NCBI GenBank assembly: GCA_016806145.1
Contig: CP063166.1
Coordinates: 3,286,001-3,350,000 of the forward strand
DNA from: Variovorax paradoxus
Lineage (GTDB): Bacteria; Pseudomonadota; Gammaproteobacteria; Burkholderiales; Burkholderiaceae_C
DNA: 64,000 nt
Direction of reading: 5' to 3'
A model generated the notes under the pieces. That model was given only the letters and a program-made list of their open reading frames with translations. It was not told where the DNA came from and ran no database searches. How positions within the stretch are numbered: the first letter of the stretch is position 1; the number at the start of each line of letters is the position of its first letter. Positions 1-64,000 of this stretch are shown in pieces. The position numbers and the translations under genes are program-made.

Positions 1-1
1 C

Positions 2-373
2 GCGGTGGCCGACGACCCGGCCACGCTGGCGCTGCTGCTGTCGCTGGGCGCGAGCGCGAAGCAGGTCACGAGCCGCTACGACGGCACCGCGCTGATCGCG
101 GCCGCGCACCTGGGCCACGACGAGGTGGTGCGCCAGCTGATCGCGGCCGGCGCGCCGCTCGACCACGTCAACAACCTGCACTGGACCGCCACCATCGAGG
201 CCGTGGTGCTGGGCGACGGCGGCGAACGGCACCAGCGCACGCTGGCCGCGCTGATCGGCGCGGGCGCCAATCTCTCGCTGGCCGACCGCCAGGGGCGCAC
301 GCCGCTGCAGCTCGCGGTGGCGCGCGGCTATACGGCGATGGCCGATCAATTGAAGGCGGCGGGCGCGCGGTAG
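2..373 (+). CDS. Ankyrin-repeat protein, C-terminal part (5' truncated by window)
   Basis: The reading frame is already open at the window edge and ends at TAG 371-373. About 123 residues are visible and hold roughly three ankyrin repeats: helix-turn-helix units with GTALIAAAHLGHDEVVRQLIAAGA, then a longer one around HWTATIEAVVLG, then a final unit with GRTPLQLAVARGY. Ankyrin repeats bind other proteins and no enzymatic function can be read from them. A GTG at position 5 is in frame but has no upstream context, so the true start is taken to lie outside the window. The last two bases of the stop codon are also the first two of a long inverted repeat, so the gene end abuts a repeat element. Confidence 0.85.
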   Translation, partial: AVADDPATLALLLSLGASAKQVTSRYDGTALIAAAHLGHDEVVRQLIAAGAPLDHVNNLHWTATIEAVVLGDGGERHQRTLAALIGAGANLSLADRQGRTPLQLAVARGYTAMADQLKAAGAR

Positions 374-636
374 GGCCTGTTCACCCTATTCAAGGGGTCG
401 CGAAGCTCGCCAGAGCCTGCCCATCAAGGCGCGCGACGACGCGTGTGCGTCCGCACACGCTAGGAGCGCAACGCTGAGGGGCAGGCTCTGGCGAGCTTCC
501 CTCCGGGTTGCCCCGCAAAGGGGCCGTCTGCAGCGTTGCCCGCGCTTGCAAGGCATCAGCCTTGCTGCGCGCGGGCGCCTTGCATCCAGCCCCTTTGCGG
601 GGCAACGCGACCCCTTGAATAGGGTGAACAGGCCCT
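372..636. repeat. 265-bp palindromic repeat element with nested hairpins
   Basis: The ends form a perfect 31-bp inverted repeat (372-402 with 606-636). Inside are two separate arms. Arm one has a 21-bp perfect stem (402-422 with 479-499) enclosing a smaller hairpin (441-448 with 453-460). Arm two has an 18-bp stem (507-524 with 589-606) enclosing 538-545/569-576 and 548-554/559-565. The whole element can fold as a closed three-way cruciform. GGT flanks both sides (369-371 and 637-639), a possible 3-bp target duplication. There is no coding capacity, and no second copy was seen in this window. It looks like a non-autonomous MITE-like or structured intergenic repeat. Confidence 0.85.
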
Positions 637-726
637 GGTTGCGAGGGAGAATCGGGCTTTTGACGTCCGAGACTCCGCCCATGCCGCTTTCCGTCGACAC
701 CACCGCCCGCGCGAAAGGCCGCTGAG

Positions 727-945
727 ATGCGCGGCCTCGGACTGATCGGCCTCGTGATCGCGCTCGCGATCGTCGCGCTGGTCGCGAAGAAGCAGTTCAC
801 CGGCACGGCGGTGCCCGCCTCCGCCGACGGATCGACGGCGCCGGCCCCCGTGCGCGACCAGGCGCGCCAGGTGCAGGACCAGTACAAGCAGGCCCTCGAC
901 GCCGCGATGCAGCAGTCGCAACGCAAGATGCCCGATGACGAGTGA
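727..945 (+). CDS. Small single-pass membrane protein, hypothetical
   Basis: This 72-residue protein has an N-terminal membrane segment (about residues 4-20, LGLIGLVIALAIVALVA) followed by a Lys-Lys stop and a polar Gln-rich tail that is probably helical (residues 42-66). No enzymatic motif is visible. The start ATG at 727 directly follows a short purine-rich stretch. Its end overlaps the tadA start (935) by 11 bases, so the two are probably translationally coupled. Function is unknown; the position suggests only co-expression with tadA and ldcA. Confidence 0.75.
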   Translation: MRGLGLIGLVIALAIVALVAKKQFTGTAVPASADGSTAPAPVRDQARQVQDQYKQALDAAMQQSQRKMPDDE

Positions 946-2029
946 GCCCTTGACCGACGACGGCTTCATGGCGCTCGCGCTCGCCGAGGCGCGGCGCGCG
1001 GCCGAGGCCGGCGAGGTGCCCGTGGGCGCGGTGCTGGTGAAGGACGGCCGCGTGATCGCCACCGGCCGCAACACGCCCGTGGGCGGGCACGACCCCAGCG
1101 GCCATGCCGAGATCAACGCGCTGCGTGCCGGCGCCGAGGCGCTGCGCAACTACCGGCTCGAGGGCTGCGAGCTGTTCGTCACGCTCGAGCCCTGCGCCAT
1201 GTGCGCGGGCGCGATGCTGCATGCGCGGCTCGCGCGCGTGGTCTATGGCGCCGCCGATCCCAAGACCGGCGCCGCCGGCTCGGTGCTCGACCTGTTCGCG
1301 CTGCCCCAGCTCAACCACCGCACGCAGGTGCAGGGCGGCGTGCTGGCGGCCGATTGCGCGGCGCTGCTGCAGGACTTCTTCCAGCGCCGGCGCACGGCCG
1401 CGCGCGAGCAGGCGCAGCCGCTGCGCGACGATGCGCTGCGCACGCCGCCCGAGCGCTTCGCGGCACTGGCTGACTACGCCTTCGCGCCGCACCACGTGCA
1501 GGACCTGCCGTCGCAGCGCGGCTGGCGCCTGCACTACGTCGACGAAGGGCCGGCCGACGGCGTGGCCTGCCTGTGCCTGCACGGTCCCGGCGAATGGGGC
1601 CATGCCTTCCGCCATCTCGTGGGCCTGCCCGGGCTGCGCGTGCTGATTCCCGACCTGATCGGCTTCGGCAAGAGCGACAAGCCCAAGCGCGAGGCCGCGC
1701 ACAGCCTCGAATGGCATCGCGACCTGCTGCTCGAATGGCTGGACCGGTTGCCGCCCGCGCCGATGGTGCTCGTGCATTCGCAGGCCGGCGCGGACCTGGC
1801 GGCGGCGCTGCATGCGGCCGCGCCCACGGGCCGCTTCGCTGCGCTGCTGGCCGCGCCCGAAGGCGGCGAGCGCGTGCGCGACGCCTGGCGCGCGCCGTTC
1901 CCCGACCGCGGCTTCGAGGCCGCGCTGCGCGCGCTCGGCCCGTTGGCCCGGTCCTCGGGGCCGGACCGCGCGCAGGCGCTGGCATTGGCCGAGGCGGCGC
2001 GGGCCGCGATGGGATACTCGACGCCGTGA
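935..2029 (+). CDS. tadA: tRNA-specific adenosine deaminase TadA fused to an alpha/beta-hydrolase-like domain
   Basis: Residues 1-155 are a cytidine/deoxycytidylate-deaminase fold matching TadA, which converts A34 to inosine in tRNA-Arg(ACG). The zinc site is complete: H57-A-E59 with the catalytic Glu, and PC87-AMC90. The protein is 364 residues against roughly 150-190 for ordinary TadA. Residues about 190-330 resemble an alpha/beta hydrolase: HGPGEW oxyanion-like turn, PDLIGFGKSDKP strand-turn, and VHSQAG where the nucleophile elbow should be. No convincing late catalytic His follows, so the hydrolase half may be degenerate or structural. The stop overlaps the ldcA start (GTGA). Confidence 0.93.
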   Translation: MTSEPLTDDGFMALALAEARRAAEAGEVPVGAVLVKDGRVIATGRNTPVGGHDPSGHAEINALRAGAEALRNYRLEGCELFVTLEPCAMCAGAMLHARLARVVYGAADPKTGAAGSVLDLFALPQLNHRTQVQGGVLAADCAALLQDFFQRRRTAAREQAQPLRDDALRTPPERFAALADYAFAPHHVQDLPSQRGWRLHYVDEGPADGVACLCLHGPGEWGHAFRHLVGLPGLRVLIPDLIGFGKSDKPKREAAHSLEWHRDLLLEWLDRLPPAPMVLVHSQAGADLAAALHAAAPTGRFAALLAAPEGGERVRDAWRAPFPDRGFEAALRALGPLARSSGPDRAQALALAEAARAAMGYSTP

Positions 2030-3039
2030 GCAACAAGCACATCTACATCTATTCCCCCTCCAGCGCGGTGCGCGACAAGGCCGCGTTCCGGCGCGGCGTG
2101 GCGCGCCTGAAGGCCCTGGGCCACGAGGTCGAGGTCGACGAGGCCGCGCTGTCCTTCCACCAGCGCTTCGCCGGCGACGACGCGACCCGCCTTGCGGCCA
2201 TCGGCCGCGCGGCCGCGAGCGGGGCCGACATCGCGCTGATCGCGCGCGGCGGCTACGGGCTCACGCGCATCCTCGACGGCGTGCCGTTCAAGAAGCTGGC
2301 CAAGGCCATCGAGCGCGGCACCGAGTTCGTCGGCCTCAGCGACTTCACCGCGCTGCAGAACGCGCTGCTCGCGAAGACCGGCGCCGTGACCTGGGCCGGC
2401 CCCGCGGTGGGCGAGGACTTCGGCGCCGAGGCCGGACCCGACGACATCATGGAAGCCTGCTTCGACGACCTCGCGAGCGGGCAGGGCGAGGGCACGGGCT
2501 GGCGCATGCCGGTGCGCGACGCGGCGCTCAAGTTCAAGCCCGTGCACGACGCCGTGCTGTGGGGCGGCAACCTCTGCGTGCTGACCAGCCTGCTCGGCAC
2601 GCCGTACTTCCCGGCGGTCGACCAGGGCGTGCTGTTCATCGAGGACACCAACGAGCACCCGTACCGCATCGAGCGCATGCTCGAGCAGCTGCGCATGGCC
2701 GGCGTGCTCGGGCGCCAGCGCGCCATCGTCTTCGGCCAGTTCACCGGCATGCGCAAGGTGCCGGGCTACGACCGCGGCTTCGGGCTCGACACCGTGATCG
2801 ACCGGCTGCGCGCGCAGCTGCGCAAGGTGCAGGTGATCGCGGGCCTGCCGTTCGGCCACGTGCCGACCAAGGTGCTGCTGCCGGTGGGCGCGAAGGTCGA
2901 ACTCGCGGCCGACGGGCGCGACGTGTTCATGGTGTGGGGCCATCACCCGCACGGCGGCGCCAGGCCGCACGCGCAGGGCCACGATCACGATCACGGCGAC
3001 GCGCACGGCGATCACTCGCACCACGGCCACGCGCACTAA
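2026..3039 (+). CDS. ldcA: Muramoyltetrapeptide (LD-) carboxypeptidase with His-rich tail
   Basis: This 337-residue S66-family peptidase removes the terminal D-Ala from cytoplasmic murein tetrapeptides during cell-wall recycling. The Ser-Glu-His triad is visible as S105 (GLSDFTAL), E206 (FIEDTNEHPYR) and H278 (FGHVPTK), spaced as in Pseudomonas LdcA. There is no signal peptide, consistent with cytoplasmic action. The start is GTG 2026, overlapping the tadA stop; an upstream extension is impossible without running through tadA. The C-terminal 32 residues (306-337) contain 13 His alternating with Asp and Gly, a metal-binding-type tail not needed for catalysis. Confidence 0.94.
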   Translation: MSNKHIYIYSPSSAVRDKAAFRRGVARLKALGHEVEVDEAALSFHQRFAGDDATRLAAIGRAAASGADIALIARGGYGLTRILDGVPFKKLAKAIERGTEFVGLSDFTALQNALLAKTGAVTWAGPAVGEDFGAEAGPDDIMEACFDDLASGQGEGTGWRMPVRDAALKFKPVHDAVLWGGNLCVLTSLLGTPYFPAVDQGVLFIEDTNEHPYRIERMLEQLRMAGVLGRQRAIVFGQFTGMRKVPGYDRGFGLDTVIDRLRAQLRKVQVIAGLPFGHVPTKVLLPVGAKVELAADGRDVFMVWGHHPHGGARPHAQGHDHDHGDAHGDHSHHGHAH

Positions 3040-3056
3040 GCGCCGCGCGCGCGCCC

Positions 3057-3083
3057 AAAAAAAAGGCGGCCCGGAGGCCGCCT
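3057..3083 (-). terminator. Rho-independent terminator (minus-strand sense)
   Basis: AGGCGGCC (3064-3071) pairs perfectly with GGCCGCCT (3076-3083) around a 4-nt loop. Eight A residues (3057-3064) flank the left side and read as a T tract on the minus strand. It therefore ends the minus-strand gene at 3129-3464 and may also serve the convergent ldcA transcript. Confidence 0.8.
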
Positions 3084-3128
3084 CGAAGCGAACGCCAGGC
3101 AGCTCGCGACCGCCTGCCGTCCGTTACA

Positions 3129-3464
3129 TCAGTGGTGGGGAATGCGCTGGTGCGCGCGCGGTCCCATCGATCCCGGCAGTCCGCCTTCGAACATGCTGTT
3201 GATGCCCTTCATCTTGCGGCGCGCGGCGGTCTCGCCGTCGATCGCGCTCAGCGCGGTCATCACGTCCTGGCGCAGGTACCAGAGGGTTTCGACATCGGCC
3301 GCGAAGCGCACGCGCTGGCTCACGCGCTGCACCGAGTGGCCACCTTGCGAGGGCAGCAGCGACAGCATCGCGCTGCGGATGCGGCCGAGCTGCTGATCCT
3401 TGGTGCGTGCGTTGCCGGCACCCGACAGGTGCAGCAGACGAAGCAGGCGGCGGATGATCGTCAT
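3129..3464 (-). CDS. Hypothetical protein, basic, 111 residues
   Basis: A predicted 111-residue protein rich in Arg and Leu, with an amphipathic N-terminal helix (MTIIRRLLRLLHL) and a second helical stretch around VETLWYLRQDVMTALSAIDGETAARRKM. There is no signal peptide, membrane segment or recognisable catalytic motif. It is transcribed alone, convergent with ldcA, and is followed by a clear intrinsic terminator at 3057-3083, which supports it as a real transcription unit. Function unknown. Confidence 0.7.
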   Translation of the reverse strand: MTIIRRLLRLLHLSGAGNARTKDQQLGRIRSAMLSLLPSQGGHSVQRVSQRVRFAADVETLWYLRQDVMTALSAIDGETAARRKMKGINSMFEGGLPGSMGPRAHQRIPHH

Positions 3465-3810
3465 GGCGAGTTACGTAACACCGAGAACAGGATTGACGGT
3501 TACCTTAATCGGGCGGTGAGCAAGACACAAGTTGTGGAACAGTGTTTCTTGTTCGAAAACAACACACTTTACGTCGCAGTTCGAGCAAAAACTGAAGAGT
3601 GTTTTCTTAAGTATTAATTCAAATGCAGGATTATTCCTACAAGGCTCACAGTATTTGTCCGACGCCTTACGCTTCCTCTTCAGAATAGTGCGACTGGGTG
3701 AAGGATTTGACGGTACAAACCCGTCCAGGGATGACTGGATTTCGGCGTTCTCCGTGTCCGGGCAGAGATAGAGAAACACAAAACAACGGCGGTGAGGCCG
3801 GATTCAGAAC
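3465..3810. other. AT-rich intergenic region between divergent genes
   Basis: These 346 bases lie between the starts of two divergent genes and are clearly more AT-rich than the surroundings, particularly 3525-3660. They must hold both promoters. I could not identify convincing -35/-10 pairs. The 10-mer GTGTTTCTTG at 3542-3551 recurs in the next long AT-rich intergenic region (5301-5310). No coding feature is supported here. Confidence 0.5.
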
Positions 3811-4755
3811 ATGGTTGTCAACTCCACGGTGGTGTTCGCGGACCTGACCGGCAGTACCCGGGTCTTCGAGGCCATGGGCAATGCCCGGGCCACCGAGACG
3901 GTGACGCGCCTGACCCAATGGATCGGGGCGGTCTGCGAGAAGCATGGCGGGCGGGTGGTCAAGTCGCTGGGCGATGGCGTGTTCGCGCTGTTCGCCGAGG
4001 GCGCGGGCGCGATCCAGTCGGTGATCGAGCTGCAGCGCCAGCACCAGAAGCGCCTGCTGGCCTGGCCCGCGCCGCTGCGCATGGAACTGCAGATCGGCGT
4101 GGCCAGCGGCGAGGTGCTCGAGGTCGACGGCGACTGCTTCGGCGACGCGGTCAACCTGGCGTCGCGGCTCAGCGATCTCGCGGGGCCGAGCCAGATCTGG
4201 GCCACCGAGTCGGTGATCGTCCAGTTGCGCGAGGGCGCGGTCCATCACCGCGACCTCGGCCCGATCAACATCCGCGGCCGCAGCGAGCTCTCGGTGGTGC
4301 ACCGCATCGACTGGCAGGAAGACCTCAGTGCCTCGCTGACCGTGCCGGCCGCGCTGATGGCGGGGCGCCATGCCGATTCGAACTTCGGCCAGATCGAGCT
4401 GAGCTGGCTCGACGTGCGCTCGATGTTCCGCACCGAACAGTTGCCGATCCACCTGGGCCGCGTCGACGATGCCCAGTTCGTGGTCAACGACCCGCGTGTG
4501 TCGCGCCTGCATGCGCGCATCGAGCTGCGGCACGGCAGCTGCGTGCTGATCGACCTCAGCACCTACGGCACCTGGGTGCGCTTCCACGGCAATGCCGGGC
4601 CCAGCAGCGAGATCGCGCTGCGACGCGAGGAATGCGTGCTGCACGGCAGCGGCGAGATCGGCCTCGGTGCGCCGCTCAGCGATTTCAGCGCGCCGACCAT
4701 CGCCTTCAACACCATGGGCGGCGACGTGCTGCTGTCGCGCCGCGCGGTCGGCTGA
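3811..4755 (+). CDS. Class III adenylate/guanylate cyclase with C-terminal FHA domain
   Basis: Residues 1-165 form a class III nucleotide cyclase catalytic domain. The metal-binding aspartates are D11 (FADLTGST) and D55 (KSLGDGVFALF). K51 sits where purine is specified, and N115 and R119 (GDAVNLASRL) match the transition-state pair, so it should be active, probably as a homodimer. Residues about 205-300 match a forkhead-associated domain: G216-R217, S231-R232-x-H234 and YGTWV, which bind phosphothreonine peptides. This suggests cyclic-nucleotide output tied to Ser/Thr phosphorylation. There is no membrane segment, and no kinase gene is adjacent in the window. Confidence 0.9.
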   Translation: MVVNSTVVFADLTGSTRVFEAMGNARATETVTRLTQWIGAVCEKHGGRVVKSLGDGVFALFAEGAGAIQSVIELQRQHQKRLLAWPAPLRMELQIGVASGEVLEVDGDCFGDAVNLASRLSDLAGPSQIWATESVIVQLREGAVHHRDLGPINIRGRSELSVVHRIDWQEDLSASLTVPAALMAGRHADSNFGQIELSWLDVRSMFRTEQLPIHLGRVDDAQFVVNDPRVSRLHARIELRHGSCVLIDLSTYGTWVRFHGNAGPSSEIALRREECVLHGSGEIGLGAPLSDFSAPTIAFNTMGGDVLLSRRAVG

Positions 4756-4892
4756 GCGGCGCCGGCGCCGTCACGTTTGGCTACCAGAAGCCGTGGCCGG
4801 GCGTGCACGGCGCGCGGGGGCAGGGCGTTGCTCGTGCATCGGACCGCCGTCGCGGTCGTTGCCAGCCAGCCAGCCTGGACCGGGAGCCCCCA

Positions 4893-5240
4893 GTGAACCT
4901 CAAGCCTTCTTCTTCCTCGTCGCGCGGCCTGCACCTGGCCGCGCTCGCCGCCGTGGCGTTCGCCTCGCTGTTCGCCGCCGGTGCCGCGAACGCGCGCGGC
5001 CACTGGTCGATCGAGATCGGCACGCCCGGCGCGGGCTATCCGCCGCCGTACTACGCGCCGCCGCCGGTCTACTACGAGCCGGCACCGATCTATTACGCGC
5101 CGCCCCCGCCGGTGTACTACCGCCCGCCGCCGCCCGTGTACTACCGGCCGGCACCGCTGATCGCGCCGCCGCCGGGCCGGCCCTACTACGGCCCGGGCTA
5201 CCCGTACCGCGCGCCGAACGACGACGGCGACGACGACTGA
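4893..5240 (+). CDS. Secreted Pro/Tyr-rich protein
   Basis: GTG at 4893 is preceded by a GGGAG ribosome-binding site (4882-4886). The 115-residue product begins with a signal peptide (hydrophobic AALAAVAFASLFAAGAANA, cleavage after about residue 32). The mature part is mostly PPPVYY-type repeats (YYAPPPVYYEPAPIYYAPPP and so on), followed by an acidic end NDDGDDD. Similar short Pro/Tyr-rich periplasmic or surface proteins are common in beta- and gammaproteobacteria and lack known activity. The upstream 137 bp (4756-4892) contain only a GGCGCC-rich palindrome. Confidence 0.8.
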   Translation: MNLKPSSSSSRGLHLAALAAVAFASLFAAGAANARGHWSIEIGTPGAGYPPPYYAPPPVYYEPAPIYYAPPPPVYYRPPPPVYYRPAPLIAPPPGRPYYGPGYPYRAPNDDGDDD

Positions 5241-5450
5241 CGCGCTCGGTGTCCGCCGGCGCGCTCGCTGAAGCCAATTCACGACAGGAATTGTCAAATT
5301 GTGTTTCTTGAACGACGAAAAAGTCACACAAGTTCACAGTTCTAAGTCGAAAGTCCGTCGTTCCCGGGCCTTCATTCCACGGAAAGCAGTAGGGCATGAC
5401 CCTTGCCTCCTGACCCGCATCGGCGCGCGGGCGCCGCAGGAGCGAGGGTC
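5241..5450. promoter_or_regulatory. Intergenic region upstream of the DUF1800-DUF1501 operon
   Basis: An AT-rich tract at 5283-5345 (including GTGTTTCTTG at 5301-5310 and the near-repeat CACACAAGTTCACAGTTC) precedes the operon and is the likely promoter zone. AGGAG at 5438-5442 is the ribosome-binding site for the ATG at 5451. I could not assign a specific sigma-factor promoter. Confidence 0.4.
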
Positions 5451-7292
5451 ATGTTCGATACGGAAGAAGCCGCCCAGCAGGCAGCGGCTCATGAGATGGA
5501 TGCGCCGCTGGCGCAGCCGAAGGAAAGCGGCGGCACGCCCGCCCACGAGGGATCGGCCAAGGCGCTGAAGGGCCTGGCGCTGTTCGCCATGCCGGCGCTG
5601 ATCGCGGCCTGTGGCGGCGGCGGAGGAGGCGGCGGCGGTGGCGCGGGTGGCGGCATCTTCCCCGGCGCCAGCGGCGGCAACCCGCAGCCCGATCCGGCCA
5701 CGCCGGTCGACACCGGCCCCTACCACTACCTGCAGGCCAAGAGCGACGCCGAAGCCGCGCGCTTCCTGCTGCAGGCGCAGTTCTCGGCCTCCGAGCCCGA
5801 GATCGCCGCGGTGCGCAGCCTCGGCTACCTGCCCTGGCTCGAACAGCAGTTCAGCGCGCCGCGCACGCAGACTGCCTGGGAATGGGTCGAGAGCCAGCCC
5901 TACAACGGCACCGACGTCGACGCCACCGTCTGGCGCCAGCTCATGCTGTCGGGCGACGCGGTGCGCAAGCGCATGGCGCTCGCGCTCAGCGAGATCTTCG
6001 TGGTCTCGGCCAACGACATCGGCTCGAGCTGGCCGACGCACATGATGGCCCAGTACTGGGACACGCTGGCCGCCGGCGCCACCGGCAACTTCCGTCAGCT
6101 GCTCGAGGCCATGACGCTCAATCCCGCGATGGGCTTCTACCTCAACACGCGCGGCAACCAGAAGGAGAACAACCGCGGCCGCCAGCCCGACGAGAACTAC
6201 GCGCGCGAGGTCATGCAGCTCATGAGCATCGGCCTGCAGCAGCTCGAGGCCGACGGCACGCCGAAGACCGGTGCCGACGGCCAGCCGCTCGACAGCTACA
6301 CGCAGAACGACGTGACGCAGCTCGCGCGCGTCTTCACCGGCTACGACCTCGACATCAAGCCCGCCGAGGAGAACGGCTTTCGCCCGCCCGGCGCCAGCTA
6401 CACCGTCGAGACCAAGGACTGGACCACGCGGCCGATGGTGCTGATCGCGAGCCGCCACTCGATGCTCGAGGCGAAATTCCTCGGCGCCACCGTGCCCGCC
6501 AACACGCCCGGCGCCGCCGCGCTCAAGATCGCGCTCGACACGCTGTTCAACCATCCCAACGTCGGCCCCTTCATCGGCCGGCAGCTGATCCAGCGGCTGG
6601 TCACGAGCAACCCGAGCCCGGCCTACGTGAAGCGCGTGGCCGCGGCCTTCGCCAACAACGGCGCGGGCGTGCGCGGCGACATGAAGGCGGTGTTCGCCGC
6701 CGTGCTGATCGACGACGAGGCGCGCGCGCCGGCCGGCCTCGCCGACCCCGACTTCGGCCGCCTGCGCGAGCCGATGCTGCGGCTGGCGCAATGGGGCCGC
6801 AGCTTCGGCGTGAGTTCCGCCAAGGGCACCTGGCGCATCGGCGACCAGAGCAATGCCAGCTACGGCCTGGGCCAGAGCCCGCTGCGCTCGCCCTCGGTGT
6901 TCAACTACTTCCGGCCCGGCTACGTGCCGCCGGCCACCGCCATCGCCGAGCGCAAGCTGGTGGCGCCCGAGTTCCAGATCGTCAACGAGTCCAGCGTGGG
7001 CGGCTACCTCAACTTCCTGCAGAACGCGCTGCCCTACGGCATCGACAACGGCGACGTGCGCGCCGCCTACACGGCCGAGAAGGCGCTGGCGCTCGATCCC
7101 GCGGCGCTGGTGAAGCGGCTCAACCTGCTCTTGACCGGCAACCAGCTCTCGAGCGCCACCGTGAACCTGATCGTCAACGCGCTCGCCACGCCCGCGCTCA
7201 ACGCCAACAGCAACGAGGCCGCGCGGCTCAACCGCGTCTACGCGGCCGTGATGCTGGTGATGGGCGCGCCCGAATACCTGGTGCAGAAATGA
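5451..7292 (+). CDS. DUF1800-domain protein, probable lipoprotein
   Basis: This 613-residue protein belongs to the DUF1800 family. Typical signatures are the early AARFLLQAQF...GYLPWLEQQF, the central ENYAREVMQLMSIGL and DVTQLARVFTGY, and HPNVGPFIGRQLIQRLVTSNPSPAYVKRVA. A short hydrophobic stretch (about 41-53) ends in LIAAC54, which looks like a lipobox, followed by ten consecutive Gly as a flexible linker. A 40-residue hydrophilic extension precedes it, unusual for a lipoprotein; an internal start is possible, but the AGGAG site favours 5451. The biochemical role of DUF1800 is not established. It pairs with the downstream DUF1501 gene, a widespread arrangement. Confidence 0.88.
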   Translation: MFDTEEAAQQAAAHEMDAPLAQPKESGGTPAHEGSAKALKGLALFAMPALIAACGGGGGGGGGGAGGGIFPGASGGNPQPDPATPVDTGPYHYLQAKSDAEAARFLLQAQFSASEPEIAAVRSLGYLPWLEQQFSAPRTQTAWEWVESQPYNGTDVDATVWRQLMLSGDAVRKRMALALSEIFVVSANDIGSSWPTHMMAQYWDTLAAGATGNFRQLLEAMTLNPAMGFYLNTRGNQKENNRGRQPDENYAREVMQLMSIGLQQLEADGTPKTGADGQPLDSYTQNDVTQLARVFTGYDLDIKPAEENGFRPPGASYTVETKDWTTRPMVLIASRHSMLEAKFLGATVPANTPGAAALKIALDTLFNHPNVGPFIGRQLIQRLVTSNPSPAYVKRVAAAFANNGAGVRGDMKAVFAAVLIDDEARAPAGLADPDFGRLREPMLRLAQWGRSFGVSSAKGTWRIGDQSNASYGLGQSPLRSPSVFNYFRPGYVPPATAIAERKLVAPEFQIVNESSVGGYLNFLQNALPYGIDNGDVRAAYTAEKALALDPAALVKRLNLLLTGNQLSSATVNLIVNALATPALNANSNEAARLNRVYAAVMLVMGAPEYLVQK

Positions 7293-7335
7293 AATCCACG
7301 ACCCCGATGACGAAGACCAGCCAGGAGCGGCGCCC

Positions 7336-8808
7336 ATGCATCTGATCGATCCCGCGCGCCACACCCGGCGCGCCTTCCTGCGCCGCTCGGGCCAGCTCGC
7401 GATGGCCGGCACCGCGCTGCCGTTCGCGCTCAACCTCGCGACCATGGGCGAGGCCGCGGCCCAGGCCGCGTCCGGCGACGACTACAAGGCGCTGGTCTGC
7501 GTCTTCCTCTACGGCGGCAACGACTACGCCAACACGGTCGTCACCTACGACACCGACAGCTACGGCAAGTACAGCCAGATCCGCGGCGGCAACGGCGATG
7601 CCGGCGGCGGCATCGCGATCGCGCGCGCCCAGCTGCTGCCCACCTTGCTCGCGCCCACGCAGGCATTGCCGGGCGGACGCCAGTACGCGCTGCATCCGTC
7701 GATGACCGCACTGGCCGACCTGTTCCACAACGAGGGCAAGGTCGCGGTGCAGCTCAACGTCGGCTCGCTGATCGCGCCGATCACGCGCGCCCAGTACGAC
7801 AGCGGCAACCGCAAGGCCTGGCCGGTGCCGCCCAAGCTGTTCTCGCACAACGACCAGCAGTCGGTCTGGCAGTCGTCCTCGCCCGAGGGCTCGACCGTGG
7901 GCTGGGGCGGCAACATCGGCGACCTCGTGCTCTCGGGCAACACCGGCTCGCTGTTCACCTGCATGTCGGTCGCGGGCAACGCGGTGTTCCTCTCGGGCGA
8001 CCAGGCGCTGCAGTACCAGGTCGGCACCGGCGGCGCGGTGCGCATCTACAGCGTGGGCAACAACACCGGCAACCTGTTCGGCTCCGACACCGTCAAGGCC
8101 GCGATGCAGCAGCTCGCGCAGCAGTCGCGCGGCCACACGCTCGAGGAGGAATACAGCAAGGTGATCCGGCGCGCGGTCAAGGCCGAGGGCCAGGTCACGA
8201 CCGCGATCCAGAGCGACTTTCCGGCCGGCGCCTTCCCGGCCAACAACGGCCTCGCGAGCCAGCTCAGGATGGTCGCGCGCCTGATCCGCGGCCGCGCCTC
8301 GCTGGGCGTGAAGCGCCAGGTCTTCTTCGTCTCGATGGGCGGCTTCGACCTGCACGACAGCCTGATCGCCAACCAGCCCGGCCTGATGCAGCGGCTGTCC
8401 GACGCGATGACCGCCTTCCACCGGCAGATGGCGACGCTGGGCCTGGCCAACCAGGTCACGGCCTTCACCGCCTCGGACTTCGGCCGCACGCTCTCGTACA
8501 ACAGCGACGGCTCCGACCATGGCTGGGGCGGCCACCACTTCGTGGTCGGCGGCGCGGTCAAGGGCAGGGCGATCTACGGTACCCCGCCGCCCGTGAGCAT
8601 CGGCGACAGCACGGCCGATGCCGACCAGTGGCACGTGGGCCAGGGCCGGCTGCTGCCCACCACCTCGGTCGACCAGTACGCCGCCACGCTCGCGCGCTGG
8701 TTCGGCGTGCCCGACAGCCAGCTCGACGGGATCCTGCCGAACCTGAAGAACTTCGGGCGCACGGCCAACGGCATCGCGTACCCGCGCGACGTGGGATTCA
8801 TGGCGTGA
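7336..8808 (+). CDS. DUF1501-domain protein exported by Tat
   Basis: This 490-residue protein carries a twin-arginine signal (RR at residues 11-12 in HTRRAFLRRS, hydrophobic core to about residue 44), so it is exported folded. DUF1501 proteins are related to the sulfatase/alkaline-phosphatase superfamily. Family signatures seen are LVCVFLYGGNDYANTVV, MGGFDLHDS, TASDFGRTLSYNSDGSDHGWGGHHFVVGG and a C-terminal VDQYAATLARWFGVP. AGGAG lies about 8 nt before the ATG. It is 43 bp downstream of the DUF1800 gene and overlaps the next gene by GTGA, so the three form one operon. Substrate unknown. Confidence 0.9.
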   Translation: MHLIDPARHTRRAFLRRSGQLAMAGTALPFALNLATMGEAAAQAASGDDYKALVCVFLYGGNDYANTVVTYDTDSYGKYSQIRGGNGDAGGGIAIARAQLLPTLLAPTQALPGGRQYALHPSMTALADLFHNEGKVAVQLNVGSLIAPITRAQYDSGNRKAWPVPPKLFSHNDQQSVWQSSSPEGSTVGWGGNIGDLVLSGNTGSLFTCMSVAGNAVFLSGDQALQYQVGTGGAVRIYSVGNNTGNLFGSDTVKAAMQQLAQQSRGHTLEEEYSKVIRRAVKAEGQVTTAIQSDFPAGAFPANNGLASQLRMVARLIRGRASLGVKRQVFFVSMGGFDLHDSLIANQPGLMQRLSDAMTAFHRQMATLGLANQVTAFTASDFGRTLSYNSDGSDHGWGGHHFVVGGAVKGRAIYGTPPPVSIGDSTADADQWHVGQGRLLPTTSVDQYAATLARWFGVPDSQLDGILPNLKNFGRTANGIAYPRDVGFMA

Positions 8809-9170
8809 ACATCATGGGCCACGTGACGCTGATGGGCAGCCTCGACAGCGTCGAGGGCGGCATCAGCGTGGACTTCGGTCCCAAGCCGCGGCGCGAGGCA
8901 CCGCCGCCGATGCCCGGCCTCGGCCTGGCACGGCGCCGCCCGTTCGCGAGCGTCGAGGCCGCGATCGCGGCCATCGAGGCGCTGGACCGCGAGCTGCGCA
9001 AGTTCGAGCTCGCGGTCGACGACGCGCTGCAGGACTACCTCGGCGTGCAGATGGCGCAGATCACCGACTGCGCGCTGACGCGCGGCTGGGAGCCCGTGGG
9101 CTTCGTGCAGGACGAGGGCTTTCGGGTCTATCGCTACGAGCGCCTGCGCGGCCGGCGGGGCAGGGGTTGA
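8805..9170 (+). CDS. Hypothetical protein in DUF1800-DUF1501 operon
   Basis: A 121-residue predicted protein starting at GTG 8805, overlapping the previous stop; ATG 8814 is an alternative start. It has a disordered N-terminal third with a Pro/Arg-rich stretch (PKPRREAPPPMPG), then helices (VEAAIAAIEALDRELRKFELAVDDALQDYLG) and a C-terminal segment ending in Arg/Gly. There is no signal peptide or known motif. Only the operon position links it to the exported DUF1800/DUF1501 pair. Confidence 0.65.
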   Translation: MNIMGHVTLMGSLDSVEGGISVDFGPKPRREAPPPMPGLGLARRRPFASVEAAIAAIEALDRELRKFELAVDDALQDYLGVQMAQITDCALTRGWEPVGFVQDEGFRVYRYERLRGRRGRG

Positions 9171-9296
9171 AAAGGAGGCGAGGACACGCCGGAGCAGTGT
9201 GCTGCCGATTCCCCTGTTGATTGAGTCGTCGCGTTACGGAAAACGCCCGCCACGGATGAGAAAGAGGAGAGCGACGCTTTCTAGTCGCGCTATCTT

Positions 9297-9725
9297 TCAG
9301 AATTGATTTAGCTCGCGAATAACGGCGACCGCAGTCGCTGTCGCCACGATATGGCCGTCCTGCAACAACTCTCCGGCAAGGTGACAGATCTTCCCGCCTC
9401 GGCGTATTACTCGACCGTGGCCAAAGATAGTTCCTATCTTGGCTGCACGAAAGAAATTAACCGATAGAGAAACCGTGGAAGCGAACTCGCCAGCATTGAG
9501 CATGGAAGCCAATGCGGGGCTTAAGGTGTCGTCCAGCATGGCCGATATAAACCCTCCCTGAATCATGCCCGCTGGGTTGGTGAAGTCTGGACTTCCATCA
9601 AACTTCGTTTCTGCAACCCCCTTTTCTCCGTCGATCGCAACAATGCGTCCTCCTAATGTCTGCACTGCACGAGGATAAGGAAGCTCTCCGCGTTGGATTT
9701 TCCAGAAATAGGCATCGTTGTCCAT
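9297..9725 (-). CDS. PaaI-type hotdog-fold acyl-CoA thioesterase
   Basis: This 142-residue single hotdog domain resembles PaaI/YbgC-type thioesterases. The helix region GMIQGGFISAMLDDTLSPALAS carries the usual G-G and acidic Asp residues (MLDD) of the PaaI active site, followed by ASTVSLSVNFFRAAKIG and the strand GHGRVIRRGGKICHLAGEL. It should hydrolyse small or aromatic acyl-CoA thioesters; the substrate cannot be read. Codon use is markedly more AT-rich than the neighbours and the gene sits in an AT-rich islet, suggesting horizontal acquisition. It is transcribed alone on the minus strand. Confidence 0.85.
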   Translation of the reverse strand: MDNDAYFWKIQRGELPYPRAVQTLGGRIVAIDGEKGVAETKFDGSPDFTNPAGMIQGGFISAMLDDTLSPALASMLNAGEFASTVSLSVNFFRAAKIGTIFGHGRVIRRGGKICHLAGELLQDGHIVATATAVAVIRELNQF

Positions 9726-10672
9726 GAAATTTGTACTCCGATATCGGCTTGGATTCGATCAATAATTTTCAAATTTCAAAAGATATGCAATTTTATTTTT
9801 CGATAAAACGAGTCGATTTTGTGTGCTAGATGGTTTTGCCATCGATCTGGCGGTCTTTGTTGGGAATTTGTGATTTTGTATTCTTGGGGAACTCTGTCTA
9901 AATGCAAACGCAAGTTGGCTAACGGTTGTCAATTATGTATTTTTGAAATTTCGTCGGAGCCGTCGCCATGTGAAGAATTTTGGAGCGGCGATAGTGTCCC
10001 GGAAAGAGTGGTTTGCCAAGCAATAGATCGAGTGATCAAAAATAGAAAACGTTGAACCCCCGCGAAGTGCGGGATCCGATATCTGCCTGCGCGACGTATG
10101 AACGGAAACAGCAACTCTGGAGTCGGTCAGGCAACCGATCTCGAACCGTGCAACTCTCCGCGTGTCCGTTCAAACGAATGGCGAGAAAAGCCCATCCAGC
10201 TTCAAGCCGCGACGGCCCTGCGCACGCGAACGCGCCATCTCGATGTCGAGCTTCGTCTGGGCCGTCATGAATAGCCTTGGTTTGCCCCAGATGCGCTGCT
10301 CCGAGCTTCTGGTGGTGTGGTCGCTTGGCTCGCGGCGATGCAACGCACGCCGCGCGCTGATGGCACAGCCGTGTCGCTGGTGCGCAGCAAGTGCAGGGTC
10401 TCTTTGTGCCGATGGCTCAATGCCGGGTTGCAGCGCTCGCTCGATAACCTGCAGTTGGCCCAGCGCGGCATCGTGGCCCAGCAGGCGTCCAGACCGCGGC
10501 GCGGGTGACCTGCGCGTGGAGCAAACAGCATCGGCAGCAGAATGGCGGCGCGCACGCACGCCGCCCTACCGGCATGCAGGGCAAAGACGTTGGCTGCGTA
10601 TCGACGTCGCGCCGCAATGTGGCGCATCCGAGCGATCGTTCCGATCGCATTCAATCCAGGGAGTTTCGATCC
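9726..10672. other. Non-coding AT-rich islet and gene debris
   Basis: About 950 bases without a convincing gene. The first 350 bases (to about 10080) are strongly AT-rich and contain only an unsupported 78-codon frame. A small hairpin CCCGC/GCGGG occurs near 10062-10075. From about 10100 the composition returns to the genome average, but the frames are broken. A fragment at 10428-10487 resembles the N-terminal region of the large exoprotein downstream. The stretch looks like a decayed insertion or rearrangement scar. Confidence 0.55.
10428..10487 (+). pseudogene. Fragment resembling the N-terminus of the large TPS exoprotein
   Basis: In the frame running to a stop at 10508, the translation reads LQRSLDNLQLAQRGIVAQQA. 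Residues 98-117 of the exoprotein at 14069 read [20 protein letters not shown], so 15 of 20 positions are identical, and the DNA is also clearly similar (14360-14419). Sequence before and after does not continue the match, and the frame has no ribosome-binding site or signal peptide. It is best seen as a relic of a duplicated or recombined exoprotein gene. Confidence 0.55.
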
Positions 10673-11002
10673 ATGAATCCAGTGAATCCAGGCACCGCCT
10701 TGCCGGCATCGTCGATGCCGTGGGAGCCCACCGCCGTGGCGCGCTTCAACGAGAACCAGATCATGGTCGTCAAGGCACAGGGCGCTTACGAATGGCACCG
10801 GCATGACGACACCGATGATTTCTTTCTGGTCCTCAAGGGAAGCCTCACCATCGAAATGCGCGACCGCAGCGTCACGGTCGCGGCCGGCGAACTGTTCGTG
10901 GTTCCACGCGGCGTGGAGCATCGTCCCGTTGCGCAGGAGGAAGCTCATTTCCTGCTGATCGAGCCATCGGGCACTCCGGGATCTGCAACCGGCGGCAGGT
11001 AA
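10673..11002 (+). CDS. Cupin-domain protein
   Basis: This 109-residue single-domain cupin has ATG 10673 preceded by CAGGGAG. Both cupin motifs are present: YEWHRHDDTDDFFLVLKGSL (metal ligands H-x-H and an acidic residue) and the second motif VPRGVEHRPVAQEE. Stand-alone small cupins of this type bind a divalent metal and act as isomerases, dioxygenases or sensors of small molecules; the substrate cannot be deduced. It lies between the AT-rich islet and the secreted-protein gene and has no operon partner. Confidence 0.88.
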   Translation: MNPVNPGTALPASSMPWEPTAVARFNENQIMVVKAQGAYEWHRHDDTDDFFLVLKGSLTIEMRDRSVTVAAGELFVVPRGVEHRPVAQEEAHFLLIEPSGTPGSATGGR

Positions 11003-11053
11003 GCGACGCTCATTGCGCGGTCATCAGTGATCGCAGCCTGCAGCGCACCGCCG

Positions 11054-11398
11054 TCAACGCCCCCGCATCAACGGCGACACCGGCGCCACCGTCGGCGGCC
11101 GCTGCGGATACACCGAGGTGCCGAAGGTATTGCCCATGCGGGTGCCGGTGGCTGCGCGGTTGAACAGGCCGAGCTGGTTCGAGGGCCGGTTGGCGATCGC
11201 TTCCGAGGCCAGCTGCGGCGTGCCGTCGGCGTCGCGCGGCGCCGACGCGGGCGGGCGCATCTTCTGCGTCAGGCAGTCGTAGGAAGGCGCGCGTTCGCCG
11301 TTCACCGTGACCTCGACGCACGGATTGGCCGGCGCGGCTTCCTGCGCCATGGCACCTGAGCCGACCAGCATCGCGATCCAGAAGCAGGCTGCGCGCAT
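11054..11398 (-). CDS. Small secreted protein, hypothetical
   Basis: The start is placed at ATG 11398 because the product then begins with a good signal peptide (MRAACFWIAMLVGSGAMAQ, cleavage after AMA-Q). The mature part of about 95 residues contains two Cys (NPCVEVTVNGERAPSYDCL) that could form a disulfide, and a C-terminal segment rich in Asn, Gly and Arg (GTRMGNTFGTSVYPQRPP). No family is recognised. It is divergent from the STN regulatory gene at 11617 and separated from it by 218 bp. Confidence 0.72.
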   Translation of the reverse strand: MRAACFWIAMLVGSGAMAQEAAPANPCVEVTVNGERAPSYDCLTQKMRPPASAPRDADGTPQLASEAIANRPSNQLGLFNRAATGTRMGNTFGTSVYPQRPPTVAPVSPLMRGR

Positions 11399-11616
11399 CG
11401 AGGTCTCCGCTTTCCCGAGAAGATGAACCCGCCAGCCTAGACCGCCCACAAGTCGCCGCGATGTCGCGAACCCGGGTGCGCGGTGCCTGTCATGGGTCGG
11501 TCATGTCAGCCGAATAGCCTCAGGCCGCGAACATCGATCCAGGCCGCGAGGCGGACGGCCGCGCCCATCGCCCACTTTCTCCCCGCAGCACCTTTCCTGC
11601 CTTCTTCCTCCGCCTC

Positions 11617-12351
11617 ATGACACGTGCTTCCGCCTCGGGCCGTGCCCTGTCGCTGTCCTGGTGCCTCGTCGTGCTGCTGATGATGGGCGCGCGCTTCGCG
11701 CACGCGCAACTGCCCGGTCCGCGCGAAGCGGCCGGCGCGCTGAATTTCGACCTTCGGGCGCAGCCGCTGCAGGACGCGCTGGCCGAGTTCGCGCGCATCA
11801 CCGGCCATTCGGTGCTGGTCAGCAGCAGCCTGACCGCGGGCCGCGACGCTGCGTCGGTGCAAGGGCGCCTCGCGCCGCGCGAGGCGCTGCGGCAGCTGCT
11901 CACGGGCTCGGGCCTGGTGGCGCGCTATGTCGGCGAACAGTCGTTCACGCTGGTGCCCGAGTTCGAGGCGGAGGCGAACGCGCCGGCCGCCCCGCGCGAC
12001 GAGGCCCCCGTCGGCAGCGACCAAGCCGCCGCCGAGCTGCGCGCCTATGCGGCCCCGCTGCAATCCTCGATCACGCGCGTGCTGTGCATCGCGCAGCCCG
12101 ATGCCTTCGGCCGCTACCGCCTCGGCGTGCAGTTGTGGATCGGCGCCGACGGCGCGGTGCGCGACATCCGGGTGCTCGAGGGCAGCGGCCAGCGGGAGCG
12201 CGACGCGCGCGTGTTGCGCAGCCTGCGCGATCTGGTGGTGGATGCACCGCCGCCGACGCTGCGGCAGCCGATCACGATCCTGCTGACGCCGCGCACCGAC
12301 CCGGCGCGCGATTGCCGGCCCCATCGGCGCGATGGAGCCCGCGCGGGCTGA
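11617..12351 (+). CDS. Periplasmic STN-domain protein with TonB-C-like C-terminus
   Basis: This 244-residue protein has a signal peptide (residues 1-30, ending AHA). Residues about 42-113 are an STN domain (FDLRAQPLQDALAEFARITGHSVLVSSSL...), the signalling module normally found at the N-terminus of TonB-dependent transducers. It is followed by a linker and, at about 165-222, a TonB-C-like fold (LGVQLWIGADGAVRDIRVLEGSG...PPPTLRQPITILL). There is no plug or barrel. It directly precedes an ECF sigma factor and a FecR gene, so it probably feeds a signal to FecR in the periplasm. Its end overlaps the region of the sigma-factor start. Confidence 0.85.
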   Translation: MTRASASGRALSLSWCLVVLLMMGARFAHAQLPGPREAAGALNFDLRAQPLQDALAEFARITGHSVLVSSSLTAGRDAASVQGRLAPREALRQLLTGSGLVARYVGEQSFTLVPEFEAEANAPAAPRDEAPVGSDQAAAELRAYAAPLQSSITRVLCIAQPDAFGRYRLGVQLWIGADGAVRDIRVLEGSGQRERDARVLRSLRDLVVDAPPPTLRQPITILLTPRTDPARDCRPHRRDGARAG

Positions 12352-12361
12352 GGGAGCGCCG

Positions 12362-12922
12362 ATGCCCGACCGCTTCAAGGCCGCGCTGCGGACGCTGTTC
12401 CTCGCGCGCTACGCCCAGTTCCGCAAGCACCTGCACATGCGGCTGGGCTCGGAGGACCTGGCCAACGACGCGCTGCAGGAAACCTTCCTGCGGGTGGAGA
12501 ACAGCACCGTGCGCAGCGAGGTGCGCTATCCCTCGGCCTACCTGTTCCGCATCGCGCTCAACGTGGCCGAGGACCAGCGCAAGAGCAACGCGCGCCTGCT
12601 GAGCGTGGGCGAGGTCGAGGCGCTCTACGACATGGCCGACGAGATGGCCGACCCGGCGCGCGGCGCCGAGGCGCGCGACCAGCTCGCGGCGCTCGAGCGC
12701 GCGCTGGCCGAGCTGCCGCGCCGGCGCAAGGCGATCGTGCTGGCCGCGCGCGTGGACGAGATGCCGCACAAGGACATCGCCACGCGCTACGGCGTGTCGG
12801 TGCGCACGGTCGAGAAGGAATTGCGCGCCGGTCTCGAGCATTGCTGCGAGCGATTGGGCCGGGATTTCATCCAGCGCTTCGGTCCTGGCGCGGGAAAACA
12901 GTCGAAGCAAGATGAAGGCTGA
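12362..12922 (+). CDS. ECF RNA polymerase sigma factor, FecI-like
   Basis: This 186-residue sigma-70-family factor has region 2 (ARYAQFRKHLHMRLGSEDLANDALQETFLRV...YLFRIALNVAEDQRKS) and region 4 (LAELPRRRKAIVLAARVDEMPHKDIATRYGVSVRTVEKELRAGLEHC), the latter with the helix-turn-helix typical of FecI-type factors. ATG 12362 is chosen because GGGAG lies 6-7 nt upstream; an ATG at 12332 would overlap the previous gene. The FecR gene follows with an 11-bp overlap. The likely targets are the exoprotein and transporter genes, which share an identical upstream element. Confidence 0.92.
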   Translation: MPDRFKAALRTLFLARYAQFRKHLHMRLGSEDLANDALQETFLRVENSTVRSEVRYPSAYLFRIALNVAEDQRKSNARLLSVGEVEALYDMADEMADPARGAEARDQLAALERALAELPRRRKAIVLAARVDEMPHKDIATRYGVSVRTVEKELRAGLEHCCERLGRDFIQRFGPGAGKQSKQDEG

Positions 12923-13933
12923 CAACGATGAAGCCGCGCCCTTCGACGAACCTGGAGATCCCGACGCGATGAAGACCCTGCAACGCGAAGCCCAGGCCTG
13001 GGCGGTGCGGCTGGCCTCGGGCCAGGCCGACGAGGACGACGCGCGCGCCTTCAAGGCCTGGTGCGCGCGCAGCCGCGCGCATGCGCAGGCCTTCGCGCAG
13101 GCGCGCGAGGTCTGGCGCGCGATGGCGCCGGCCGGGCTGCAGCTGCGCCGGCAGGAAGAGCGCGCCGTGCGCCACCGGCTGCGTCGTCGCCGGGCCGCCG
13201 CGCCTGGCTCGGCGGCGCGGTGGCGGCCTCGGTCGCCTACCTCGCGGTGTCGCCGCCGCTCGGGCTCTGGTCGCCGGTGACCGACTGGAACGCCGACTAC
13301 AGCACCGCCACCGGCGAGCAGCGCGAGGTGCGCGTGGCCAACGGCGTGGTGCTGCAACTCAACACGCGCACGCGCGTGAACCTGCGCCGCGCGGCGGGCG
13401 ATGGCGGCGGGGGCGACAGCGTCGAACTGGTGGCTGGCGAGGCCGAGTTCGACAACGAGGCCCCGGCAGGCGCGCGCTTCATGGTCACGGCCGCGGGCGG
13501 CACGGTGTCGGCGCAGCGCGCGCGCTTCAACCTGCGCAACCTCGACGGCGAGGTCTGCGTGACCTGCCTGTCGGGCCAGGTCGAGGTGGCGCGCGGCACG
13601 CAGCGCGTGCGGCTCGAAGAAGGGCGCCAACTGCGCTGGAGCGCGGCCGGCCTGGGCGCGGTCGCGGCGGTCGACACCGGCGCGGTCAGCGCCTGGCGCC
13701 GGCGCCAGCTGGTGTTCGACCGGGTGCCGCTTTCGGAGGTGGTGGCCGAGGTCAACCGCTACCGCCATGGCCGGCTGCTGATCACCAACGCGGCGCTGGG
13801 GCGCACCAGGGTGCAGGCCAGCTTCTCGATCGACCGGCTCGACGACGTGGCCTTCCTGGTGCGCGACGTCTATGGCGCCGAGCTCACGCAGCTGCCGGGC
13901 GGCATCGTGCTGCTGGGCCTGGCGAGCGCCTGA
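12912..13933 (+). pseudogene. FecR-family anti-sigma regulator, interrupted by an apparent 1-nt loss
   Basis: The first part, read from ATG 12912, encodes the cytoplasmic DUF4880-type region (AQAWAVRLASGQADEDDARAFKAWCARSRAHAQAF). The rest of the protein is in the -1 frame: a membrane segment (AWLGGAVAASVAYLAVS, about 13200-13252), the periplasmic FecR domain (ATGEQREVRVANGVVLQLNTRTRVNL) and a C-terminal DUF4974-like part (RVPLSEVVAEVNRYRHGRLLI), ending at 13933. The switch lies within about 13180-13205, in a CG-rich run. It may be a real mutation, an assembly indel or, less likely, programmed frameshifting. If real, sigma control would be abnormal. Confidence 0.8.
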
Positions 13934-13959
13934 GCGCCGCGGGTGGCGCGCCGGGTTCG

Positions 13960-13987
13960 TGAAGTTTTCGTGACATGGTGCAGTCGC
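13960..13987 (+). promoter_or_regulatory. Conserved upstream element of the exoprotein gene (candidate ECF promoter)
   Basis: TGAAGTTTTCGTGACA, 5 nt, CAGTCGC. The identical 16-mer and heptamer with identical spacing occur upstream of the transporter gene at 27773-27800. It lies 81 nt before the exoprotein ATG. TGAAG and CAGTC are 16 nt apart, fitting -35/-10 spacing for an ECF factor. A GTCATA at about 14002-14007 is a weaker alternative -10. Confidence 0.6.
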
Positions 13988-14068
13988 GTCGCGGCTTCGC
14001 TGTCATAGCTCGGTAGACCACGAGGCCGCGGGCCTCGCGGCATCGATCGAGCAACGCAACACGAACCC

Positions 14069-17000
14069 ATGGAAGTCCGCATGCAACGCAGCAGCACGGT
14101 GACCCGGCGCCACGAGAGCAGCCCCTTTTCCTTCACGCCCCAGACCCGGCTGCGGCCGCTGGTGCATGCCATCGCGCTGATGCTGGCCGCGGGTGCCACG
14201 ATGCCCGCCGCGCAGGCGCAGCGCGCCTTCAGCGCCGGCTGGATGGCGCAGAAGAACATGGCGCAGAGCACCGCGCAGGCCACCGGCCGGCTGCCCAACG
14301 GCATGCCGGCCTCGGCGCTGGTGAGCCCGCAGGCGCAGCAGCAGCGCGCGGGCGAGCAGCTGCAGCGCTCGATCGGCAACCTGAACCTCGCGGCGCGCGG
14401 CATCGCGGCGCAACAGGCCGCGCAGGAAGCGGCGCGGCGCGCGGCCATCGCCAGCGGCCAGGGCGTGCCCGACGGCCTGGCCGAGGGCGGGCTGCGCGTG
14501 GACACGGCCAGCCTCACGGCCGGCTGGGCCAATGCCAACGCGCCGGTGGAAACGCGCAGCGACGGCCAGACGCAGGTGACCGTCGCGCAGACCGCGCCGC
14601 AGGCGATCCTCAACTGGGAGACCTTCAACGTCGGGCGCAACACCACGCTGAAGTTCGAGCAGCAGCCGAGCTGGGCCGTGCTCAACCGGGTCAACGATCC
14701 GCAGGCGCGGCCCTCGCAGATCCAGGGCCGGATCCAGGCCGACGGCACGGTGATGGTGGTCAACCGCAACGGCATCGTGTTCAGCGGGAGCAGCCAGGTC
14801 GACACGCGCAACCTGGTGGCCTCGGCCGTCGGCATGAGCGATGCGCAGTTCAGGAAGGGGATCTACAGCGAGGCCCAGGGCACGAAGTTCATCCCGAGCC
14901 TGGCCAACGACCTGCAGACCACGGCCAACAGCTTCAGCCATGGCGCGGCCACGGGCGACGTGGTGGTCGAGGCCGGTGCGCGCATCGCGACGCGCCGCCC
15001 CGAGACGGTGACCGAGGCCGGCGGCTACGTGCTGCTGGCCGGCCGCGAGGCGCACAACCACGGCCGGATCAGCACGCCCAACGGCCAGGTCATACTGGCC
15101 GCGGGCGATGCCTTCGTGATCCGCAAGGGCCTGGGCACCGACGAGAACCAGGCCTCGACCACGCGCGGCAACACCGTCGTGCCGCTGCGCCTCGAGGGCA
15201 GCGGCGCCGGGCTGGTGCGCAACACCGGTCTGCTGCAGGCGGAGCAGGGCGACATCACGCTCACCGGCCGCGACGTGCGCCAGCAGGGCGTGGCGGTGTC
15301 GACCACCTCGGTGCATACGCGCGGCACGGTGCACCTGCTCAACGACACGGCCGATGCCGCGGGCAAGGTGACGCTGGAGGCCGGCAGCGTGACCGTGATC
15401 CTGCTCGACGAGAGCGCGACCACCGCGCTCGACGTGCAGCGCAACGCGATGATCAAGGACTCGGACAAGGCCGGCGACAGCGTCGCGCACCGGCGCGACC
15501 AGTCGCTGGTGCGCATCGCCAGCGGCGGCGAGGTCGAGTTCCTCGGCGACTCGCTCACGCTGGCCACCGGCGGCCAGGTGCTGGTCGACGCCGCCAAGCG
15601 CAGCAGCGTGCGCGAAGGCGCGCGCATCGACGTGGCGGGCGCGGTCGGCGTGCGCGTGGCGATGGAGGCCAACAACGTCGAGATCAACGTGCAGGGCAAC
15701 GAGCAGCGCGACGCGCCGCGCAACCGCGACGGCCGCGCGCTGTTCAACAACAACATCTGGCTCGACCGCCGCTACCTGGTGCGCGTGCCCGCGGGCACCA
15801 ACGGCTACGAGACCGACCGCTGGTACACGGCAGGCGGCCTGCTCGAGGTCGGCGGCTATCTTGGCATCGCGGGCCATGGCATCGGCGAATGGTCGGCGCA
15901 GGGCGGCACGGTGCAGTTCGGCGGCGGCGAGCTGCGCACCGACAAGGGCTCGAGCATCAACCTCGCGGGCGGCACGCTCGACGTGCAGACCGGCAAGATC
16001 CGCCAGACCTGGCTCAAGGGTTCGGACGGCCGGCTCTACGAAGCCTCGCGCGCGCCCGGCGACCTGCTCTACACCGGCCTCTACAAGGGCTTCGAATCGG
16101 AGCACAAGCGCTGGGGCGTGACCGACTCGTTCTACAACCCGCTGATCGGCGCCAGGGAGCGGCTGGAGAACGGCTACACGGTGGGCCGCGACGCGGGCCG
16201 GCTGGTGGTGGCCACGGCCAAGGCTCAGCTCGAGGGCGACATCGACACCAGCGCCTTCCAGGGCCAGGGCCAGACGCAGGCGCGCGACAAGTCCTTCGAC
16301 GGCTACCGCCAGGCGCAGACCGCGGTGGCGCTGCGCGGACAGCTCATCGTCGGCAAGCAGACGCCGGTCTACGACAAGGCGACCGAGGCGCTGCGCTCCA
16401 TGGAGGACGCGGTGGCGCAGCGCATCGCCATCGGCGGCGCGGTGGAGGAGGGGCAGGACATCCACCTCGACGCCGGCTGGCTCGACGCGCTCGAGCTCGG
16501 CGCGCTGCGCGTGCATGCCAAGGATGCGATCGCGGTGCGCGAGGCGGTGCGCGTGGCGCCGGGCGGCGACATCGCGCTGCATGCCACGCAGGTGCAGGTC
16601 GATGCGGGACTCGAAGCGCGCGGCGGCGGCATTGCGCTGGGCAACGTGTTCCAGAAGTGGAGCGCCAGCCTCGGCTGGTTCGACAGCCTCGCGGCGCCGC
16701 TCAAGCCCGAGCTGGCCGCCCACGTGACGATCGCCGAAGGCGTGCTGCTCGACGCGCGCGGCCTGTGGACCAACCTCGCGCTCGACCGCGCGGGCACGGC
16801 GGGCGTGCCCTTCGTCGCGGGCGGCAACATCCGCGTGCAGTCCAGCGGCGACGTGGTGGTGTCGCAGGGCGCGGTGCTCGACACCTCGGCCGGCGCCATC
16901 TACCGCGCCGACCACAGCGTGCAGGGCGGCCGCGGCGGCGACATCGCGCTGGCGGCCAATGCCTATCCGGGCGTCGGCACAGGCACGTCGGTCGGCGAAC

Positions 17001-20000
17001 TGGTGCTCGGCGGCGCGCTGCGCAGCCAGGGCATGAAGGGCGGCGGCACGCTGCGGCTGCAGTCGGGCGGCGCGGTGGTGGTCGGCGGCGAGATCGCGGG
17101 CGGCCGCGGCGTGCTGGCCGCGGGCGAGGCCGCGCCGATCGACCTGATCGCGAGCGAGGGCTTCGTGGTGCAGGCCGGCGCCACCTTGCCGACCGATTTC
17201 CACTACACGCGCACGCGCGCTCAGCCCGGCGAGGTGCTGGGCGCGGCGCCGCTGGTGGACCGGACGCGGCCCGAGACCCACCTCACGCTGGCCGCGAGCT
17301 GGACCCTGCCCAAGCCCGTGGGCAGCAACGACTTCTACAGCCTGCAGACCGCGAGCGGCCAGTCCTATTCGGTCTACGCCTGGAGCCAGGCGCCGACGCT
17401 GCCCGCGGGCACGGTCATCGTCAGCCTCACGGGCCAGTTCGGCGGCTTCCCGAACGGCTACGTGGTGCCGGCCGAGGTGTTCCCGCAGGGCATGGGCATC
17501 CAGCCGAGCCCGGGCGTGATCAAGGCCGGCACGACGGCGCCGCGCGACCTCGAATTCACGGCCGGCACGCGCATCGCCGCGGGCGGACGCTTCGACCGCG
17601 ACGTGGCGGTCGGCCGCGTGCTGCACATCGATGGCGAGCAACTGCGCGCGGGCTTCTCGCGCTACGAACTGATCGGCCACCAGGGCCTGGCGGTCGCGCC
17701 GGGTGCCGCGTTGCGCGTGGAGATGCCGGTGCTGCGCGCCGACACCACCGCCGCGCGCGGCCTGCCCACGGGCGCCGACACCGCCGGCGTGCTCCAGAGC
17801 TGGCTGCCGCCCGAATACACCGAGAACGCGGCCAAGGGCCTGCTGACGCAGCGCCAGGGCGCCGACCTGCAGCTCACGGCCGGCTGGGGCTACGGCTCGC
17901 TGGCGCCGCTGGACGTGGGCCGCGACGCACGGGTGCGGGTCGATGCCGGCCGCGCCATCACGCTCACCGGCAACGGGCAGATCACCGTCGACGGCACGCT
18001 GCGCACGGCGGGCGGACGCATCGAGGTGACGAACTTCGGCTATGGGCTCGATGGCGCCTCGTCGAAGGGCCACGACCGCTCGATCTGGCTCGACGACCAT
18101 GCGGTGCTCGACGTGTCGGGCGAGGCCCGCATCGCGACCGACCTGCGCGGCCGGCGCTACGGCCTGGTCGGCGACGGCGGCAGCATCCAGATCGGCGGGC
18201 GCTACAACGCCAATGCCACCAGCACGGTGGGCGCCGACAACTTCATCGTGGTGCGCCCCGGCGCGCGCCTCGAGGCCTCGGGCACCCGCGCGACGCTGGA
18301 CCTGCCGCAGGCCGGCGCCACGACCGTCGCTTCCGACGGCGGCCTGATCCACCTGAGCAGCTTCAACGGCCTGTTCCTCGACGGCACGCTGCGCGCCGCT
18401 GCGGGCGGCGCGGGCGCGGCCGGCGGCACGCTGGGCCTGACCCTGGAGGCGCCGGCCTATCCCGAGGCCAACCTGCCCGACGCGCGCGTGCGTTCGCTGC
18501 GCGAGATCAAGCTGGGTGCGCTGCAGGGTCCCGACTCGCTGCGCGCCGACCTGCGCCCGGGCCAGGCCGATGCCGCGCTCGCCTACGGCCATGCGCGCAT
18601 CGGCGTCGACCGCATCGAGGCCGGCGGCTTCGACAGCCTCTCGCTGCTGGTCAACGGCGTGATCGCCTTCGAGGACGGCGTGAACCTGCGGCTCGGCCAG
18701 GGCCTGCGCATGACCGCGGGCAGCTTCAGCCTCGCGCAAGGCTCGGGCGACGGCTCGCAGGTGCTGCTGGCGGCGCCCTACGTGCGCCTGGGTGGCAATA
18801 CCGGCCTGGGCCGCGACAAGCACATCCTGCCGATCCCGGTGAACACGCGCGTGCCGCGGCTGGCCGCGGGCTCGGACCTGCGCATCGAGTCCTCGGTGCT
18901 CGACGTGATCGAGACCGTGGCCTTCGGCACCGCGGGCCCCCAGCCCGAACTCCAGGGCAACGTGCAGGTCGAGCGCGACGGCTTCGAGCGCCTCGAACTG
19001 CGCAGCCAGGGCGACCTGCGCCTGCTGGCCTCGCTGGTGCGCGACCGCACCTCGCTCGAGACCGCGGGCGACCTCGTGCTCGCGGCCAGCCAGATCTATC
19101 CGGCCACCGGCGCGCGCGCCGAGATCCGCGCCGGCAAGAGGGGGCAGGTCGACACCTGGGGCAACTACCAGAACCTCTACGACCCGGCGCGCAGCCTGCG
19201 CGTGGAGCGCATCGGCGAGGGCGAGCCCGCCGTGCCGTACTCGGCCTTCGGCAGCCTGCAGCTGATGTCGGCCAACATCGACCAGGGCGGCGTGCTGCGC
19301 GCGCCGCTGGGCAGCGTGGTGCTGGGGCGTCCCGAGGGGCAGGCCGATGACGTCGCCTCCACCGTGCGGCTGCGCGCGGGCAGCATCACCTCGACCAGCG
19401 GCGCCGGCCTGGCCATGCCCTACGGCGGCACCAAGGACGGCCTGACCTACGTCCACAACGGCACCGACGCCGGCTACGTGGGCCTCGGCGGCTCGGGCAT
19501 GGCCTTCGGCGGCGTCACGCTGCTCGGCGAGCGCATCGACGTGCAGGGCGGGGCGCTGATCGACCTGTCGGGCGGCGGCACGCTCACCGGCGCGGCCTTC
19601 CTCACCGGCCGCGGCGGCTCCACCGACGCGCGGCTCAACCCGCTGGTGCAAAGCGGCACCGGCCGCGCGGCCTTCGTGCTGCCGGGCCTCGCGACCAACC
19701 CGGTCTACGCCGTCGTGCCGGGCGCGCAGCCGGGCGCGGCGCCGATCTCGGCCGAGAAGGGCGCGGGCGACCCGATGGTCGGGCGCCAGATCACCATCGG
19801 CGCGGGCGTGCCGGGCCTGCCGCCGGGCACCTACACGCTGATGCCCTCGACCTATGCACTGCTGCCGGGAGCCTTCCGCGTCGAGCTCAACGGCCTCGCG
19901 AGCGGCCAGGCGGCCTTCGGCAGCACGCAGGCGATGCGCAACGGCTCCTACAGCACCGCGGGCCGGGTCGGCGTCGCCCACACCGGCATCCTCGACACGC

Positions 20001-23000
20001 TGACCACGCAGCTCGTGCTGACGCCGGCCGACCTGCTGCGCACCTATTCCCAGTACAACGAGACCAGCTATGCCCAGTTCGGCCTCGACTGGGCCGCGCG
20101 CGACGGCGTGCCGCGCCCGCGCCTGGAACGCGACGCGGGCCGGCTGACGCTGACCCCGGGCATCAAGCCGCTGGAGGATCGCGGCATCCGCATCGCCGAG
20201 GGCACGGTGCGGCACGCGGCCGCGCCGGGCGGCTTCGGCAGCGAGCTGGTGGTGAACGGCGCCACGCGCATGTTCGAGATCGTGGCCGCGGGCAAGGCGC
20301 CCACTGCTGGCTTCGACGGCGTCACGCTCGACGCCGGCATGCTCAACGGCATCGGCGCGGGCACCATGTCGATCGGCGGCGCGCCGGGCTCGCAGTTCGA
20401 GACCGGCCGCAACACCCAGCGGTCCTACCTCGCGAACTTCGGCACGGCCTACCAGGCCGCCAGCGGCATCGTGCTGCGCGAAGGCGCCGTGCTGTCGGCG
20501 CCGCAGGTGTTCCTGGTCGCGGGCCAGCGCGAAGGCGGCATCGTGCTCGAGCAGGGCGCGGGCATCGACACCCTGCGCCGCGGCCCGGTCTCCTGGGACT
20601 CGAAGGCCGGCTACGTCTTCAAGCCGGGCGATGTCGCGGTGCTCGCGGTCTCCAACGGCTGGCTCGACGTGCTGGCTCCGAGCCTGAGCACCGACACCCG
20701 CTACGGCCAGGGGCCGATCCGCATCGGCGTGTGCGGCGGCAGCGTGCGCTGCGGCGGCACCACCACCCTCTATGCCGAGGGCACGATCACGGCCGCGACC
20801 GACCGCGCCTTCGAGCTCGGCGACTCGGTGCGCTACGGCGCGCGCAACCTGGTGCTGGCCGTGGGCGGCATCAACGTCGGCAGCGCCGAGGCGCTGGAGC
20901 GCGCCCGCGCGGGCGGTGCGCTGCCCTTGGGCATGACGCTCAACCAGCAGGTGCTCGACCGCCTGCTGCGCGGCGACACCAGCACCGGCGCGCCCGCGCT
21001 CGAGAACCTGGTGCTGACCGCGCGCGATTCGGTCAACTTCTACGAATCGGTGCGGCTGTCGACGCTGTCCTCGGCCAACGGCCAGCCCTCGCTGGCGCAA
21101 CTGGTGCTGACCACGCCGGCCATCTACGGCCATGGCGGCGCGGACGACGTGGCGCGCATCGAGACCGACACCCTGGTGTGGAACGGCACGGCCTCGCCGG
21201 CCGGCGGCGTGATGAGCGGCGGCGCGGGCACCGGCAGCGGCCGGCTCGAGGTCGACGCGCGCGAGATCGTGTTCGGCTACGCGGCCCAGGCCCAGCCCAA
21301 GTCGGTGATCTCGCACGACCGCCTGACGCTGGGCTTCGGCACGGTGGCGCTGAACGCCAGCGAGCGCATCACGGCTAACCACCGGGGCAGCCTCGGCGTC
21401 TATCAGTCGCAGGGCGCGTGGAACGAAGCCACCAAGGCCTTCGACCGCAGCGGCGGCGAGCTGCTGATCGCCACCCCGCTGATGACCGGCAAGGCCGGCT
21501 CGGTCAACGCCATTCGGGCGGGCGGCCGCATCGCGGTGACCACGCCCGAAGGCGCGGTGCTGCCTGCGGTGGACGCGGTGGCACCCGAGGCGCTGGGCGC
21601 CGAGCTGCGCCTCGACGCGGGCGGCCAGTTGAGCTTCGACACCGCGGTGCGGCTGCCCAGCGGCAAGCTGAGCCTGGTCGCGCAGGGCGACCTGCTGCTG
21701 GGCGCGCGTTCGACGCTCGACCTCGCGGGCCGGCGCGTCGATTTCTTCGACGTCAGCAAGTACGCCTGGGGCGGCGACCTCGTGCTCGAGAGCCGCGCCG
21801 GCCACATCGCGCAGGCGGCGGGCGCGCGCATCGACCTGTCGGCCCGCAACAACCGCGCGGGCCGCCTCGATGCGGTGGCGCTCGATGCCGGCGCGGGCAC
21901 GATCGACCTGCGCGGCGCCATCGCGGCCGACGGCAGCGGCTCTTACGACGCGGGCGGCACGCTGGTGCCCTACGCGGCGGGCGACATCGAGCTGCGCGCG
22001 CAGTCCATCGCCGACTTCCGCGGCCTCAACGCGCGGCTCAACGAAGGCGGTGCCTTCGGCGTGCGCAGCTTCCAGCTCAAGCGCGGCGACCTGGTGGTCG
22101 GCGACGAGCTCAAGGCGCGCGAGATCAACCTCTCGGTCGACGGCGGCCGGCTCACGGTCGAGGGCCGCGTCGACGCCAGCGGCGAGCAGGCCGGCAGCAT
22201 CCGGCTGGCCGCGCGCGACGGCGTTGCGCTCGCGGGCACGGCGGTGCTCGATGCCAGCGCCAGCGTGCTGCGGCGCGACAGCTACGGCCAGGCCATCGAC
22301 GCGCCGAACCGCGCGGTCATCGAGCTCGATGCCGGCAGCGGCACGCTCTCGATCGCCAGCGGCGCGCGCATGGACCTGCGCGTGGCCGGCGCCGCGAAGG
22401 ACTACGGCACGGTGGCGCTCAACGCACCGCGCCGCGGCGCCGACGACGTGGCCATCGAGGCCGCGGGCAGCATCGCGATCCAGGGCGCGAAGTCGGTCGC
22501 GGTCAACGCCTTCGTCACCGACAAGAGCGCGGCAAAGGGCACGGACGCGAGCGTCGACGGCCGTACCTACCAGGTCATCGACCAAGCCTACCTCGACCGC
22601 CTGCACGGCCAGAGCGAGGCCTTCATCGAGGCCGCGCTGCGCAACGGCGCGCTGATCGACGGCCGCCTCGCGGGCCTGCGCGCGCAGGGCGAGCGCTTCC
22701 ACCTGCGCCCCGGCGTGCAGATCGTGACCGATACGGCGATCAACCCCGATGGCGACCTGCACGTGGACGGCGACATCGACCTCTCGGGCCACCGCTACGC
22801 GAGCCTGAACCCGCGCACGCCAAAGACCCTGGCCTACGGCTCGGGCGAACCGGGCGCGCTGGTGATCCGCGCGCCGGGCAACCTCGAGGTCTTCGGCAGC
22901 ATCAACGACGGCTTCGACGGCTCGCGCCTGGTGCGCGGCGCCACGCCCGACGACAAGGGCTGGGTCCTGCCGAGCGGCCGGATTCCCTTCGGCGGCGACC

Positions 23001-26000
23001 TCGTGATCCCGCACGGCGGCCTGGTCACGCTCGACACCGGCACCGGCTTCGAGCAGGGCCGCACGCTGAACTTCGACCTGCCGGCCGCGGCCGTCACGCT
23101 GCCTTCGGGCACGCTGCTGCCGGGTGCGATGGTGCTCGACCAGCCGCTGACCGTGCCTGCGGGCCTGGTGCTCGGCGCGGACGTGCGCGACGCCGCGGGC
23201 CGGCTGCTGCATGCAGCCGGCTCGGTGCTCGGCGAGCCCGTGACGCTGCCGGCCGGCACGCGCCTGGCCGCGGGCTTCCGCCTGCCGGCCGAGGTGCGCA
23301 TGGCCGCGGGTATCTGGCCCGCGGGCGTGGCGCTGCCGGTGGGCATGTCGCTGTCGCGCCCGCTCGCGCTGGCCAAGGGCGCGGTGGTGCCCTCGGAAAC
23401 CCAGGTCAAGCTGCCGGGCGGCGTCGAGATGATCAACCTGCGGCCCGCCGATGCCGACGGCAACCAGGGCCGCACCTGGGCGCTGGCGCCGATGCTGCCC
23501 GCGGGCTCGCTGTCGTGGGACCTGCGCCTCGTGGCCGGGGCCGACCTCGGCGCCGCCGACACCCGCCTCGCGCAGCCGCACGCCACCGGACGGCTGCAGC
23601 TGGCCGACACCCACTTCGGCCTCGGCTCGAAGGTCAGCGACGTGCCGGGCACGGGCTCGCCGGCGACCTACTTCTGGGGGCCGGACGCCGGCGCGAAGCT
23701 GGTGATCGATTTCTTCGGCGAGTACGTGCTGAGCTTCCAGATCGTTCCGGGCACGCCCATGACGCCCGAGCAGGTCGACGAGCTGCGCATGTGGGGCATG
23801 GTCGTCAACGACCCCGCCGAAATGAACGACTACGGCTACGGCGAATACGCCACCGTCGACAAGCCGGCCGTGCCGCCGGACCGCGTCGCGGCCTACCACC
23901 CGGCGCGCGAGCAGATCTTCAGCGTGCTGCGCACCGGCACCGGCGACCTCGACCTGGTCTCGGGCGGCGACATCACGCTGCGCTCGCCCTACGGCGTCTA
24001 CACGGCCGGCACCGCCACCGCGCCCGGCGTGGGCGGCGCGGCCGACCGGCGCTACGACCAGCAGCGCGGCCTGCTCAAGGACGGCTCGATCCTGTTCCCC
24101 ATCGAAGGCAAGCCCTACGAACACCTGGTCGACGGCGGCGCGCGCAGCCTCTACGCGGCCTGGTATCCGGAGCAGGGCGGCAACCTGCTGCTGCGCGCCG
24201 GCGGCGACCTGCGCGGCGACCTGGTCGGCAGCGGCGGCTCGCTGCGCGTGGGCTTCGAGCTCGCCGAGATGCGCGGCCAGATCGGCTCGACCGCCACCGG
24301 CACCTGGCTCTGGCGCCAGGGCAGCGGCAGCGTCGCGACCGGCGCCGACGCGCTGCCCGCGGCCTGGTGGATCAACTTCGGCACCTACGTGGCGGGCTCC
24401 AACGGCGAGTACTACCCGTACCCGAACAACAGCTTCTACAACGACCCCTACCTCGTGGGCTTCACCGGCTTCGGCACGCTGGGCGGCGGCAACCTGGTGG
24501 TGGAAGCCGGGCGCGACGCCGGCATGATCGGCCCGCGCGGCGAGGTCTATTTCAACGACGGCGCGATGCAGGGCTACACCAGCCGGGTGCCGCGCAGCGA
24601 AGGCCTGCACCTGGCGGTGGCCAGCACCGGCCGCATGACGCCCGCCGGCGAGCTCGTGCTCACGGGCGGCGGCGACCTCGACCTGCGCATCGGCGGCAGC
24701 CTCAATCCAAACGCGGCGCTGCGCAGGAACGAGCACGACCTCAACAGCACGCTGGTCAACCTGCGCGGCGCGCTGCGCGTGCAGGCCGGCGCCATCGGCG
24801 GCCTCGACGTGGGCGCGGGCACGCGCGACCAGCTCGACTCGCGCGGCGGCGATCCCTACAGCACGGGCCGCGCCGGCGCCAGCGGCGGGCCGGTGCTGGT
24901 GCTCGGCGACTCGACCGCGCGGCTGGACACGCGCGGCGACCTGGTGCTCGGCGGCGTGGCCGACGCGGGCCGCACCCGGCTGCTCAACGCCACGCCGTTC
25001 GGCTACCAGGGCCAGGCCTACACCGGCCAGGGCTTCAGCTGGTTCTCGCTGTGGACGCCCGCCACCGGCGTGGACCTGTTCAGCGCCGGCGGCAACCTCA
25101 CGCCGACCACCGCCTGGGGCGAGGGCGCCGTGAACGAGGACGTGGTGAAGGCGCGCCGCGACAACAACCTCGGCGCGACCTACCAGGGCCATTTCTACCC
25201 GTCGATCCTGCGCGCGGTCGCGGCCAGCGGCAGCCTCTACTACGGCGTGGGCACCGCGGGCCTGGTGGCCAACAACGGCGCGGCCTTCACGCGCACCGAG
25301 TTCGGCCTCACGCTCTCGCCGGCACCGCAGGGCGCGCAGTACGCCAACGTCACCGGCAAGGGCGTGCTCGAGCTGCTGGCGCGCGACTCGATCCAGGCCA
25401 GCGGCTATGCGATCACCGCGTCGACCGCCGACCCGGCGGCGCTCACCAGCCCGTTCCGCCCGGGCTTCATGGGACTGATCGCCTACACCGGCGGCGGCCC
25501 CTACGGTCTGAGTCCGGTGGTGGTGCACAACCTGCATCCGTCGGTGACGAACGACCAGACCGACTGGCTCATCGGCTTCAGCGGCCGCTACACGAACGCG
25601 CCGCTGTTCACCTTCGCGAGCCAGGCCACCTCGGCCTATGCCGCGGCGGGCCAGGAGGCGGCGCGCTACTACGCGGTGGAAGGCGACATCGTCGGCCTGC
25701 GCTTCGGCCAGGCCGCCAGCCTCGGCTACCTGGGCCGCGACGGCACGCGCTACGACGGCTCGATCCCGGTGGCGGTGCGCGCGGGGCGCGACATCACCGA
25801 CTCGGGCACGCGCCTGGGCCAGAAGGACACCATCGGCACCGGCCGCGGCAACCTGATCTCGCACGGCCTGGCCGACGACATCTCGGTGGTCGAGGCCGGC
25901 CGCGACATCCGCCACAGCAGCTTCTACGTCACCGGCCCGGGCCTGCTCGAGGTGACGGCCGGGCGCAACCTCTACTTCGCCGACCGCGGCGAGGTGAAGA

Positions 26001-27658
26001 CGCTGGGCGCCGTGGTCGACGTGAAGCCCGGCGACCGCAGCAGCGGCGCCAGCGTGGCGGTGTCGGCCGGCATGGGCGCGGGCGCCGACTGGCAGGCCTT
26101 CGCGAAGCGCTACCTCGATCCGGCCAACCTGGCCGATCCGGGCCAGCCGCTGGCCGACCAGCCAGGCAAGGCGGTGGCGCTCTACCACGGCGCGCTGTCG
26201 CTCGCGCAATGGCTGCAGCGCGAGTTCGGCTACGAAGGCGGCGAGGCCGGCGCCGACGCCTTCCTGGGGCGCAAGCAGGTGGAGCTCGACCGCGCGCGCC
26301 AGCAGGCGCTGTCGCGCGGCGACAGCGCGCCCAACCGTTCGCTGGCGCGCGAGTACAGGCTCGAGAGCCGGCTGCATCTGGTCAACTGGCTCACGGATCG
26401 CTTCGGCAAGGCCAACCGCCTCGGCCTGCACTTCGACGCCGCCACCATGGACGCGCGCGCCTTCTTCGCCGCGCTGCCGGCCGAGCAGCAACGCGCCTTC
26501 CTGCGCAACGTCTACTACGCCGAGCTCAAGGCCTCGGGCCGCGAGTACAACGAGGAGGGCGGCAAGCGCCGCGGCAGCTACCTGCGCGGCCGCGAGGCCA
26601 TCGCGACCCTGCTGCCCGACACCGACGCCGAAGGCCGCCCGCGCAGCTACGAGGGCGACCTCACGCTGTTCAGCAGCGCGCTCTACATCGACGGCTACGT
26701 GGTCAGCAACGGCGTCGGCAAGGACCGTCCGACGCCGGGCAAGACCTACATCAGCAAGGCCGAGTGGGAGGCGCTGGGCAGCCCGGGCTACGACGTGAAC
26801 TTCTACGACGTGCTCGACGCCGGCATCCACACCCAGTTCGGCGGCGACGTGCACGTGATGACGCCGGGCGGGCGCACGCTGGTGGGCGTGGACGGCGGCT
26901 TCGTGCCCGGTCCGGGCTCGGGCGTGATGACGCAGGGGGAGGGCGACATCAACATCTACGCCCACGGCAGCATCCTGATGGGCCAGAGCCGCGTGTTCAC
27001 CACCTTCGGCGGCAACATCCTGGGCTGGTCGGCCGGGGGCGACATCAATGCCGGGCGCGGCGCCAAGACCACGGTGGTCTACACCCCGCAGCGGCGCGTC
27101 TACGACGGCGTGGGCAACGTCACGCTGTCGCCCAACGCGCCGACCACCGGCGCGGGCATCGCCACGCTGAACCCGATCGCCGAGATCCCGCCGGGCGACA
27201 TCGACCTGATCGCGCCGCTGGGCACCATCGACGCGGGCGAGGCCGGCATCCGCGTGTCGGGCAACGTGAACCTCGCGGCGCTGCACGTGGTGAACGCCGA
27301 GAACATCCAGGTGCAGGGCAAGTCCACCGGCATCCCGGTGGTGGCGGCGGTCAACGTGGGCGCGCTTTCGAACGCCAGCGCGGCGGCCGCGCAGGCCGGC
27401 ATCGCGGCGCAGGACTCGCTGCAGCGCGAACGCGCCGAGGCGAGGAAGGCCTTGCCCTCGGTGTTCACCGTGCGCGTGCTGGGCTTCGGCAACGAGGCGC
27501 CCGAAGGCGCGCCGGCCGGCGGCGGCGCGCGCGAACGCGGCACCACCGGCGCCGCCTACGACCCCCAGGGCGTGGTGCAGGTGCTCGGCGCCGGCGCGCT
27601 GACCACCGCGCAGATGCAGTCGCTGACGCCGGGCGAGCGCCGCAACCTGAAGCCATAG
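14069..27658 (+). CDS. Giant filamentous-haemagglutinin-family TPS exoprotein (TpsA, DUF3739 type)
   Basis: This 4,529-residue secreted protein has an extended signal peptide (hydrophobic core about 31-45, cleavage near AQA50). A haemagglutination-activity/TPS domain lies at about 145-290 ([29 protein letters not shown] in place of NPNGI). Thousands of residues of Gly/Asn/Asp-rich beta-helix-type sequence follow. Residues about 3,007-3,120 are rich in LPAG-type repeats, about 4,008-4,200 form a helical insert, and the C-terminus (about 4,240-4,430) matches DUF3739 ([39 protein letters not shown]). It is predicted to be threaded through the TpsB-type pore encoded next and to act as a surface adhesin. 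ATG 14081 is an alternative start. Confidence 0.95.
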
Positions 27659-27696
27659 CACGAAGGACCGCGCGGCTCGCGCTGCGTCATCACAGC

Positions 27697-27727
27697 AAGG
27701 GCCTCCCGCGTGGAGGCCCTTCTTCTT
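27697..27727 (+). terminator. Intrinsic terminator after the exoprotein gene
   Basis: AAGGGCCTCC (27697-27706) pairs perfectly with GGAGGCCCTT (27712-27721) around CGCGT and is followed by a pyrimidine/T-rich tail (CTTCTT). It lies 38 bp past the exoprotein stop and separates it from the transporter gene. Confidence 0.75.
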
Positions 27728-27772
27728 GGGCGCGTCGAAAGCCGCATGCAGGACCCGTCCGACTTTTCTTGA

Positions 27773-27800
27773 TGAAGTTTTCGTGACAAACGACAGTCGC
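27773..27800 (+). promoter_or_regulatory. Conserved upstream element of the transporter gene (candidate ECF promoter)
   Basis: TGAAGTTTTCGTGACA, 5 nt, CAGTCGC, identical in both blocks and spacing to 13960-13987. It lies between the exoprotein terminator and the transporter start (102 nt to the ATG). This suggests that the two partners are separately transcribed but co-regulated. GCGTCTAG at 27820-27827 resembles an ECF -10 and is an alternative. Confidence 0.6.
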
Positions 27801-27902
27801 CGCGCTTCCCGGGCGTCTAGGAAACGTACGCAGCGGCGACATGAAGGCTCTCCACCATGGGCCGCTGCCGAGCGAGCTTCATCCTTGAGAACCGAGCTGG
27901 AC

Positions 27903-29573
27903 ATGCATGACTTGAAGAAGAACGCCCCACCGATGTGCTGGAGAGCGGTGTGGCTGGCAGTGCTGGCGCTGAGTGCGCACGGCGTCGCGTCGGCGCAGGC
28001 CGCCGCACCCGCCGACACCCGGGCCCTGAACCAGAACCCGCCCCCCGCGGCCGCGGCCGTCGCCGCGCCGGCCGCACCCGAACGAAAGGTCGACGTCACC
28101 GAATACATCGTGCGCGGCAACACCGCGCTGGACGCCCGCGCGATCGAGAAGGCGGTCACGCCCTTCCTCGGTCCCGAGCGCACGCTCAAGGACATCGAGG
28201 GCGCGCGCGACGCGCTGCTCGCCGCCTACCAGGCCGCCGGCTACCAGTCGGTCTACGTGGACCTGCCCGAACAGCAGGTCGCGCAGGGCGTGGTGTTCCT
28301 GCAGGTCAGCGAGACCCGCGTGGGCCGCGTGCGCGTGGTCGGCGCCGAGTACAACTCGCCGCTGGACGTGCGCGACCAGGTGCCCGCGCTGCGGGAGGGC
28401 ACGGTGCCCGACTTCAACAAGGCCCAGTCGCAGCTCGCCGCGCTCAACCGCGGCCCGAAGCGGCAGGTGATGCCGCTGGTGCGCCAGGGCGCGATGCCCG
28501 GCACCATGGACGTGGACCTCAAGGTCGAGGACCAGAGCCCGTGGCGCGCCAGCGTCGGCCTCAACAACGACTACAGCGCCGACACGCGCAAGCTGCGCGC
28601 CTCGGCCTCGATCGGCCACGACAACCTGTGGCAGCTCGGGCACAGCGCCTCGATCAGCTTCTTCGGCGCGCCGCAGGACCTGAAGCAGACGCAGGTGGTG
28701 TCGGCCTCGTACCTGGCGCCGCTGCCGAACAGCAACTGGGCGCTCGAGGGCTCGGCCTTCTGGTCCGACAGCAACGTGGCCACCGTGGGCGGCACCGACG
28801 TGCTCGGCAAGGGCCACTCGCTCGGCCTCAAGGCCACCTACACGGTGCCCAACGCCGGCAACTGGTGGCACTCGTTCAGCGCCGGCTTCGACCTCAAGAA
28901 CAACCGCGAGGCGCTCACGCTCAAGAACAGCAGCGACGAGGTGCCGCTCAAGTACGCGCCGATCACGCTGTCGTACTCGGGCCTGCGCCAGGCCGAGAAG
29001 AGCCAGTACGGCGTGGGCGTGTCGCTGGTGATCGGCACGCGCAGCTTCTTCAGCTACGGCAGCGACCAGCTGCAGTTCGACTACAAGCGCTACAAGTCCT
29101 CGCCGAGCTTCATGGTGCTGAAGACCGACCTCAACGGCACCTACACCTTCGACGGTGGCTCGCAGTTGGCCTTCCGCTTCAACGGCCAGTTGACCGACTC
29201 GCCGCTGGTGTCGAGCGAGCAGATCGCCGGCGGCGGCATGAACTCGGTGCGCGGCTATCTCTCGGCCGAGGCCACCGGCGACTACGGCGTGGTCGGCTCG
29301 ATCGAATGGCGCACGCCGCCGCTGACCTGGCTCAACCCCTGGGTCGAGGGCTGGCGCGCCTATGCCTTCTTCGACGGCGCGCGCCTGCGCCTGAAGAACC
29401 CGCTGCCCGAACAGGCCGACCGCTTCGCGCTCGCCTCGGTGGGCCTGGGCACCACCTTCAAGGTCGGCCCGTACTTCTCGGGCCGCATCGATGTCGGCCG
29501 ACCGCTGAAGGACGGCCCGCGCACGAAGAAGGGCGACACGCAGGTCAATTTCAGCATCAACGCCAGCTACTGA
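27903..29573 (+). CDS. TpsB outer-membrane transporter, ShlB/FhaC/HecB family
   Basis: This 556-residue partner transporter has a signal peptide (about 1-32) and a Pro/Ala linker. Two POTRA-like domains follow (about 64-138, VTEYIVRGNTALDARAIEKAV...VFLQVSE, and 139-215), then a barrel starting near SPWRASVGLNNDYS with the conserved VRGY motif of the L6 loop (449-452, GGMNSVRGYLSAEATGD). The protein ends in an aromatic residue. It should recognise the TPS domain of the upstream exoprotein in the periplasm and export it. ATG 27930 is a possible alternative start. It has its own upstream element at 27773-27800. Confidence 0.95.
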   Translation: MHDLKKNAPPMCWRAVWLAVLALSAHGVASAQAAAPADTRALNQNPPPAAAAVAAPAAPERKVDVTEYIVRGNTALDARAIEKAVTPFLGPERTLKDIEGARDALLAAYQAAGYQSVYVDLPEQQVAQGVVFLQVSETRVGRVRVVGAEYNSPLDVRDQVPALREGTVPDFNKAQSQLAALNRGPKRQVMPLVRQGAMPGTMDVDLKVEDQSPWRASVGLNNDYSADTRKLRASASIGHDNLWQLGHSASISFFGAPQDLKQTQVVSASYLAPLPNSNWALEGSAFWSDSNVATVGGTDVLGKGHSLGLKATYTVPNAGNWWHSFSAGFDLKNNREALTLKNSSDEVPLKYAPITLSYSGLRQAEKSQYGVGVSLVIGTRSFFSYGSDQLQFDYKRYKSSPSFMVLKTDLNGTYTFDGGSQLAFRFNGQLTDSPLVSSEQIAGGGMNSVRGYLSAEATGDYGVVGSIEWRTPPLTWLNPWVEGWRAYAFFDGARLRLKNPLPEQADRFALASVGLGTTFKVGPYFSGRIDVGRPLKDGPRTKKGDTQVNFSINASY

Positions 29574-29651
29574 TCACCGAACCCGAATCAGAACGCGGCA
29601 ACGCCCCTTTCAAGAATTTTTTTTCCACGAGCTTTCCGGAGAACCCCTGTC

Positions 29652-31529
29652 ATGCGACGCTTTCTTTTCCTCGCGCTCACGCTGTTGAGCACGCTCCTGC
29701 CGGGCCTGGCCCATGCATGGTGGCAGCCCGAATGGGCCTATCGCAAGCCGATCACCGTGGACGGCGGCCCGCAGGCCGGCGCCATCGGCAGCGACGCCGG
29801 CCGCGTGCCGGTGCTGGTTCGCCTGCACACGGGCAACTTCAAGTTCGAAGGCGTGAGCGAGACCGGTGCCGACCTGCGCTTCGTGGCCGGTGACGACAAG
29901 ACCGTGCTCAACCACCAGATCGAGCAGTTCGATCCGCTGCTGGGCATCGCGCTGGTCTGGGTCGACGTGCCCAACGTCTCGGCCGGCACGCCGCAGAAGC
30001 TCTGGATGTACTACGGCAACCCCAAGGCCCCGGCCTCGGGCAACGGCCAGCGCAGCTTCGATCCCGACTACACGCTGGTCTACCACTTCGCCGAAGGCGC
30101 GGTGCCGCCGCGCGACACGACCGCCTACGGCAACAACGGCCAGACCCCGACCGTGCCGGCCGAAGGCACGGTGATCGGCAAGGGCGCGCAGTTCGCCGGC
30201 GCGCCGCTGATGCTGCCCGCCACGCCTTCGCTGGCACTGGCCGCCGGTTCCAGCTTCACCTTCTCCGCCTGGGTGCGGCCCGACCAGCTCGGCGCGCGCC
30301 AGGTGATCTATGCGCGCCGCGACGGCACGGGCGAACTGCTGGTCGGCATCGACCAGGGCGTGCCCTTCGTGCAGGTCAACGGCCAGCGCAGCACCCCGGC
30401 GCAGCCGGTGCAGGCCGGCCAGTGGTCGCACATCGCGGTCAAGGCCGAGGGCGACAGCGTCGCGCTGTACGTCGGTGGCCGCCCCGCGGTGTCGCTGGCC
30501 GCGCGCCTGCCGGCGCTGAACACGGCCGCCGCGCTGGGCGCCGACGTGGCCGCCGCCGCGGCCGCACCGGCCGCCGGCCAGGCCGCGCCCGCCGCCTGGG
30601 CGCCGTTCACCGGCGCGATCGACGAAGTGCGCCTGTCGAAGGTCGCTCGCGGCGATGCGCTGCTGCTGGCCGACGCCGTCTCGCAAGGCGCCGAATCGCG
30701 CCTCACGGCCTTCGGTGCCGACGAGCAGCAGGCCGGCAAGAGCCACTTCGGCTTCATCCTGGCCGCGATGCCGCTGGACGCCTGGATCGTCGTCGGCCTG
30801 CTGGGCCTGATGATGGTGCTGTCGTGGGCCATCATGATCGGCAAGGGCCGCAGCTACGGCGCCACCTCGCGCGCCAATGCCCGCTTCATCGAGCACTTCC
30901 GCGAAGCCGCCGGCGCGCCGCTGGACCGCCTCGCGATCAGCAACACCGTGTCGCAGCAAGTCCGCGACGACTCCTCGCTGTGGCGCCTGTACCAGGTGGC
31001 GATCGAGGAGATGCGCCGCCGCCACGACCGCGGCTACGACCTGAGCGCCGTGTCGAGCGCGACCATCGGCGCCATCCGCGCCGCCATGGACGGCGTGATG
31101 GTGCGCGAGACCGAACGCATGTCCAAGCGCATGAACTGGCTGTCGACCACCATCGAGGGCGCGCCCTACGTGGGCCTGTTCGGCACCGTGATCGGGATCA
31201 TGCTGGTGTTCGTGGTGGCGGCGATGGCCGGTGCCGTGGACATCAACTCGGTGGCACCCGGCATGGCGGCCGCGCTGCTGTGTACCGCCGCCGGCCTGGG
31301 CGTCGCGATCCCCGCGCTGTTCGGCTACAACTGGCTGGCCTCGCGCTCGGACGCCATCGGCGCCGACATGGCGGTGTTCGTCGACGAGTTCGTGACGCGC
31401 CTGGCCGAAGAGCAGGGCGAGGGCAGGTCGCTGCCGGCCGCCGTGGCGGCCCAGGGCGGCGCGCGCCGCACGGCCGACGACAACGCGGCACGCGGCGGCT
31501 GGACCTCGCCGGCACAAGTCCCGGCCTGA
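29652..31529 (+). CDS. DUF2341-LamG-MotA/TolQ/ExbB fusion protein
   Basis: This 625-residue protein has a signal peptide (1-22), a DUF2341 domain (about 23-135: WWQPEWAYRKPITVDG, LWMYYGNPKA) and a LamG/concanavalin-like beta-sandwich (about 140-335: FTFSAWVRP, GQWSHIAVKA, FTGAIDEVRLSK). These are followed by a MotA/TolQ/ExbB proton-channel region with membrane segments at about 376-396, 503-526 and 535-560 (EGAPYVGLFGTVIGIMLVF, the signature ExbB/TolQ motif). The sugar- or protein-binding modules lie in the periplasm. It probably forms a proton-driven motor with the adjacent ExbD and TonB. A good CCGGAG ribosome-binding site precedes the ATG. An octa-T run at 29617-29624 lies just upstream. 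Confidence 0.93.
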   Translation: MRRFLFLALTLLSTLLPGLAHAWWQPEWAYRKPITVDGGPQAGAIGSDAGRVPVLVRLHTGNFKFEGVSETGADLRFVAGDDKTVLNHQIEQFDPLLGIALVWVDVPNVSAGTPQKLWMYYGNPKAPASGNGQRSFDPDYTLVYHFAEGAVPPRDTTAYGNNGQTPTVPAEGTVIGKGAQFAGAPLMLPATPSLALAAGSSFTFSAWVRPDQLGARQVIYARRDGTGELLVGIDQGVPFVQVNGQRSTPAQPVQAGQWSHIAVKAEGDSVALYVGGRPAVSLAARLPALNTAAALGADVAAAAAAPAAGQAAPAAWAPFTGAIDEVRLSKVARGDALLLADAVSQGAESRLTAFGADEQQAGKSHFGFILAAMPLDAWIVVGLLGLMMVLSWAIMIGKGRSYGATSRANARFIEHFREAAGAPLDRLAISNTVSQQVRDDSSLWRLYQVAIEEMRRRHDRGYDLSAVSSATIGAIRAAMDGVMVRETERMSKRMNWLSTTIEGAPYVGLFGTVIGIMLVFVVAAMAGAVDINSVAPGMAAALLCTAAGLGVAIPALFGYNWLASRSDAIGADMAVFVDEFVTRLAEEQGEGRSLPAAVAAQGGARRTADDNAARGGWTSPAQVPA

Positions 31530-31539
31530 GGCGACGCAC

Positions 31540-31950
31540 ATGCCCAACGCAGCCAAGTTCGCCGTGCGCAAGCGCACCGGCGGCATCAACATCACGCCGT
31601 TCGTGGACGTGCTGCTGGTCGTGCTGGTGATCTTCATCCTCACCAGCAACGCCAGCATTCCGGGCATCAAGGTCGACCTGCCGAAGGCCAGTTCCTCGGT
31701 GGCGCTGGAGAAGCCCAAGACCAAGGCCATCACGATCGACAACGCGGGCAACGTGTTCCTCGACGCCTACCCGGTGTCGCTGCCGGAGCTCGAGGAGCGC
31801 CTGCGCACCGAGAAGGCCCTGTCGCCCGACTTCCCCGTCATCGTGCGCGGCGATTCGAGCGTGCAGTACGCCAAGGTGGTCGACGTGCTGGACCTGCTGC
31901 GCCGCATCGAGCTGAACCAGATCGGCCTCGTGACCGGCAAGCAGAAGTGA
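31540..31950 (+). CDS. exbD: ExbD/TolR-family proton-channel protein
   Basis: This 136-residue protein has a short cytoplasmic N-terminus, one membrane helix (about 19-38) with the essential protonatable Asp at D23 (INITPFVDVLLVVLVIF), and a periplasmic TolR-like domain (KAITIDNAGNVFLDAYPVSLPELEERL...VIVRGDSSVQYAKVVDVLDLLRRI). It pairs with the ExbB-like protein 10 bp upstream and the TonB-like protein 10 bp downstream, so the three make one energy-transducing complex. Confidence 0.95.
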   Translation: MPNAAKFAVRKRTGGINITPFVDVLLVVLVIFILTSNASIPGIKVDLPKASSSVALEKPKTKAITIDNAGNVFLDAYPVSLPELEERLRTEKALSPDFPVIVRGDSSVQYAKVVDVLDLLRRIELNQIGLVTGKQK

Positions 31951-31960
31951 GGACCGGCGC

Positions 31961-32707
31961 GTGAAACCTCGCGATCCGACTTTCGCCTTCGTGGGCCGCG
32001 CCGCGGCCGGCGGCGGCGCGCCCGCCGACGCGCACGCGCTGTGGCGCCGTTGGGGCGGCTGGGCCATCGGCACGGTGCTGCTGGCGCTGCTGGCGGCGCT
32101 CGTGTGGTATCTGCTGGCCGACACCGCGAGCCAGAAGCGCGTGGTGGCCGACGCTCCCACGCTGATGCTGCCGCCGCCTCCGCCCCCGCCGCCCGAACCC
32201 GAGAAGCTGCCCGAGCCCGAGCCGGAAAAGATCAAGCCGGTGACCGAGCCCGAGCCCAAGCCGATCGAGCCGCTGGAGCCGCCGAAGGACGACACGCCGC
32301 CCAGTCCCACCAAGGACCTCGGCGACCCCGTGACCATGGACAGCGCCGCGCAGGCGGGCAGCGATGCCTTCGGCATCCAGGCCGGCAGCGGCGGCGGCAT
32401 GAGCGGCACCGGTGCCGGCGGCGGCCTGGGCAGCGGCTCGTTCTCGCGCTATGCCGCGAGCGTGCTGCAGCAGGCGCTGCTGCGCGACCCGCGCACCCGC
32501 AACCTGGGCTTCGACGACATCCAGATCGACATCTGGCTCGACGCCGAGGGCCGGACCACGCGGGCGCAGCTGGTGCGCGGCACCGGCACCACCGACATCG
32601 ACGAAGCGGTGCTGGCGATGGTGCGCGGCCTCGAGCGCTTCGACGAGAAGCCACCGGCCTCGCTGCGCTTTCCGATGCGCGTGTCCATGAAGGGGCGCCG
32701 GCAGTGA
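31961..32707 (+). CDS. TonB-like energy transducer
   Basis: This 248-residue protein begins at GTG 31961 just after a GAGGA site. It has an N-terminal membrane anchor (about 33-53), a Pro/Glu/Lys-rich spanning region (71-117, with eight consecutive Pro), a Gly-rich hinge (139-160) and a C-terminal TonB-C-like domain (161-245, IQIDIWLDAEGRTTRAQLVRGTGTTDIDEAVLAM). It should carry ExbB/ExbD-derived force to an outer-membrane partner. No TonB-dependent receptor is encoded in the locus, so the partner may be the putative porin, the TpsB pore or the STN protein. Confidence 0.9.
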   Translation: MKPRDPTFAFVGRAAAGGGAPADAHALWRRWGGWAIGTVLLALLAALVWYLLADTASQKRVVADAPTLMLPPPPPPPPEPEKLPEPEPEKIKPVTEPEPKPIEPLEPPKDDTPPSPTKDLGDPVTMDSAAQAGSDAFGIQAGSGGGMSGTGAGGGLGSGSFSRYAASVLQQALLRDPRTRNLGFDDIQIDIWLDAEGRTTRAQLVRGTGTTDIDEAVLAMVRGLERFDEKPPASLRFPMRVSMKGRRQ

Positions 32708-32757
32708 CGCACGCCGAAGCCCCGCCCATCCCCCCATTCAATCCTGTGAACGAAGCG

Positions 32758-34548
32758 ATGAACCCCTCCAAACATTCCCCCGCCCGACGCCTCGCGCCGG
32801 CCCTGCGCCAGGGCGCGCTGGCCGCCGCGGTGGCCGCGGCCTTCGCGCTGGCCGCGGGCGGCGCCACCGCCCAGCCGGCCCCGGCCGGCGAGACCGCCAT
32901 GGTCAAGCTGATCCGCGGCCTGATCCAGAGCGGCACGCTCGCCAAGGACGTGGGCGAGGCGCTGCTGGCGCAGGCCCAGGCCGAAGCCATGGCCTCGCAG
33001 CAGGCCCAGCAGCGGCTGGCCGCCGTGTCGGCCGGTGCCGTGGCCGGCGCCAGCGCCGGTGGCCTGCGGCTCGAGCCGGGCGACGTGCGCGTGCCCTACA
33101 TCTCGCAGACCGTGCGCGACCAGATCCGCGACGAGGTCAAGGCCCAGGTCATGGCGCAGGCCAAGGACGAAGGCTGGGCCGCGCCCAACGAAACGCCCGA
33201 GTGGAGCAAGCGCATCCGCTTCGAAGGCGACGTGCGCGTGCGCAACGAGTCGCGCAGCTATGCGGGCAACAACAGCAACATCGAGATCAACTGGCCCGAG
33301 CTCAACAAGGGCAGCGGCTACGACGTCAACCCCAACACCAACCTCGCGCTGCCCTCGCTGCTCAACACGCGCCAGGACCGGCGCAACCTGTTCCGCGCGC
33401 GGGCCCGCGTGGGCATCCTCGCGGACCTCAGCGAGAACACCAAGGCCGGCGTGCGCCTGGCCTCGGGCAGCGACGAGAGCCCGGTGTCGACCACCCAGAC
33501 CCTGGGTGGCGGCCTGAGCAAGAAGAGCGTGTGGCTCGACCAGATGTGGATCTCGCACAAGCCGGTCGACTGGCTCACCGTCACGGGCGGCCGCTTCGGC
33601 AACCCCTTCATGTCGACCGACACGCTGTTCTCGAGCGACCTCAACTTCGACGGCATCGCGTTCCAGTTCGACAAGGCGCTGGCGAGCAACAAGGACCTGT
33701 CGCTGTTCGGCACGCTGGGCCTGATCCCGCTCGAGTACTCCTCGGACAACGCGCCCAGCCGCAGCCAGGACAAGGCCAGGAGCGAGAACAAGTGGCTGTT
33801 CGGCGCGCAGGTCGGCGCCGACTGGAAGATCGACGACGACAACCGCCTGCGCGGCGCGCTCGCGTACTACAACTTCCGCAACATCAGCGGCAAGGTCTCC
33901 GAGCCCTGCGCGCTGTACGCGGGCGCCGACGGCTGCAGCACCGACTGGTCGCGTCCGGCCTTCATGCAGAAGGGCAACACGCTCATGCTGCTGCGCGACA
34001 TCTCGCTCGACCCGCTCAACCCGGCCGGCACGCCGCAGCCGCAGTACGTGGGCCTGGCCTCGAAGTTCCGCCTGGTCGACCTGAACATGCGCTGGGACAC
34101 CCAGGTCGCGGGCAACAACCTGCGGCTGGACGCCAACTTCATCCGCAACACCGCCTACGACGCCAACGACATCTGGCGCCGCGCGGGCATCCGCGGCGCC
34201 ATCGTCAACAACTTCGGCAACGGCGGTGGTACCGGCCAGGCCGACTACAAGAGCGGCGGCAACGCCTTCATGCTGCAGGCCACCTACGGCCGCCCGGCGC
34301 CGGCCGCGCGCGGCGACTGGAACGTGCTCGCGGGCTACAAGCGCATCGAACCCGATGCGCTGCCCGATGGCTACAACGACTCGACCTTCCATGGCGGCGG
34401 CACCAATGCGCGCGGCTACTTCCTCGGCGGTTCGTACGCGTTCGACAAGAACCTCTGGTTCACCGGCCGCTGGATCTCGACCAAGGAGGTCTATGGTCCG
34501 CCGCTGTCGATCGACACGCTGCAGCTCGAACTCAATGCGCGCTTCTGA
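32758..34548 (+). CDS. Putative porin (outer-membrane beta-barrel)
   Basis: This 596-residue protein has a signal peptide (about 1-38, ending GATAQ), an N-terminal helical part (AMVKLIRGLIQSGTLAKDVGEALLAQAQAEAM) and a long barrel with alternating hydrophobic strands (IRFEGDVRVRNESRS, NLFRARARVGILADLSENTKAGVRLASG, KSVWLDQMWISHKP). It ends in Phe, the usual barrel C-terminus. It matches the putative porin family seen in other proteobacteria. GTG 32704 overlaps the tonB stop and is also in frame, but the signal peptide supports ATG 32758. It may be the outer-membrane client of the TonB-like protein. Confidence 0.9.
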   Translation: MNPSKHSPARRLAPALRQGALAAAVAAAFALAAGGATAQPAPAGETAMVKLIRGLIQSGTLAKDVGEALLAQAQAEAMASQQAQQRLAAVSAGAVAGASAGGLRLEPGDVRVPYISQTVRDQIRDEVKAQVMAQAKDEGWAAPNETPEWSKRIRFEGDVRVRNESRSYAGNNSNIEINWPELNKGSGYDVNPNTNLALPSLLNTRQDRRNLFRARARVGILADLSENTKAGVRLASGSDESPVSTTQTLGGGLSKKSVWLDQMWISHKPVDWLTVTGGRFGNPFMSTDTLFSSDLNFDGIAFQFDKALASNKDLSLFGTLGLIPLEYSSDNAPSRSQDKARSENKWLFGAQVGADWKIDDDNRLRGALAYYNFRNISGKVSEPCALYAGADGCSTDWSRPAFMQKGNTLMLLRDISLDPLNPAGTPQPQYVGLASKFRLVDLNMRWDTQVAGNNLRLDANFIRNTAYDANDIWRRAGIRGAIVNNFGNGGGTGQADYKSGGNAFMLQATYGRPAPAARGDWNVLAGYKRIEPDALPDGYNDSTFHGGGTNARGYFLGGSYAFDKNLWFTGRWISTKEVYGPPLSIDTLQLELNARF

Positions 34549-34558
34549 GGACGTCGCC

Positions 34559-35320
34559 GTGGCCCGATCCCATTTCAAGACACCCGCGCTCGCCCTGGCG
34601 CTCGTGCTCGTCGGCCTGGCCGGCGGCGCGCACGCCCAGGGCGCGCCGGCCGCGGCCGGTGCGCAGAGCATGGAAGAACGGCTGCGCGCGCAGCTGCGCA
34701 TCACGACCTCGCAGCTGCAGCAGGCGCAGAACGAGCTGGCCGCGCTCAAGGCCGGCAAGCCCGCGGCCGCGGCACCGGGCGCGCCCGCGCCCGCACCGGC
34801 GGCCGAAGTCGAGGCGTTGCGCAAGGACCTCGCGCGCGCCCTGTCCCAGCTCGCCGGCGAACGCCAGGCGCGCGAGCAGGCGAGTGTCGGCGTCGAGCAG
34901 ATCCGCCAGCAGGCGCAGGCCGCGGCCGAGAAGTCCGGCGGCCAGATCGCGCAGTTCCGCAGCGCCTACGAGGAGCTGCTGCGCACCGCGCGTGCCTCCG
35001 AGGCCGAGCGTCAGCGCCTCGTGGCCGAGACCGGCACGCAGCGCACTGCGCTCACCCAGTGCGAGGCGAAGAACACGCAGCTCTATGCCGTGGGCCAGGA
35101 GGTGCTGCGCGCCTACGAGACCATGGACATGGGCAGCGTGTTCGCCGCGCGCCAGCCGTTCGCGGCCCAGAGCCGCGTGAAGTTCGAGCAGATCGCGCAG
35201 CAGTACGGCGACAAGCTCTACGAAGGCCGCTTCGACGCGCGCGCCGTCAACGCACCCAAGCCGGCCGAGGCCGCGGCCACGCCGCCGGCCGCGGCCGCCT
35301 CGGCACCCGCCGCGAAGTGA
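34559..35320 (+). CDS. Periplasmic coiled-coil protein
   Basis: GTG 34559 is chosen because GAGGA lies 8 nt upstream; ATG 34535 would overlap the porin gene. The 253-residue product has a signal peptide (about 1-27) and long Gln/Glu/Ala-rich helices predicted to form a coiled coil (about 38-60 and 80-160: SMEERLRAQLRITTSQLQQAQNELAALKAG, EVEALRKDLARALSQLAGERQAREQ). A conserved C-terminal part follows (LTQCEAKNTQLYAVGQEVLRAYETM) with an Ala/Pro-rich tail. It may tether or scaffold the envelope complex; no enzymatic motif is seen. Confidence 0.82.
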   Translation: MARSHFKTPALALALVLVGLAGGAHAQGAPAAAGAQSMEERLRAQLRITTSQLQQAQNELAALKAGKPAAAAPGAPAPAPAAEVEALRKDLARALSQLAGERQAREQASVGVEQIRQQAQAAAEKSGGQIAQFRSAYEELLRTARASEAERQRLVAETGTQRTALTQCEAKNTQLYAVGQEVLRAYETMDMGSVFAARQPFAAQSRVKFEQIAQQYGDKLYEGRFDARAVNAPKPAEAAATPPAAAASAPAAK

Positions 35321-35342
35321 GCGGCCAGAAGGAACCCAGCCC

Positions 35343-36284
35343 ATGAACCCGAAGAAACCCCTTGCTCCCGCGCGCCTGCGCACGCTGGCCGCGCTGCTGC
35401 TGGCCGCGTCGACCTGCCTCGGCGCCGCGGCGCAGCAGATCGCCGCGCCCGGCGGCGCGCCGGTGGTCGCTCGCCTGGGCGAACTCACCGTGCGCCAGGA
35501 CGAGGTCGAGAAGCTGCTGCAGGCCTTGCCCGATGCCGAGCGCGCGGCCGTCAAGGACAACCGCGCCAGCGTCGAGGGCTGGCTGCGCCAGCGGCTGCTC
35601 GGCGAGGCGCTGCTGAAGGAGGCACGCGACAAGGGCTTCACCGACAGGCCCGAGGTCAAGGCCAAGATCGACGCCGCGGTGCGCGAGCTCACGGCCCGCA
35701 TCGTGACCACCGGCTACCTCGAGTCGGTGAGCCAGGTGCCGGCGGGCTATCCGTCGGATGCCGAGCTCACCGCCGCCTACGAGCAGGGCAAGGCCGGCTT
35801 CAACCTGCCGGCCACCTACCGCGTGGCACAGATCTTCCTCGCCACCCCTGACACCGCGCCCGCGGCCGTCGCCAAGGTGCGCGAGGAAGCCCAGAAGCTG
35901 GCGCGCGAGGCGCGCGCCAGCGACTTCGCGGCGCTCGCGCGCGCGAAGTCGCAGGACAAGAGCAGCGCCGAGCGCGGCGGCGAGGTCGGCAACCTGCCGC
36001 TCGCGCGCATGCTGCCCGAGGTGCGCGATGCCGTCGGCAAGCTCAAGACCGGCCAGGTCGGCGAGCCGGTGCAATCGGCCGCCGGCTTCCACGTCGTGAA
36101 GCTGCTCGAGAGCCAGCCCGCGCGCACCGCCACGCTCGACGAGATGCGCCCGCAGCTGCAGGCCGCGCTGCGCCAGCAGCGCCAGCAGCAGCTGATCCAG
36201 GCCCACCTGGCGCAGCTCGCGCCGGCCACGCAGCTGAGCATCGATGCCGCAGCGCTCGACGCCGCGCTGCGCAAGACGAACTGA
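35343..36284 (+). CDS. Periplasmic parvulin-type peptidyl-prolyl isomerase (PpiC/SurA-like)
   Basis: This 313-residue protein has a signal peptide (about 1-31), an N-terminal SurA-like helical region (VARLGELTVRQDEVEKLLQALP...LRQRLLGEALLKEAR) and one parvulin domain (about 155-260: YRVAQIFLATPD, SAERGGEVGNLPLARMLPEVRDAVGKLKTGQVGEPVQSAAGFHVVKLLE). It catalyses prolyl isomerisation and acts as a chaperone for outer-membrane or secreted proteins. Its position suggests a dedicated chaperone for the exoprotein, transporter or porin. Confidence 0.92.
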   Translation: MNPKKPLAPARLRTLAALLLAASTCLGAAAQQIAAPGGAPVVARLGELTVRQDEVEKLLQALPDAERAAVKDNRASVEGWLRQRLLGEALLKEARDKGFTDRPEVKAKIDAAVRELTARIVTTGYLESVSQVPAGYPSDAELTAAYEQGKAGFNLPATYRVAQIFLATPDTAPAAVAKVREEAQKLAREARASDFAALARAKSQDKSSAERGGEVGNLPLARMLPEVRDAVGKLKTGQVGEPVQSAAGFHVVKLLESQPARTATLDEMRPQLQAALRQQRQQQLIQAHLAQLAPATQLSIDAAALDAALRKTN

Positions 36285-36328
36285 ACCCACCAACAACCAA
36301 CAACCACCGTCCACAGACAGGGAACCTC

Positions 36329-36871
36329 ATGACGAACACCCCGACCGACACCACCACTTCCGCAGCCACGTCCGCCGAAGCCCTCGACCTGCTCGACGCG
36401 GTAACGCCCGAACAGGTCTCCGACGCCATCAAGGCCGCCGGCGCCGCCGTCTCCACCATCGAACAGGACGGCGTGATCCGCCTGCACAGCGCCAGCCACG
36501 GCATCGGCTTCCAGGTGCTGTGGGGCAATCCCGTCACCACCACCCAGTACACCGACTTCACCTTCAGTTGCCCGCTGCACGTGCAGGGCGGCACCTTGCC
36601 CGAGGCCGTGCTGGCCGCCTGGCACCGCAGCAAGCGCTTCGCGCGCGTCGCGCAACACGGCGACTTCGTGGTGCTCGAGATGGACGTGGTGGTCGCCGGC
36701 GGCGTGACGCCCGCGCACCTCGCGTTCAGCGCGCGCCTGTGGATGCAGATGATGGGCGAGTTCTTCCTGCACCTGCGCAACTACGGCCCGGCCGCCGCCA
36801 CGCGCGGCGACGCTGCCAATGGCGCAGCGCCGGCCGCCGGTGCTGCAGACCGGGTCGAAGCCGCCGCCTGA
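36329..36871 (+). CDS. YbjN-family protein
   Basis: This 180-residue protein fits the YbjN domain (fold related to type III secretion chaperones): VTPEQVSDAIKAAGAAVSTIEQDGVIRLHSASHGIGFQVLWG...TDFTFSCPLHVQGG...LEMDVVVAGGVTPAHLAFSARLWMQMMGEFFLHL. There is no signal peptide, so it is cytoplasmic, and the C-terminal tail is Ala-rich. In this locus a chaperone-like role is a reasonable guess but unproven. It starts at ATG 36329 behind a weak AGGGAA site and follows the PPIase by 44 bp. Confidence 0.82.
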   Translation: MTNTPTDTTTSAATSAEALDLLDAVTPEQVSDAIKAAGAAVSTIEQDGVIRLHSASHGIGFQVLWGNPVTTTQYTDFTFSCPLHVQGGTLPEAVLAAWHRSKRFARVAQHGDFVVLEMDVVVAGGVTPAHLAFSARLWMQMMGEFFLHLRNYGPAAATRGDAANGAAPAAGAADRVEAAA

Positions 36872-36897
36872 GCGCGCGCCGAACGCATCCCAGCGCG

Positions 36898-37131
36898 ATG
36901 CCCGAAAGCCTTCGTTCCGCGGAGTCCTTCGACGGCCACGATTCGCCGACGCTGCGCGCGATCCACGCCACCGCGCGCCAGGTGCAGCGCGCGCGGCGCG
37001 CGGAGACCGTGCGGCTGCGGCAGCGCGAGGCGCTGCTCGACATGCTCGCGCGCGTCATGGCCGACCTGCACATCACCAACGCCGAGCTCAATGCCGCGCG
37101 GCGCGCGCTCGCGCCGACGCGGCCGAAGTGA
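36898..37131 (+). CDS. Small basic helical protein, hypothetical
   Basis: A 77-residue predicted protein from ATG 36898, almost entirely helical with a strongly basic middle (ATARQVQRARRAETVRLRQREALLDMLARVMADLHITNAELNAARRAL). There is no signal peptide. It follows the YbjN gene by 26 bp, and its stop overlaps the next possible start by GTGA, which supports it as part of the operon. Function unknown. Confidence 0.6.
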   Translation: MPESLRSAESFDGHDSPTLRAIHATARQVQRARRAETVRLRQREALLDMLARVMADLHITNAELNAARRALAPTRPK

Positions 37132-37426
37132 GCGTCGTGCCATCGCCGCACGCGTCGGCCCTCGCGGCGATCGCCTGCGCGGCGCTGCCCGCCGCGACGA
37201 TCCCGGTGTTCTCCGAGGCCCATGGCTCGCTGCAGCGCATGGCCGATCGCTCGGCCGTGCTGGGCAACGCGCTCCCCGCGCGTGCGCGCCGAGACCGCCG
37301 CGCATCAAGCACTTCCTGCGCGACAACGGCGTGGCCTGCGGCGAGAGCGACACCCCGCAGCTCGGCCCCCGGCAGTCGCCGGCCGCGCGCGCCGCCACGC
37401 TGTCGGTCGGCGTGCTGTGCGGCTGA
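37128..37426 (+). pseudogene. Possible small secreted protein gene, apparently frameshifted
   Basis: GTG 37128 overlaps the previous stop and opens a frame with a hydrophobic start (ALAAIACAALPAATIPVFSEAHGSLQRMADRSAVLGNALPAR). Good coding sequence then resumes in the -1 frame (RIKHFLRDNGVACGESDTPQLGPRQSPAARAATLSVGVLCG) up to TGA 37424-37426. The switch lies around 37270-37300, near a CCCC run. A 1-nt loss, real or an assembly artefact, would explain it. The product would be about 98 residues. No family recognised. Confidence 0.4.
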
Positions 37427-37464
37427 GCCGGCAGCGTTTTCCAGAACCGTCCCCGAAAGAACGC

Positions 37465-37947
37465 ATGTTCCCCTCGCACCGTCATTCCGCCGCCGCGCCG
37501 CGGCCCTGGGCCAGCCTGTTCCGCGCGCTCGGCCTCGCCGGCCTGGGCCTGGCGGCCGTGCACATGCCCGTGCAGGCCCAGCCCGCGCCCTCGGCGCGCG
37601 CGCCGGTGCCGCAGCACTGGCTCCGCTATGCCGAGCGGGCCGGCAACCAGTTCCAGGGTCGGCTCAGCGATCCCGCCGACGAGACCGTGCAGCGCCTCCA
37701 TGCCTGGATGCAGCAGCGCCTGCTCGAAGAGGGCCGCACCCTGCCGCCGCCTCCGCTGATCGTGCGCGTCTGGGTCGCCCTCGACGGCCGGCCCGAGCGC
37801 GTGGCCTTCGATTCGCTGGGCAATGCGCAGGCCGATGCCGACCTGCGCCAGCTGCTGATTGCGCAGCCGCTGTCGGAGCCGCCGCCGCGGGACATGCGGC
37901 AGCCGATGGTGTTGCAGCTGGCGTTGAAAGTGCTGGGGCCGGGTTGA
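37465..37947 (+). CDS. Secreted protein with TonB-C-like domain
   Basis: This 160-residue protein has a signal peptide (about 1-38, ending VQAQ). Residues about 98-152 (LIVRVWVALDGRPERVAFDSLG...PPPRDMRQPMVLQLAL) resemble the TonB-C-like end of the STN protein at 11617 and of the TonB-like protein at 31961, including the shared PPP..RQP near the end. It has no membrane anchor or Pro-rich spanner, so it cannot transduce energy alone. It may compete for or link TonB-type contacts in the periplasm. It appears to be the last gene of the locus, 19 bp from the convergent S41 peptidase gene. Confidence 0.72.
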   Translation: MFPSHRHSAAAPRPWASLFRALGLAGLGLAAVHMPVQAQPAPSARAPVPQHWLRYAERAGNQFQGRLSDPADETVQRLHAWMQQRLLEEGRTLPPPPLIVRVWVALDGRPERVAFDSLGNAQADADLRQLLIAQPLSEPPPRDMRQPMVLQLALKVLGPG

Positions 37948-37966
37948 GGGGCGCAATCGCCCGGAT

Positions 37967-39055
37967 CTACTTGCGAGCGCCGGCCGATGCCTTCGCGGCC
38001 TCCGCCGCCTCGATCGCCGCGCTCACATCGCCCATCGTCACGGGATCGCTGTCCTTGCCGACCAACTCCCTGAGCGCCGCCAGGTGCGCCACGCCCAGCG
38101 CCTCGTCCGCGCTGGCCGGCAGATCGGGCACGACGCCCGTGCCTTCCCAGTTGGTGCGCGTGATCGGGTTGACCGAGCGCGCGAAGGGGATCGTGACCTC
38201 GAAGTGATCGTTCAACCGATGGTTGCTGGAGGGATGGGCGCCGCCCTTGGTGCGCTCTCCGACGATGCGGGCGCGTTTCAGCGCCTGCAGGTTGTACGCG
38301 AACTCCTCGCCGCCCGAGAAGGTCTGGCTGCTGGTCAGCACATAGACCGGCCGGTTCAGGTAGCGTGGACCGCGCAGCCTGGCGCGGGTCCAGTGCGACT
38401 CCACGCGGTTGCCCTCGCGATGCAGGACGTCGTTGAGATGCACCTTGCCTTCGAGCAAATGGCTGCTGACCTGGGCCACGCCCGCGGGCCAGCCGCCGCC
38501 GTTCTGGCGCAGGTCGACGATCAGGGCATCGGTGTGGGCGAGGAAACCGAAGGTGGCCGCGGCGGTCGCGGCCAGTGCCTCGGGCTTGTCGAAGCAGCGC
38601 AGGTCGATGTAGCCGACGTTGCCGGCCATGCGCTCGGCCTTGTAGAAGCAGTGGTTGAAGCGCACGTACTGTCGCTTCATCTGCGCCTGCGCCGCCGCGG
38701 CGGCCTGCGCATCGGCGGGTTGGGGCAGCGGCTCGCGGCTGAAGCCCACGAGCAGGTGCCGGTCCTGGCTCACCGACTGCAGATCCTGCTCGAGCTGCGT
38801 GCGCAGCGCGTCGGCCGTCTCGATGCCCGCGTAGGCCCCGTCGCGCAGCCGCGCGCGCAGGTGGGCCGCGATGGCATCGGCTTGCGCGGGCAGCACGTAG
38901 TGGGCCTGCACCAGCTCGGCGGCGCGGGCCACGAGGCGGTCGCGCTCGGCGGGCGCGATGGGGACGGTGTCGGGGGATTGCGCGGCGGCCGATGCGGCCA
39001 GCGCGCTCAGGGCAAGGGCGAGGAGGGCGAGGACGGAGGGAAGCAGGCGGCGCAT
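37967..39055 (-). CDS. S41-family (C-terminal processing-type) serine peptidase
   Basis: The start is placed at ATG 39055, giving a 362-residue protein with a signal peptide (MRRLLPSVLALLALALSALAASAAAQ). The S41/tricorn-core domain is clear: AGNVGYIDLRCFD, ALIVDLRQNGGGWP, the catalytic Ser in TSSQTFSGGEEFAYNL, and the general-base Lys in GERTKGGAH. No PDZ domain is evident, as in the shorter IRBP-like group. It acts in the periplasm on unknown substrates. It converges on the exoprotein locus with almost no gap, so read-through between them is possible. Confidence 0.9.
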   Translation of the reverse strand: MRRLLPSVLALLALALSALAASAAAQSPDTVPIAPAERDRLVARAAELVQAHYVLPAQADAIAAHLRARLRDGAYAGIETADALRTQLEQDLQSVSQDRHLLVGFSREPLPQPADAQAAAAAQAQMKRQYVRFNHCFYKAERMAGNVGYIDLRCFDKPEALAATAAATFGFLAHTDALIVDLRQNGGGWPAGVAQVSSHLLEGKVHLNDVLHREGNRVESHWTRARLRGPRYLNRPVYVLTSSQTFSGGEEFAYNLQALKRARIVGERTKGGAHPSSNHRLNDHFEVTIPFARSVNPITRTNWEGTGVVPDLPASADEALGVAHLAALRELVGKDSDPVTMGDVSAAIEAAEAAKASAGARK

Positions 39056-39086
39056 GGCCGCGATGCTAAGGCAGCGGAAAAGGGCT

Positions 39087-39455
39087 TCAGCCCGCTGCCG
39101 CGAGGATGTCCTCGAGCGCGCCGATGTCGATCGGCTTCTGCAGATGATGGTCGAACAGCTTGCGTCCGTCGGGGCCGCCCGCGGCGCCGGCATCGGCGGC
39201 CGAGAAGCCCGAGATCGCGACCAGGAGCTTCGGCGCGCCCTGGGCCTCGGTCTCGCGCAGGCGGCGCGCGACCTGGGTGCCGGGGATGTCGGGCAGGGTG
39301 AGGTCGATCAGCGCGGCATCGAAGCGTTCGGCCGCGGCGGCGTCCAGGGCCTGTTGGCCGGTGTAGGTGCAGCGGGCGGTGTGGTCCTGCAGGGTCAGCA
39401 GTTCCTGCAGCAGGTCGGCTGCGGCTTCGTTGTCGTCGACGATCAGCACATTCAC
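39087..39455 (-). CDS. Single-domain response regulator
   Basis: A 122-residue stand-alone receiver domain. Acidic DD (LIVDDNE) binds Mg, phospho-acceptor D51 lies in ALIDLTLPD, Ser/Thr in LLVAISG and Lys in LQKPID. GTG 39455 is preferred because AAGGA lies just upstream; an extended start at ATG 39518 is possible. There is no output domain, so it signals through protein contacts, presumably with the kinases encoded just upstream in the same direction. Confidence 0.88.
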   Translation of the reverse strand: MNVLIVDDNEAAADLLQELLTLQDHTARCTYTGQQALDAAAAERFDAALIDLTLPDIPGTQVARRLRETEAQGAPKLLVAISGFSAADAGAAGGPDGRKLFDHHLQKPIDIGALEDILAAAG

Positions 39456-39556
39456 GGCGGTCGGTCCTTGGCGGCCTTTGCGGCCTATGGTTTTCTGAAA
39501 ATGTCCGGAATGAAACATTGTCCCGGCACCGCGCCGCGCGTGGGGTAGGAGCAGGC

Positions 39557-40780
39557 CTACGGTTGCGCCGATCCCTGCGGCGCGGCCAGCGGCAGCTCGA
39601 CGCTGAAGGTCGATCCCTCGCCCGGTTCGCTCGCGACGCCGATGCGCCCGCCGTGCAGGCTCACGATCTGGCGCGTGATGTACAGGCCGAGGCCGAGCCC
39701 GGCCGCGTGCTTGCGGCTGTGTTCGGTGCGCTCGAACTGCTCGAAGATGCGCGCCTGGTCCTCGAGCGCGATGCCGATGCCGCGGTCGCGCACGCTGATG
39801 CGCGCCACGCCGTCCGCGCCGGTGCCGATCCGTTCCACCACCATCGCGACCGGCTGGCCGCCGCCGTAGCGCAGCGCGTTGGTCAGCAGGTTGGTAAGCA
39901 CCTGCTCGATCCGGAACTCGTCCCACACGCCCGGCAGCTCGGCCGGCGCCTGCAGCGAGATCTCGGAGCCCGCGGCCTCGGCCTGCTGGCGCAGGTTCTC
40001 GACCACGGCGCGCGCGAGCTGCGCGAGGTCGGTGGGCTTGGGCTGGATCGACAGCGCGTCCTTGCGCATGCGCGTGACGTCGAGCATGTCGTCGATCAGC
40101 CGCACCATGTTGCGGATCTGCCGCTGGTCGCGCTCGATCATCGCGGGCAGCCGGTCGGCGGTGAAGGCCGCGAGGTTGCCCTTCGAGACGTGCAGCTGGC
40201 GCAGCTGGGCCTCGAGGTAGAGGGTGTTGAGCGGCGTGCGCAGCTCGTGCGAGACCATCGACATGAAGTCGTCGCGCATGCGCACCGCGCGCTCGAGTTC
40301 GCGCTGCGTGACCTGCAGCTGCGCGACCAGCTCCTCCTGCTTGCGGTGCGCGTCGGCCAGCAGCTCCATCTCGTGGCGCAGCGCCTTGCGGTGGCGGTGC
40401 AGGTCGACGAACACGTTGACCTTGCTGATCACGGCATGCGGATCGAGCGGCTTCTGCAGGAAGTCGACGGCGCCGCTCTCGTAGCCCTGGAAGGCGTAGT
40501 TGCGCTCGCGGCCGGCGGCGCTCACGAAGATCAGCGGGATGTGCCGCGTGCGCTCGGTGCCGCGCATCATCTCGGCCAGCTCGAAGCCGTTCATGCCGGG
40601 CATCTGGACGTCGACGATGGCGAGCGCGAATTCGTGCTCGAGCAGCAGCGCCAGCGCGTCCTCGGCCGACTGGGCGCGGAACACGGAGCGCCCGGGCGCG
40701 CGGATCAGCGCCTCGAGCGCGACCAGGTTCTCGGGCAGGTCGTCGACGATCAGCAGCTTGCTTTCGACATCAATGTCCAT
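39557..40780 (-). CDS. Receiver-histidine kinase (REC-HisKA-HATPase)
   Basis: This 407-residue soluble protein has an N-terminal receiver (D57 in AIVDVQMPGMNG, K110), a short coiled coil (about 125-165), a HisKA domain with phospho-acceptor H178 (MVSHELRTPL) and an HATPase_c domain (NLLTNALRYG, DRGIGI, GLGLGLYI). With no sensor or membrane segment, it is likely driven by phosphorylation of its own receiver by another kinase, such as the large hybrid kinase at 42253. It overlaps the cheB gene end by 11 bp. Confidence 0.92.
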   Translation of the reverse strand: MDIDVESKLLIVDDLPENLVALEALIRAPGRSVFRAQSAEDALALLLEHEFALAIVDVQMPGMNGFELAEMMRGTERTRHIPLIFVSAAGRERNYAFQGYESGAVDFLQKPLDPHAVISKVNVFVDLHRHRKALRHEMELLADAHRKQEELVAQLQVTQRELERAVRMRDDFMSMVSHELRTPLNTLYLEAQLRQLHVSKGNLAAFTADRLPAMIERDQRQIRNMVRLIDDMLDVTRMRKDALSIQPKPTDLAQLARAVVENLRQQAEAAGSEISLQAPAELPGVWDEFRIEQVLTNLLTNALRYGGGQPVAMVVERIGTGADGVARISVRDRGIGIALEDQARIFEQFERTEHSRKHAAGLGLGLYITRQIVSLHGGRIGVASEPGEGSTFSVELPLAAPQGSAQP

Positions 40781-41375
40781 GGGCGGCCTCCAGGTGCATC
40801 AGCAGGGTGTGGAGATCGCGCAGCGGCAGCACGAAGTCGGGCGAATGGCGCGCTATGGCGGCGTTGGGCATGACGGAAACTTGGGCTTCTTGGGGATCCT
40901 GCACGGCGGTCAGTCCGCCGGCACGGTGAATGCGTTCCATGCCCTCGGCGCCATCGTCGTTGGCACCGGTGAGCAACACGCCGGCGAGGCCGGCGCCATA
41001 GACGTCGGCCGCGGAGGCCATCAGCACGTCGATCGAGGGGCGCGAGAACAGCACGGGCGGCTCGCAGCTGAGCGAGAAGCAGCGGTCGCGCTCGATCGAC
41101 AGGTGGTAGCCGGGCGGCGCGAAATAGAGCGTGCCGGCCGCGAGCGGCATCTTGTCGGCCGCCTCGCGCACCGGCATGGCGACGCGCTCGCCGAAGACTT
41201 CGGCCAGCCGGCTGTCGTGTCCCTCGGGCAGGTGCAGCACCACCACCTTGGGGATGCGGCCGCCCGCGGGCAGCCCGATGAGCAGGCCGAGCAACGCGTC
41301 GATGCCGCCGGCCGAGGCGCCGATGACCACCGCTTCGACGCGGCGGCGCAGATGGGAGGGCAGCGCCTGTCTCAC
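40770..41375 (-). CDS. cheB: CheB-type protein-glutamate methylesterase, stand-alone catalytic domain
   Basis: A 201-residue CheB catalytic domain without the usual N-terminal receiver. The nucleophile S21 lies in [10 protein letters not shown], the His in [11 protein letters not shown], and the Asp in [16 protein letters not shown] 41375 overlaps the cheR stop. CheB removes methyl groups from receptor glutamates or deamidates glutamines. No chemoreceptor is encoded in the window, so its substrate may be one of the clustered kinases or a distant receptor. Confidence 0.92.
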
Positions 41376-42252
41376 GTGGCCTTCCTGTAGATGCGCTCGG
41401 GACGCGCCAGCGGCTCGAAGCGGTCGGCGTAGGCCGAGAAGTCGATGCTCTCCTTGGCGCCCAGGCCGAGGAAGCCGCGGTGGCTCAGCGACTCGTGGAA
41501 CAGGCCGAGCGCGCGGTTCTGCAGCTCGCGGTTGAAATAGATCAGCACGTTGCGGCAGGACACCAGCTGGGTCTCGGCGAACACGCTGTCGGTGGCCAGG
41601 CTGTGGTCGGCGAAGATGGTGTCGGCGCACAGCGAGGGGTCGAAGCGCGCGGCGTCGTAGGCCGCGGTGTAGTAGTCGGAGAACGAGCCCAGTCCGCCCG
41701 CGCGCTGGTAGTTGGCGGTGTAGCCGCGGATCGCCTCGAGCGGGAAGATGCCCTGGCGCGCCTTCTCGAGCGAGGCCGGGTTGATGTCGGTGGCGTAGAT
41801 CTGCGTGCGCGCGAGCAGGCCTTCCTCGCGCAGCAGGATGGCGAGCGAGAACACCTCCTCGCCGGTGCTGCAGCCGGCCACCCAGATCTTGACCGACGAA
41901 TAGGTGTGCAGCAGCGGCACCACGTGCCGGCGCAGGCCCAGGAAATAGGCTGGGTCGCGGAACATCTCGCTGACCGGGATGGTGAGGAACTGCAGCAGGC
42001 GCCCGAACAGCGCGGCGTCGCGCAGCACGCGGTCCTGCAGCGCCGAGATCGAGGGCAGGCCCAGCTGCGTGAGCGCGTGCAGCACGCGGCGCTTCTGCGA
42101 GGCCAGCGTGTAGTCGCGGAAGTCGTAGCTGTACTTGAGGTAGATCGCCTCCATCAGCAGGCGCAGCTCGATCTCGGTGTCGCTCAGCGGCTGCGGCGGC
42201 GCGGCGATCGCGCCGGGCAGGGCGGGGCGGCCGGTCGGCGGCGGCGCTTGCG

Positions 42253-42256
<4 letters not shown>
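41372..42256 (-). CDS. cheR: CheR-type protein-glutamate methyltransferase
   Basis: A 294-residue SAM-dependent methyltransferase. It has the N-terminal helical CheR domain ([34 protein letters not shown]), the SAM-binding motif [31 protein letters not shown] and [12 protein letters not shown] 42256 overlaps the upstream kinase stop (GTGA), giving tight coupling kinase-CheR-CheB-kinase. A disordered Pro-rich start precedes the fold. Confidence 0.93.
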
Positions 42257-45756
<3,500 letters not shown>

Positions 45757-45899
45757 TTCGAACGTAGTTGTGAACGAACAATTGACATTGTCTTCGACCG
45801 GCGGAGGCGGACGGCGCGCGGCCGCCCGACCGGCCCCGGAACGGCGGCAAGGTGCGAGGGAAGAGGGTGGGAGGGGCGGCCTGGGGGCCGCCCCGGAAC

Positions 45900-46592
45900 T
45901 CAGTACTCTAGCTTCGGATACCAGTCGGTGCCGCGGCCGGCCGGCGTCAGGTCGAGGATGTTCCACAGCGGGGTGGGGTCGACCGCGAAGCGCGGGTCCT
46001 GGCCGGGGTCGGCGGTTTCGGCCAGCTCGGGGGCCCAGAAATGATGCACGCGGCCCTCGCGCCGCACCCAGACGTCGAGCGCCGGCCATTCGCTGCCGTC
46101 GGGAGCGAGGCCGCGGTAGTCACGCGCGAAGTCGTCGCCGACCGTTTCGTAGAACGGCAGGTTGCGCCAGCCGCGCTCGCGCGCGAAGGCCAGCTGGCGC
46201 GCCACCGGCGAACGGCCGAGCACCGCGAACGCCACCTTCTGCGCGATGTCGCGCACCGGCACGTCGAGCGCGCCGAGGAAGGCGGTGCACATCGGGCAGG
46301 GCCGTTCGCGCTGCGGGCCGTACATCCAGAAGTAGGTGACCAGCGTGTCGTGGTCGCCGAACAGGTGCTCGAGGCCGACCGTGCGGCCGTACTCGTCGCG
46401 GAAGCGGTAGGGCGGCGGCTCGCCGCCCGGCGGCAGTTCGCGGCGCTGGGCGGCCACGCGCTCGACGTGGCGGCGCAGCTCGATCTCCTCGGCGAGCAGG
46501 GCGGTGCGGGCCTCGCGATAGGCCGCGCTGTCGTTGGGATAGGGGCGGCTCGCGGCGGCGGCGAGTTCGGTGGCGGGTTTCAGGGCGGTCAT
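45900..46592 (-). CDS. DUF899-family thioredoxin-like protein
   Basis: This 230-residue protein begins at ATG 46592 behind AAAGGAG. DUF899 proteins have a thioredoxin-like fold. Seen here: YRFRDEYGRTVGLEHLFGDHDTLVTYFWMYGPQRERPCPMCTAFLGALD, with a CPMC dithiol, and the C-terminal WNILDLTPAGRGTDWYPKLEY typical of the family. It is predicted to be cytoplasmic, with possible redox activity. It is divergent from the helicase gene and 143 bp upstream of the kinase gene start. Confidence 0.88.
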   Translation of the reverse strand: MTALKPATELAAAASRPYPNDSAAYREARTALLAEEIELRRHVERVAAQRRELPPGGEPPPYRFRDEYGRTVGLEHLFGDHDTLVTYFWMYGPQRERPCPMCTAFLGALDVPVRDIAQKVAFAVLGRSPVARQLAFARERGWRNLPFYETVGDDFARDYRGLAPDGSEWPALDVWVRREGRVHHFWAPELAETADPGQDPRFAVDPTPLWNILDLTPAGRGTDWYPKLEY

Positions 46593-46722
46593 CGGTGTCT
46601 CCTTTCGGAATTCGGACAGGCATGGCGAAAGCGGTGGCACATCGGACCTGTCCTGACGTGGCGCCGCTGCCGGTTCGGCCCCGAAATGACCGTGCGCTCC
46701 AGCCTACGCGGCGGCAGGGATA

Positions 46723-46758
46723 CTGTGAATTCCACCAGCACACTGGATGAACATCCAT
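46723..46758 (+). promoter_or_regulatory. Two tandem LexA-like boxes upstream of the helicase-AlkB operon
   Basis: Box 1 is CTGTGAATTCCACCAG (46723-46738), matching CTGT-N8-ACAG at 7 of 8 fixed positions. Box 2 is CTGGATGAACATCCAT (46743-46758), an imperfect palindrome. Their centres are 20 bp apart, on the same helix face. A TATACT -10-like hexamer abuts box 2 at 46758-46763, and the helicase ATG follows 36 nt later. Confidence 0.5.
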
Positions 46759-46798
46759 ATACTGGCGACCGCTGCGTCCCGTCGACCCTTCACTCCCG

Positions 46799-49135
46799 AT
46801 GCCCCGCGAAGCCCTCCAAGCCACTGTCGCGCCCGTCTCCGTCAAGGCGCTGTGCGCCTTCGGCGCGAAGGCCGGCGACCTCGACCTGCGCTTCGTGCCC
46901 GCGCCCAGCGCGCAGGAAGGCATGGCGGGCCACGCGCTGGTGCAGGGGCGGCGCGGCGAGCATTACCAGAGCGAGGTCGCGCTGCAGTCCGAATGCGGCG
47001 CCCTGCTGGTGCGCGGCCGCGCCGACGGCTACGAGCTGCAGTCGGGCAGCGCCCGCGTCGAGGAGATCAAGACCTTCCGCGGCGACTTCGACGCCATCCG
47101 CGGCAACCACCGCGCGCTGCACTGGGCGCAGGCGCGCTGCTACGGCTGGATGCTCTGCGAGGCCGACGGCCATGCGGCGATCACCGTGGCGCTGGTCTAC
47201 CTCGACCTCGCCACGGGCGAGGAAACCGTGCTCGAGGAACTGCACACGCGCGAGGAACTGCAGGCCCACTTCGAGGACCTCTGCGGCCGCTACATCGCCT
47301 GGGCCGAGCGCGAGGGCCGGCATCACGCGGCGCTGGCGGACCTGCTCGGCGCGCTGGCCTTTCCGCACGGGGCCTTCCGCACCGGCCAGCGCGAGCTCGC
47401 CGAGGCGGTCTACCGCGCGGCCTCGAAAGGCCACTGCCTGATGGCGCAGGCGCCCACCGGCATCGGCAAGACGCTGGCCACGCTGTTCCCGCTGCTCAAG
47501 GCGCGCGCGGCCGGCCGGGTCGACAAGGTGTTCTTCCTCACGGCCAAGACCTCGGGCCGCGCGATCGCGCTCGAGGCGTTGCGGCTGCTCGAGCGCCAGG
47601 CCGCCACCGGCGGCAAGGCGCCGGCCGATCCGCTGCGCGTGCTCGAGCTGACCGCGCGCGAAAAGGTCTGCGAGCACCCGGGCCGGGCCTGCCATGGCGA
47701 TGCCTGCCCGCTCGCCAAGGGCTTCTACGACCGGCTGCCGGCGGCGCGGGCCGAGGCCGCGCGCGCCGCCTGGCTCGACCGCCCGGCGCTGCGCCGCATC
47801 GCGCTCGCGCACGAGGTCTGCCCCTATTTCCTGGGACAGGAAATGGCCCACTGGAGCGACGTGGTGGTCGGCGACTACAACTACTACTTCGACGGCAGCG
47901 CCTTCCTCTGGGCCACCATGAAGGAACGCGAATGGCGTGCCGCGCTGCTGGTCGACGAGGCCCACAACCTGCTGGAGCGCGCACGCGGCATGTACACCGC
48001 GCCGCTCGACGACGGCGCGCTCGAGGAGGCCCACCGCGCCGCGCCCGCCGCCGTGCGCGGCCCGCTCGCGCGGCTGCACCGCGAATGGGGCGCGCTGCAG
48101 GAGGCGCAGCAGGCCAGCGCGGTCGACTACGAGACCGCCGACGAGATCCCCGAGCGCTTCGCGCGCAGCCTGCAGGCCGCCAACACCGCCATGGCCGAGC
48201 ACTTCGCGGCCACGCCCGACGCGGCGCAGGGCCCGCTGCAGCGCTTCTTCTTCGACGCGCTGCATTTCGCGCGGCTGGCCGAGAGCTTCGGCGACCATTC
48301 GGTGTTCGAGCGCACGCTGGGGCCGAACGGCTCGCGCGGGCTGGCCATTCGCAACCTCGTGCCCGCGCCCTTCCTCGAAGGCCGCTTCGCCGATGCCGCC
48401 TCGGCCGTCTGCTTCTCGGGCACGCTGTCGCCGTTTCCGTTCTACCGCGACGCGCTGGGCCTGCCCGGGGACGTGGCCGTGCTCGACGTCGACTCGCCGT
48501 TCAGCGGCCGCCAGCTCCATGTCGAGGTGGCGATGGACGTTTCCACGCGCTGGCGCGACCGCGCGCACTCGCTGCGCAGCGTGGCCGGCATCATCGGCAG
48601 CCAGTACGCGCGCCGGCCCGGCAACTACCTGGCCTTCTTCAGCAGCTTCGACTACCTCGAGCAGGCGCGCGCAGCCTTCGTCGCGCGGCATCCCGAGGTG
48701 CCGGTGTGGAGCCAGACCCGCGGCATGCCCGAGGCCGAGCGCCAGGCCTTCGTCGAGCGCTTCGCCGTCGGCGGCCGCGGCATCGGCTTCGCGGTGCTCG
48801 GCGGCGCCTTCGGCGAGGGCATCGACCTGCCGGGCACGCGCCTCGTGGGCGCCTTCGTCGCGAGCCTCGGGCTGCCGCAATACAACGCGCTCAACGAGAT
48901 CACGCGCGAGCGCATGGACGCGCGCTTCGGCAAGGGCTACGAGTACACCTACCTCTATCCGGGCCTGCAGAAGGTGGTGCAGGCCGCGGGCCGCGTGATC
49001 CGCACCGAGGATGACGAGGGCGTGCTGCACCTGCTCGACGACCGCTTCTCGCGCGCCGAGATCCGCGAGTTGCTGCCGCGCTGGTGGGAGGTTCGCCTCG
49101 GCGGGCAGCAAGGAGGCGGCGATGCGCGCCGCTAG
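46799..49135 (+). CDS. DinG/XPD-like ATP-dependent DNA helicase with N-terminal PD-(D/E)XK-like region
   Basis: 778 residues. Residues about 55-120 show a PD-(D/E)XK pattern (D76 in GRADGYE, E89-I-K91), suggesting a nuclease fold. The helicase core has Walker A APTGIGKT (218-225), DEAH (LLVDEAHNL), and four Cys spaced as in the Rad3/XPD iron-sulfur insert (KVCEHPGRACHGDACPL...VCPYFLG). Late motifs include VCFSGTLSPF and QAAGRVIRTEDD. It probably unwinds damaged or branched DNA 5'-3'. The AlkB-like gene overlaps its end, and LexA-like boxes precede it. Confidence 0.92.
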   Translation: MPREALQATVAPVSVKALCAFGAKAGDLDLRFVPAPSAQEGMAGHALVQGRRGEHYQSEVALQSECGALLVRGRADGYELQSGSARVEEIKTFRGDFDAIRGNHRALHWAQARCYGWMLCEADGHAAITVALVYLDLATGEETVLEELHTREELQAHFEDLCGRYIAWAEREGRHHAALADLLGALAFPHGAFRTGQRELAEAVYRAASKGHCLMAQAPTGIGKTLATLFPLLKARAAGRVDKVFFLTAKTSGRAIALEALRLLERQAATGGKAPADPLRVLELTAREKVCEHPGRACHGDACPLAKGFYDRLPAARAEAARAAWLDRPALRRIALAHEVCPYFLGQEMAHWSDVVVGDYNYYFDGSAFLWATMKEREWRAALLVDEAHNLLERARGMYTAPLDDGALEEAHRAAPAAVRGPLARLHREWGALQEAQQASAVDYETADEIPERFARSLQAANTAMAEHFAATPDAAQGPLQRFFFDALHFARLAESFGDHSVFERTLGPNGSRGLAIRNLVPAPFLEGRFADAASAVCFSGTLSPFPFYRDALGLPGDVAVLDVDSPFSGRQLHVEVAMDVSTRWRDRAHSLRSVAGIIGSQYARRPGNYLAFFSSFDYLEQARAAFVARHPEVPVWSQTRGMPEAERQAFVERFAVGGRGIGFAVLGGAFGEGIDLPGTRLVGAFVASLGLPQYNALNEITRERMDARFGKGYEYTYLYPGLQKVVQAAGRVIRTEDDEGVLHLLDDRFSRAEIRELLPRWWEVRLGGQQGGGDARR

Positions 49136-49778
49136 ACGCATCGAGCACGACGCGCAGCCCGACCTGTTCGGCGCCGCGCCGGTCGCGGCCATCGACGGGC
49201 TGCGCTACGAGACCGAGTTCCTGAGCGCCGACGAGGAGGCCGAACTGCTGGCCATCGTCGGCGGCTTCGCGCTGCGCGAGATGCGCTACAAGGCCTACAC
49301 CGCGCGGCGTCGCGGCATCGGCTTCGGCGGCCGCTACGACTTCGACGCCAACCGGCTGCTGCCCGGCGCGCCGCTGCCCGAATCGCTGCATCCGCTGCGG
49401 CGCCGCGCCGCGGCCTGGGCCGGCATCGACGAGGCCGAGCTCACCCATGCGCTGATCTCCGAATACCAGCCCGGCACGCCGCTGGGCTGGCACCGCGACG
49501 TGCCCGACTTCGAAGACATCGTCGGCGTCTCGCTGCGCGGCGACGCGGTGATGCAGCTGCGGCCGTATCGGCGCGACGGCCACTACGCGGCCAACGATCC
49601 CATGGTGCAGCTGGGGGTCGAGCCGCGCTCGATCTACCTGCTGCGCGGCGCCGCGCGCTGGGAATGGCAGCACGCGATCGCGCCGACGCCGGCGCTGCGC
49701 TACTCGATCACCCTGCGCACGCGCTCGCGGCGAAGGGTGGGCGCGCCCGGCCCGGCGTGGCACGACGACGACCGCTGA
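49122..49778 (+). CDS. AlkB-like Fe(II)/2-oxoglutarate dioxygenase
   Basis: 218 residues starting at ATG 49122 behind a perfect AAGGAGG site inside the helicase 3' end. Iron ligands H124-x-D126 (LGWHRDVPDF) and H184 (WEWQHAIAPTP), and the 2-oxoglutarate-binding arginines R193 and R199 (ALRYSITLRTR), are all present. The short N-terminal extension has no known domain. AlkB enzymes repair N-alkylated bases by oxidative demethylation. Coupling to a repair helicase suggests joint action on DNA damage. Confidence 0.93.
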   Translation: MRAARRIEHDAQPDLFGAAPVAAIDGLRYETEFLSADEEAELLAIVGGFALREMRYKAYTARRRGIGFGGRYDFDANRLLPGAPLPESLHPLRRRAAAWAGIDEAELTHALISEYQPGTPLGWHRDVPDFEDIVGVSLRGDAVMQLRPYRRDGHYAANDPMVQLGVEPRSIYLLRGAARWEWQHAIAPTPALRYSITLRTRSRRRVGAPGPAWHDDDR

Positions 49779-49822
49779 ACCACGCCGGGGGCCGGGGCAG
49801 GGCGCGCTACGATCCGCCCCGC

Positions 49823-51175
49823 ATGGAGTCCACTTCCACACGCCCGCTCTGGCAACGCTTCCTGGTCTTCCTCGGACCGCTGGTCCTGACCAACGTGCTG
49901 CAGGCGCTCGGCGGCACGGCCATCACCATCTACCTGGGCCGGCTGCTCGGCACGCGCTCGCTGGCGGCCGCGGTCAGCTTCTTTCCGCTCTTCATGTGCT
50001 GCATGGCCTTCGCGATCGGGCTGGGCACGGGGGCCTCGGTGCTCGTGGGCCAGGCCTGGGGCGCGCGCGACGCGCACAAGGTCCAGCGCATCGCGGGCGC
50101 GGTGCTGCTGGGCACCTTGCTGCTGTCGTGCGCCATCGCGGGCATCGGCGCGGCGGGGATCGGCCCGGTGCTGCGGGCGCTGGGCACGCCGGGCGACGTG
50201 CTCGCCGATGCCGTGGGCTATGCGCGCGTGCTGTTCGCCGCGATGCCCGTGCTGTTCGTTCACCTGATGCTGGCGGCGCTGCTGCGCGGCCTGGGCGACA
50301 CGGTCACGCCGCTCAAGGCGCTCGCGGTGGCGTCCTCGGTCTGGGTGCTGCTCACGCCGGCCTTCATCCTCGGCTGGCTCGGGCTGCCGCGGCTCGGCAC
50401 CCAGAGCGCGGCCTGGGCCAGCATGACGGGCAACGCGCTGGCCGTGCTGTGGCTGGCCTCGCATCTGCATCGCAAGAACAGCCTGCTCGCACCCGCGAAG
50501 CTGCGCGAGCACCTGCACTGGAACGCGCCCGTGCTCGCTACGGTTGCACGGCTCGGCGTGCCCACCGGGCTCTTCTTCATCACGAGTTCGCTGGCCGACG
50601 CGATGCTGCTGTCGCTGGTGAACCGCCATGGCCCCGGCGCGACGGCCGCCTGGGGCACGGTGGGCCAGGTGATGGCCTATGTGCAGTTCCCGGCGATGTC
50701 GATCGCCATCGCCGCCTCGGTGTTCGCGGCCCAGGCCATCGGCGCCGGCCGCCTGGACGAGGTCGACCATGTGAAGCGCGTGGGCCTGTGGATGAACCTC
50801 GTGCTCACGGCCGGGCTGGCCGCGCTGGTGTCGCTGGCCGCGCCGTTCGCGGTGAGCCTGTTCAGCAGCGATCCCGCCGTGATCGAGCTCGCGGCCTCGG
50901 TGCTGCGCATCACGGTCTGGGGCAGCGTGGCCTTCGGCATGGCGAGCGTCTTCACGAGCGTGATGCGCGCGGCCGGCACGGTGCGCGTGCCCACGGCGAT
51001 CTCGCTGGGCTGCCTGGCGGTGCTGCTGTTTCCGCTGGCCTGGGTGCTGCAGCAGGCGCTCGGCCTGCGCGGCGTCTGGGTCGCCTATCCGCTGACCTAC
51101 CTGGTGGCGCTGGGGCTGCAGGCGCTGTACTTCCACGGCGTGTGGAAGCGCAGGCCGATCCGGCGGCTGATCTAG
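49823..51175 (+). CDS. MATE-family multidrug/cation exporter
   Basis: A 450-residue integral membrane protein with about 12 hydrophobic helices in two similar halves. MATE features include LGPLVLTNVLQALGGTAITIYLGRLLG at the start, MAFAIGLGTGASVLVGQAWGARD in helix 2-3 and the mirrored MSIAIAASVFAAQAIGAGRLDEV in the second half. It exports drugs or cationic compounds using a Na+ or H+ gradient. ATG 49823 lies 44 bp after the AlkB-like stop. The AraC-type gene 56 bp downstream may regulate it. Confidence 0.92.
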   Translation: MESTSTRPLWQRFLVFLGPLVLTNVLQALGGTAITIYLGRLLGTRSLAAAVSFFPLFMCCMAFAIGLGTGASVLVGQAWGARDAHKVQRIAGAVLLGTLLLSCAIAGIGAAGIGPVLRALGTPGDVLADAVGYARVLFAAMPVLFVHLMLAALLRGLGDTVTPLKALAVASSVWVLLTPAFILGWLGLPRLGTQSAAWASMTGNALAVLWLASHLHRKNSLLAPAKLREHLHWNAPVLATVARLGVPTGLFFITSSLADAMLLSLVNRHGPGATAAWGTVGQVMAYVQFPAMSIAIAASVFAAQAIGAGRLDEVDHVKRVGLWMNLVLTAGLAALVSLAAPFAVSLFSSDPAVIELAASVLRITVWGSVAFGMASVFTSVMRAAGTVRVPTAISLGCLAVLLFPLAWVLQQALGLRGVWVAYPLTYLVALGLQALYFHGVWKRRPIRRLI

Positions 51176-51231
51176 GGCCGACAGCAAGTTCGGTCAGGAC
51201 GCGCCGCGCCCGCGTGGCCGATGATCGCCGC

Positions 51232-52101
51232 ATGGACCGACCCACCCCCGACCCGATCGCCGAACTGATTGCCTGGATCGAGGCGCGGCTCGACGACACG
51301 CTCACGCTCGAGCGCATCGCGCAGCAGGCCGGACTGTCGCCGTATCACTTCTCGCGGCTCTTCACCGCGCGCATGGGCCGCAGCGTGATGGCCTATGTGC
51401 GCGGCCGCCGGCTGGTGCGCGGCGCGCGCCGGCTCTGCGACGAGCCCGGTCTCAAGCTCGTCGAGCTCGCGCTCGATTGCGGCTTCGAGTCGCAGGAGGC
51501 ATTCACCCGCGCGTTCAAGCGCATCTTCGGCGTGTCGCCCGGACGCTTTCGCGCCGGCTTCGCACTCACACCCATCGAAGGCCAATATCCCATGAACCTG
51601 CCCGCCAGCACCTCCACCGCCGTGACCCGGCTGCCCGACCTCGTCCGACTCGAGGCCTTCAGCATCGCCGGCCCGGCCCGGCGCTTCGACCAGGAGAGCC
51701 GCGCCGAGATTCCGCAGCTGTGGTCCGCGCTGATCGGCGCCTTGCCGTTCAAGGGCCAGGAACCGAGCTGGGCCACCTACGGCGCGGTCTGGAGCGTCGA
51801 CCGCGAGGAGGGCAGCTTCGACTACATGGCGGGCGTGGGCATCGAGCCCGGCAGCAGCTTGCCCGCGGGCTTCAGCGAGAAGCGCATCCCGGCCGCGACC
51901 TATGCGGTGTTCCGCATCACGCTCGACGGATCGGCGCTGCATCCGCAGGTGAAGAACGCGATGGCGACGATCTGGGGCCTGCTGATCCCGGCCTCGGGCC
52001 TCAGGCTGGCCGACAGCCCGGACTTCGAGCTCTACGACGGCAGGTTCGAGCCCACGCGGCCCGGCGCGGTGATCGACTTCCACGTGCCGGTCGAGGGCTG
52101 A
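51232..52101 (+). CDS. AraC-type regulator with GyrI-like ligand-binding domain
   Basis: 289 residues. The N-terminal 110 residues are an AraC double helix-turn-helix (LTLERIAQQAGLSPYHFSRLFTARMGRSVMAYVRGRRL, LVELALDCGFESQEAFTRAFKRIFGVSPGRFR). Residues about 125-289 are a GyrI-like (Rob/SoxS-type effector) domain (VRLEAFSIAGPARRFDQES...VPAATYAVFRI-like strand, LADSPDFELYDGRF). This layout is typical of multidrug- or small-molecule-sensing activators, fitting the MATE exporter just upstream. Confidence 0.92.
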   Translation: MDRPTPDPIAELIAWIEARLDDTLTLERIAQQAGLSPYHFSRLFTARMGRSVMAYVRGRRLVRGARRLCDEPGLKLVELALDCGFESQEAFTRAFKRIFGVSPGRFRAGFALTPIEGQYPMNLPASTSTAVTRLPDLVRLEAFSIAGPARRFDQESRAEIPQLWSALIGALPFKGQEPSWATYGAVWSVDREEGSFDYMAGVGIEPGSSLPAGFSEKRIPAATYAVFRITLDGSALHPQVKNAMATIWGLLIPASGLRLADSPDFELYDGRFEPTRPGAVIDFHVPVEG

Positions 52102-52140
52102 TAGCCTCCGGCTCCCGACCTTCGCCACACCGAACACCGC

Positions 52141-52755
52141 ATGTCCGATCTTTCCTTCAGTCCCGCCGCCGAACGCAACAAGCAACCGATCCTCGAGCGG
52201 CTGCTCGGCATCCTCGGCGAGCAGGGCGCGGCGCTCGAGATCGCCTCGGGCACCGGCCAGCATGCCGAGTGGTTCGCGACGGCCTTGCGCGGCTGGACCT
52301 GGCAGACCAGCGATGCCGATGCGCGCGCGCTTCCCGCGCTCGCGCGCCGCGTCGAGCAGGCCGGACTGCCCGGGCTGCGGCCGCCGGTGCTGCTCGACGT
52401 GATGGATGCGCCCTGGCCCTCGCAAGGCACGGCCTTCGCGCGGGAGTTCGATGCGATCTACTGCGCGAACATGCTGCACATCTCGCCGTGGTCCACCTGC
52501 ACCGCGCTGATGCAGGGCGCGGCGCGGCATCTGCGGCCCGAGGGCCTGCTGGTCACCTACGGCCCGTACTTCGAGGAAGGCACGGCACCGGCGCCGAGCA
52601 ACCTCGCGTTCGACCAGAGCCTGCGCGAGCGCGACCCGACCTGGGGCATCCGATCGTTGACGGACGTGGAAGCGCAGGCGCGCGCCGCGGGGCTGCGCCT
52701 GCACGCGCGGCACGAGATGCCCGCGAACAATCTGCTGCTGGTGTTCGGGCGCTGA
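52141..52755 (+). CDS. DUF938-family SAM-dependent methyltransferase
   Basis: 204 residues with the DUF938 layout: SFSPAAERNKQPILERLLGIL, the SAM-binding motif ALEIASGTGQHAEWFATAL, TWQTSDADARAL, and FDAIYCANMLHISPWSTCTALMQGAARHL. It ends MPANNLLLVFGR as family members do. Substrate unknown. Starts at ATG 52141, 39 bp after the regulator. Confidence 0.92.
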   Translation: MSDLSFSPAAERNKQPILERLLGILGEQGAALEIASGTGQHAEWFATALRGWTWQTSDADARALPALARRVEQAGLPGLRPPVLLDVMDAPWPSQGTAFAREFDAIYCANMLHISPWSTCTALMQGAARHLRPEGLLVTYGPYFEEGTAPAPSNLAFDQSLRERDPTWGIRSLTDVEAQARAAGLRLHARHEMPANNLLLVFGR

Positions 52756-53040
52756 AAATCACGCTGCCGTCACGCCGATCTGCCAATGAAAAGACGTGAT
52801 CGAAATTCCGGACAGATGCATTGCAATGCAATCATTCGCATTGCCGAATAGACCCTTCAATTGATGCGCAATTGCTCGTTGCGCGATTGAACTTTCTTCT
52901 CGCAACGGATTGCCGTGGGCGCTAATCCATTGGGTTGTACAACGTTCCAATTCAGCGGGAATCCACGCGTAGACGCCGCTTGACGGCGAAGAACAGACTC
53001 CGCGTCCCATCTCGGGATATGTCCCAAAGGAGTCTTTCCA
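52756..53040. other. Intergenic region with palindrome and hairpin
   Basis: A perfect 14-nt palindrome TGCATTGCAATGCA lies at 52817-52830. An imperfect hairpin follows: TTCAAT/ATTGAA (52856-52861 with 52886-52891) and GCGCAA/TTGCGC (52866-52871 with 52879-52884), with a T-rich tail, a possible terminator for the methyltransferase gene. AAAGGAG at 53023-53029 is the ribosome-binding site of the next gene. The region is more AT-rich than its surroundings. Confidence 0.5.
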
Positions 53041-54060
53041 GTGGCAAAGAAATTCACCATCCTGGCTTTCGTGGGCGGCGGTATTCGCGGCCTCATGTCG
53101 GTCACGATTCTCAAGCGATTGAAGGAATACCGGTCCGACCTGATTCGCGATGTCGATCTGATCGCGGGTTGCTCGACCGGATCGATCATCACGAGCGAAT
53201 TGCTGGCGGGGAAGTCGCCCGACGAGATCATCCATCTCTTCACGCACGGCGAGCTGAACTTCTACGACAACATGAACACCGATCCGACGGCGCCCGCCTA
53301 TCCGATCAAGTCGGTGTACGAAACGCAGGAGCTGCTGCACGGCGACAAGAAGGTCGGCGACGAGACCCGAAAGAAGGTGCTGTTCGTGACCTTCAACGTG
53401 GGCGGCCTGGAGCTGGTCGACGGCATCGTGGTTCCGAAGCCCTGGTCGCCCTGGATGGTCACCAACATGCTGACCGAGGCCGACCTGAAGGACGGCTTCG
53501 ATGGCCATGTGAACTATCCCATCGCCAAGGCCGCGACCTCGAGCGGCTCGATGCCGGGCCAGCTCAATTCCTTCGAAGGCAATGTCGACGGCGCCTTCTT
53601 CAACCACGATCCCACGATGGCCGCCATCGCGCTGGCCGTGCACAACGGCCACAAGCTCGAGGACATCTCGGCCATCACCATCGGCACCGGCCTGATGCCC
53701 GACTGGGTCGCGCCCAACACCTACGAATGGGGCGCGCGCCAGTGGATGGACGGCGTGCCGAACCCGTTCGAGAACACGACGCCGTTCCTGATGAACCAGG
53801 AGCGGTCCTCGCCGATGCTCGACATGTGCCTCAACGGCACCTCGGACAACCTGATGCCGACCCTGGCCAAGCTGATGCTCGGGGACCGCTTCACCAACCT
53901 CAATCCGCGGCTGCCGTGCTTCATCCCCGAGAACTCGACCAGCCCGCAGGCCATCGCGCTGCTGCAGGACCACGGCAACAAGCTCGATCTCGAGGCGGCC
54001 TACCAGTTGATCGACACCTACTGGCCCGGCGGTTCGAGCGACCAGCCGATCCAGGCCTGA
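53041..54060 (+). CDS. Patatin-like phospholipase
   Basis: 339 residues from GTG 53041, which has a strong AAAGGAG site. The patatin catalytic dyad is visible: nucleophile S45 in G-C-S-T-G (43-47) and D183 in DGAFFNHDP, with the oxyanion loop GGGIRG (12-17). It should hydrolyse acyl chains from phospholipids or other lipids. There is no signal peptide, so it acts in the cytoplasm or is delivered by a contact or lysis route. A lectin-like gene lies 34 bp downstream with its own good ribosome-binding site, suggesting a paired function. Confidence 0.92.
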   Translation: MAKKFTILAFVGGGIRGLMSVTILKRLKEYRSDLIRDVDLIAGCSTGSIITSELLAGKSPDEIIHLFTHGELNFYDNMNTDPTAPAYPIKSVYETQELLHGDKKVGDETRKKVLFVTFNVGGLELVDGIVVPKPWSPWMVTNMLTEADLKDGFDGHVNYPIAKAATSSGSMPGQLNSFEGNVDGAFFNHDPTMAAIALAVHNGHKLEDISAITIGTGLMPDWVAPNTYEWGARQWMDGVPNPFENTTPFLMNQERSSPMLDMCLNGTSDNLMPTLAKLMLGDRFTNLNPRLPCFIPENSTSPQAIALLQDHGNKLDLEAAYQLIDTYWPGGSSDQPIQA

Positions 54061-54094
54061 GCGGCCCCATTCCCACCCTTTGCGAACAGGAGAA

Positions 54095-54640
54095 ATGATG
54101 CCGATCACCGACCCGGGATTCATTGCACCCCATGCCTACTTCATCACCGAGGGCCAACCCTTCGTCATCCGACAGATGGGCGAGGCGGGCCAGGTCCTCG
54201 ATGTCTACGAGAACAACCCGGCCCAGAACCAGCAGGTCATCACCTACCCGCCGAACGGCGGACCCAACCAGGCGTGGCGCTTCGTCCCCGCGGGCGCGTC
54301 CGGCTGGTGGTACCTGCAGACGACCATGACCACCGGCTACGTGCTCACGATGGCCACGCCCACCGGCAATTCGCCGCTGCTGCAGAACGTGGTGGTGGCG
54401 CCGATGGCCAAGGACGCGCGCGACGAGCAGCTCTGGAGCCTGATGCCCAGCGAGACCCTTGGCTACTGGTTCATCCAGAGCAAGCTGCTGGTCAGCAACG
54501 AGTACAACGCGAAGGTCCTCGGCGTGCACGCGGCGGGAGGACCCGGGATCTCCGATCCTTGCGCGGTGGTGGTCGACGTGGACTACCTGCAGTACGAGCC
54601 GCAGGTCTGGGCCTTCATGCCGGGGAACGTGACCGGCTGA
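54095..54640 (+). CDS. Ricin-B-type beta-trefoil lectin-like protein
   Basis: 181 residues from ATG 54095 behind AACAGGAG. Three QxW motifs at regular intervals (QAW 59-61, QLW 112-114, QVW 170-172) are the hallmark of a ricin-B beta-trefoil, here as a stand-alone domain. Such domains bind galactose-type or other sugars, or act as protease inhibitors. No signal peptide is present, as in the patatin gene before it, so the two probably share a delivery route or cytoplasmic role. Ligand unknown. Confidence 0.8.
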   Translation: MMPITDPGFIAPHAYFITEGQPFVIRQMGEAGQVLDVYENNPAQNQQVITYPPNGGPNQAWRFVPAGASGWWYLQTTMTTGYVLTMATPTGNSPLLQNVVVAPMAKDARDEQLWSLMPSETLGYWFIQSKLLVSNEYNAKVLGVHAAGGPGISDPCAVVVDVDYLQYEPQVWAFMPGNVTG

Positions 54641-54795
54641 TGCGGGGGCGGTGCATCCGCGCCGCTCAGGCGCCGGGGTCCTCGATGCCGAACTCGATGA
54701 ATGCCGCCATCGGTCGTCTCCCGAAACGCGCCCGAGCATGGCGAGCGCGAGGCGCGGTGAGAATGCAACCCCCATCCACTCGCACCACGAAGCCG

Positions 54796-55389
54796 ATGAC
54801 CACCCGCGCCACCTTCCTCAAGTTGCTGACCCGCAAGCTCCATCCCGTGCTCATGGCCGAAGGCTTCGAGGGCACGGGCCAGACCCTGCGGCGCATCGAG
54901 GGGCCGGTGATCCACGTCTTCAACGTGCAGGGCGCGAGCGGCGGCAAGCAGTGCTACCTCAACCTCGGGGCGCACCTCGACTTCCTGCCGACCGAAGGTG
55001 GCGGCCAGGTCGCGCCGGCGCAGATCGAGGAGTCGCACTGCGTGTTCCGCGATCGCCTCGATCCGCCGGCCGGTGAGGCCCATGGCTGGGCCTATGGCCA
55101 ATCGATGGAGGAGGCCGAGGAAACGGTCGATTTCATCGTGAGCGAATGGGCCGGGCCGGGGCGCGGCTTCTTCGCGAAGCACGGCAACTATCCGCAGGGC
55201 TTCGTGCAGATGCTGCGCGAGACCGACCCCGCGCGGATCCACGCGCGCACGGCGCTGCATCTTGCGCGGATCGCGGTGCACCTGGGCGAGCGCTCGATCG
55301 CCCAGGCGCTGGTCGATACCGGACTGGCGAAGGCGCCCGAGCGCGCGACCAGCCTGAAGGCCGATCTCGAGAAGGTGCTCGCGGGCTGA
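54796..55389 (+). CDS. DUF4304-domain protein
   Basis: 197 residues; TTRATFLKLLTRKLHPVLMAEGFEGTGQTLRRIEGPVIHVFNVQGASGGKQCYLNLG matches the DUF4304 pattern, followed by helices to the end. ATG 54796 is chosen; an in-frame ATG at 54763 with a GGTGAG just before it is a plausible longer start. There is no signal peptide, and no enzymatic activity is known for the family. It is 155 bp after the lectin gene and probably a separate unit. Confidence 0.8.
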   Translation: MTTRATFLKLLTRKLHPVLMAEGFEGTGQTLRRIEGPVIHVFNVQGASGGKQCYLNLGAHLDFLPTEGGGQVAPAQIEESHCVFRDRLDPPAGEAHGWAYGQSMEEAEETVDFIVSEWAGPGRGFFAKHGNYPQGFVQMLRETDPARIHARTALHLARIAVHLGERSIAQALVDTGLAKAPERATSLKADLEKVLAG

Positions 55390-55427
55390 GGCCCGCGCTC
55401 GGCGCGTTGGGTTGCGCCGTGCCGCCG

Positions 55428-55481
55428 CTGTAGGACCCGGCCTCGCGCCGGCGTCGGCGGCGCGGGCCGCCACTCCTACAG
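55428..55481. repeat. REP-like palindromic repeat
   Basis: CTGTAGGA (55428-55435) and TCCTACAG (55474-55481) form inverted ends around a GC-rich imperfect stem (CGGCCTCGCGCCGGCG / GCGGCGCGGGCCG). Intergenic CTGTAGGA...TCCTACAG elements of this size are common REP-like repeats in proteobacterial genomes. Only one copy is seen in the window. Confidence 0.65.
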
Positions 55482-55569
55482 GCCCGGGGCCTTCCTGCCG
55501 ACGGGGCATGGCGTGGCCGCCCTCTATGTTCGGAGCGAACTCACCGAACCACGCCCCGCACCAAGATCC

Positions 55570-56583
55570 ATGACGGAAGACCTCAGCAGCGACACCCTCG
55601 AGCGGCTTCGGCTGCCCGCCGATCCCGCCGTCGCACTGACCCGCCTCGTCGAAGCCGGCGCCGACCGCGTGCCCTGGCCGGCCCAGGGCCGCACGCTGAT
55701 GCGCTGGCGTGCGCTCGCCGAGGTCGCGGCGCACGATCTCTCGCTGGCCAAGCTCTATGAAGGCCATACCGACGCGCTCGCGATCCTCGCCGAGCTGCAT
55801 GGCCCCGCCGTGCCGCCCGGCTCGCGCTGGGGCACCTGGTGCGCCGAGCCGCCCGATGCGCGCGTCGCCATGCGGCTCGAGGAGGGCTGCCCCGGCGCCG
55901 TGCGGCTCGACGGGCGCAAGGCCTGGTGCTCGGGCGCCGCGGGTCTCACGCATGCGATCGTCAGCGTGCACGACGAGGAGGGCCGCGCCTGTCTTGCGGC
56001 CGTGTCACTCAAGCAGCCGGGCGTGCGGGTTTCGGATGAAGGCTGGGAGGCGGTCGGCATGGCCGCGAGCGCGAGCGTGGACGTGCATTTCGACCACGCG
56101 CTCGCGGTGCCGGTCGGCCGGCCCGGCGACTACACGAGCCGCCCGGGCTTCTGGCAGGGCGGCGCCGGCATCGCGGCCTGCTGGTGGGGCGGCGCCCTGG
56201 GCATCGCGCGCCAGGTGCTCGCGATCGCGGCGCAGGGCGGCAAGCCCGATGCGCACCGGCTCGCGCACCTCGGCGCCATCGATGCCGCGCTGGCCGGCGC
56301 GACCGCGGTGCTGCGCGAGGCCGCGCACTGGATCGACACCCATCCGGCCGACGACGCGCGGCGCGTGGCGCTGAACGCGCGGCTGGTGGTCGAGCAGTCG
56401 GCCGAGACGGTGCTGCGCCACGCGGGCCGCGCGCTCGGCGCCGCGCCGCTGTGCCGCGACGCGCGTTTCGCGCGCGCCATGGCCGACCTGCCGGTGTACC
56501 TGCGCCAGAGCCACGCCGAGCGCGACCTTGCCGCGCTCGGACAGATCGCCGTCGACGAAAGGAGCGCCACATGGGTGCTGTGA
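55570..56583 (+). CDS. Acyl-CoA-dehydrogenase-like protein
   Basis: 337 residues, shorter than typical acyl-CoA dehydrogenases (about 380). It retains the fold order: helical start, then GSRWGTWCAEPPDARVAMRLEEG, RLDGRKAWCSGAAGLTHAIVSVHDEEG (FAD/substrate beta-domain), and a C-terminal helical bundle (RLAHLGAIDAALAGATAVLREAAHWIDTHP, LRQSHAERDLAALGQ). The usual catalytic Glu position is not obvious. ATG 55570 is used. It overlaps the PIG-L gene by 13 bp, so operon membership is firm. The substrate and even redox activity remain uncertain. Confidence 0.8.
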   Translation: MTEDLSSDTLERLRLPADPAVALTRLVEAGADRVPWPAQGRTLMRWRALAEVAAHDLSLAKLYEGHTDALAILAELHGPAVPPGSRWGTWCAEPPDARVAMRLEEGCPGAVRLDGRKAWCSGAAGLTHAIVSVHDEEGRACLAAVSLKQPGVRVSDEGWEAVGMAASASVDVHFDHALAVPVGRPGDYTSRPGFWQGGAGIAACWWGGALGIARQVLAIAAQGGKPDAHRLAHLGAIDAALAGATAVLREAAHWIDTHPADDARRVALNARLVVEQSAETVLRHAGRALGAAPLCRDARFARAMADLPVYLRQSHAERDLAALGQIAVDERSATWVL

Positions 56584-57350
56584 TGAACAAGATACGCGGT
56601 GCGGCCGGCCGAGCGATCCGCGGCGACGGCACCACCGAGGCCGAATGGAACGGCTGGCCCGGGCTGGCCCGGCTGCCCGCGATCGCCGCCGGGGAACTGG
56701 TGCCCGAGGGCGCGCGCGCCGTGGTGGTGGCGCCGCATCCCGACGACGAGGTGCTCGCGGTCGGCGGCCTGCTGGCGCAGCTCGCGGAGCAGGGGCGCGA
56801 GGTGGTGGTGATCGCCGTGACCGATGGCACCGCGAGCCATCGGGGATCGGCGGTGTGGTCGCCGGAAAGGCTTGCGCGCAGCCGGCCGCGCGAGAGCCTG
56901 CGCGCGCTCGAGCGGCTCGGGCTGGCGATCGAGCCGATACGGCTCGAGCTGCCCGACGGCGGACTGCAGGCGGTGCGGGCCACGCTGGCGGCGCGGCTGG
57001 TGTCGCTGCTGCGGCCGCGCGACATGGTCTTCACGACCTGGCGCCGCGACGGGCATCCCGACCACGAAGCCACGGGCCAGGCCTGCGCGCTGGCGGCGGC
57101 GAGCGCGGGCGCGCGCCTGGTCGAGGTGCCGGTCTGGGGCTGGCACTGGGCCCGTCCCGCGGATGCGCGCATGCCGTGGCGGCATGCGCGACGCCTGCTG
57201 CTCGACCCCGAGGCGCTGCGGCGCAAGCGCGAGGCGGTGCGCGCCTTCACGAGCCAGCTGCGGCCCGATCCCTCGACCGGCGCGCCGCCGGTGCTGCGCG
57301 CCACCACGCTGGCGCGCGCGCAGCGGCCCTACGAGGTCGTGTTCCTGTGA
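56571..57350 (+). CDS. PIG-L/LmbE-family N-acetyl deacetylase
   Basis: 259 residues starting at ATG 56571 behind AAAGGAG. The zinc-binding motif HPDDE (56-60 in VVVAPHPDDEVLAVGG) and the second motif HPDHEATG are both present. These enzymes remove acetyl groups from N-acetylglucosamine-containing small molecules. It overlaps both neighbours (13 bp upstream, 4 bp downstream). With the acyl-CoA-dehydrogenase-like and methyltransferase genes this suggests building or modifying a glycolipid or amino-sugar metabolite. Confidence 0.92.
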   Translation: MGAVMNKIRGAAGRAIRGDGTTEAEWNGWPGLARLPAIAAGELVPEGARAVVVAPHPDDEVLAVGGLLAQLAEQGREVVVIAVTDGTASHRGSAVWSPERLARSRPRESLRALERLGLAIEPIRLELPDGGLQAVRATLAARLVSLLRPRDMVFTTWRRDGHPDHEATGQACALAAASAGARLVEVPVWGWHWARPADARMPWRHARRLLLDPEALRRKREAVRAFTSQLRPDPSTGAPPVLRATTLARAQRPYEVVFL

Positions 57351-57961
57351 GTCCCGCGGCGCCGCACGACTACTTCGAGTCGCTCTACGCGGCCAGCGAG
57401 GATCCCTATGCCGTGCGCGCGCGCTGGTACGAGGCGCGCAAGCGCGCGCTGCTGCTCGCGGCCTTGCCGCGGGCGCGCTACCGCCATGCGTTCGAACCCG
57501 GCTGCGGGATCGGCGAGCTGACGCTGGCGCTGGCCTCGCGCTGCGACCGGTTGCTCGCGAGCGATTTCTCGGCCCGGGCGGTGGCGACCGCACAGCAGCG
57601 CACGGCCGGGCTTGGCCATGTGGAGGTGCGGCGGCAGACCCTGCCCGACGACTGGCCGATCGATGCCGGCCCCGGCAGCTTCGATCTGATCGTGCTCAGC
57701 GAGGTCGGCTACTTCCTCGACCGCGAGGCAATGCAGCGCGTCGCGGCCTGCTGCGAACGCGCGCTCGACGCCGACGGCACGCTGGTGGCCTGCGACTGGC
57801 GTCCCGACTTCGCGCAGCGCAGGCTCCCGACCGCCGACGTGCAGGGTGCCCTGGCCGCGCTCGGCCTGGCCCGGCTGGTGCTGCACGAGGAGGCCGACTT
57901 CGTGTTGCAGGTGTGGGCACGCGACGCGCGCTCGGTCGCCGAACGCGAAGGCATCCGTTGA
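57347..57961 (+). CDS. NodS-like SAM-dependent methyltransferase
   Basis: 204 residues from GTG 57347, overlapping the deacetylase stop (GTGA). The SAM motif HAFEPGCGIGELTLALASRCDRLLASDFSARAV, the typical start HDYFESLYAASEDPYAVRARWYEARKRALLL and GSFDLIVLSEVGYFLD match the NodS family, which N-methylates deacetylated amino sugars in Nod factor synthesis. Pairing with a PIG-L deacetylase is therefore functionally coherent, though the actual product is unknown. Confidence 0.88.
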   Translation: MSPAAPHDYFESLYAASEDPYAVRARWYEARKRALLLAALPRARYRHAFEPGCGIGELTLALASRCDRLLASDFSARAVATAQQRTAGLGHVEVRRQTLPDDWPIDAGPGSFDLIVLSEVGYFLDREAMQRVAACCERALDADGTLVACDWRPDFAQRRLPTADVQGALAALGLARLVLHEEADFVLQVWARDARSVAEREGIR

Positions 57962-58137
57962 GCGCATCGCCATCGCGGGCGACGGGGCCTGACCGCCGCG
58001 GGCTTGCCTACACCTCGATGCATGCGTGTTGCGCCGCCGACGACGGACAGCGCTGACGCGGGCCGCTAGGCTTTTCTTACCCTGGGTGCGAGTGCCGCGC
58101 GCAGCATGTTTTTCCATCTTCCATCCACACAGGAGCG

Positions 58138-58452
58138 ATGAACATGCCACGAGGCGACAAGTCGTCCTACACGGACAAGCAGATACGCAAGGCCGAGCAT
58201 ATCGAGGCAGGCTACGAGAAACGCGGCCTGGGCCGGGGCGAGGCCGAGCGCCGCGCCTGGGCCACGGTGAATGCCGAAACCGGCGGCGGCAAGAAGAGCG
58301 GCTCGGGCCGCGGCAAGACCGAGAACCATGCGCCGTCGCGCAAGGGCGGCCACAAGGGCGGTGCCGCGGCGGCCGCCCGACCCGCGGCCGCGCGATCGGC
58401 GTCGGCGCGCAAGGCCGCGGCCACGCGCCGGCGCAACGAGCACCGCGGCTGA
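58138..58452 (+). CDS. Small basic protein often annotated as plasmid stabilisation protein
   Basis: 104 residues (ATG 58138; ATG 58144 alternative). The N-terminal 50 residues (MPRGDKSSYTDKQIRKAEHIEAGYEKRGLGRGEAERRAWATVNAETGGGKK) are a well-conserved motif in proteins frequently annotated as plasmid stabilisation proteins. The Ala/Arg/Lys-rich tail is disordered and histone-H1-like. No toxin partner is present, so that annotation may mislead; nucleic-acid binding is plausible. It stands alone behind a 176-bp gap with an AGGAG site. Confidence 0.8.
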   Translation: MNMPRGDKSSYTDKQIRKAEHIEAGYEKRGLGRGEAERRAWATVNAETGGGKKSGSGRGKTENHAPSRKGGHKGGAAAAARPAAARSASARKAAATRRRNEHRG

Positions 58453-58482
58453 CCTCGGCCGCCTGCACTCACGGAGACGACC

Positions 58483-59346
58483 ATGCACATCATCCTCGGA
58501 GCCACCGGCCACGTGGGCTCGGCCCTGGCCGAAGCACTGCTGGCCAAGGGCCAGCCCGTCACCGTCATCACGCGCCATGCCTCGAAGACCGAGGCGCTGC
58601 GCAAGAAGGGCGCCAAGGTCGCGGTGGTCGACGTGTTCGACGTTGCCGCCTTCCAGCGCGTGCTGGCCGGCGGCAAGCGGCTGTTCCTGCTGAACCCGCC
58701 CGCGGCGCCGTCGACCGACACCGCGGCCGAGGAGCGGCGCAGCCTGCGCAGCATCCTGCGCGCGGTGCAGGGCGCCAACCTCGAGAAGATCGTGGCCGAG
58801 TCGGCCTACGGCGCGCAGCCCGGCGAGCGCATCGGCGACCTCGGCGTGCTCTACGAGATGGAGCAGGCGCTCGCGGCGCAGCCCATTCCCACCGCCGTGA
58901 TCCGCGCGGCCTACTACATGAGCAACTGGGACCTGTCGCTGCAGACCGCGCAGGAGCAGGGCGTGGTCCACACCATGTACCCGGTCGACTTCGCGCTGCC
59001 GATGGTGTCGCCGCAGGACCTGGGCCAGTTCGCGGCGCGGCTGATGGAAGGGCCGGCCAAGGATTCGGGCCCGCACCACGTGGAAGGTCCCGAGGCCTAC
59101 ACCAGCGCGGACGTGGCCGAGGCCTTCGCGCTGGCGCTCAACAAGCCGGTGCGCGCGGTCCAGACGCCGCGCAGCCAGTGGGAGCATGCGTTCAAGGCGA
59201 TGGGCTTCTCGGACGCGGGCGCGGCCTCGTACGCGGCGATGACGCGCGTCACGCTCGACAAGAAGTACGAGGCCGAGAACCCCGAGCGCGGCCGCGTCTC
59301 GCTGCGCGAGTACATCGCGGCGCTGGTACGGCGCAACACGGGTTGA
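58483..59346 (+). CDS. NmrA-like NAD(P)-binding oxidoreductase
   Basis: 287 residues. The Rossmann start IILGATGHVGSALAEALL has the GxxGxxG dinucleotide-binding motif, followed by VITRHASKTEALRKKGAKVAVVDVFD and the NmrA-type late part (MYPVDFALPMVSPQDLGQFAARLM, HVEGPEAYTSADVAEAFA). This atypical SDR group includes redox sensors and quinone oxidoreductases, and lacks a firm YxxxK. It starts 30 bp after the previous gene behind GGAGACG. Confidence 0.9.
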   Translation: MHIILGATGHVGSALAEALLAKGQPVTVITRHASKTEALRKKGAKVAVVDVFDVAAFQRVLAGGKRLFLLNPPAAPSTDTAAEERRSLRSILRAVQGANLEKIVAESAYGAQPGERIGDLGVLYEMEQALAAQPIPTAVIRAAYYMSNWDLSLQTAQEQGVVHTMYPVDFALPMVSPQDLGQFAARLMEGPAKDSGPHHVEGPEAYTSADVAEAFALALNKPVRAVQTPRSQWEHAFKAMGFSDAGAASYAAMTRVTLDKKYEAENPERGRVSLREYIAALVRRNTG

Positions 59347-59420
59347 ACGCGGCGAGGCTTCACCGAACCGTCATCTGCCCTCCCTAGCATCCGGCGCTTC
59401 GCCCACTCGCGCAGCGCCCG

Positions 59421-60656
59421 ATGCCTTCCTTCGCTCCTCCCTTCAAGCCCGCCGCTCTTCGTCTTCTGGCCACAGCGCTATGCGCGGCCATGGCCCTGAC
59501 CGCCTGCGGCGGCGGTGGCGACAGCGGCGTGTTCCTGCCCGTGGCACCGGCGCCCGCGCCCGCGGCGCCGCCACCGGCTCCAGCGCCCGCACCCGCGCCC
59601 GTCGCCGAACGCAGCGTGCAGAGCGTGCGGCTGATCGGCGAACAGGTGCTGGCCAACGACCTCAGGATCGACGGGGTGCAGGTCGGCGGGCTCTCGGCGG
59701 TCGACTACGACCCCGCCACGAAGCTCTGGTACTTCCTCAGCGACGACCGCACCTCGTCGCGCTTCCACACGGCCGAACTCGACTACGACGGCCAGCGTTT
59801 CTCCTCGGTGCGCTTCCGCTCGACGATCGCGCTCAAGGACATGAACGGCAAGGTCTACCCCAGCCCCGATCCGGCGCCGGGTGGCACCGCGGCCGATCCC
59901 GAATCGTTCCGCATCGATCCGCAGGGGGGCGGCCTGTGGTGGGGCAGCGAGGGCGACCGCGCACGCGGCCTCGATCCCTTCGTGGCGCGCATGGCCATCG
60001 ACGGCGTGGCCAACCTGATCCTGCCGGCGCCCGCGATGTTCAGGATGTCGCCGACGCAGGAGAAGGGCTCGCGCAACAACGCGACCTACGAGGCGCTGAG
60101 CTTCTCGGCCGACGGCAAGACCCTGTGGGTCGGCATGGAAGCGCCGATCTACGAGGACGGCCCCTTGCCCACGCCCACGAGCGGCGCGGTCTCGCGCTTC
60201 ACGCAGTTCGACCGCGCGGGCGCGGTGCTCCGCCAGGTGGCCTATCCGATCGATGCGATCCCCAAGGCGCCCACCGGACCGAATGCCGACAACGGCGTGT
60301 CGGAGATGCTCGCGATCAACGACCACCAGTTCCTCGTGATCGAGCGCGCGGGCGTGCAGGCCGCCGACGGCAACTACAGCAACTACATCCGCCTCTACGA
60401 GATCGAGACCGAAGGCGCCACCGACGTGCGCGGCCTCGCCAGCCTCGTGGGCGCCGACTACAAGCCGGTGCGCAAGCGCCTGGTGCTCGACCTGAACACG
60501 CTGGGACTGGCCAGGCTCGACAACATCGAGGGCATCGCCTGGGGACCGAAGCTGCCCAACGGCAACGACACGCTGGTGCTGGTGTCGGACAACAACTTCA
60601 ACACCGCGAGCCAGATCACGCAGCTGCTGGCCTTCGAGGTGCAGCCGAAGAAGTAG
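59421..60656 (+). CDS. Lipoprotein with esterase-like phytase domain
   Basis: 411 residues. A signal peptide ends in lipobox LTAC29, followed by a Gly/Ala/Pro-rich linker. Residues about 70-405 match the phytase-like beta-propeller family: VGGLSAVDYDPATKLWYFLSDDRT, DPESFRIDPQGGGLWWGSEGDR, NNATYEALSFSADGKTLWVGME, DNIEGIAWGPKLPNGNDTLVLVSDNNF. It is predicted to be anchored to a membrane facing the periplasm or the outside. The enzyme activity is uncertain; phosphate ester release is suggested only by family name. Confidence 0.9.
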   Translation: MPSFAPPFKPAALRLLATALCAAMALTACGGGGDSGVFLPVAPAPAPAAPPPAPAPAPAPVAERSVQSVRLIGEQVLANDLRIDGVQVGGLSAVDYDPATKLWYFLSDDRTSSRFHTAELDYDGQRFSSVRFRSTIALKDMNGKVYPSPDPAPGGTAADPESFRIDPQGGGLWWGSEGDRARGLDPFVARMAIDGVANLILPAPAMFRMSPTQEKGSRNNATYEALSFSADGKTLWVGMEAPIYEDGPLPTPTSGAVSRFTQFDRAGAVLRQVAYPIDAIPKAPTGPNADNGVSEMLAINDHQFLVIERAGVQAADGNYSNYIRLYEIETEGATDVRGLASLVGADYKPVRKRLVLDLNTLGLARLDNIEGIAWGPKLPNGNDTLVLVSDNNFNTASQITQLLAFEVQPKK

Positions 60657-60659
60657 GGC

Positions 60660-60684
60660 AGGGCCGCCGCTCGGCGGCCCTTTC
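60660..60684 (+). terminator. Intrinsic terminator after the phytase-like gene
   Basis: AGGGCCGCC (60660-60668) pairs with GGCGGCCCT (60673-60681) and is followed by TTTC. The T tract is short. The hairpin lies between convergent genes and may act in both directions. Confidence 0.6.
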
Positions 60685-60690
60685 GTCGGC

Positions 60691-61752
60691 TCAGCCGCGC
60701 GACAGCGAATCCGCCACGCGCTGGCGCCGCACACCGCCCTGGCGCTCGAGCATCCAGCCCGGATACTCGGCCGGCAGCGCGCTGACCTTGTCGAGCCGCG
60801 CGAGTTCGTCGGCGGTGAGCTGGATGGCGGTGGCAGCAAGGTTGTCGTCGAGCTGGTCGACGCGCTTGGCGCCGATGATCACGCTGGTCACCACCGGCTG
60901 GTGCAGCAGCCAGGCCAGCGCGACCTGCGCCACCGAGACCTTGCGCGCCTCGGCCAGCTCGCGCATGACGTCGATGCAGTCGAAGGCGCGTTCCTTGTCG
61001 ACCGGCGGGAAGTCGAAGGCGATGCGGCGGCTGCCCTGTTCGGCCTGCTGCGCCTCGCCCGCGCGGCTGTACTTGCCGCTGAGGAAGCCGCCGGCCAGCG
61101 GGCTCCAGACCATCAGGCCGACCTCCTCGCTGCGCAGCATCGGCACCAGTTCGCGCTCGAGGTCGCGGCCCGCGATCGTGTAGTAGGCCTGCAGCGATTC
61201 GAAGCGCGCCAGGCCCTTGCGCTCGGCGATGCCCAGCGCCTTGACGATCTGCCAGGCGGCCCAGTTCGACACGCCCACGTAGCGCACGTGGCCGTGGCGC
61301 ACCAGCGTGTCGAGCGCCTCCACGGTTTCCTCGATCCGCGTGGCGGGGTCGAAGCCGTGGATCTGGTAGAGGTCGATGTGATCGAGCTGCAGCCGCCGCA
61401 GGCTGGCCTTCACGCCGTCCATGATGTGGTAGCGCGAGGCACCGGCGGAGTTGACGCCCTTGCTGCCGGTTTCGCCGAGCACCTTGGTCGCCACCACCAC
61501 CTTGTCACGCGGCACCTTGAGGTTCTTGAGCGCCTGGCCGGTGATGACTTCCGACTGGCCTTCGGAATAGACGTCGGCGGTGTCGATGAAGTTGATGCCG
61601 GCGTCGAGCGCGCGGCCGACCAGCGCCTCGGCCTCGGATTGCTGGAGATCGCCGATCTGGCCCCAGATGCCCGAGGACCCGCCGAAGGTCATGGTGCCGA
61701 GGCAGAGCTCGGAGACGAAGAGGCCGGTGCGGCCGAATTTGCGGTATTGCAT
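60691..61752 (-). CDS. Aldo/keto reductase
   Basis: 353 residues from ATG 61752 behind an AAGGAAG site. The AKR barrel is clear: [25 protein letters not shown], the catalytic set D (FIDTADVY), Y, K (VVATKVLGE) and H (LYQIHGFD), then RYVGVSNW and the late NADPH-binding region ([19 protein letters not shown]). It reduces small carbonyl compounds with NADPH. It is divergent from an AraC-family gene (194-bp gap), a common sign of local regulation. Confidence 0.93.
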
Positions 61753-61945
61753 CGAAAGACTTCCTTTGCGTTGAAGACCCGGTGGGCCCCGGAAAAGTAT
61801 CCGGCCGCGCACCGCTCCGGGGCCAGCGCGTTCCTGCAAAGGTCTTGCCTAATTCTCCAGACCGGTGGCCGCGGGCGTGCGCGCGCGCCAGCGGAGGTTT
61901 AAGCTGCGAGCCGCTTGTTTCTCCACCGTGACAAGGACTCGCCAC

Positions 61946-62938
61946 ATGTCCGACGAAACCCCCGACATCCTTTCCGCCATCGGTACGCCGCTGCCGCTCG
62001 AACCCGAACTCGACGAAGCCCGCAAGGAGCTGGTGCGCCTGATCAACCTGGTGACCGGCGGCCGCGACGGCTCGATCGACACCGCGGTGCCCGGCCTGTT
62101 CGTCTACTGCGTCAGCAAGCCCGACGGCCCCAAGCATGCGATGCAGACGCCCGCGCTGGGCCTGATCGCGCAGGGCTCCAAGCGGATCATGGTGGGCGAC
62201 GACATCTACGTGTACGACCCGATGCACTACCTGGTCACCTCGGTCGACCTGCCGGTGTGCGGCCAGGTGCGCGTGACCAGCGAGCAGGAGCCCTACCTGG
62301 GGCTGCGACTCGAGCTCGCGGTCGACGAGATCGGCGAGCTGATCCGCAGCGAGCAGCTGCCGGCCAAGGCCAATGCGCCGGCCTCGCGCGGCATGTACGT
62401 CAACCGCATCGCGATGCCGGTGCTCGAGCCGGTGCTGCGGCTCTTGCGCCTGCTGGAGACGCCGGAGGACGTACCGATCATGGCGCCGCTGATCAAGCGC
62501 GAGATCATGTACCGGCTGCTGGTGAACGGCGAGGGCGCGCGGCTGCGGCAGATCGCGCTGCAGGACAGCCACACCCAGCGCGTGGCCAAGGCGATCAGCG
62601 CGCTGCGCGTGAACTTCGCGCAGTCGCTGAAGGTCGAGGACATGGCGCGCGCGGTGCACATGAGCGTGTCCTCGTTCCACCATCACTTCAAGGCCGTGAC
62701 CGCGATGAGCCCGCTGCAGTACCAGAAGCAGCTGCGGCTGCAGGAGGCCCGGCGGCTGATGCTGCTGACCGGCGCCGACGTGGCGACGGCCGCGCACAAC
62801 GTGGGCTACGAGAGCCCCTCGCAGTTCGCGCGCGAGTACGGCCGCATGTTCGGCGCGCCGCCGCTGCGCGACAAGCGCCGCTGGCTCGGTGAGGCCGGCA
62901 ACGACGCGCTGGGCGCGGCCTCGCGCGAGGCGGCCTGA
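61946..62938 (+). CDS. AraC-family transcriptional regulator with AraC_N domain
   Basis: 330 residues. The N-terminal AraC_N-type ligand domain (about 50-200) begins at TAVPGLFVYCVSKPDGPKHAMQTPALGLIAQGSKRIMVGDDIY. A C-terminal double helix-turn-helix follows (FAQSLKVEDMARAVHMSVSSFHHHFKAVTAMSPLQYQKQLRLQEAR, ADVATAAHNVGYESPSQFAREYGRMFGAPP). This family typically activates a divergent aldo/keto reductase or alcohol dehydrogenase gene, exactly the neighbour here. ATG 61946 is used. Confidence 0.93.
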   Translation: MSDETPDILSAIGTPLPLEPELDEARKELVRLINLVTGGRDGSIDTAVPGLFVYCVSKPDGPKHAMQTPALGLIAQGSKRIMVGDDIYVYDPMHYLVTSVDLPVCGQVRVTSEQEPYLGLRLELAVDEIGELIRSEQLPAKANAPASRGMYVNRIAMPVLEPVLRLLRLLETPEDVPIMAPLIKREIMYRLLVNGEGARLRQIALQDSHTQRVAKAISALRVNFAQSLKVEDMARAVHMSVSSFHHHFKAVTAMSPLQYQKQLRLQEARRLMLLTGADVATAAHNVGYESPSQFAREYGRMFGAPPLRDKRRWLGEAGNDALGAASREAA

Positions 62939-63055
62939 GCAGCCGGCCCGCGCCGCGCGGATGGATGCCGTCCTGCATGCGGTGTCGTCCGCGTCCGGCG
63001 TTCCCGCGCCGCGCGCTCGCGACACTGCGTGGCTTCAATGCAGGAGAAATTTCCG

Positions 63056-63235
63056 ATGTCCGAAGACCTTCAGATCCGCATCCCCCGGGACGATGACCGG
63101 ATCGACGTGACCGACCTCAAGGAAGTCGACTACTGGACCGAATGGTTCGGCGTGTCGGAAGAACGGCTTCGCACCGCCGTCGCCTCGGCCGGCACCTACA
63201 AGGACGACCTGCGCATCTACCTCGGCCTGCCTTGA
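63056..63235 (+). CDS. DUF3606-domain small protein
   Basis: 59 residues from ATG 63056 behind CAGGAG. RDDDRIDVTDLKEVDYWTEWFGVSEERLRTAVASAGTYKDDLRIYL matches the compact DUF3606 helix-turn-helix-like unit. Function is unknown; many members are stress-associated. It lies 117 bp after the AraC gene and 29 bp before the CDF transporter gene, possibly co-transcribed with the latter. Confidence 0.85.
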   Translation: MSEDLQIRIPRDDDRIDVTDLKEVDYWTEWFGVSEERLRTAVASAGTYKDDLRIYLGLP

Positions 63236-63264
63236 GGCCCGGCTAGCGAACGGCCACGCTCTCC

Positions 63265-64000
63265 ATGGCCGAATCCCGCATCGCCATCTACGGCGCCATC
63301 GGCGCGAACATCGCCATCGCGATCACCAAGTTCGTCGTGGCCGGCATCACCGGCAGCTCGGCGATGCTGTCCGAAGGCATCCATTCGTCGGTCGACACCT
63401 TCAATGGCGTGCTGCTGCTGGTCGGCCTGCGCCTGAGCAAGCGCCCGGCGAGCGTCGAGCATCCGTTCGGCCACGGCAAGGAGCTCTACTTCTGGAGCCT
63501 GATCGTGGCGGTGCTGATCTTCGGGCTCGGCGGCGGCGTGTCCTTCTATGAAGGCATCGAGCACATCCGCCATCCCGAGCCGCTGGGCGATCCGACCTGG
63601 AACTACGTGGTGCTCGCGGCCGCGGCGGTGTTCGAGGGCACGAGCTTCCTGATCGCGCTGCGGCAGTTCCGCACGCAGGCCGGCGGCACGCCGTTCTGGC
63701 AGGCGCTGGACCGCAGCAAGGACCCGACCACCTACACGGTGCTGGCCGAGGATGCGGCCGCGCTGGCCGGCCTCGCGGTGGCGGCGCTGGGCATCTACCT
63801 CGGCCACCGCTTCGACATGCCGGTGTTCGACGGCGCGGCCTCGATGGTGATCGGGCTGCTGCTCGCGGGCGTGGCGCTGCTGCTGATCGCACAGTCGCGC
63901 GGCCTGCTGATCGGGGAGGGCGTGCGGCCCGAGACGGCGCGCGCGATCCGCGAGCTGGCGATGGCGCAGCCCAGCGTGGAGGAGGTGGGCCGGGTGCTGT
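63265..64000 (+). CDS. Cation diffusion facilitator transporter (3' end beyond window)
   Basis: About 245 residues are visible from ATG 63265, and the frame is still open at the window edge. Membrane helices begin IAIYGAIGANIAIAITKFVVAGITGSSAMLSEGIHSSVDTFNGVLLLVGL, containing the HSxxD metal site of helix 2. HPFGHGKELYFWSLIVAVLIF follows, and a second site lies in VLAEDAAALAGLAVAALG. These proteins export Zn, Fe, Mn or Co from the cytoplasm by proton exchange. The metal cannot be fixed from this fragment. Confidence 0.92.
   Translation, partial: MAESRIAIYGAIGANIAIAITKFVVAGITGSSAMLSEGIHSSVDTFNGVLLLVGLRLSKRPASVEHPFGHGKELYFWSLIVAVLIFGLGGGVSFYEGIEHIRHPEPLGDPTWNYVVLAAAAVFEGTSFLIALRQFRTQAGGTPFWQALDRSKDPTTYTVLAEDAAALAGLAVAALGIYLGHRFDMPVFDGAASMVIGLLLAGVALLLIAQSRGLLIGEGVRPETARAIRELAMAQPSVEEVGRVL

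Follow-up and report, generated by a model that had tools for sequence, protein, structure and literature searches.

The Variovorax paradoxus version of the PUMA3/Pdt locus and the inheritance of a Ton-type motor with DUF3739 exoproteins

In a locus of Variovorax paradoxus and its relatives, we observed that TpsA exoproteins with a DUF3739 domain form a single inherited unit with a TpsB transporter, a DUF2341-LamG-ExbB/ExbD/TonB motor and a Porin_5 barrel. Two-partner secretion (TPS) is generally taught to be a passive process. The inheritance of a motor with one definite group of exoproteins, and its near absence alongside the others, together with a tag on the exoprotein tail, makes energy use by TPS assayable. 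New here is the conserved tail motif past DUF3739, which offers a concrete handle on the motor's role. We tentatively propose (rough probability 0.38) that TonB grips the TpsA tail and that the motor uses the proton-motive force to hold, finish, retract or release the adhesin. If true, this would give a function to DUF2341-ExbB, DUF3739, Porin_5 and the Pseudomonas aeruginosa genes exbB2-exbD2-tonB4.

Gene content and published counterparts

Open reading frames and Pfam/NCBIfam profiles placed the whole gene set on the + strand of the window (the complete 64-kb stretch of DNA that was analysed), from 11617 to 36871 and followed by a doubtful last gene (Table 1). The locus and the named genes of the preliminary description, which had put all of them on one strand, were thereby confirmed, except that fecR extends over two frames and that the last 'TonB-C' gene (probable start 37465) has a weak match and is seldom conserved, occurring in 10 of the best 80 among 146 related loci. 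Specifically, the DUF4880 part is in frame with 12912-13280 and the FecR domain with 13061-13933. Of 16 related loci in which tblastn detected both parts, 15 have them in a single frame (the exception is L069), and the split here is either a true break or a sequencing error.

Table 1. Features of the locus, with positions in the 64-kb window.
Feature	Position	Strand	Basis or remark
Pho box (putative PhoB site)	11487..11504	+	one mismatch to CTGTCAT-N4-CTGTCAT
vreA-like gene, STN + C-terminal TonB_2	11617..12351	+	PF07660 and PF13103 above cut-off
vreI-like ECF sigma factor	12332..12922	+	Sigma70_r2 and r4_2
vreR/fecR-like anti-sigma gene, two frames	12912..13933	+	PF16220 (DUF4880) and PF04773 (FecR)
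TpsA exoprotein, 4,529 aa	14069..27658	+	TPS domain (residues 163-435) + DUF3739
DUF3739 of TpsA, residues 4314-4424	27008..27340	+	PF12545, 131 bits
TpsA linker after DUF3739, residues 4425-4460	27341..27448	+	Ala/Ser-rich; partly helical in AlphaFold model
TpsA tail motif FTVRVLGFG, residues 4466-4474	27464..27490	+	conserved, TonB-box-like
TpsB transporter	27903..29573 (ORF 27726-29573)	+	POTRA_2 + ShlB; probable start 27903 picked by eye
DUF2341-LamG-ExbB motor subunit	29652..31529	+	PF10102, PF13385, PF01618; TolQ/ExbB match in PDB
ExbD/TolR-type motor subunit, D23	31540..31950	+	PF02472
TonB, Pro-rich spacer + TonB-family C-terminal domain	31961..32707	+	TIGR01352
Porin_5 outer-membrane protein, PA0696-like	32758..34548	+	PF16930, 642 bits; co-occurrence
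Coiled-coil protein, PA0697-like by position	34553..35320	+	71/80 related loci (best 80 of 146)
PpiC-type prolyl isomerase, PA0699-like	35343..36284	+	PF00639
YbjN protein, PA0698-like	36329..36871	+	PF10722
Small secreted protein, not core	37465..37947	+	doubtful TonB_2 match, E = 0.2

The Pho box was the sole match with at most one mismatch in 64 kb to a motif that we take to be the PhoB-site consensus, and no match was obtained in 100 shuffles. The start codon of the vreA-like gene lies 113 bp downstream of it, and a Pho box likewise stands ahead of vreA in P. aeruginosa. Going by this box, the sigma switch would be made under phosphate starvation. A phosphate-uptake reading based on the neighbour genes was dropped: these fell into scattered Pfam families, with PstS-like domains in two (80 of 116 candidate ORFs, 27 loci), and none of ten picked neighbour proteins belonged to a phosphate family.

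This gene content is that of the P. aeruginosa PUMA3 system (vreAIR, pdtA, pdtB, exbB2-exbD2-tonB4, PA0696-PA0699), and together with the published description it shows that the locus is the Variovorax version of PUMA3/Pdt. Common to both are VreA, the ECF sigma factor, the anti-sigma factor, the giant TpsA, TpsB, ExbB, ExbD and TonB, as well as the putative porin, the PA0697-like protein, YbjN, PpiC and the Pho box ahead of vreA, with the genes from tpsA to ppiC being neighbours in both. In agreement with the description of VreA, Pfam found an STN domain and a TolA/TonB-like C-terminal domain and no barrel in the vreA-like product, and sigma and FecR-type anti-sigma genes (the latter split) follow it as in PUMA3. 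In contrast to the P. aeruginosa locus (PA0700 included), neither Hxc type II genes nor phdA were seen in the Variovorax gene set, the order of PpiC and YbjN is swapped and fecR occupies two frames; the Pseudomonas loci L077, L078, L080, L082-L084 and L087 run from tpsB to tonB and then porin, coiled-coil gene, YbjN and PpiC. The earlier statement that no experimental description of such a coupled system was known is not supported, since the available portions of three papers describe VreAIR, PdtAB, ExbB2-ExbD2-TonB4 and the PA0696 porin, among others, as co-regulated and partly mutated (PMC2729926, PMC4971064, PMC7035377). The locus has been in print since 2009, and its motor was still termed 'uncharacterized' in the 2020 text available. 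Homologues of the TPS genes, ExbBD and PA0696 are said to accompany PUMA3 in several genera (PMC2729926, available text).

Inheritance of motor, porin and exoprotein as one set

Among 369 genomes of the class, DUF3739 scored above the cut-off in 23, and 21 of these contained the DUF2341-ExbB motor among the matches listed, while in the remaining two DUF3739 lay at a contig end. The motor was located within 30 kb of DUF3739 in 20 of the 21. By comparison, it was found among the matches listed in 1 of 132 TpsB genomes without DUF3739. At most three motor candidates were scored per genome, and the matches listed take in all full-length ones. Full-length Porin_5 was present in exactly the 23 DUF3739 genomes and in G104, the next best match scoring 118 bits versus at least 466. 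PF16930 as such exceeded its cut-off in 49 genomes; the 22 genomes with 'full-length' ExbB and the 24 with 'full-length' Porin_5 were sorted by hand from coverage and score, and G223 was excluded because its DUF3739 was under the cut-off. The association with DUF3739 gave Fisher P-values of 6e-31 for the motor and 1e-35 for Porin_5, in a test that ignores the kinship of these related genomes. In a wider sample of the phylum the motor was present in all 11 new DUF3739 genomes (one match being partial, at a contig edge) and within 30 kb in 8 of the 11.

This co-occurrence excludes a chance neighbourhood of motor and TpsA. The conservation of the motor beside DUF3739, as predicted in the preliminary description, is strongly borne out, and an objection from non-conservation fails because these exoproteins and the motor genes hardly ever occur apart. 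The 80 related loci, the best 80 of 146, were retrieved via the motor gene and their linkage counts are biased that way; the counts in the 369 genomes are free of this bias.

The protein sequences show the marks of two-partner secretion and of an ExbB-ExbD-TonB energiser. A TPS domain was found in TpsA, and POTRA and ShlB-barrel domains in TpsB, which is related to CdiB (6wim). The channel residues of the energiser are in place: D23 of ExbD and the Thr of the ExbB GTV motif are each conserved in >97% of 98 sequences. The TonB-type C-terminal domain scored 28.5 bits with TIGR01352 (cut-off 27.1) and under the cut-off with Pfam TonB_C, and its profile matched TolA, HasB and TonB chains with E-values of 0.001-0.02.

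A conserved exoprotein tail as candidate TonB target

Beyond DUF3739, TpsA carries a conserved, strand-like motif, FTVRVLGFG, that resembles a TonB box. In its loose form the tail pattern matched 70 of 70 TpsA ends and in its strict form 62, the pattern having been drawn up from, and after viewing, those same tails. It was present in 11 of 15 new TpsA ends (22 rows minus 7 already seen or repeated) and absent from 4. The strict pattern occurred in one of 1,854 other ORFs, an unrelated one, and in none of the other gene families of the locus; it missed 13 of 120 database relatives. Most tails that miss the pattern keep the V-x-V strand and have lost GFG. Counted over 52 sequences out of the 70 tails, the valine was conserved in 51, and Phe and Gly in 49. 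The AlphaFold model places the motif in a stretch with pLDDT <50 behind the beta-helix; being conserved yet predicted to be unfolded, it behaves as expected for a binding motif.

A second DUF3739 TpsA on another replicon of the same genome has the same tail motif, and neither a motor nor a TpsB was found near it. Next to the other TpsB of this genome lies a large ORF, presumably encoding its TpsA, that has neither tail motif nor motor. Three TpsAs per motor were counted in G728, three in G551 and two in G000. Over the tail region the closest relative, from V. paradoxus, is 96% identical, and the tail in the same-genus genome G728 is identical to that of Variovorax sp. Root473.

According to the model that we propose, TpsB would thread TpsA outward N-terminus first, leaving the tail past DUF3739 in the periplasm on its flexible linker. 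FTVRVLGFG could then be added as a strand to the sheet of the TonB C-terminal domain, as TonB boxes are. An ExbB pentamer with a periplasmic DUF2341-LamG crown would, together with ExbD, convert the proton-motive force into a pull or rotation on TonB, which may hold the adhesin at the surface, complete its export, or retract or release it. Porin_5 is possibly the outer-membrane anchor, and several TpsAs might be served by one motor and TpsB. It is conceivable, though a shade more doubtful than tail binding itself, that these loci represent a proton-motive-force-coupled TPS class, in which a TonB-box-like C-terminal tag on DUF3739 exoproteins lets a dedicated, lectin-crowned Ton motor hold an adhesin of >350 kDa, drive it across the outer membrane or retract it; Porin_5 would be an indispensable fifth component, and a single motor would act on several tagged exoproteins. 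TpsB as the TonB client was dropped, since the conserved stretch at its N-terminus is where POTRA1 begins and nothing TonB-box-like was seen by eye.

The SiiAB-SiiE system of Salmonella SPI4 likewise has a Mot/Exb-kind proton channel beside one giant adhesin. It differs by its type I secretion, its MotAB-like channel and its lack of TonB, TpsB or porin; the likeness is one of role only, the Variovorax exoprotein being TPS-type rather than exported as SiiE is. By analogy, the control of SiiE surface retention by the SiiAB proton channel, as given in the available text (PMC6272769), may serve as a precedent for a motor.

Other roles for the motor

Several observations count against tail binding. 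The pattern was drawn up from the tails themselves, is missed by some new tails and database relatives and is matched by one unrelated ORF, and this type of motor has other uses as well (see below). Porin_5 is linked at least as tightly and has a conserved periplasmic segment of its own, and the zebrafish lethality induced by VreI was unaffected in mutants of the TonB homologue and of PA0696, as far as the available text reports (PMC2729926). The chief rival, which we consider rather unlikely, is that TonB energises Porin_5 and not TpsA. In this case Porin_5 would form a channel, gated or energised, for something scavenged when phosphate is scarce, and TpsA would act at the surface as scavenger or scaffold, as HxuA feeds HxuC. 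The restriction of full-length Porin_5 described above, the Pho box, the adjacency of tonB and the porin gene in all 75 loci reaching that far (among the best 80 of 146) and the near-invariant periplasmic residues V110, R111, V112 and Y114 ahead of the barrel all argue for such a channel. Against it, Pfam found Porin_5 alone in this protein and neither a plug domain nor a TonB-dependent receptor match, the PDB contained no sequence relative, and the conserved TpsA tail would be left unexplained. HxuA-HxuB-HxuC of Haemophilus is alike in that a two-partner exoprotein works with a Ton system; HxuC is a true TonB-dependent receptor, and we know of no motor dedicated to it.

It is improbable that the tail is a protease guard that times the trimming or release of TpsA while the motor has a separate task. 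In Bordetella FhaB/FhaC, too, the TpsA is giant and its extreme C-terminus has a function: it holds off CtpA until DegP removes it. The system differs in being processed by these proteases and in that the available text describes no linked motor (PMC8263021). A peptidase S41 gene does lie nearby (37970-39193, - strand), but its protein bears an IRBP-type N-terminal domain, and a guard would not account for the constant company of the motor. We give equally little credence to shared regulation only, that is, an envelope operon for phosphate starvation with components that have no action on each other. The P. aeruginosa cluster is indeed reported, in the text available, to be wholly under one sigma factor and PhoB (PMC4971064); regulation alone would, however, permit the loss of single parts, and the co-occurrence survives altered gene order and extends to distant families. 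Least probable of all is a feedback sensor in which the motor and the VreA-like protein relay an unfinished exoprotein to the sigma switch: the STN and TonB-like domains of that protein and a published speculation that the C-terminal domain of VreA contacts partners in the outer membrane (PMC2729926, available text) would fit, but some motors have no adjoining STN gene and sigma-VreI activation is reported to require no VreA in vitro or in vivo (PMC7035377, available text).

Second DUF2341-ExbB motors were seen in three genomes (L105-L107) away from any DUF3739 or Porin_5. They were dropped as a control for the tail, since with no DUF3739 exoprotein alongside they speak neither for nor against its role; their separate location indicates that this motor type serves other uses too.

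Gene content and relation to PUMA3

ORF and domain searches upheld the gene identities that the preliminary description had assigned to the locus in this 9.44 Mb, three-contig genome. The genes encode, in order, a vreA-like protein (STN and TonB_2), an ECF sigma factor, a FecR-type anti-sigma factor, the giant exoprotein TpsA (4,529 aa), its transporter TpsB, a DUF2341-LamG-ExbB fusion, ExbD and TonB (together the motor), the barrel protein Porin_5, a coiled-coil protein, PpiC and YbjN. The anti-sigma gene is fecR as proposed but is split over two frames instead of being intact, and the sigma switch may thus be altered in this strain unless the split is a sequence error; a final 'TonB-C' gene is present, but its likeness to TonB is doubtful. 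A peptidase S41 gene faces the locus. In Bordetella, FhaB is trimmed by CtpA, an S41-family member.

The claim that no such system had been described is wrong for the locus, because PUMA3 of P. aeruginosa, already published, has the same parts and was reported with homologues in other genera (PMC2729926, PMC7035377, PMC4971064). PUMA3 comprises vreA, vreI, vreR, pdtA, pdtB, exbB2, exbD2, tonB4 and PA0696-PA0699, where VreA has an N-terminal signalling domain and a TolA/TonB-like C-terminal domain, PA0696 is a putative porin, PA0698 is YbjN and PA0699 is PpiC (PMC2729926, PMC7035377). This comparison was made by published gene content; seven Pseudomonas loci other than PAO1 keep the published order from tpsB onward. 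TPS, ExbBD and PA0696 homologues accompany PUMA3 clusters in several other genera, and R. palustris and Janthinobacterium have several tpsA copies per tpsB-exbBD set (PMC2729926). The window locus is a member of the PUMA3/Pdt family, ordinary in kind though unusual for what it implies.

Coordinates of the features discussed (window positions unless a locus or contig is named)
Feature	Position	Strand	Remark
Locus	11617-36871	+	ORFs, Pfam/NCBIfam matches
Putative Pho box	11487-11504		one mismatch
fecR/vreR-like gene	12912-13933		two frames
Peptidase S41 gene	37970-39193	-	
Patatin-like, then ricin-type lectin-domain protein	53095-54637		
Phytase-like protein	59421-60653		PF13449
Second exact Pho-box match	G000:C1:242048-242065		L164, source genome
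Second DUF3739 exoprotein	G000:C2:2466675-2467007		L108, source genome
Secreted ~500-aa family	L100:10620-12122		
Secreted ~500-aa family	L102:13764-15377		
Secreted ~500-aa family	L111:12337-13836		
Secreted ~500-aa family	L112:17485-19140		
Secreted ~500-aa family	L094:4053-5699		
Diverged motor set	L106:2403-16354		

Probable phosphate control

PhoB binding upstream of vreA is documented in P. aeruginosa, where transcription from PphdA covers pdtB to PA0701 (PMC4971064). The putative Pho box of the window lies 113 bp before vreA, and at equal stringency none occurred in 100 shuffles. When up to 3 mismatches were allowed, 13 of 34 related STN genes had such a site upstream, versus 16 of 636 control stretches with one. 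The pattern fitted to the window box had two exact matches genome-wide, the window site itself and one ~160 bp upstream of clustered type VI secretion genes (ImpA_N, VipA). The phytase-like gene, 22 kb away, is possibly another phosphate link. Five loci carry, near tpsB or tpsA, a secreted protein of ~500 aa without Pfam match, with an N-terminus that looks PstS-like.

Coupling of motor, exoprotein and porin

Among the best 80 of 146 loci fetched via the motor gene, tpsB lay upstream of it in all 80, while exbD (77/80), tonB (75/80) and the porin gene (75/80) followed downstream; coiled-coil and YbjN genes were present in 71/80 each and PpiC in 42/80. The five of these loci without tonB were all on a short contig or stopped at a contig edge. 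A fairer test was provided by an even draw of 369 genomes across the class, with DUF2341-ExbB as the motor marker. DUF3739 was above the cut-off in 23 genomes, and full-length DUF2341-ExbB was found in 22, namely 21 of those 23 plus G104; in the remaining two (G101, G200) DUF3739 lay at most 0.6 kb from a contig end. The distance between DUF3739 and motor was within 30 kb in 20 of the 21 genomes, the two being on separate contigs in G310. Full-length Porin_5 occurred in 24 genomes (all 23 with DUF3739, and G104). ShlB-type TpsB was present in 153, and G104 alone carried the motor among the 132 of these without DUF3739 above the cut-off. A phylum sample of 398 genomes held 14 with DUF3739, 11 of them new; all 11 had the motor (in G633 a partial match at a contig edge), within 30 kb of DUF3739 in 8. 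In distant genomes the gene order varies and the gene set is retained, the porin adjoining the motor in 16 of 17 loci and lying elsewhere on the contig in the 17th. This coupling is far stricter than the cited PUMA3 papers state. The motor is not exclusive to DUF3739, since in G136, G119 and G150 there is also a diverged second motor, accompanied by neither DUF3739 nor porin. One such diverged DUF2341-ExbB/ExbD/TonB set (L106) lies beside apparent type II secretion genes.

The TpsA tail and the partner of TonB

About 105 residues separate the end of DUF3739 from the TpsA C-terminus: a linker, then a 14-residue stretch with the strand motif FTVRVLGFG. A loose and a strict pattern, both written after inspection of 70 distinct exoprotein ends, matched 70/70 and 62/70 of these same ends. 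Elsewhere, the strict pattern was found in 1 of 1,854 ORFs, a set that includes many non-genes, in no other gene family of the locus, and in 6 of 14,000 shuffled tails. Of 15 ends outside the derivation set, the loose pattern matched 11 and the strict 10, with FTVRVLSTG, LTGSVVSFG, VIVDVLGYA and ILVDVLGLY as misses; 88 of 101 database relatives outside the first set had the strict pattern, and the others mostly retained the V-x-V strand and lost GFG. Motif columns were near constant (V 51/52, F 49/52, G 49/52), the preceding linker and following residues being less conserved, and a single residue followed the motif in 8/70 ends. For the 345-residue C-terminal piece, AlphaFold predicted a confident beta-helix to residue 237 and low confidence beyond, with a helix at 260-276 and pLDDT <50 at 278-313, which includes the motif. 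Because it is conserved yet predicted to be unfolded and strand-forming, the tail looks like a linear binding motif, presumably resembling TonB boxes. The second DUF3739 exoprotein, on another replicon, carries this motif too and probably shares the window motor, since no TpsB or motor match was found on its own replicon.

ExbB/ExbD/TonB use proton flow for work on outer-membrane partners, TonB binding a short strand, and TpsA is exported by TpsB. The components co-occur across genomes, a conservation check of the motor proteins shows their motor residues to be intact, and the tail is conserved. We infer that TonB would grip the TpsA tail and that the motor would hold, finish or retract the adhesin. 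The nearest precedent in function is SiiAB/SiiE, where SiiE retention is controlled by SiiAB in a PMF-dependent manner (PMC6272769). In FhaB, the C-terminus has an important controlling role (PMC8263021). In the main rival reading, TonB's partner would be Porin_5, the periplasmic V-R-V-x-Y segment of which is likewise near invariant; both readings could hold together, and the available data could fit them alike. Zebrafish lethality induced by VreI was no lower with transposon mutants of PA0695, the tonB homologue, or of PA0696 (PMC2729926). With the tail motif, the energy question in two-partner secretion becomes testable.

A patatin-like protein is also encoded in the window, and a protein with a ricin-type lectin domain comes after it.
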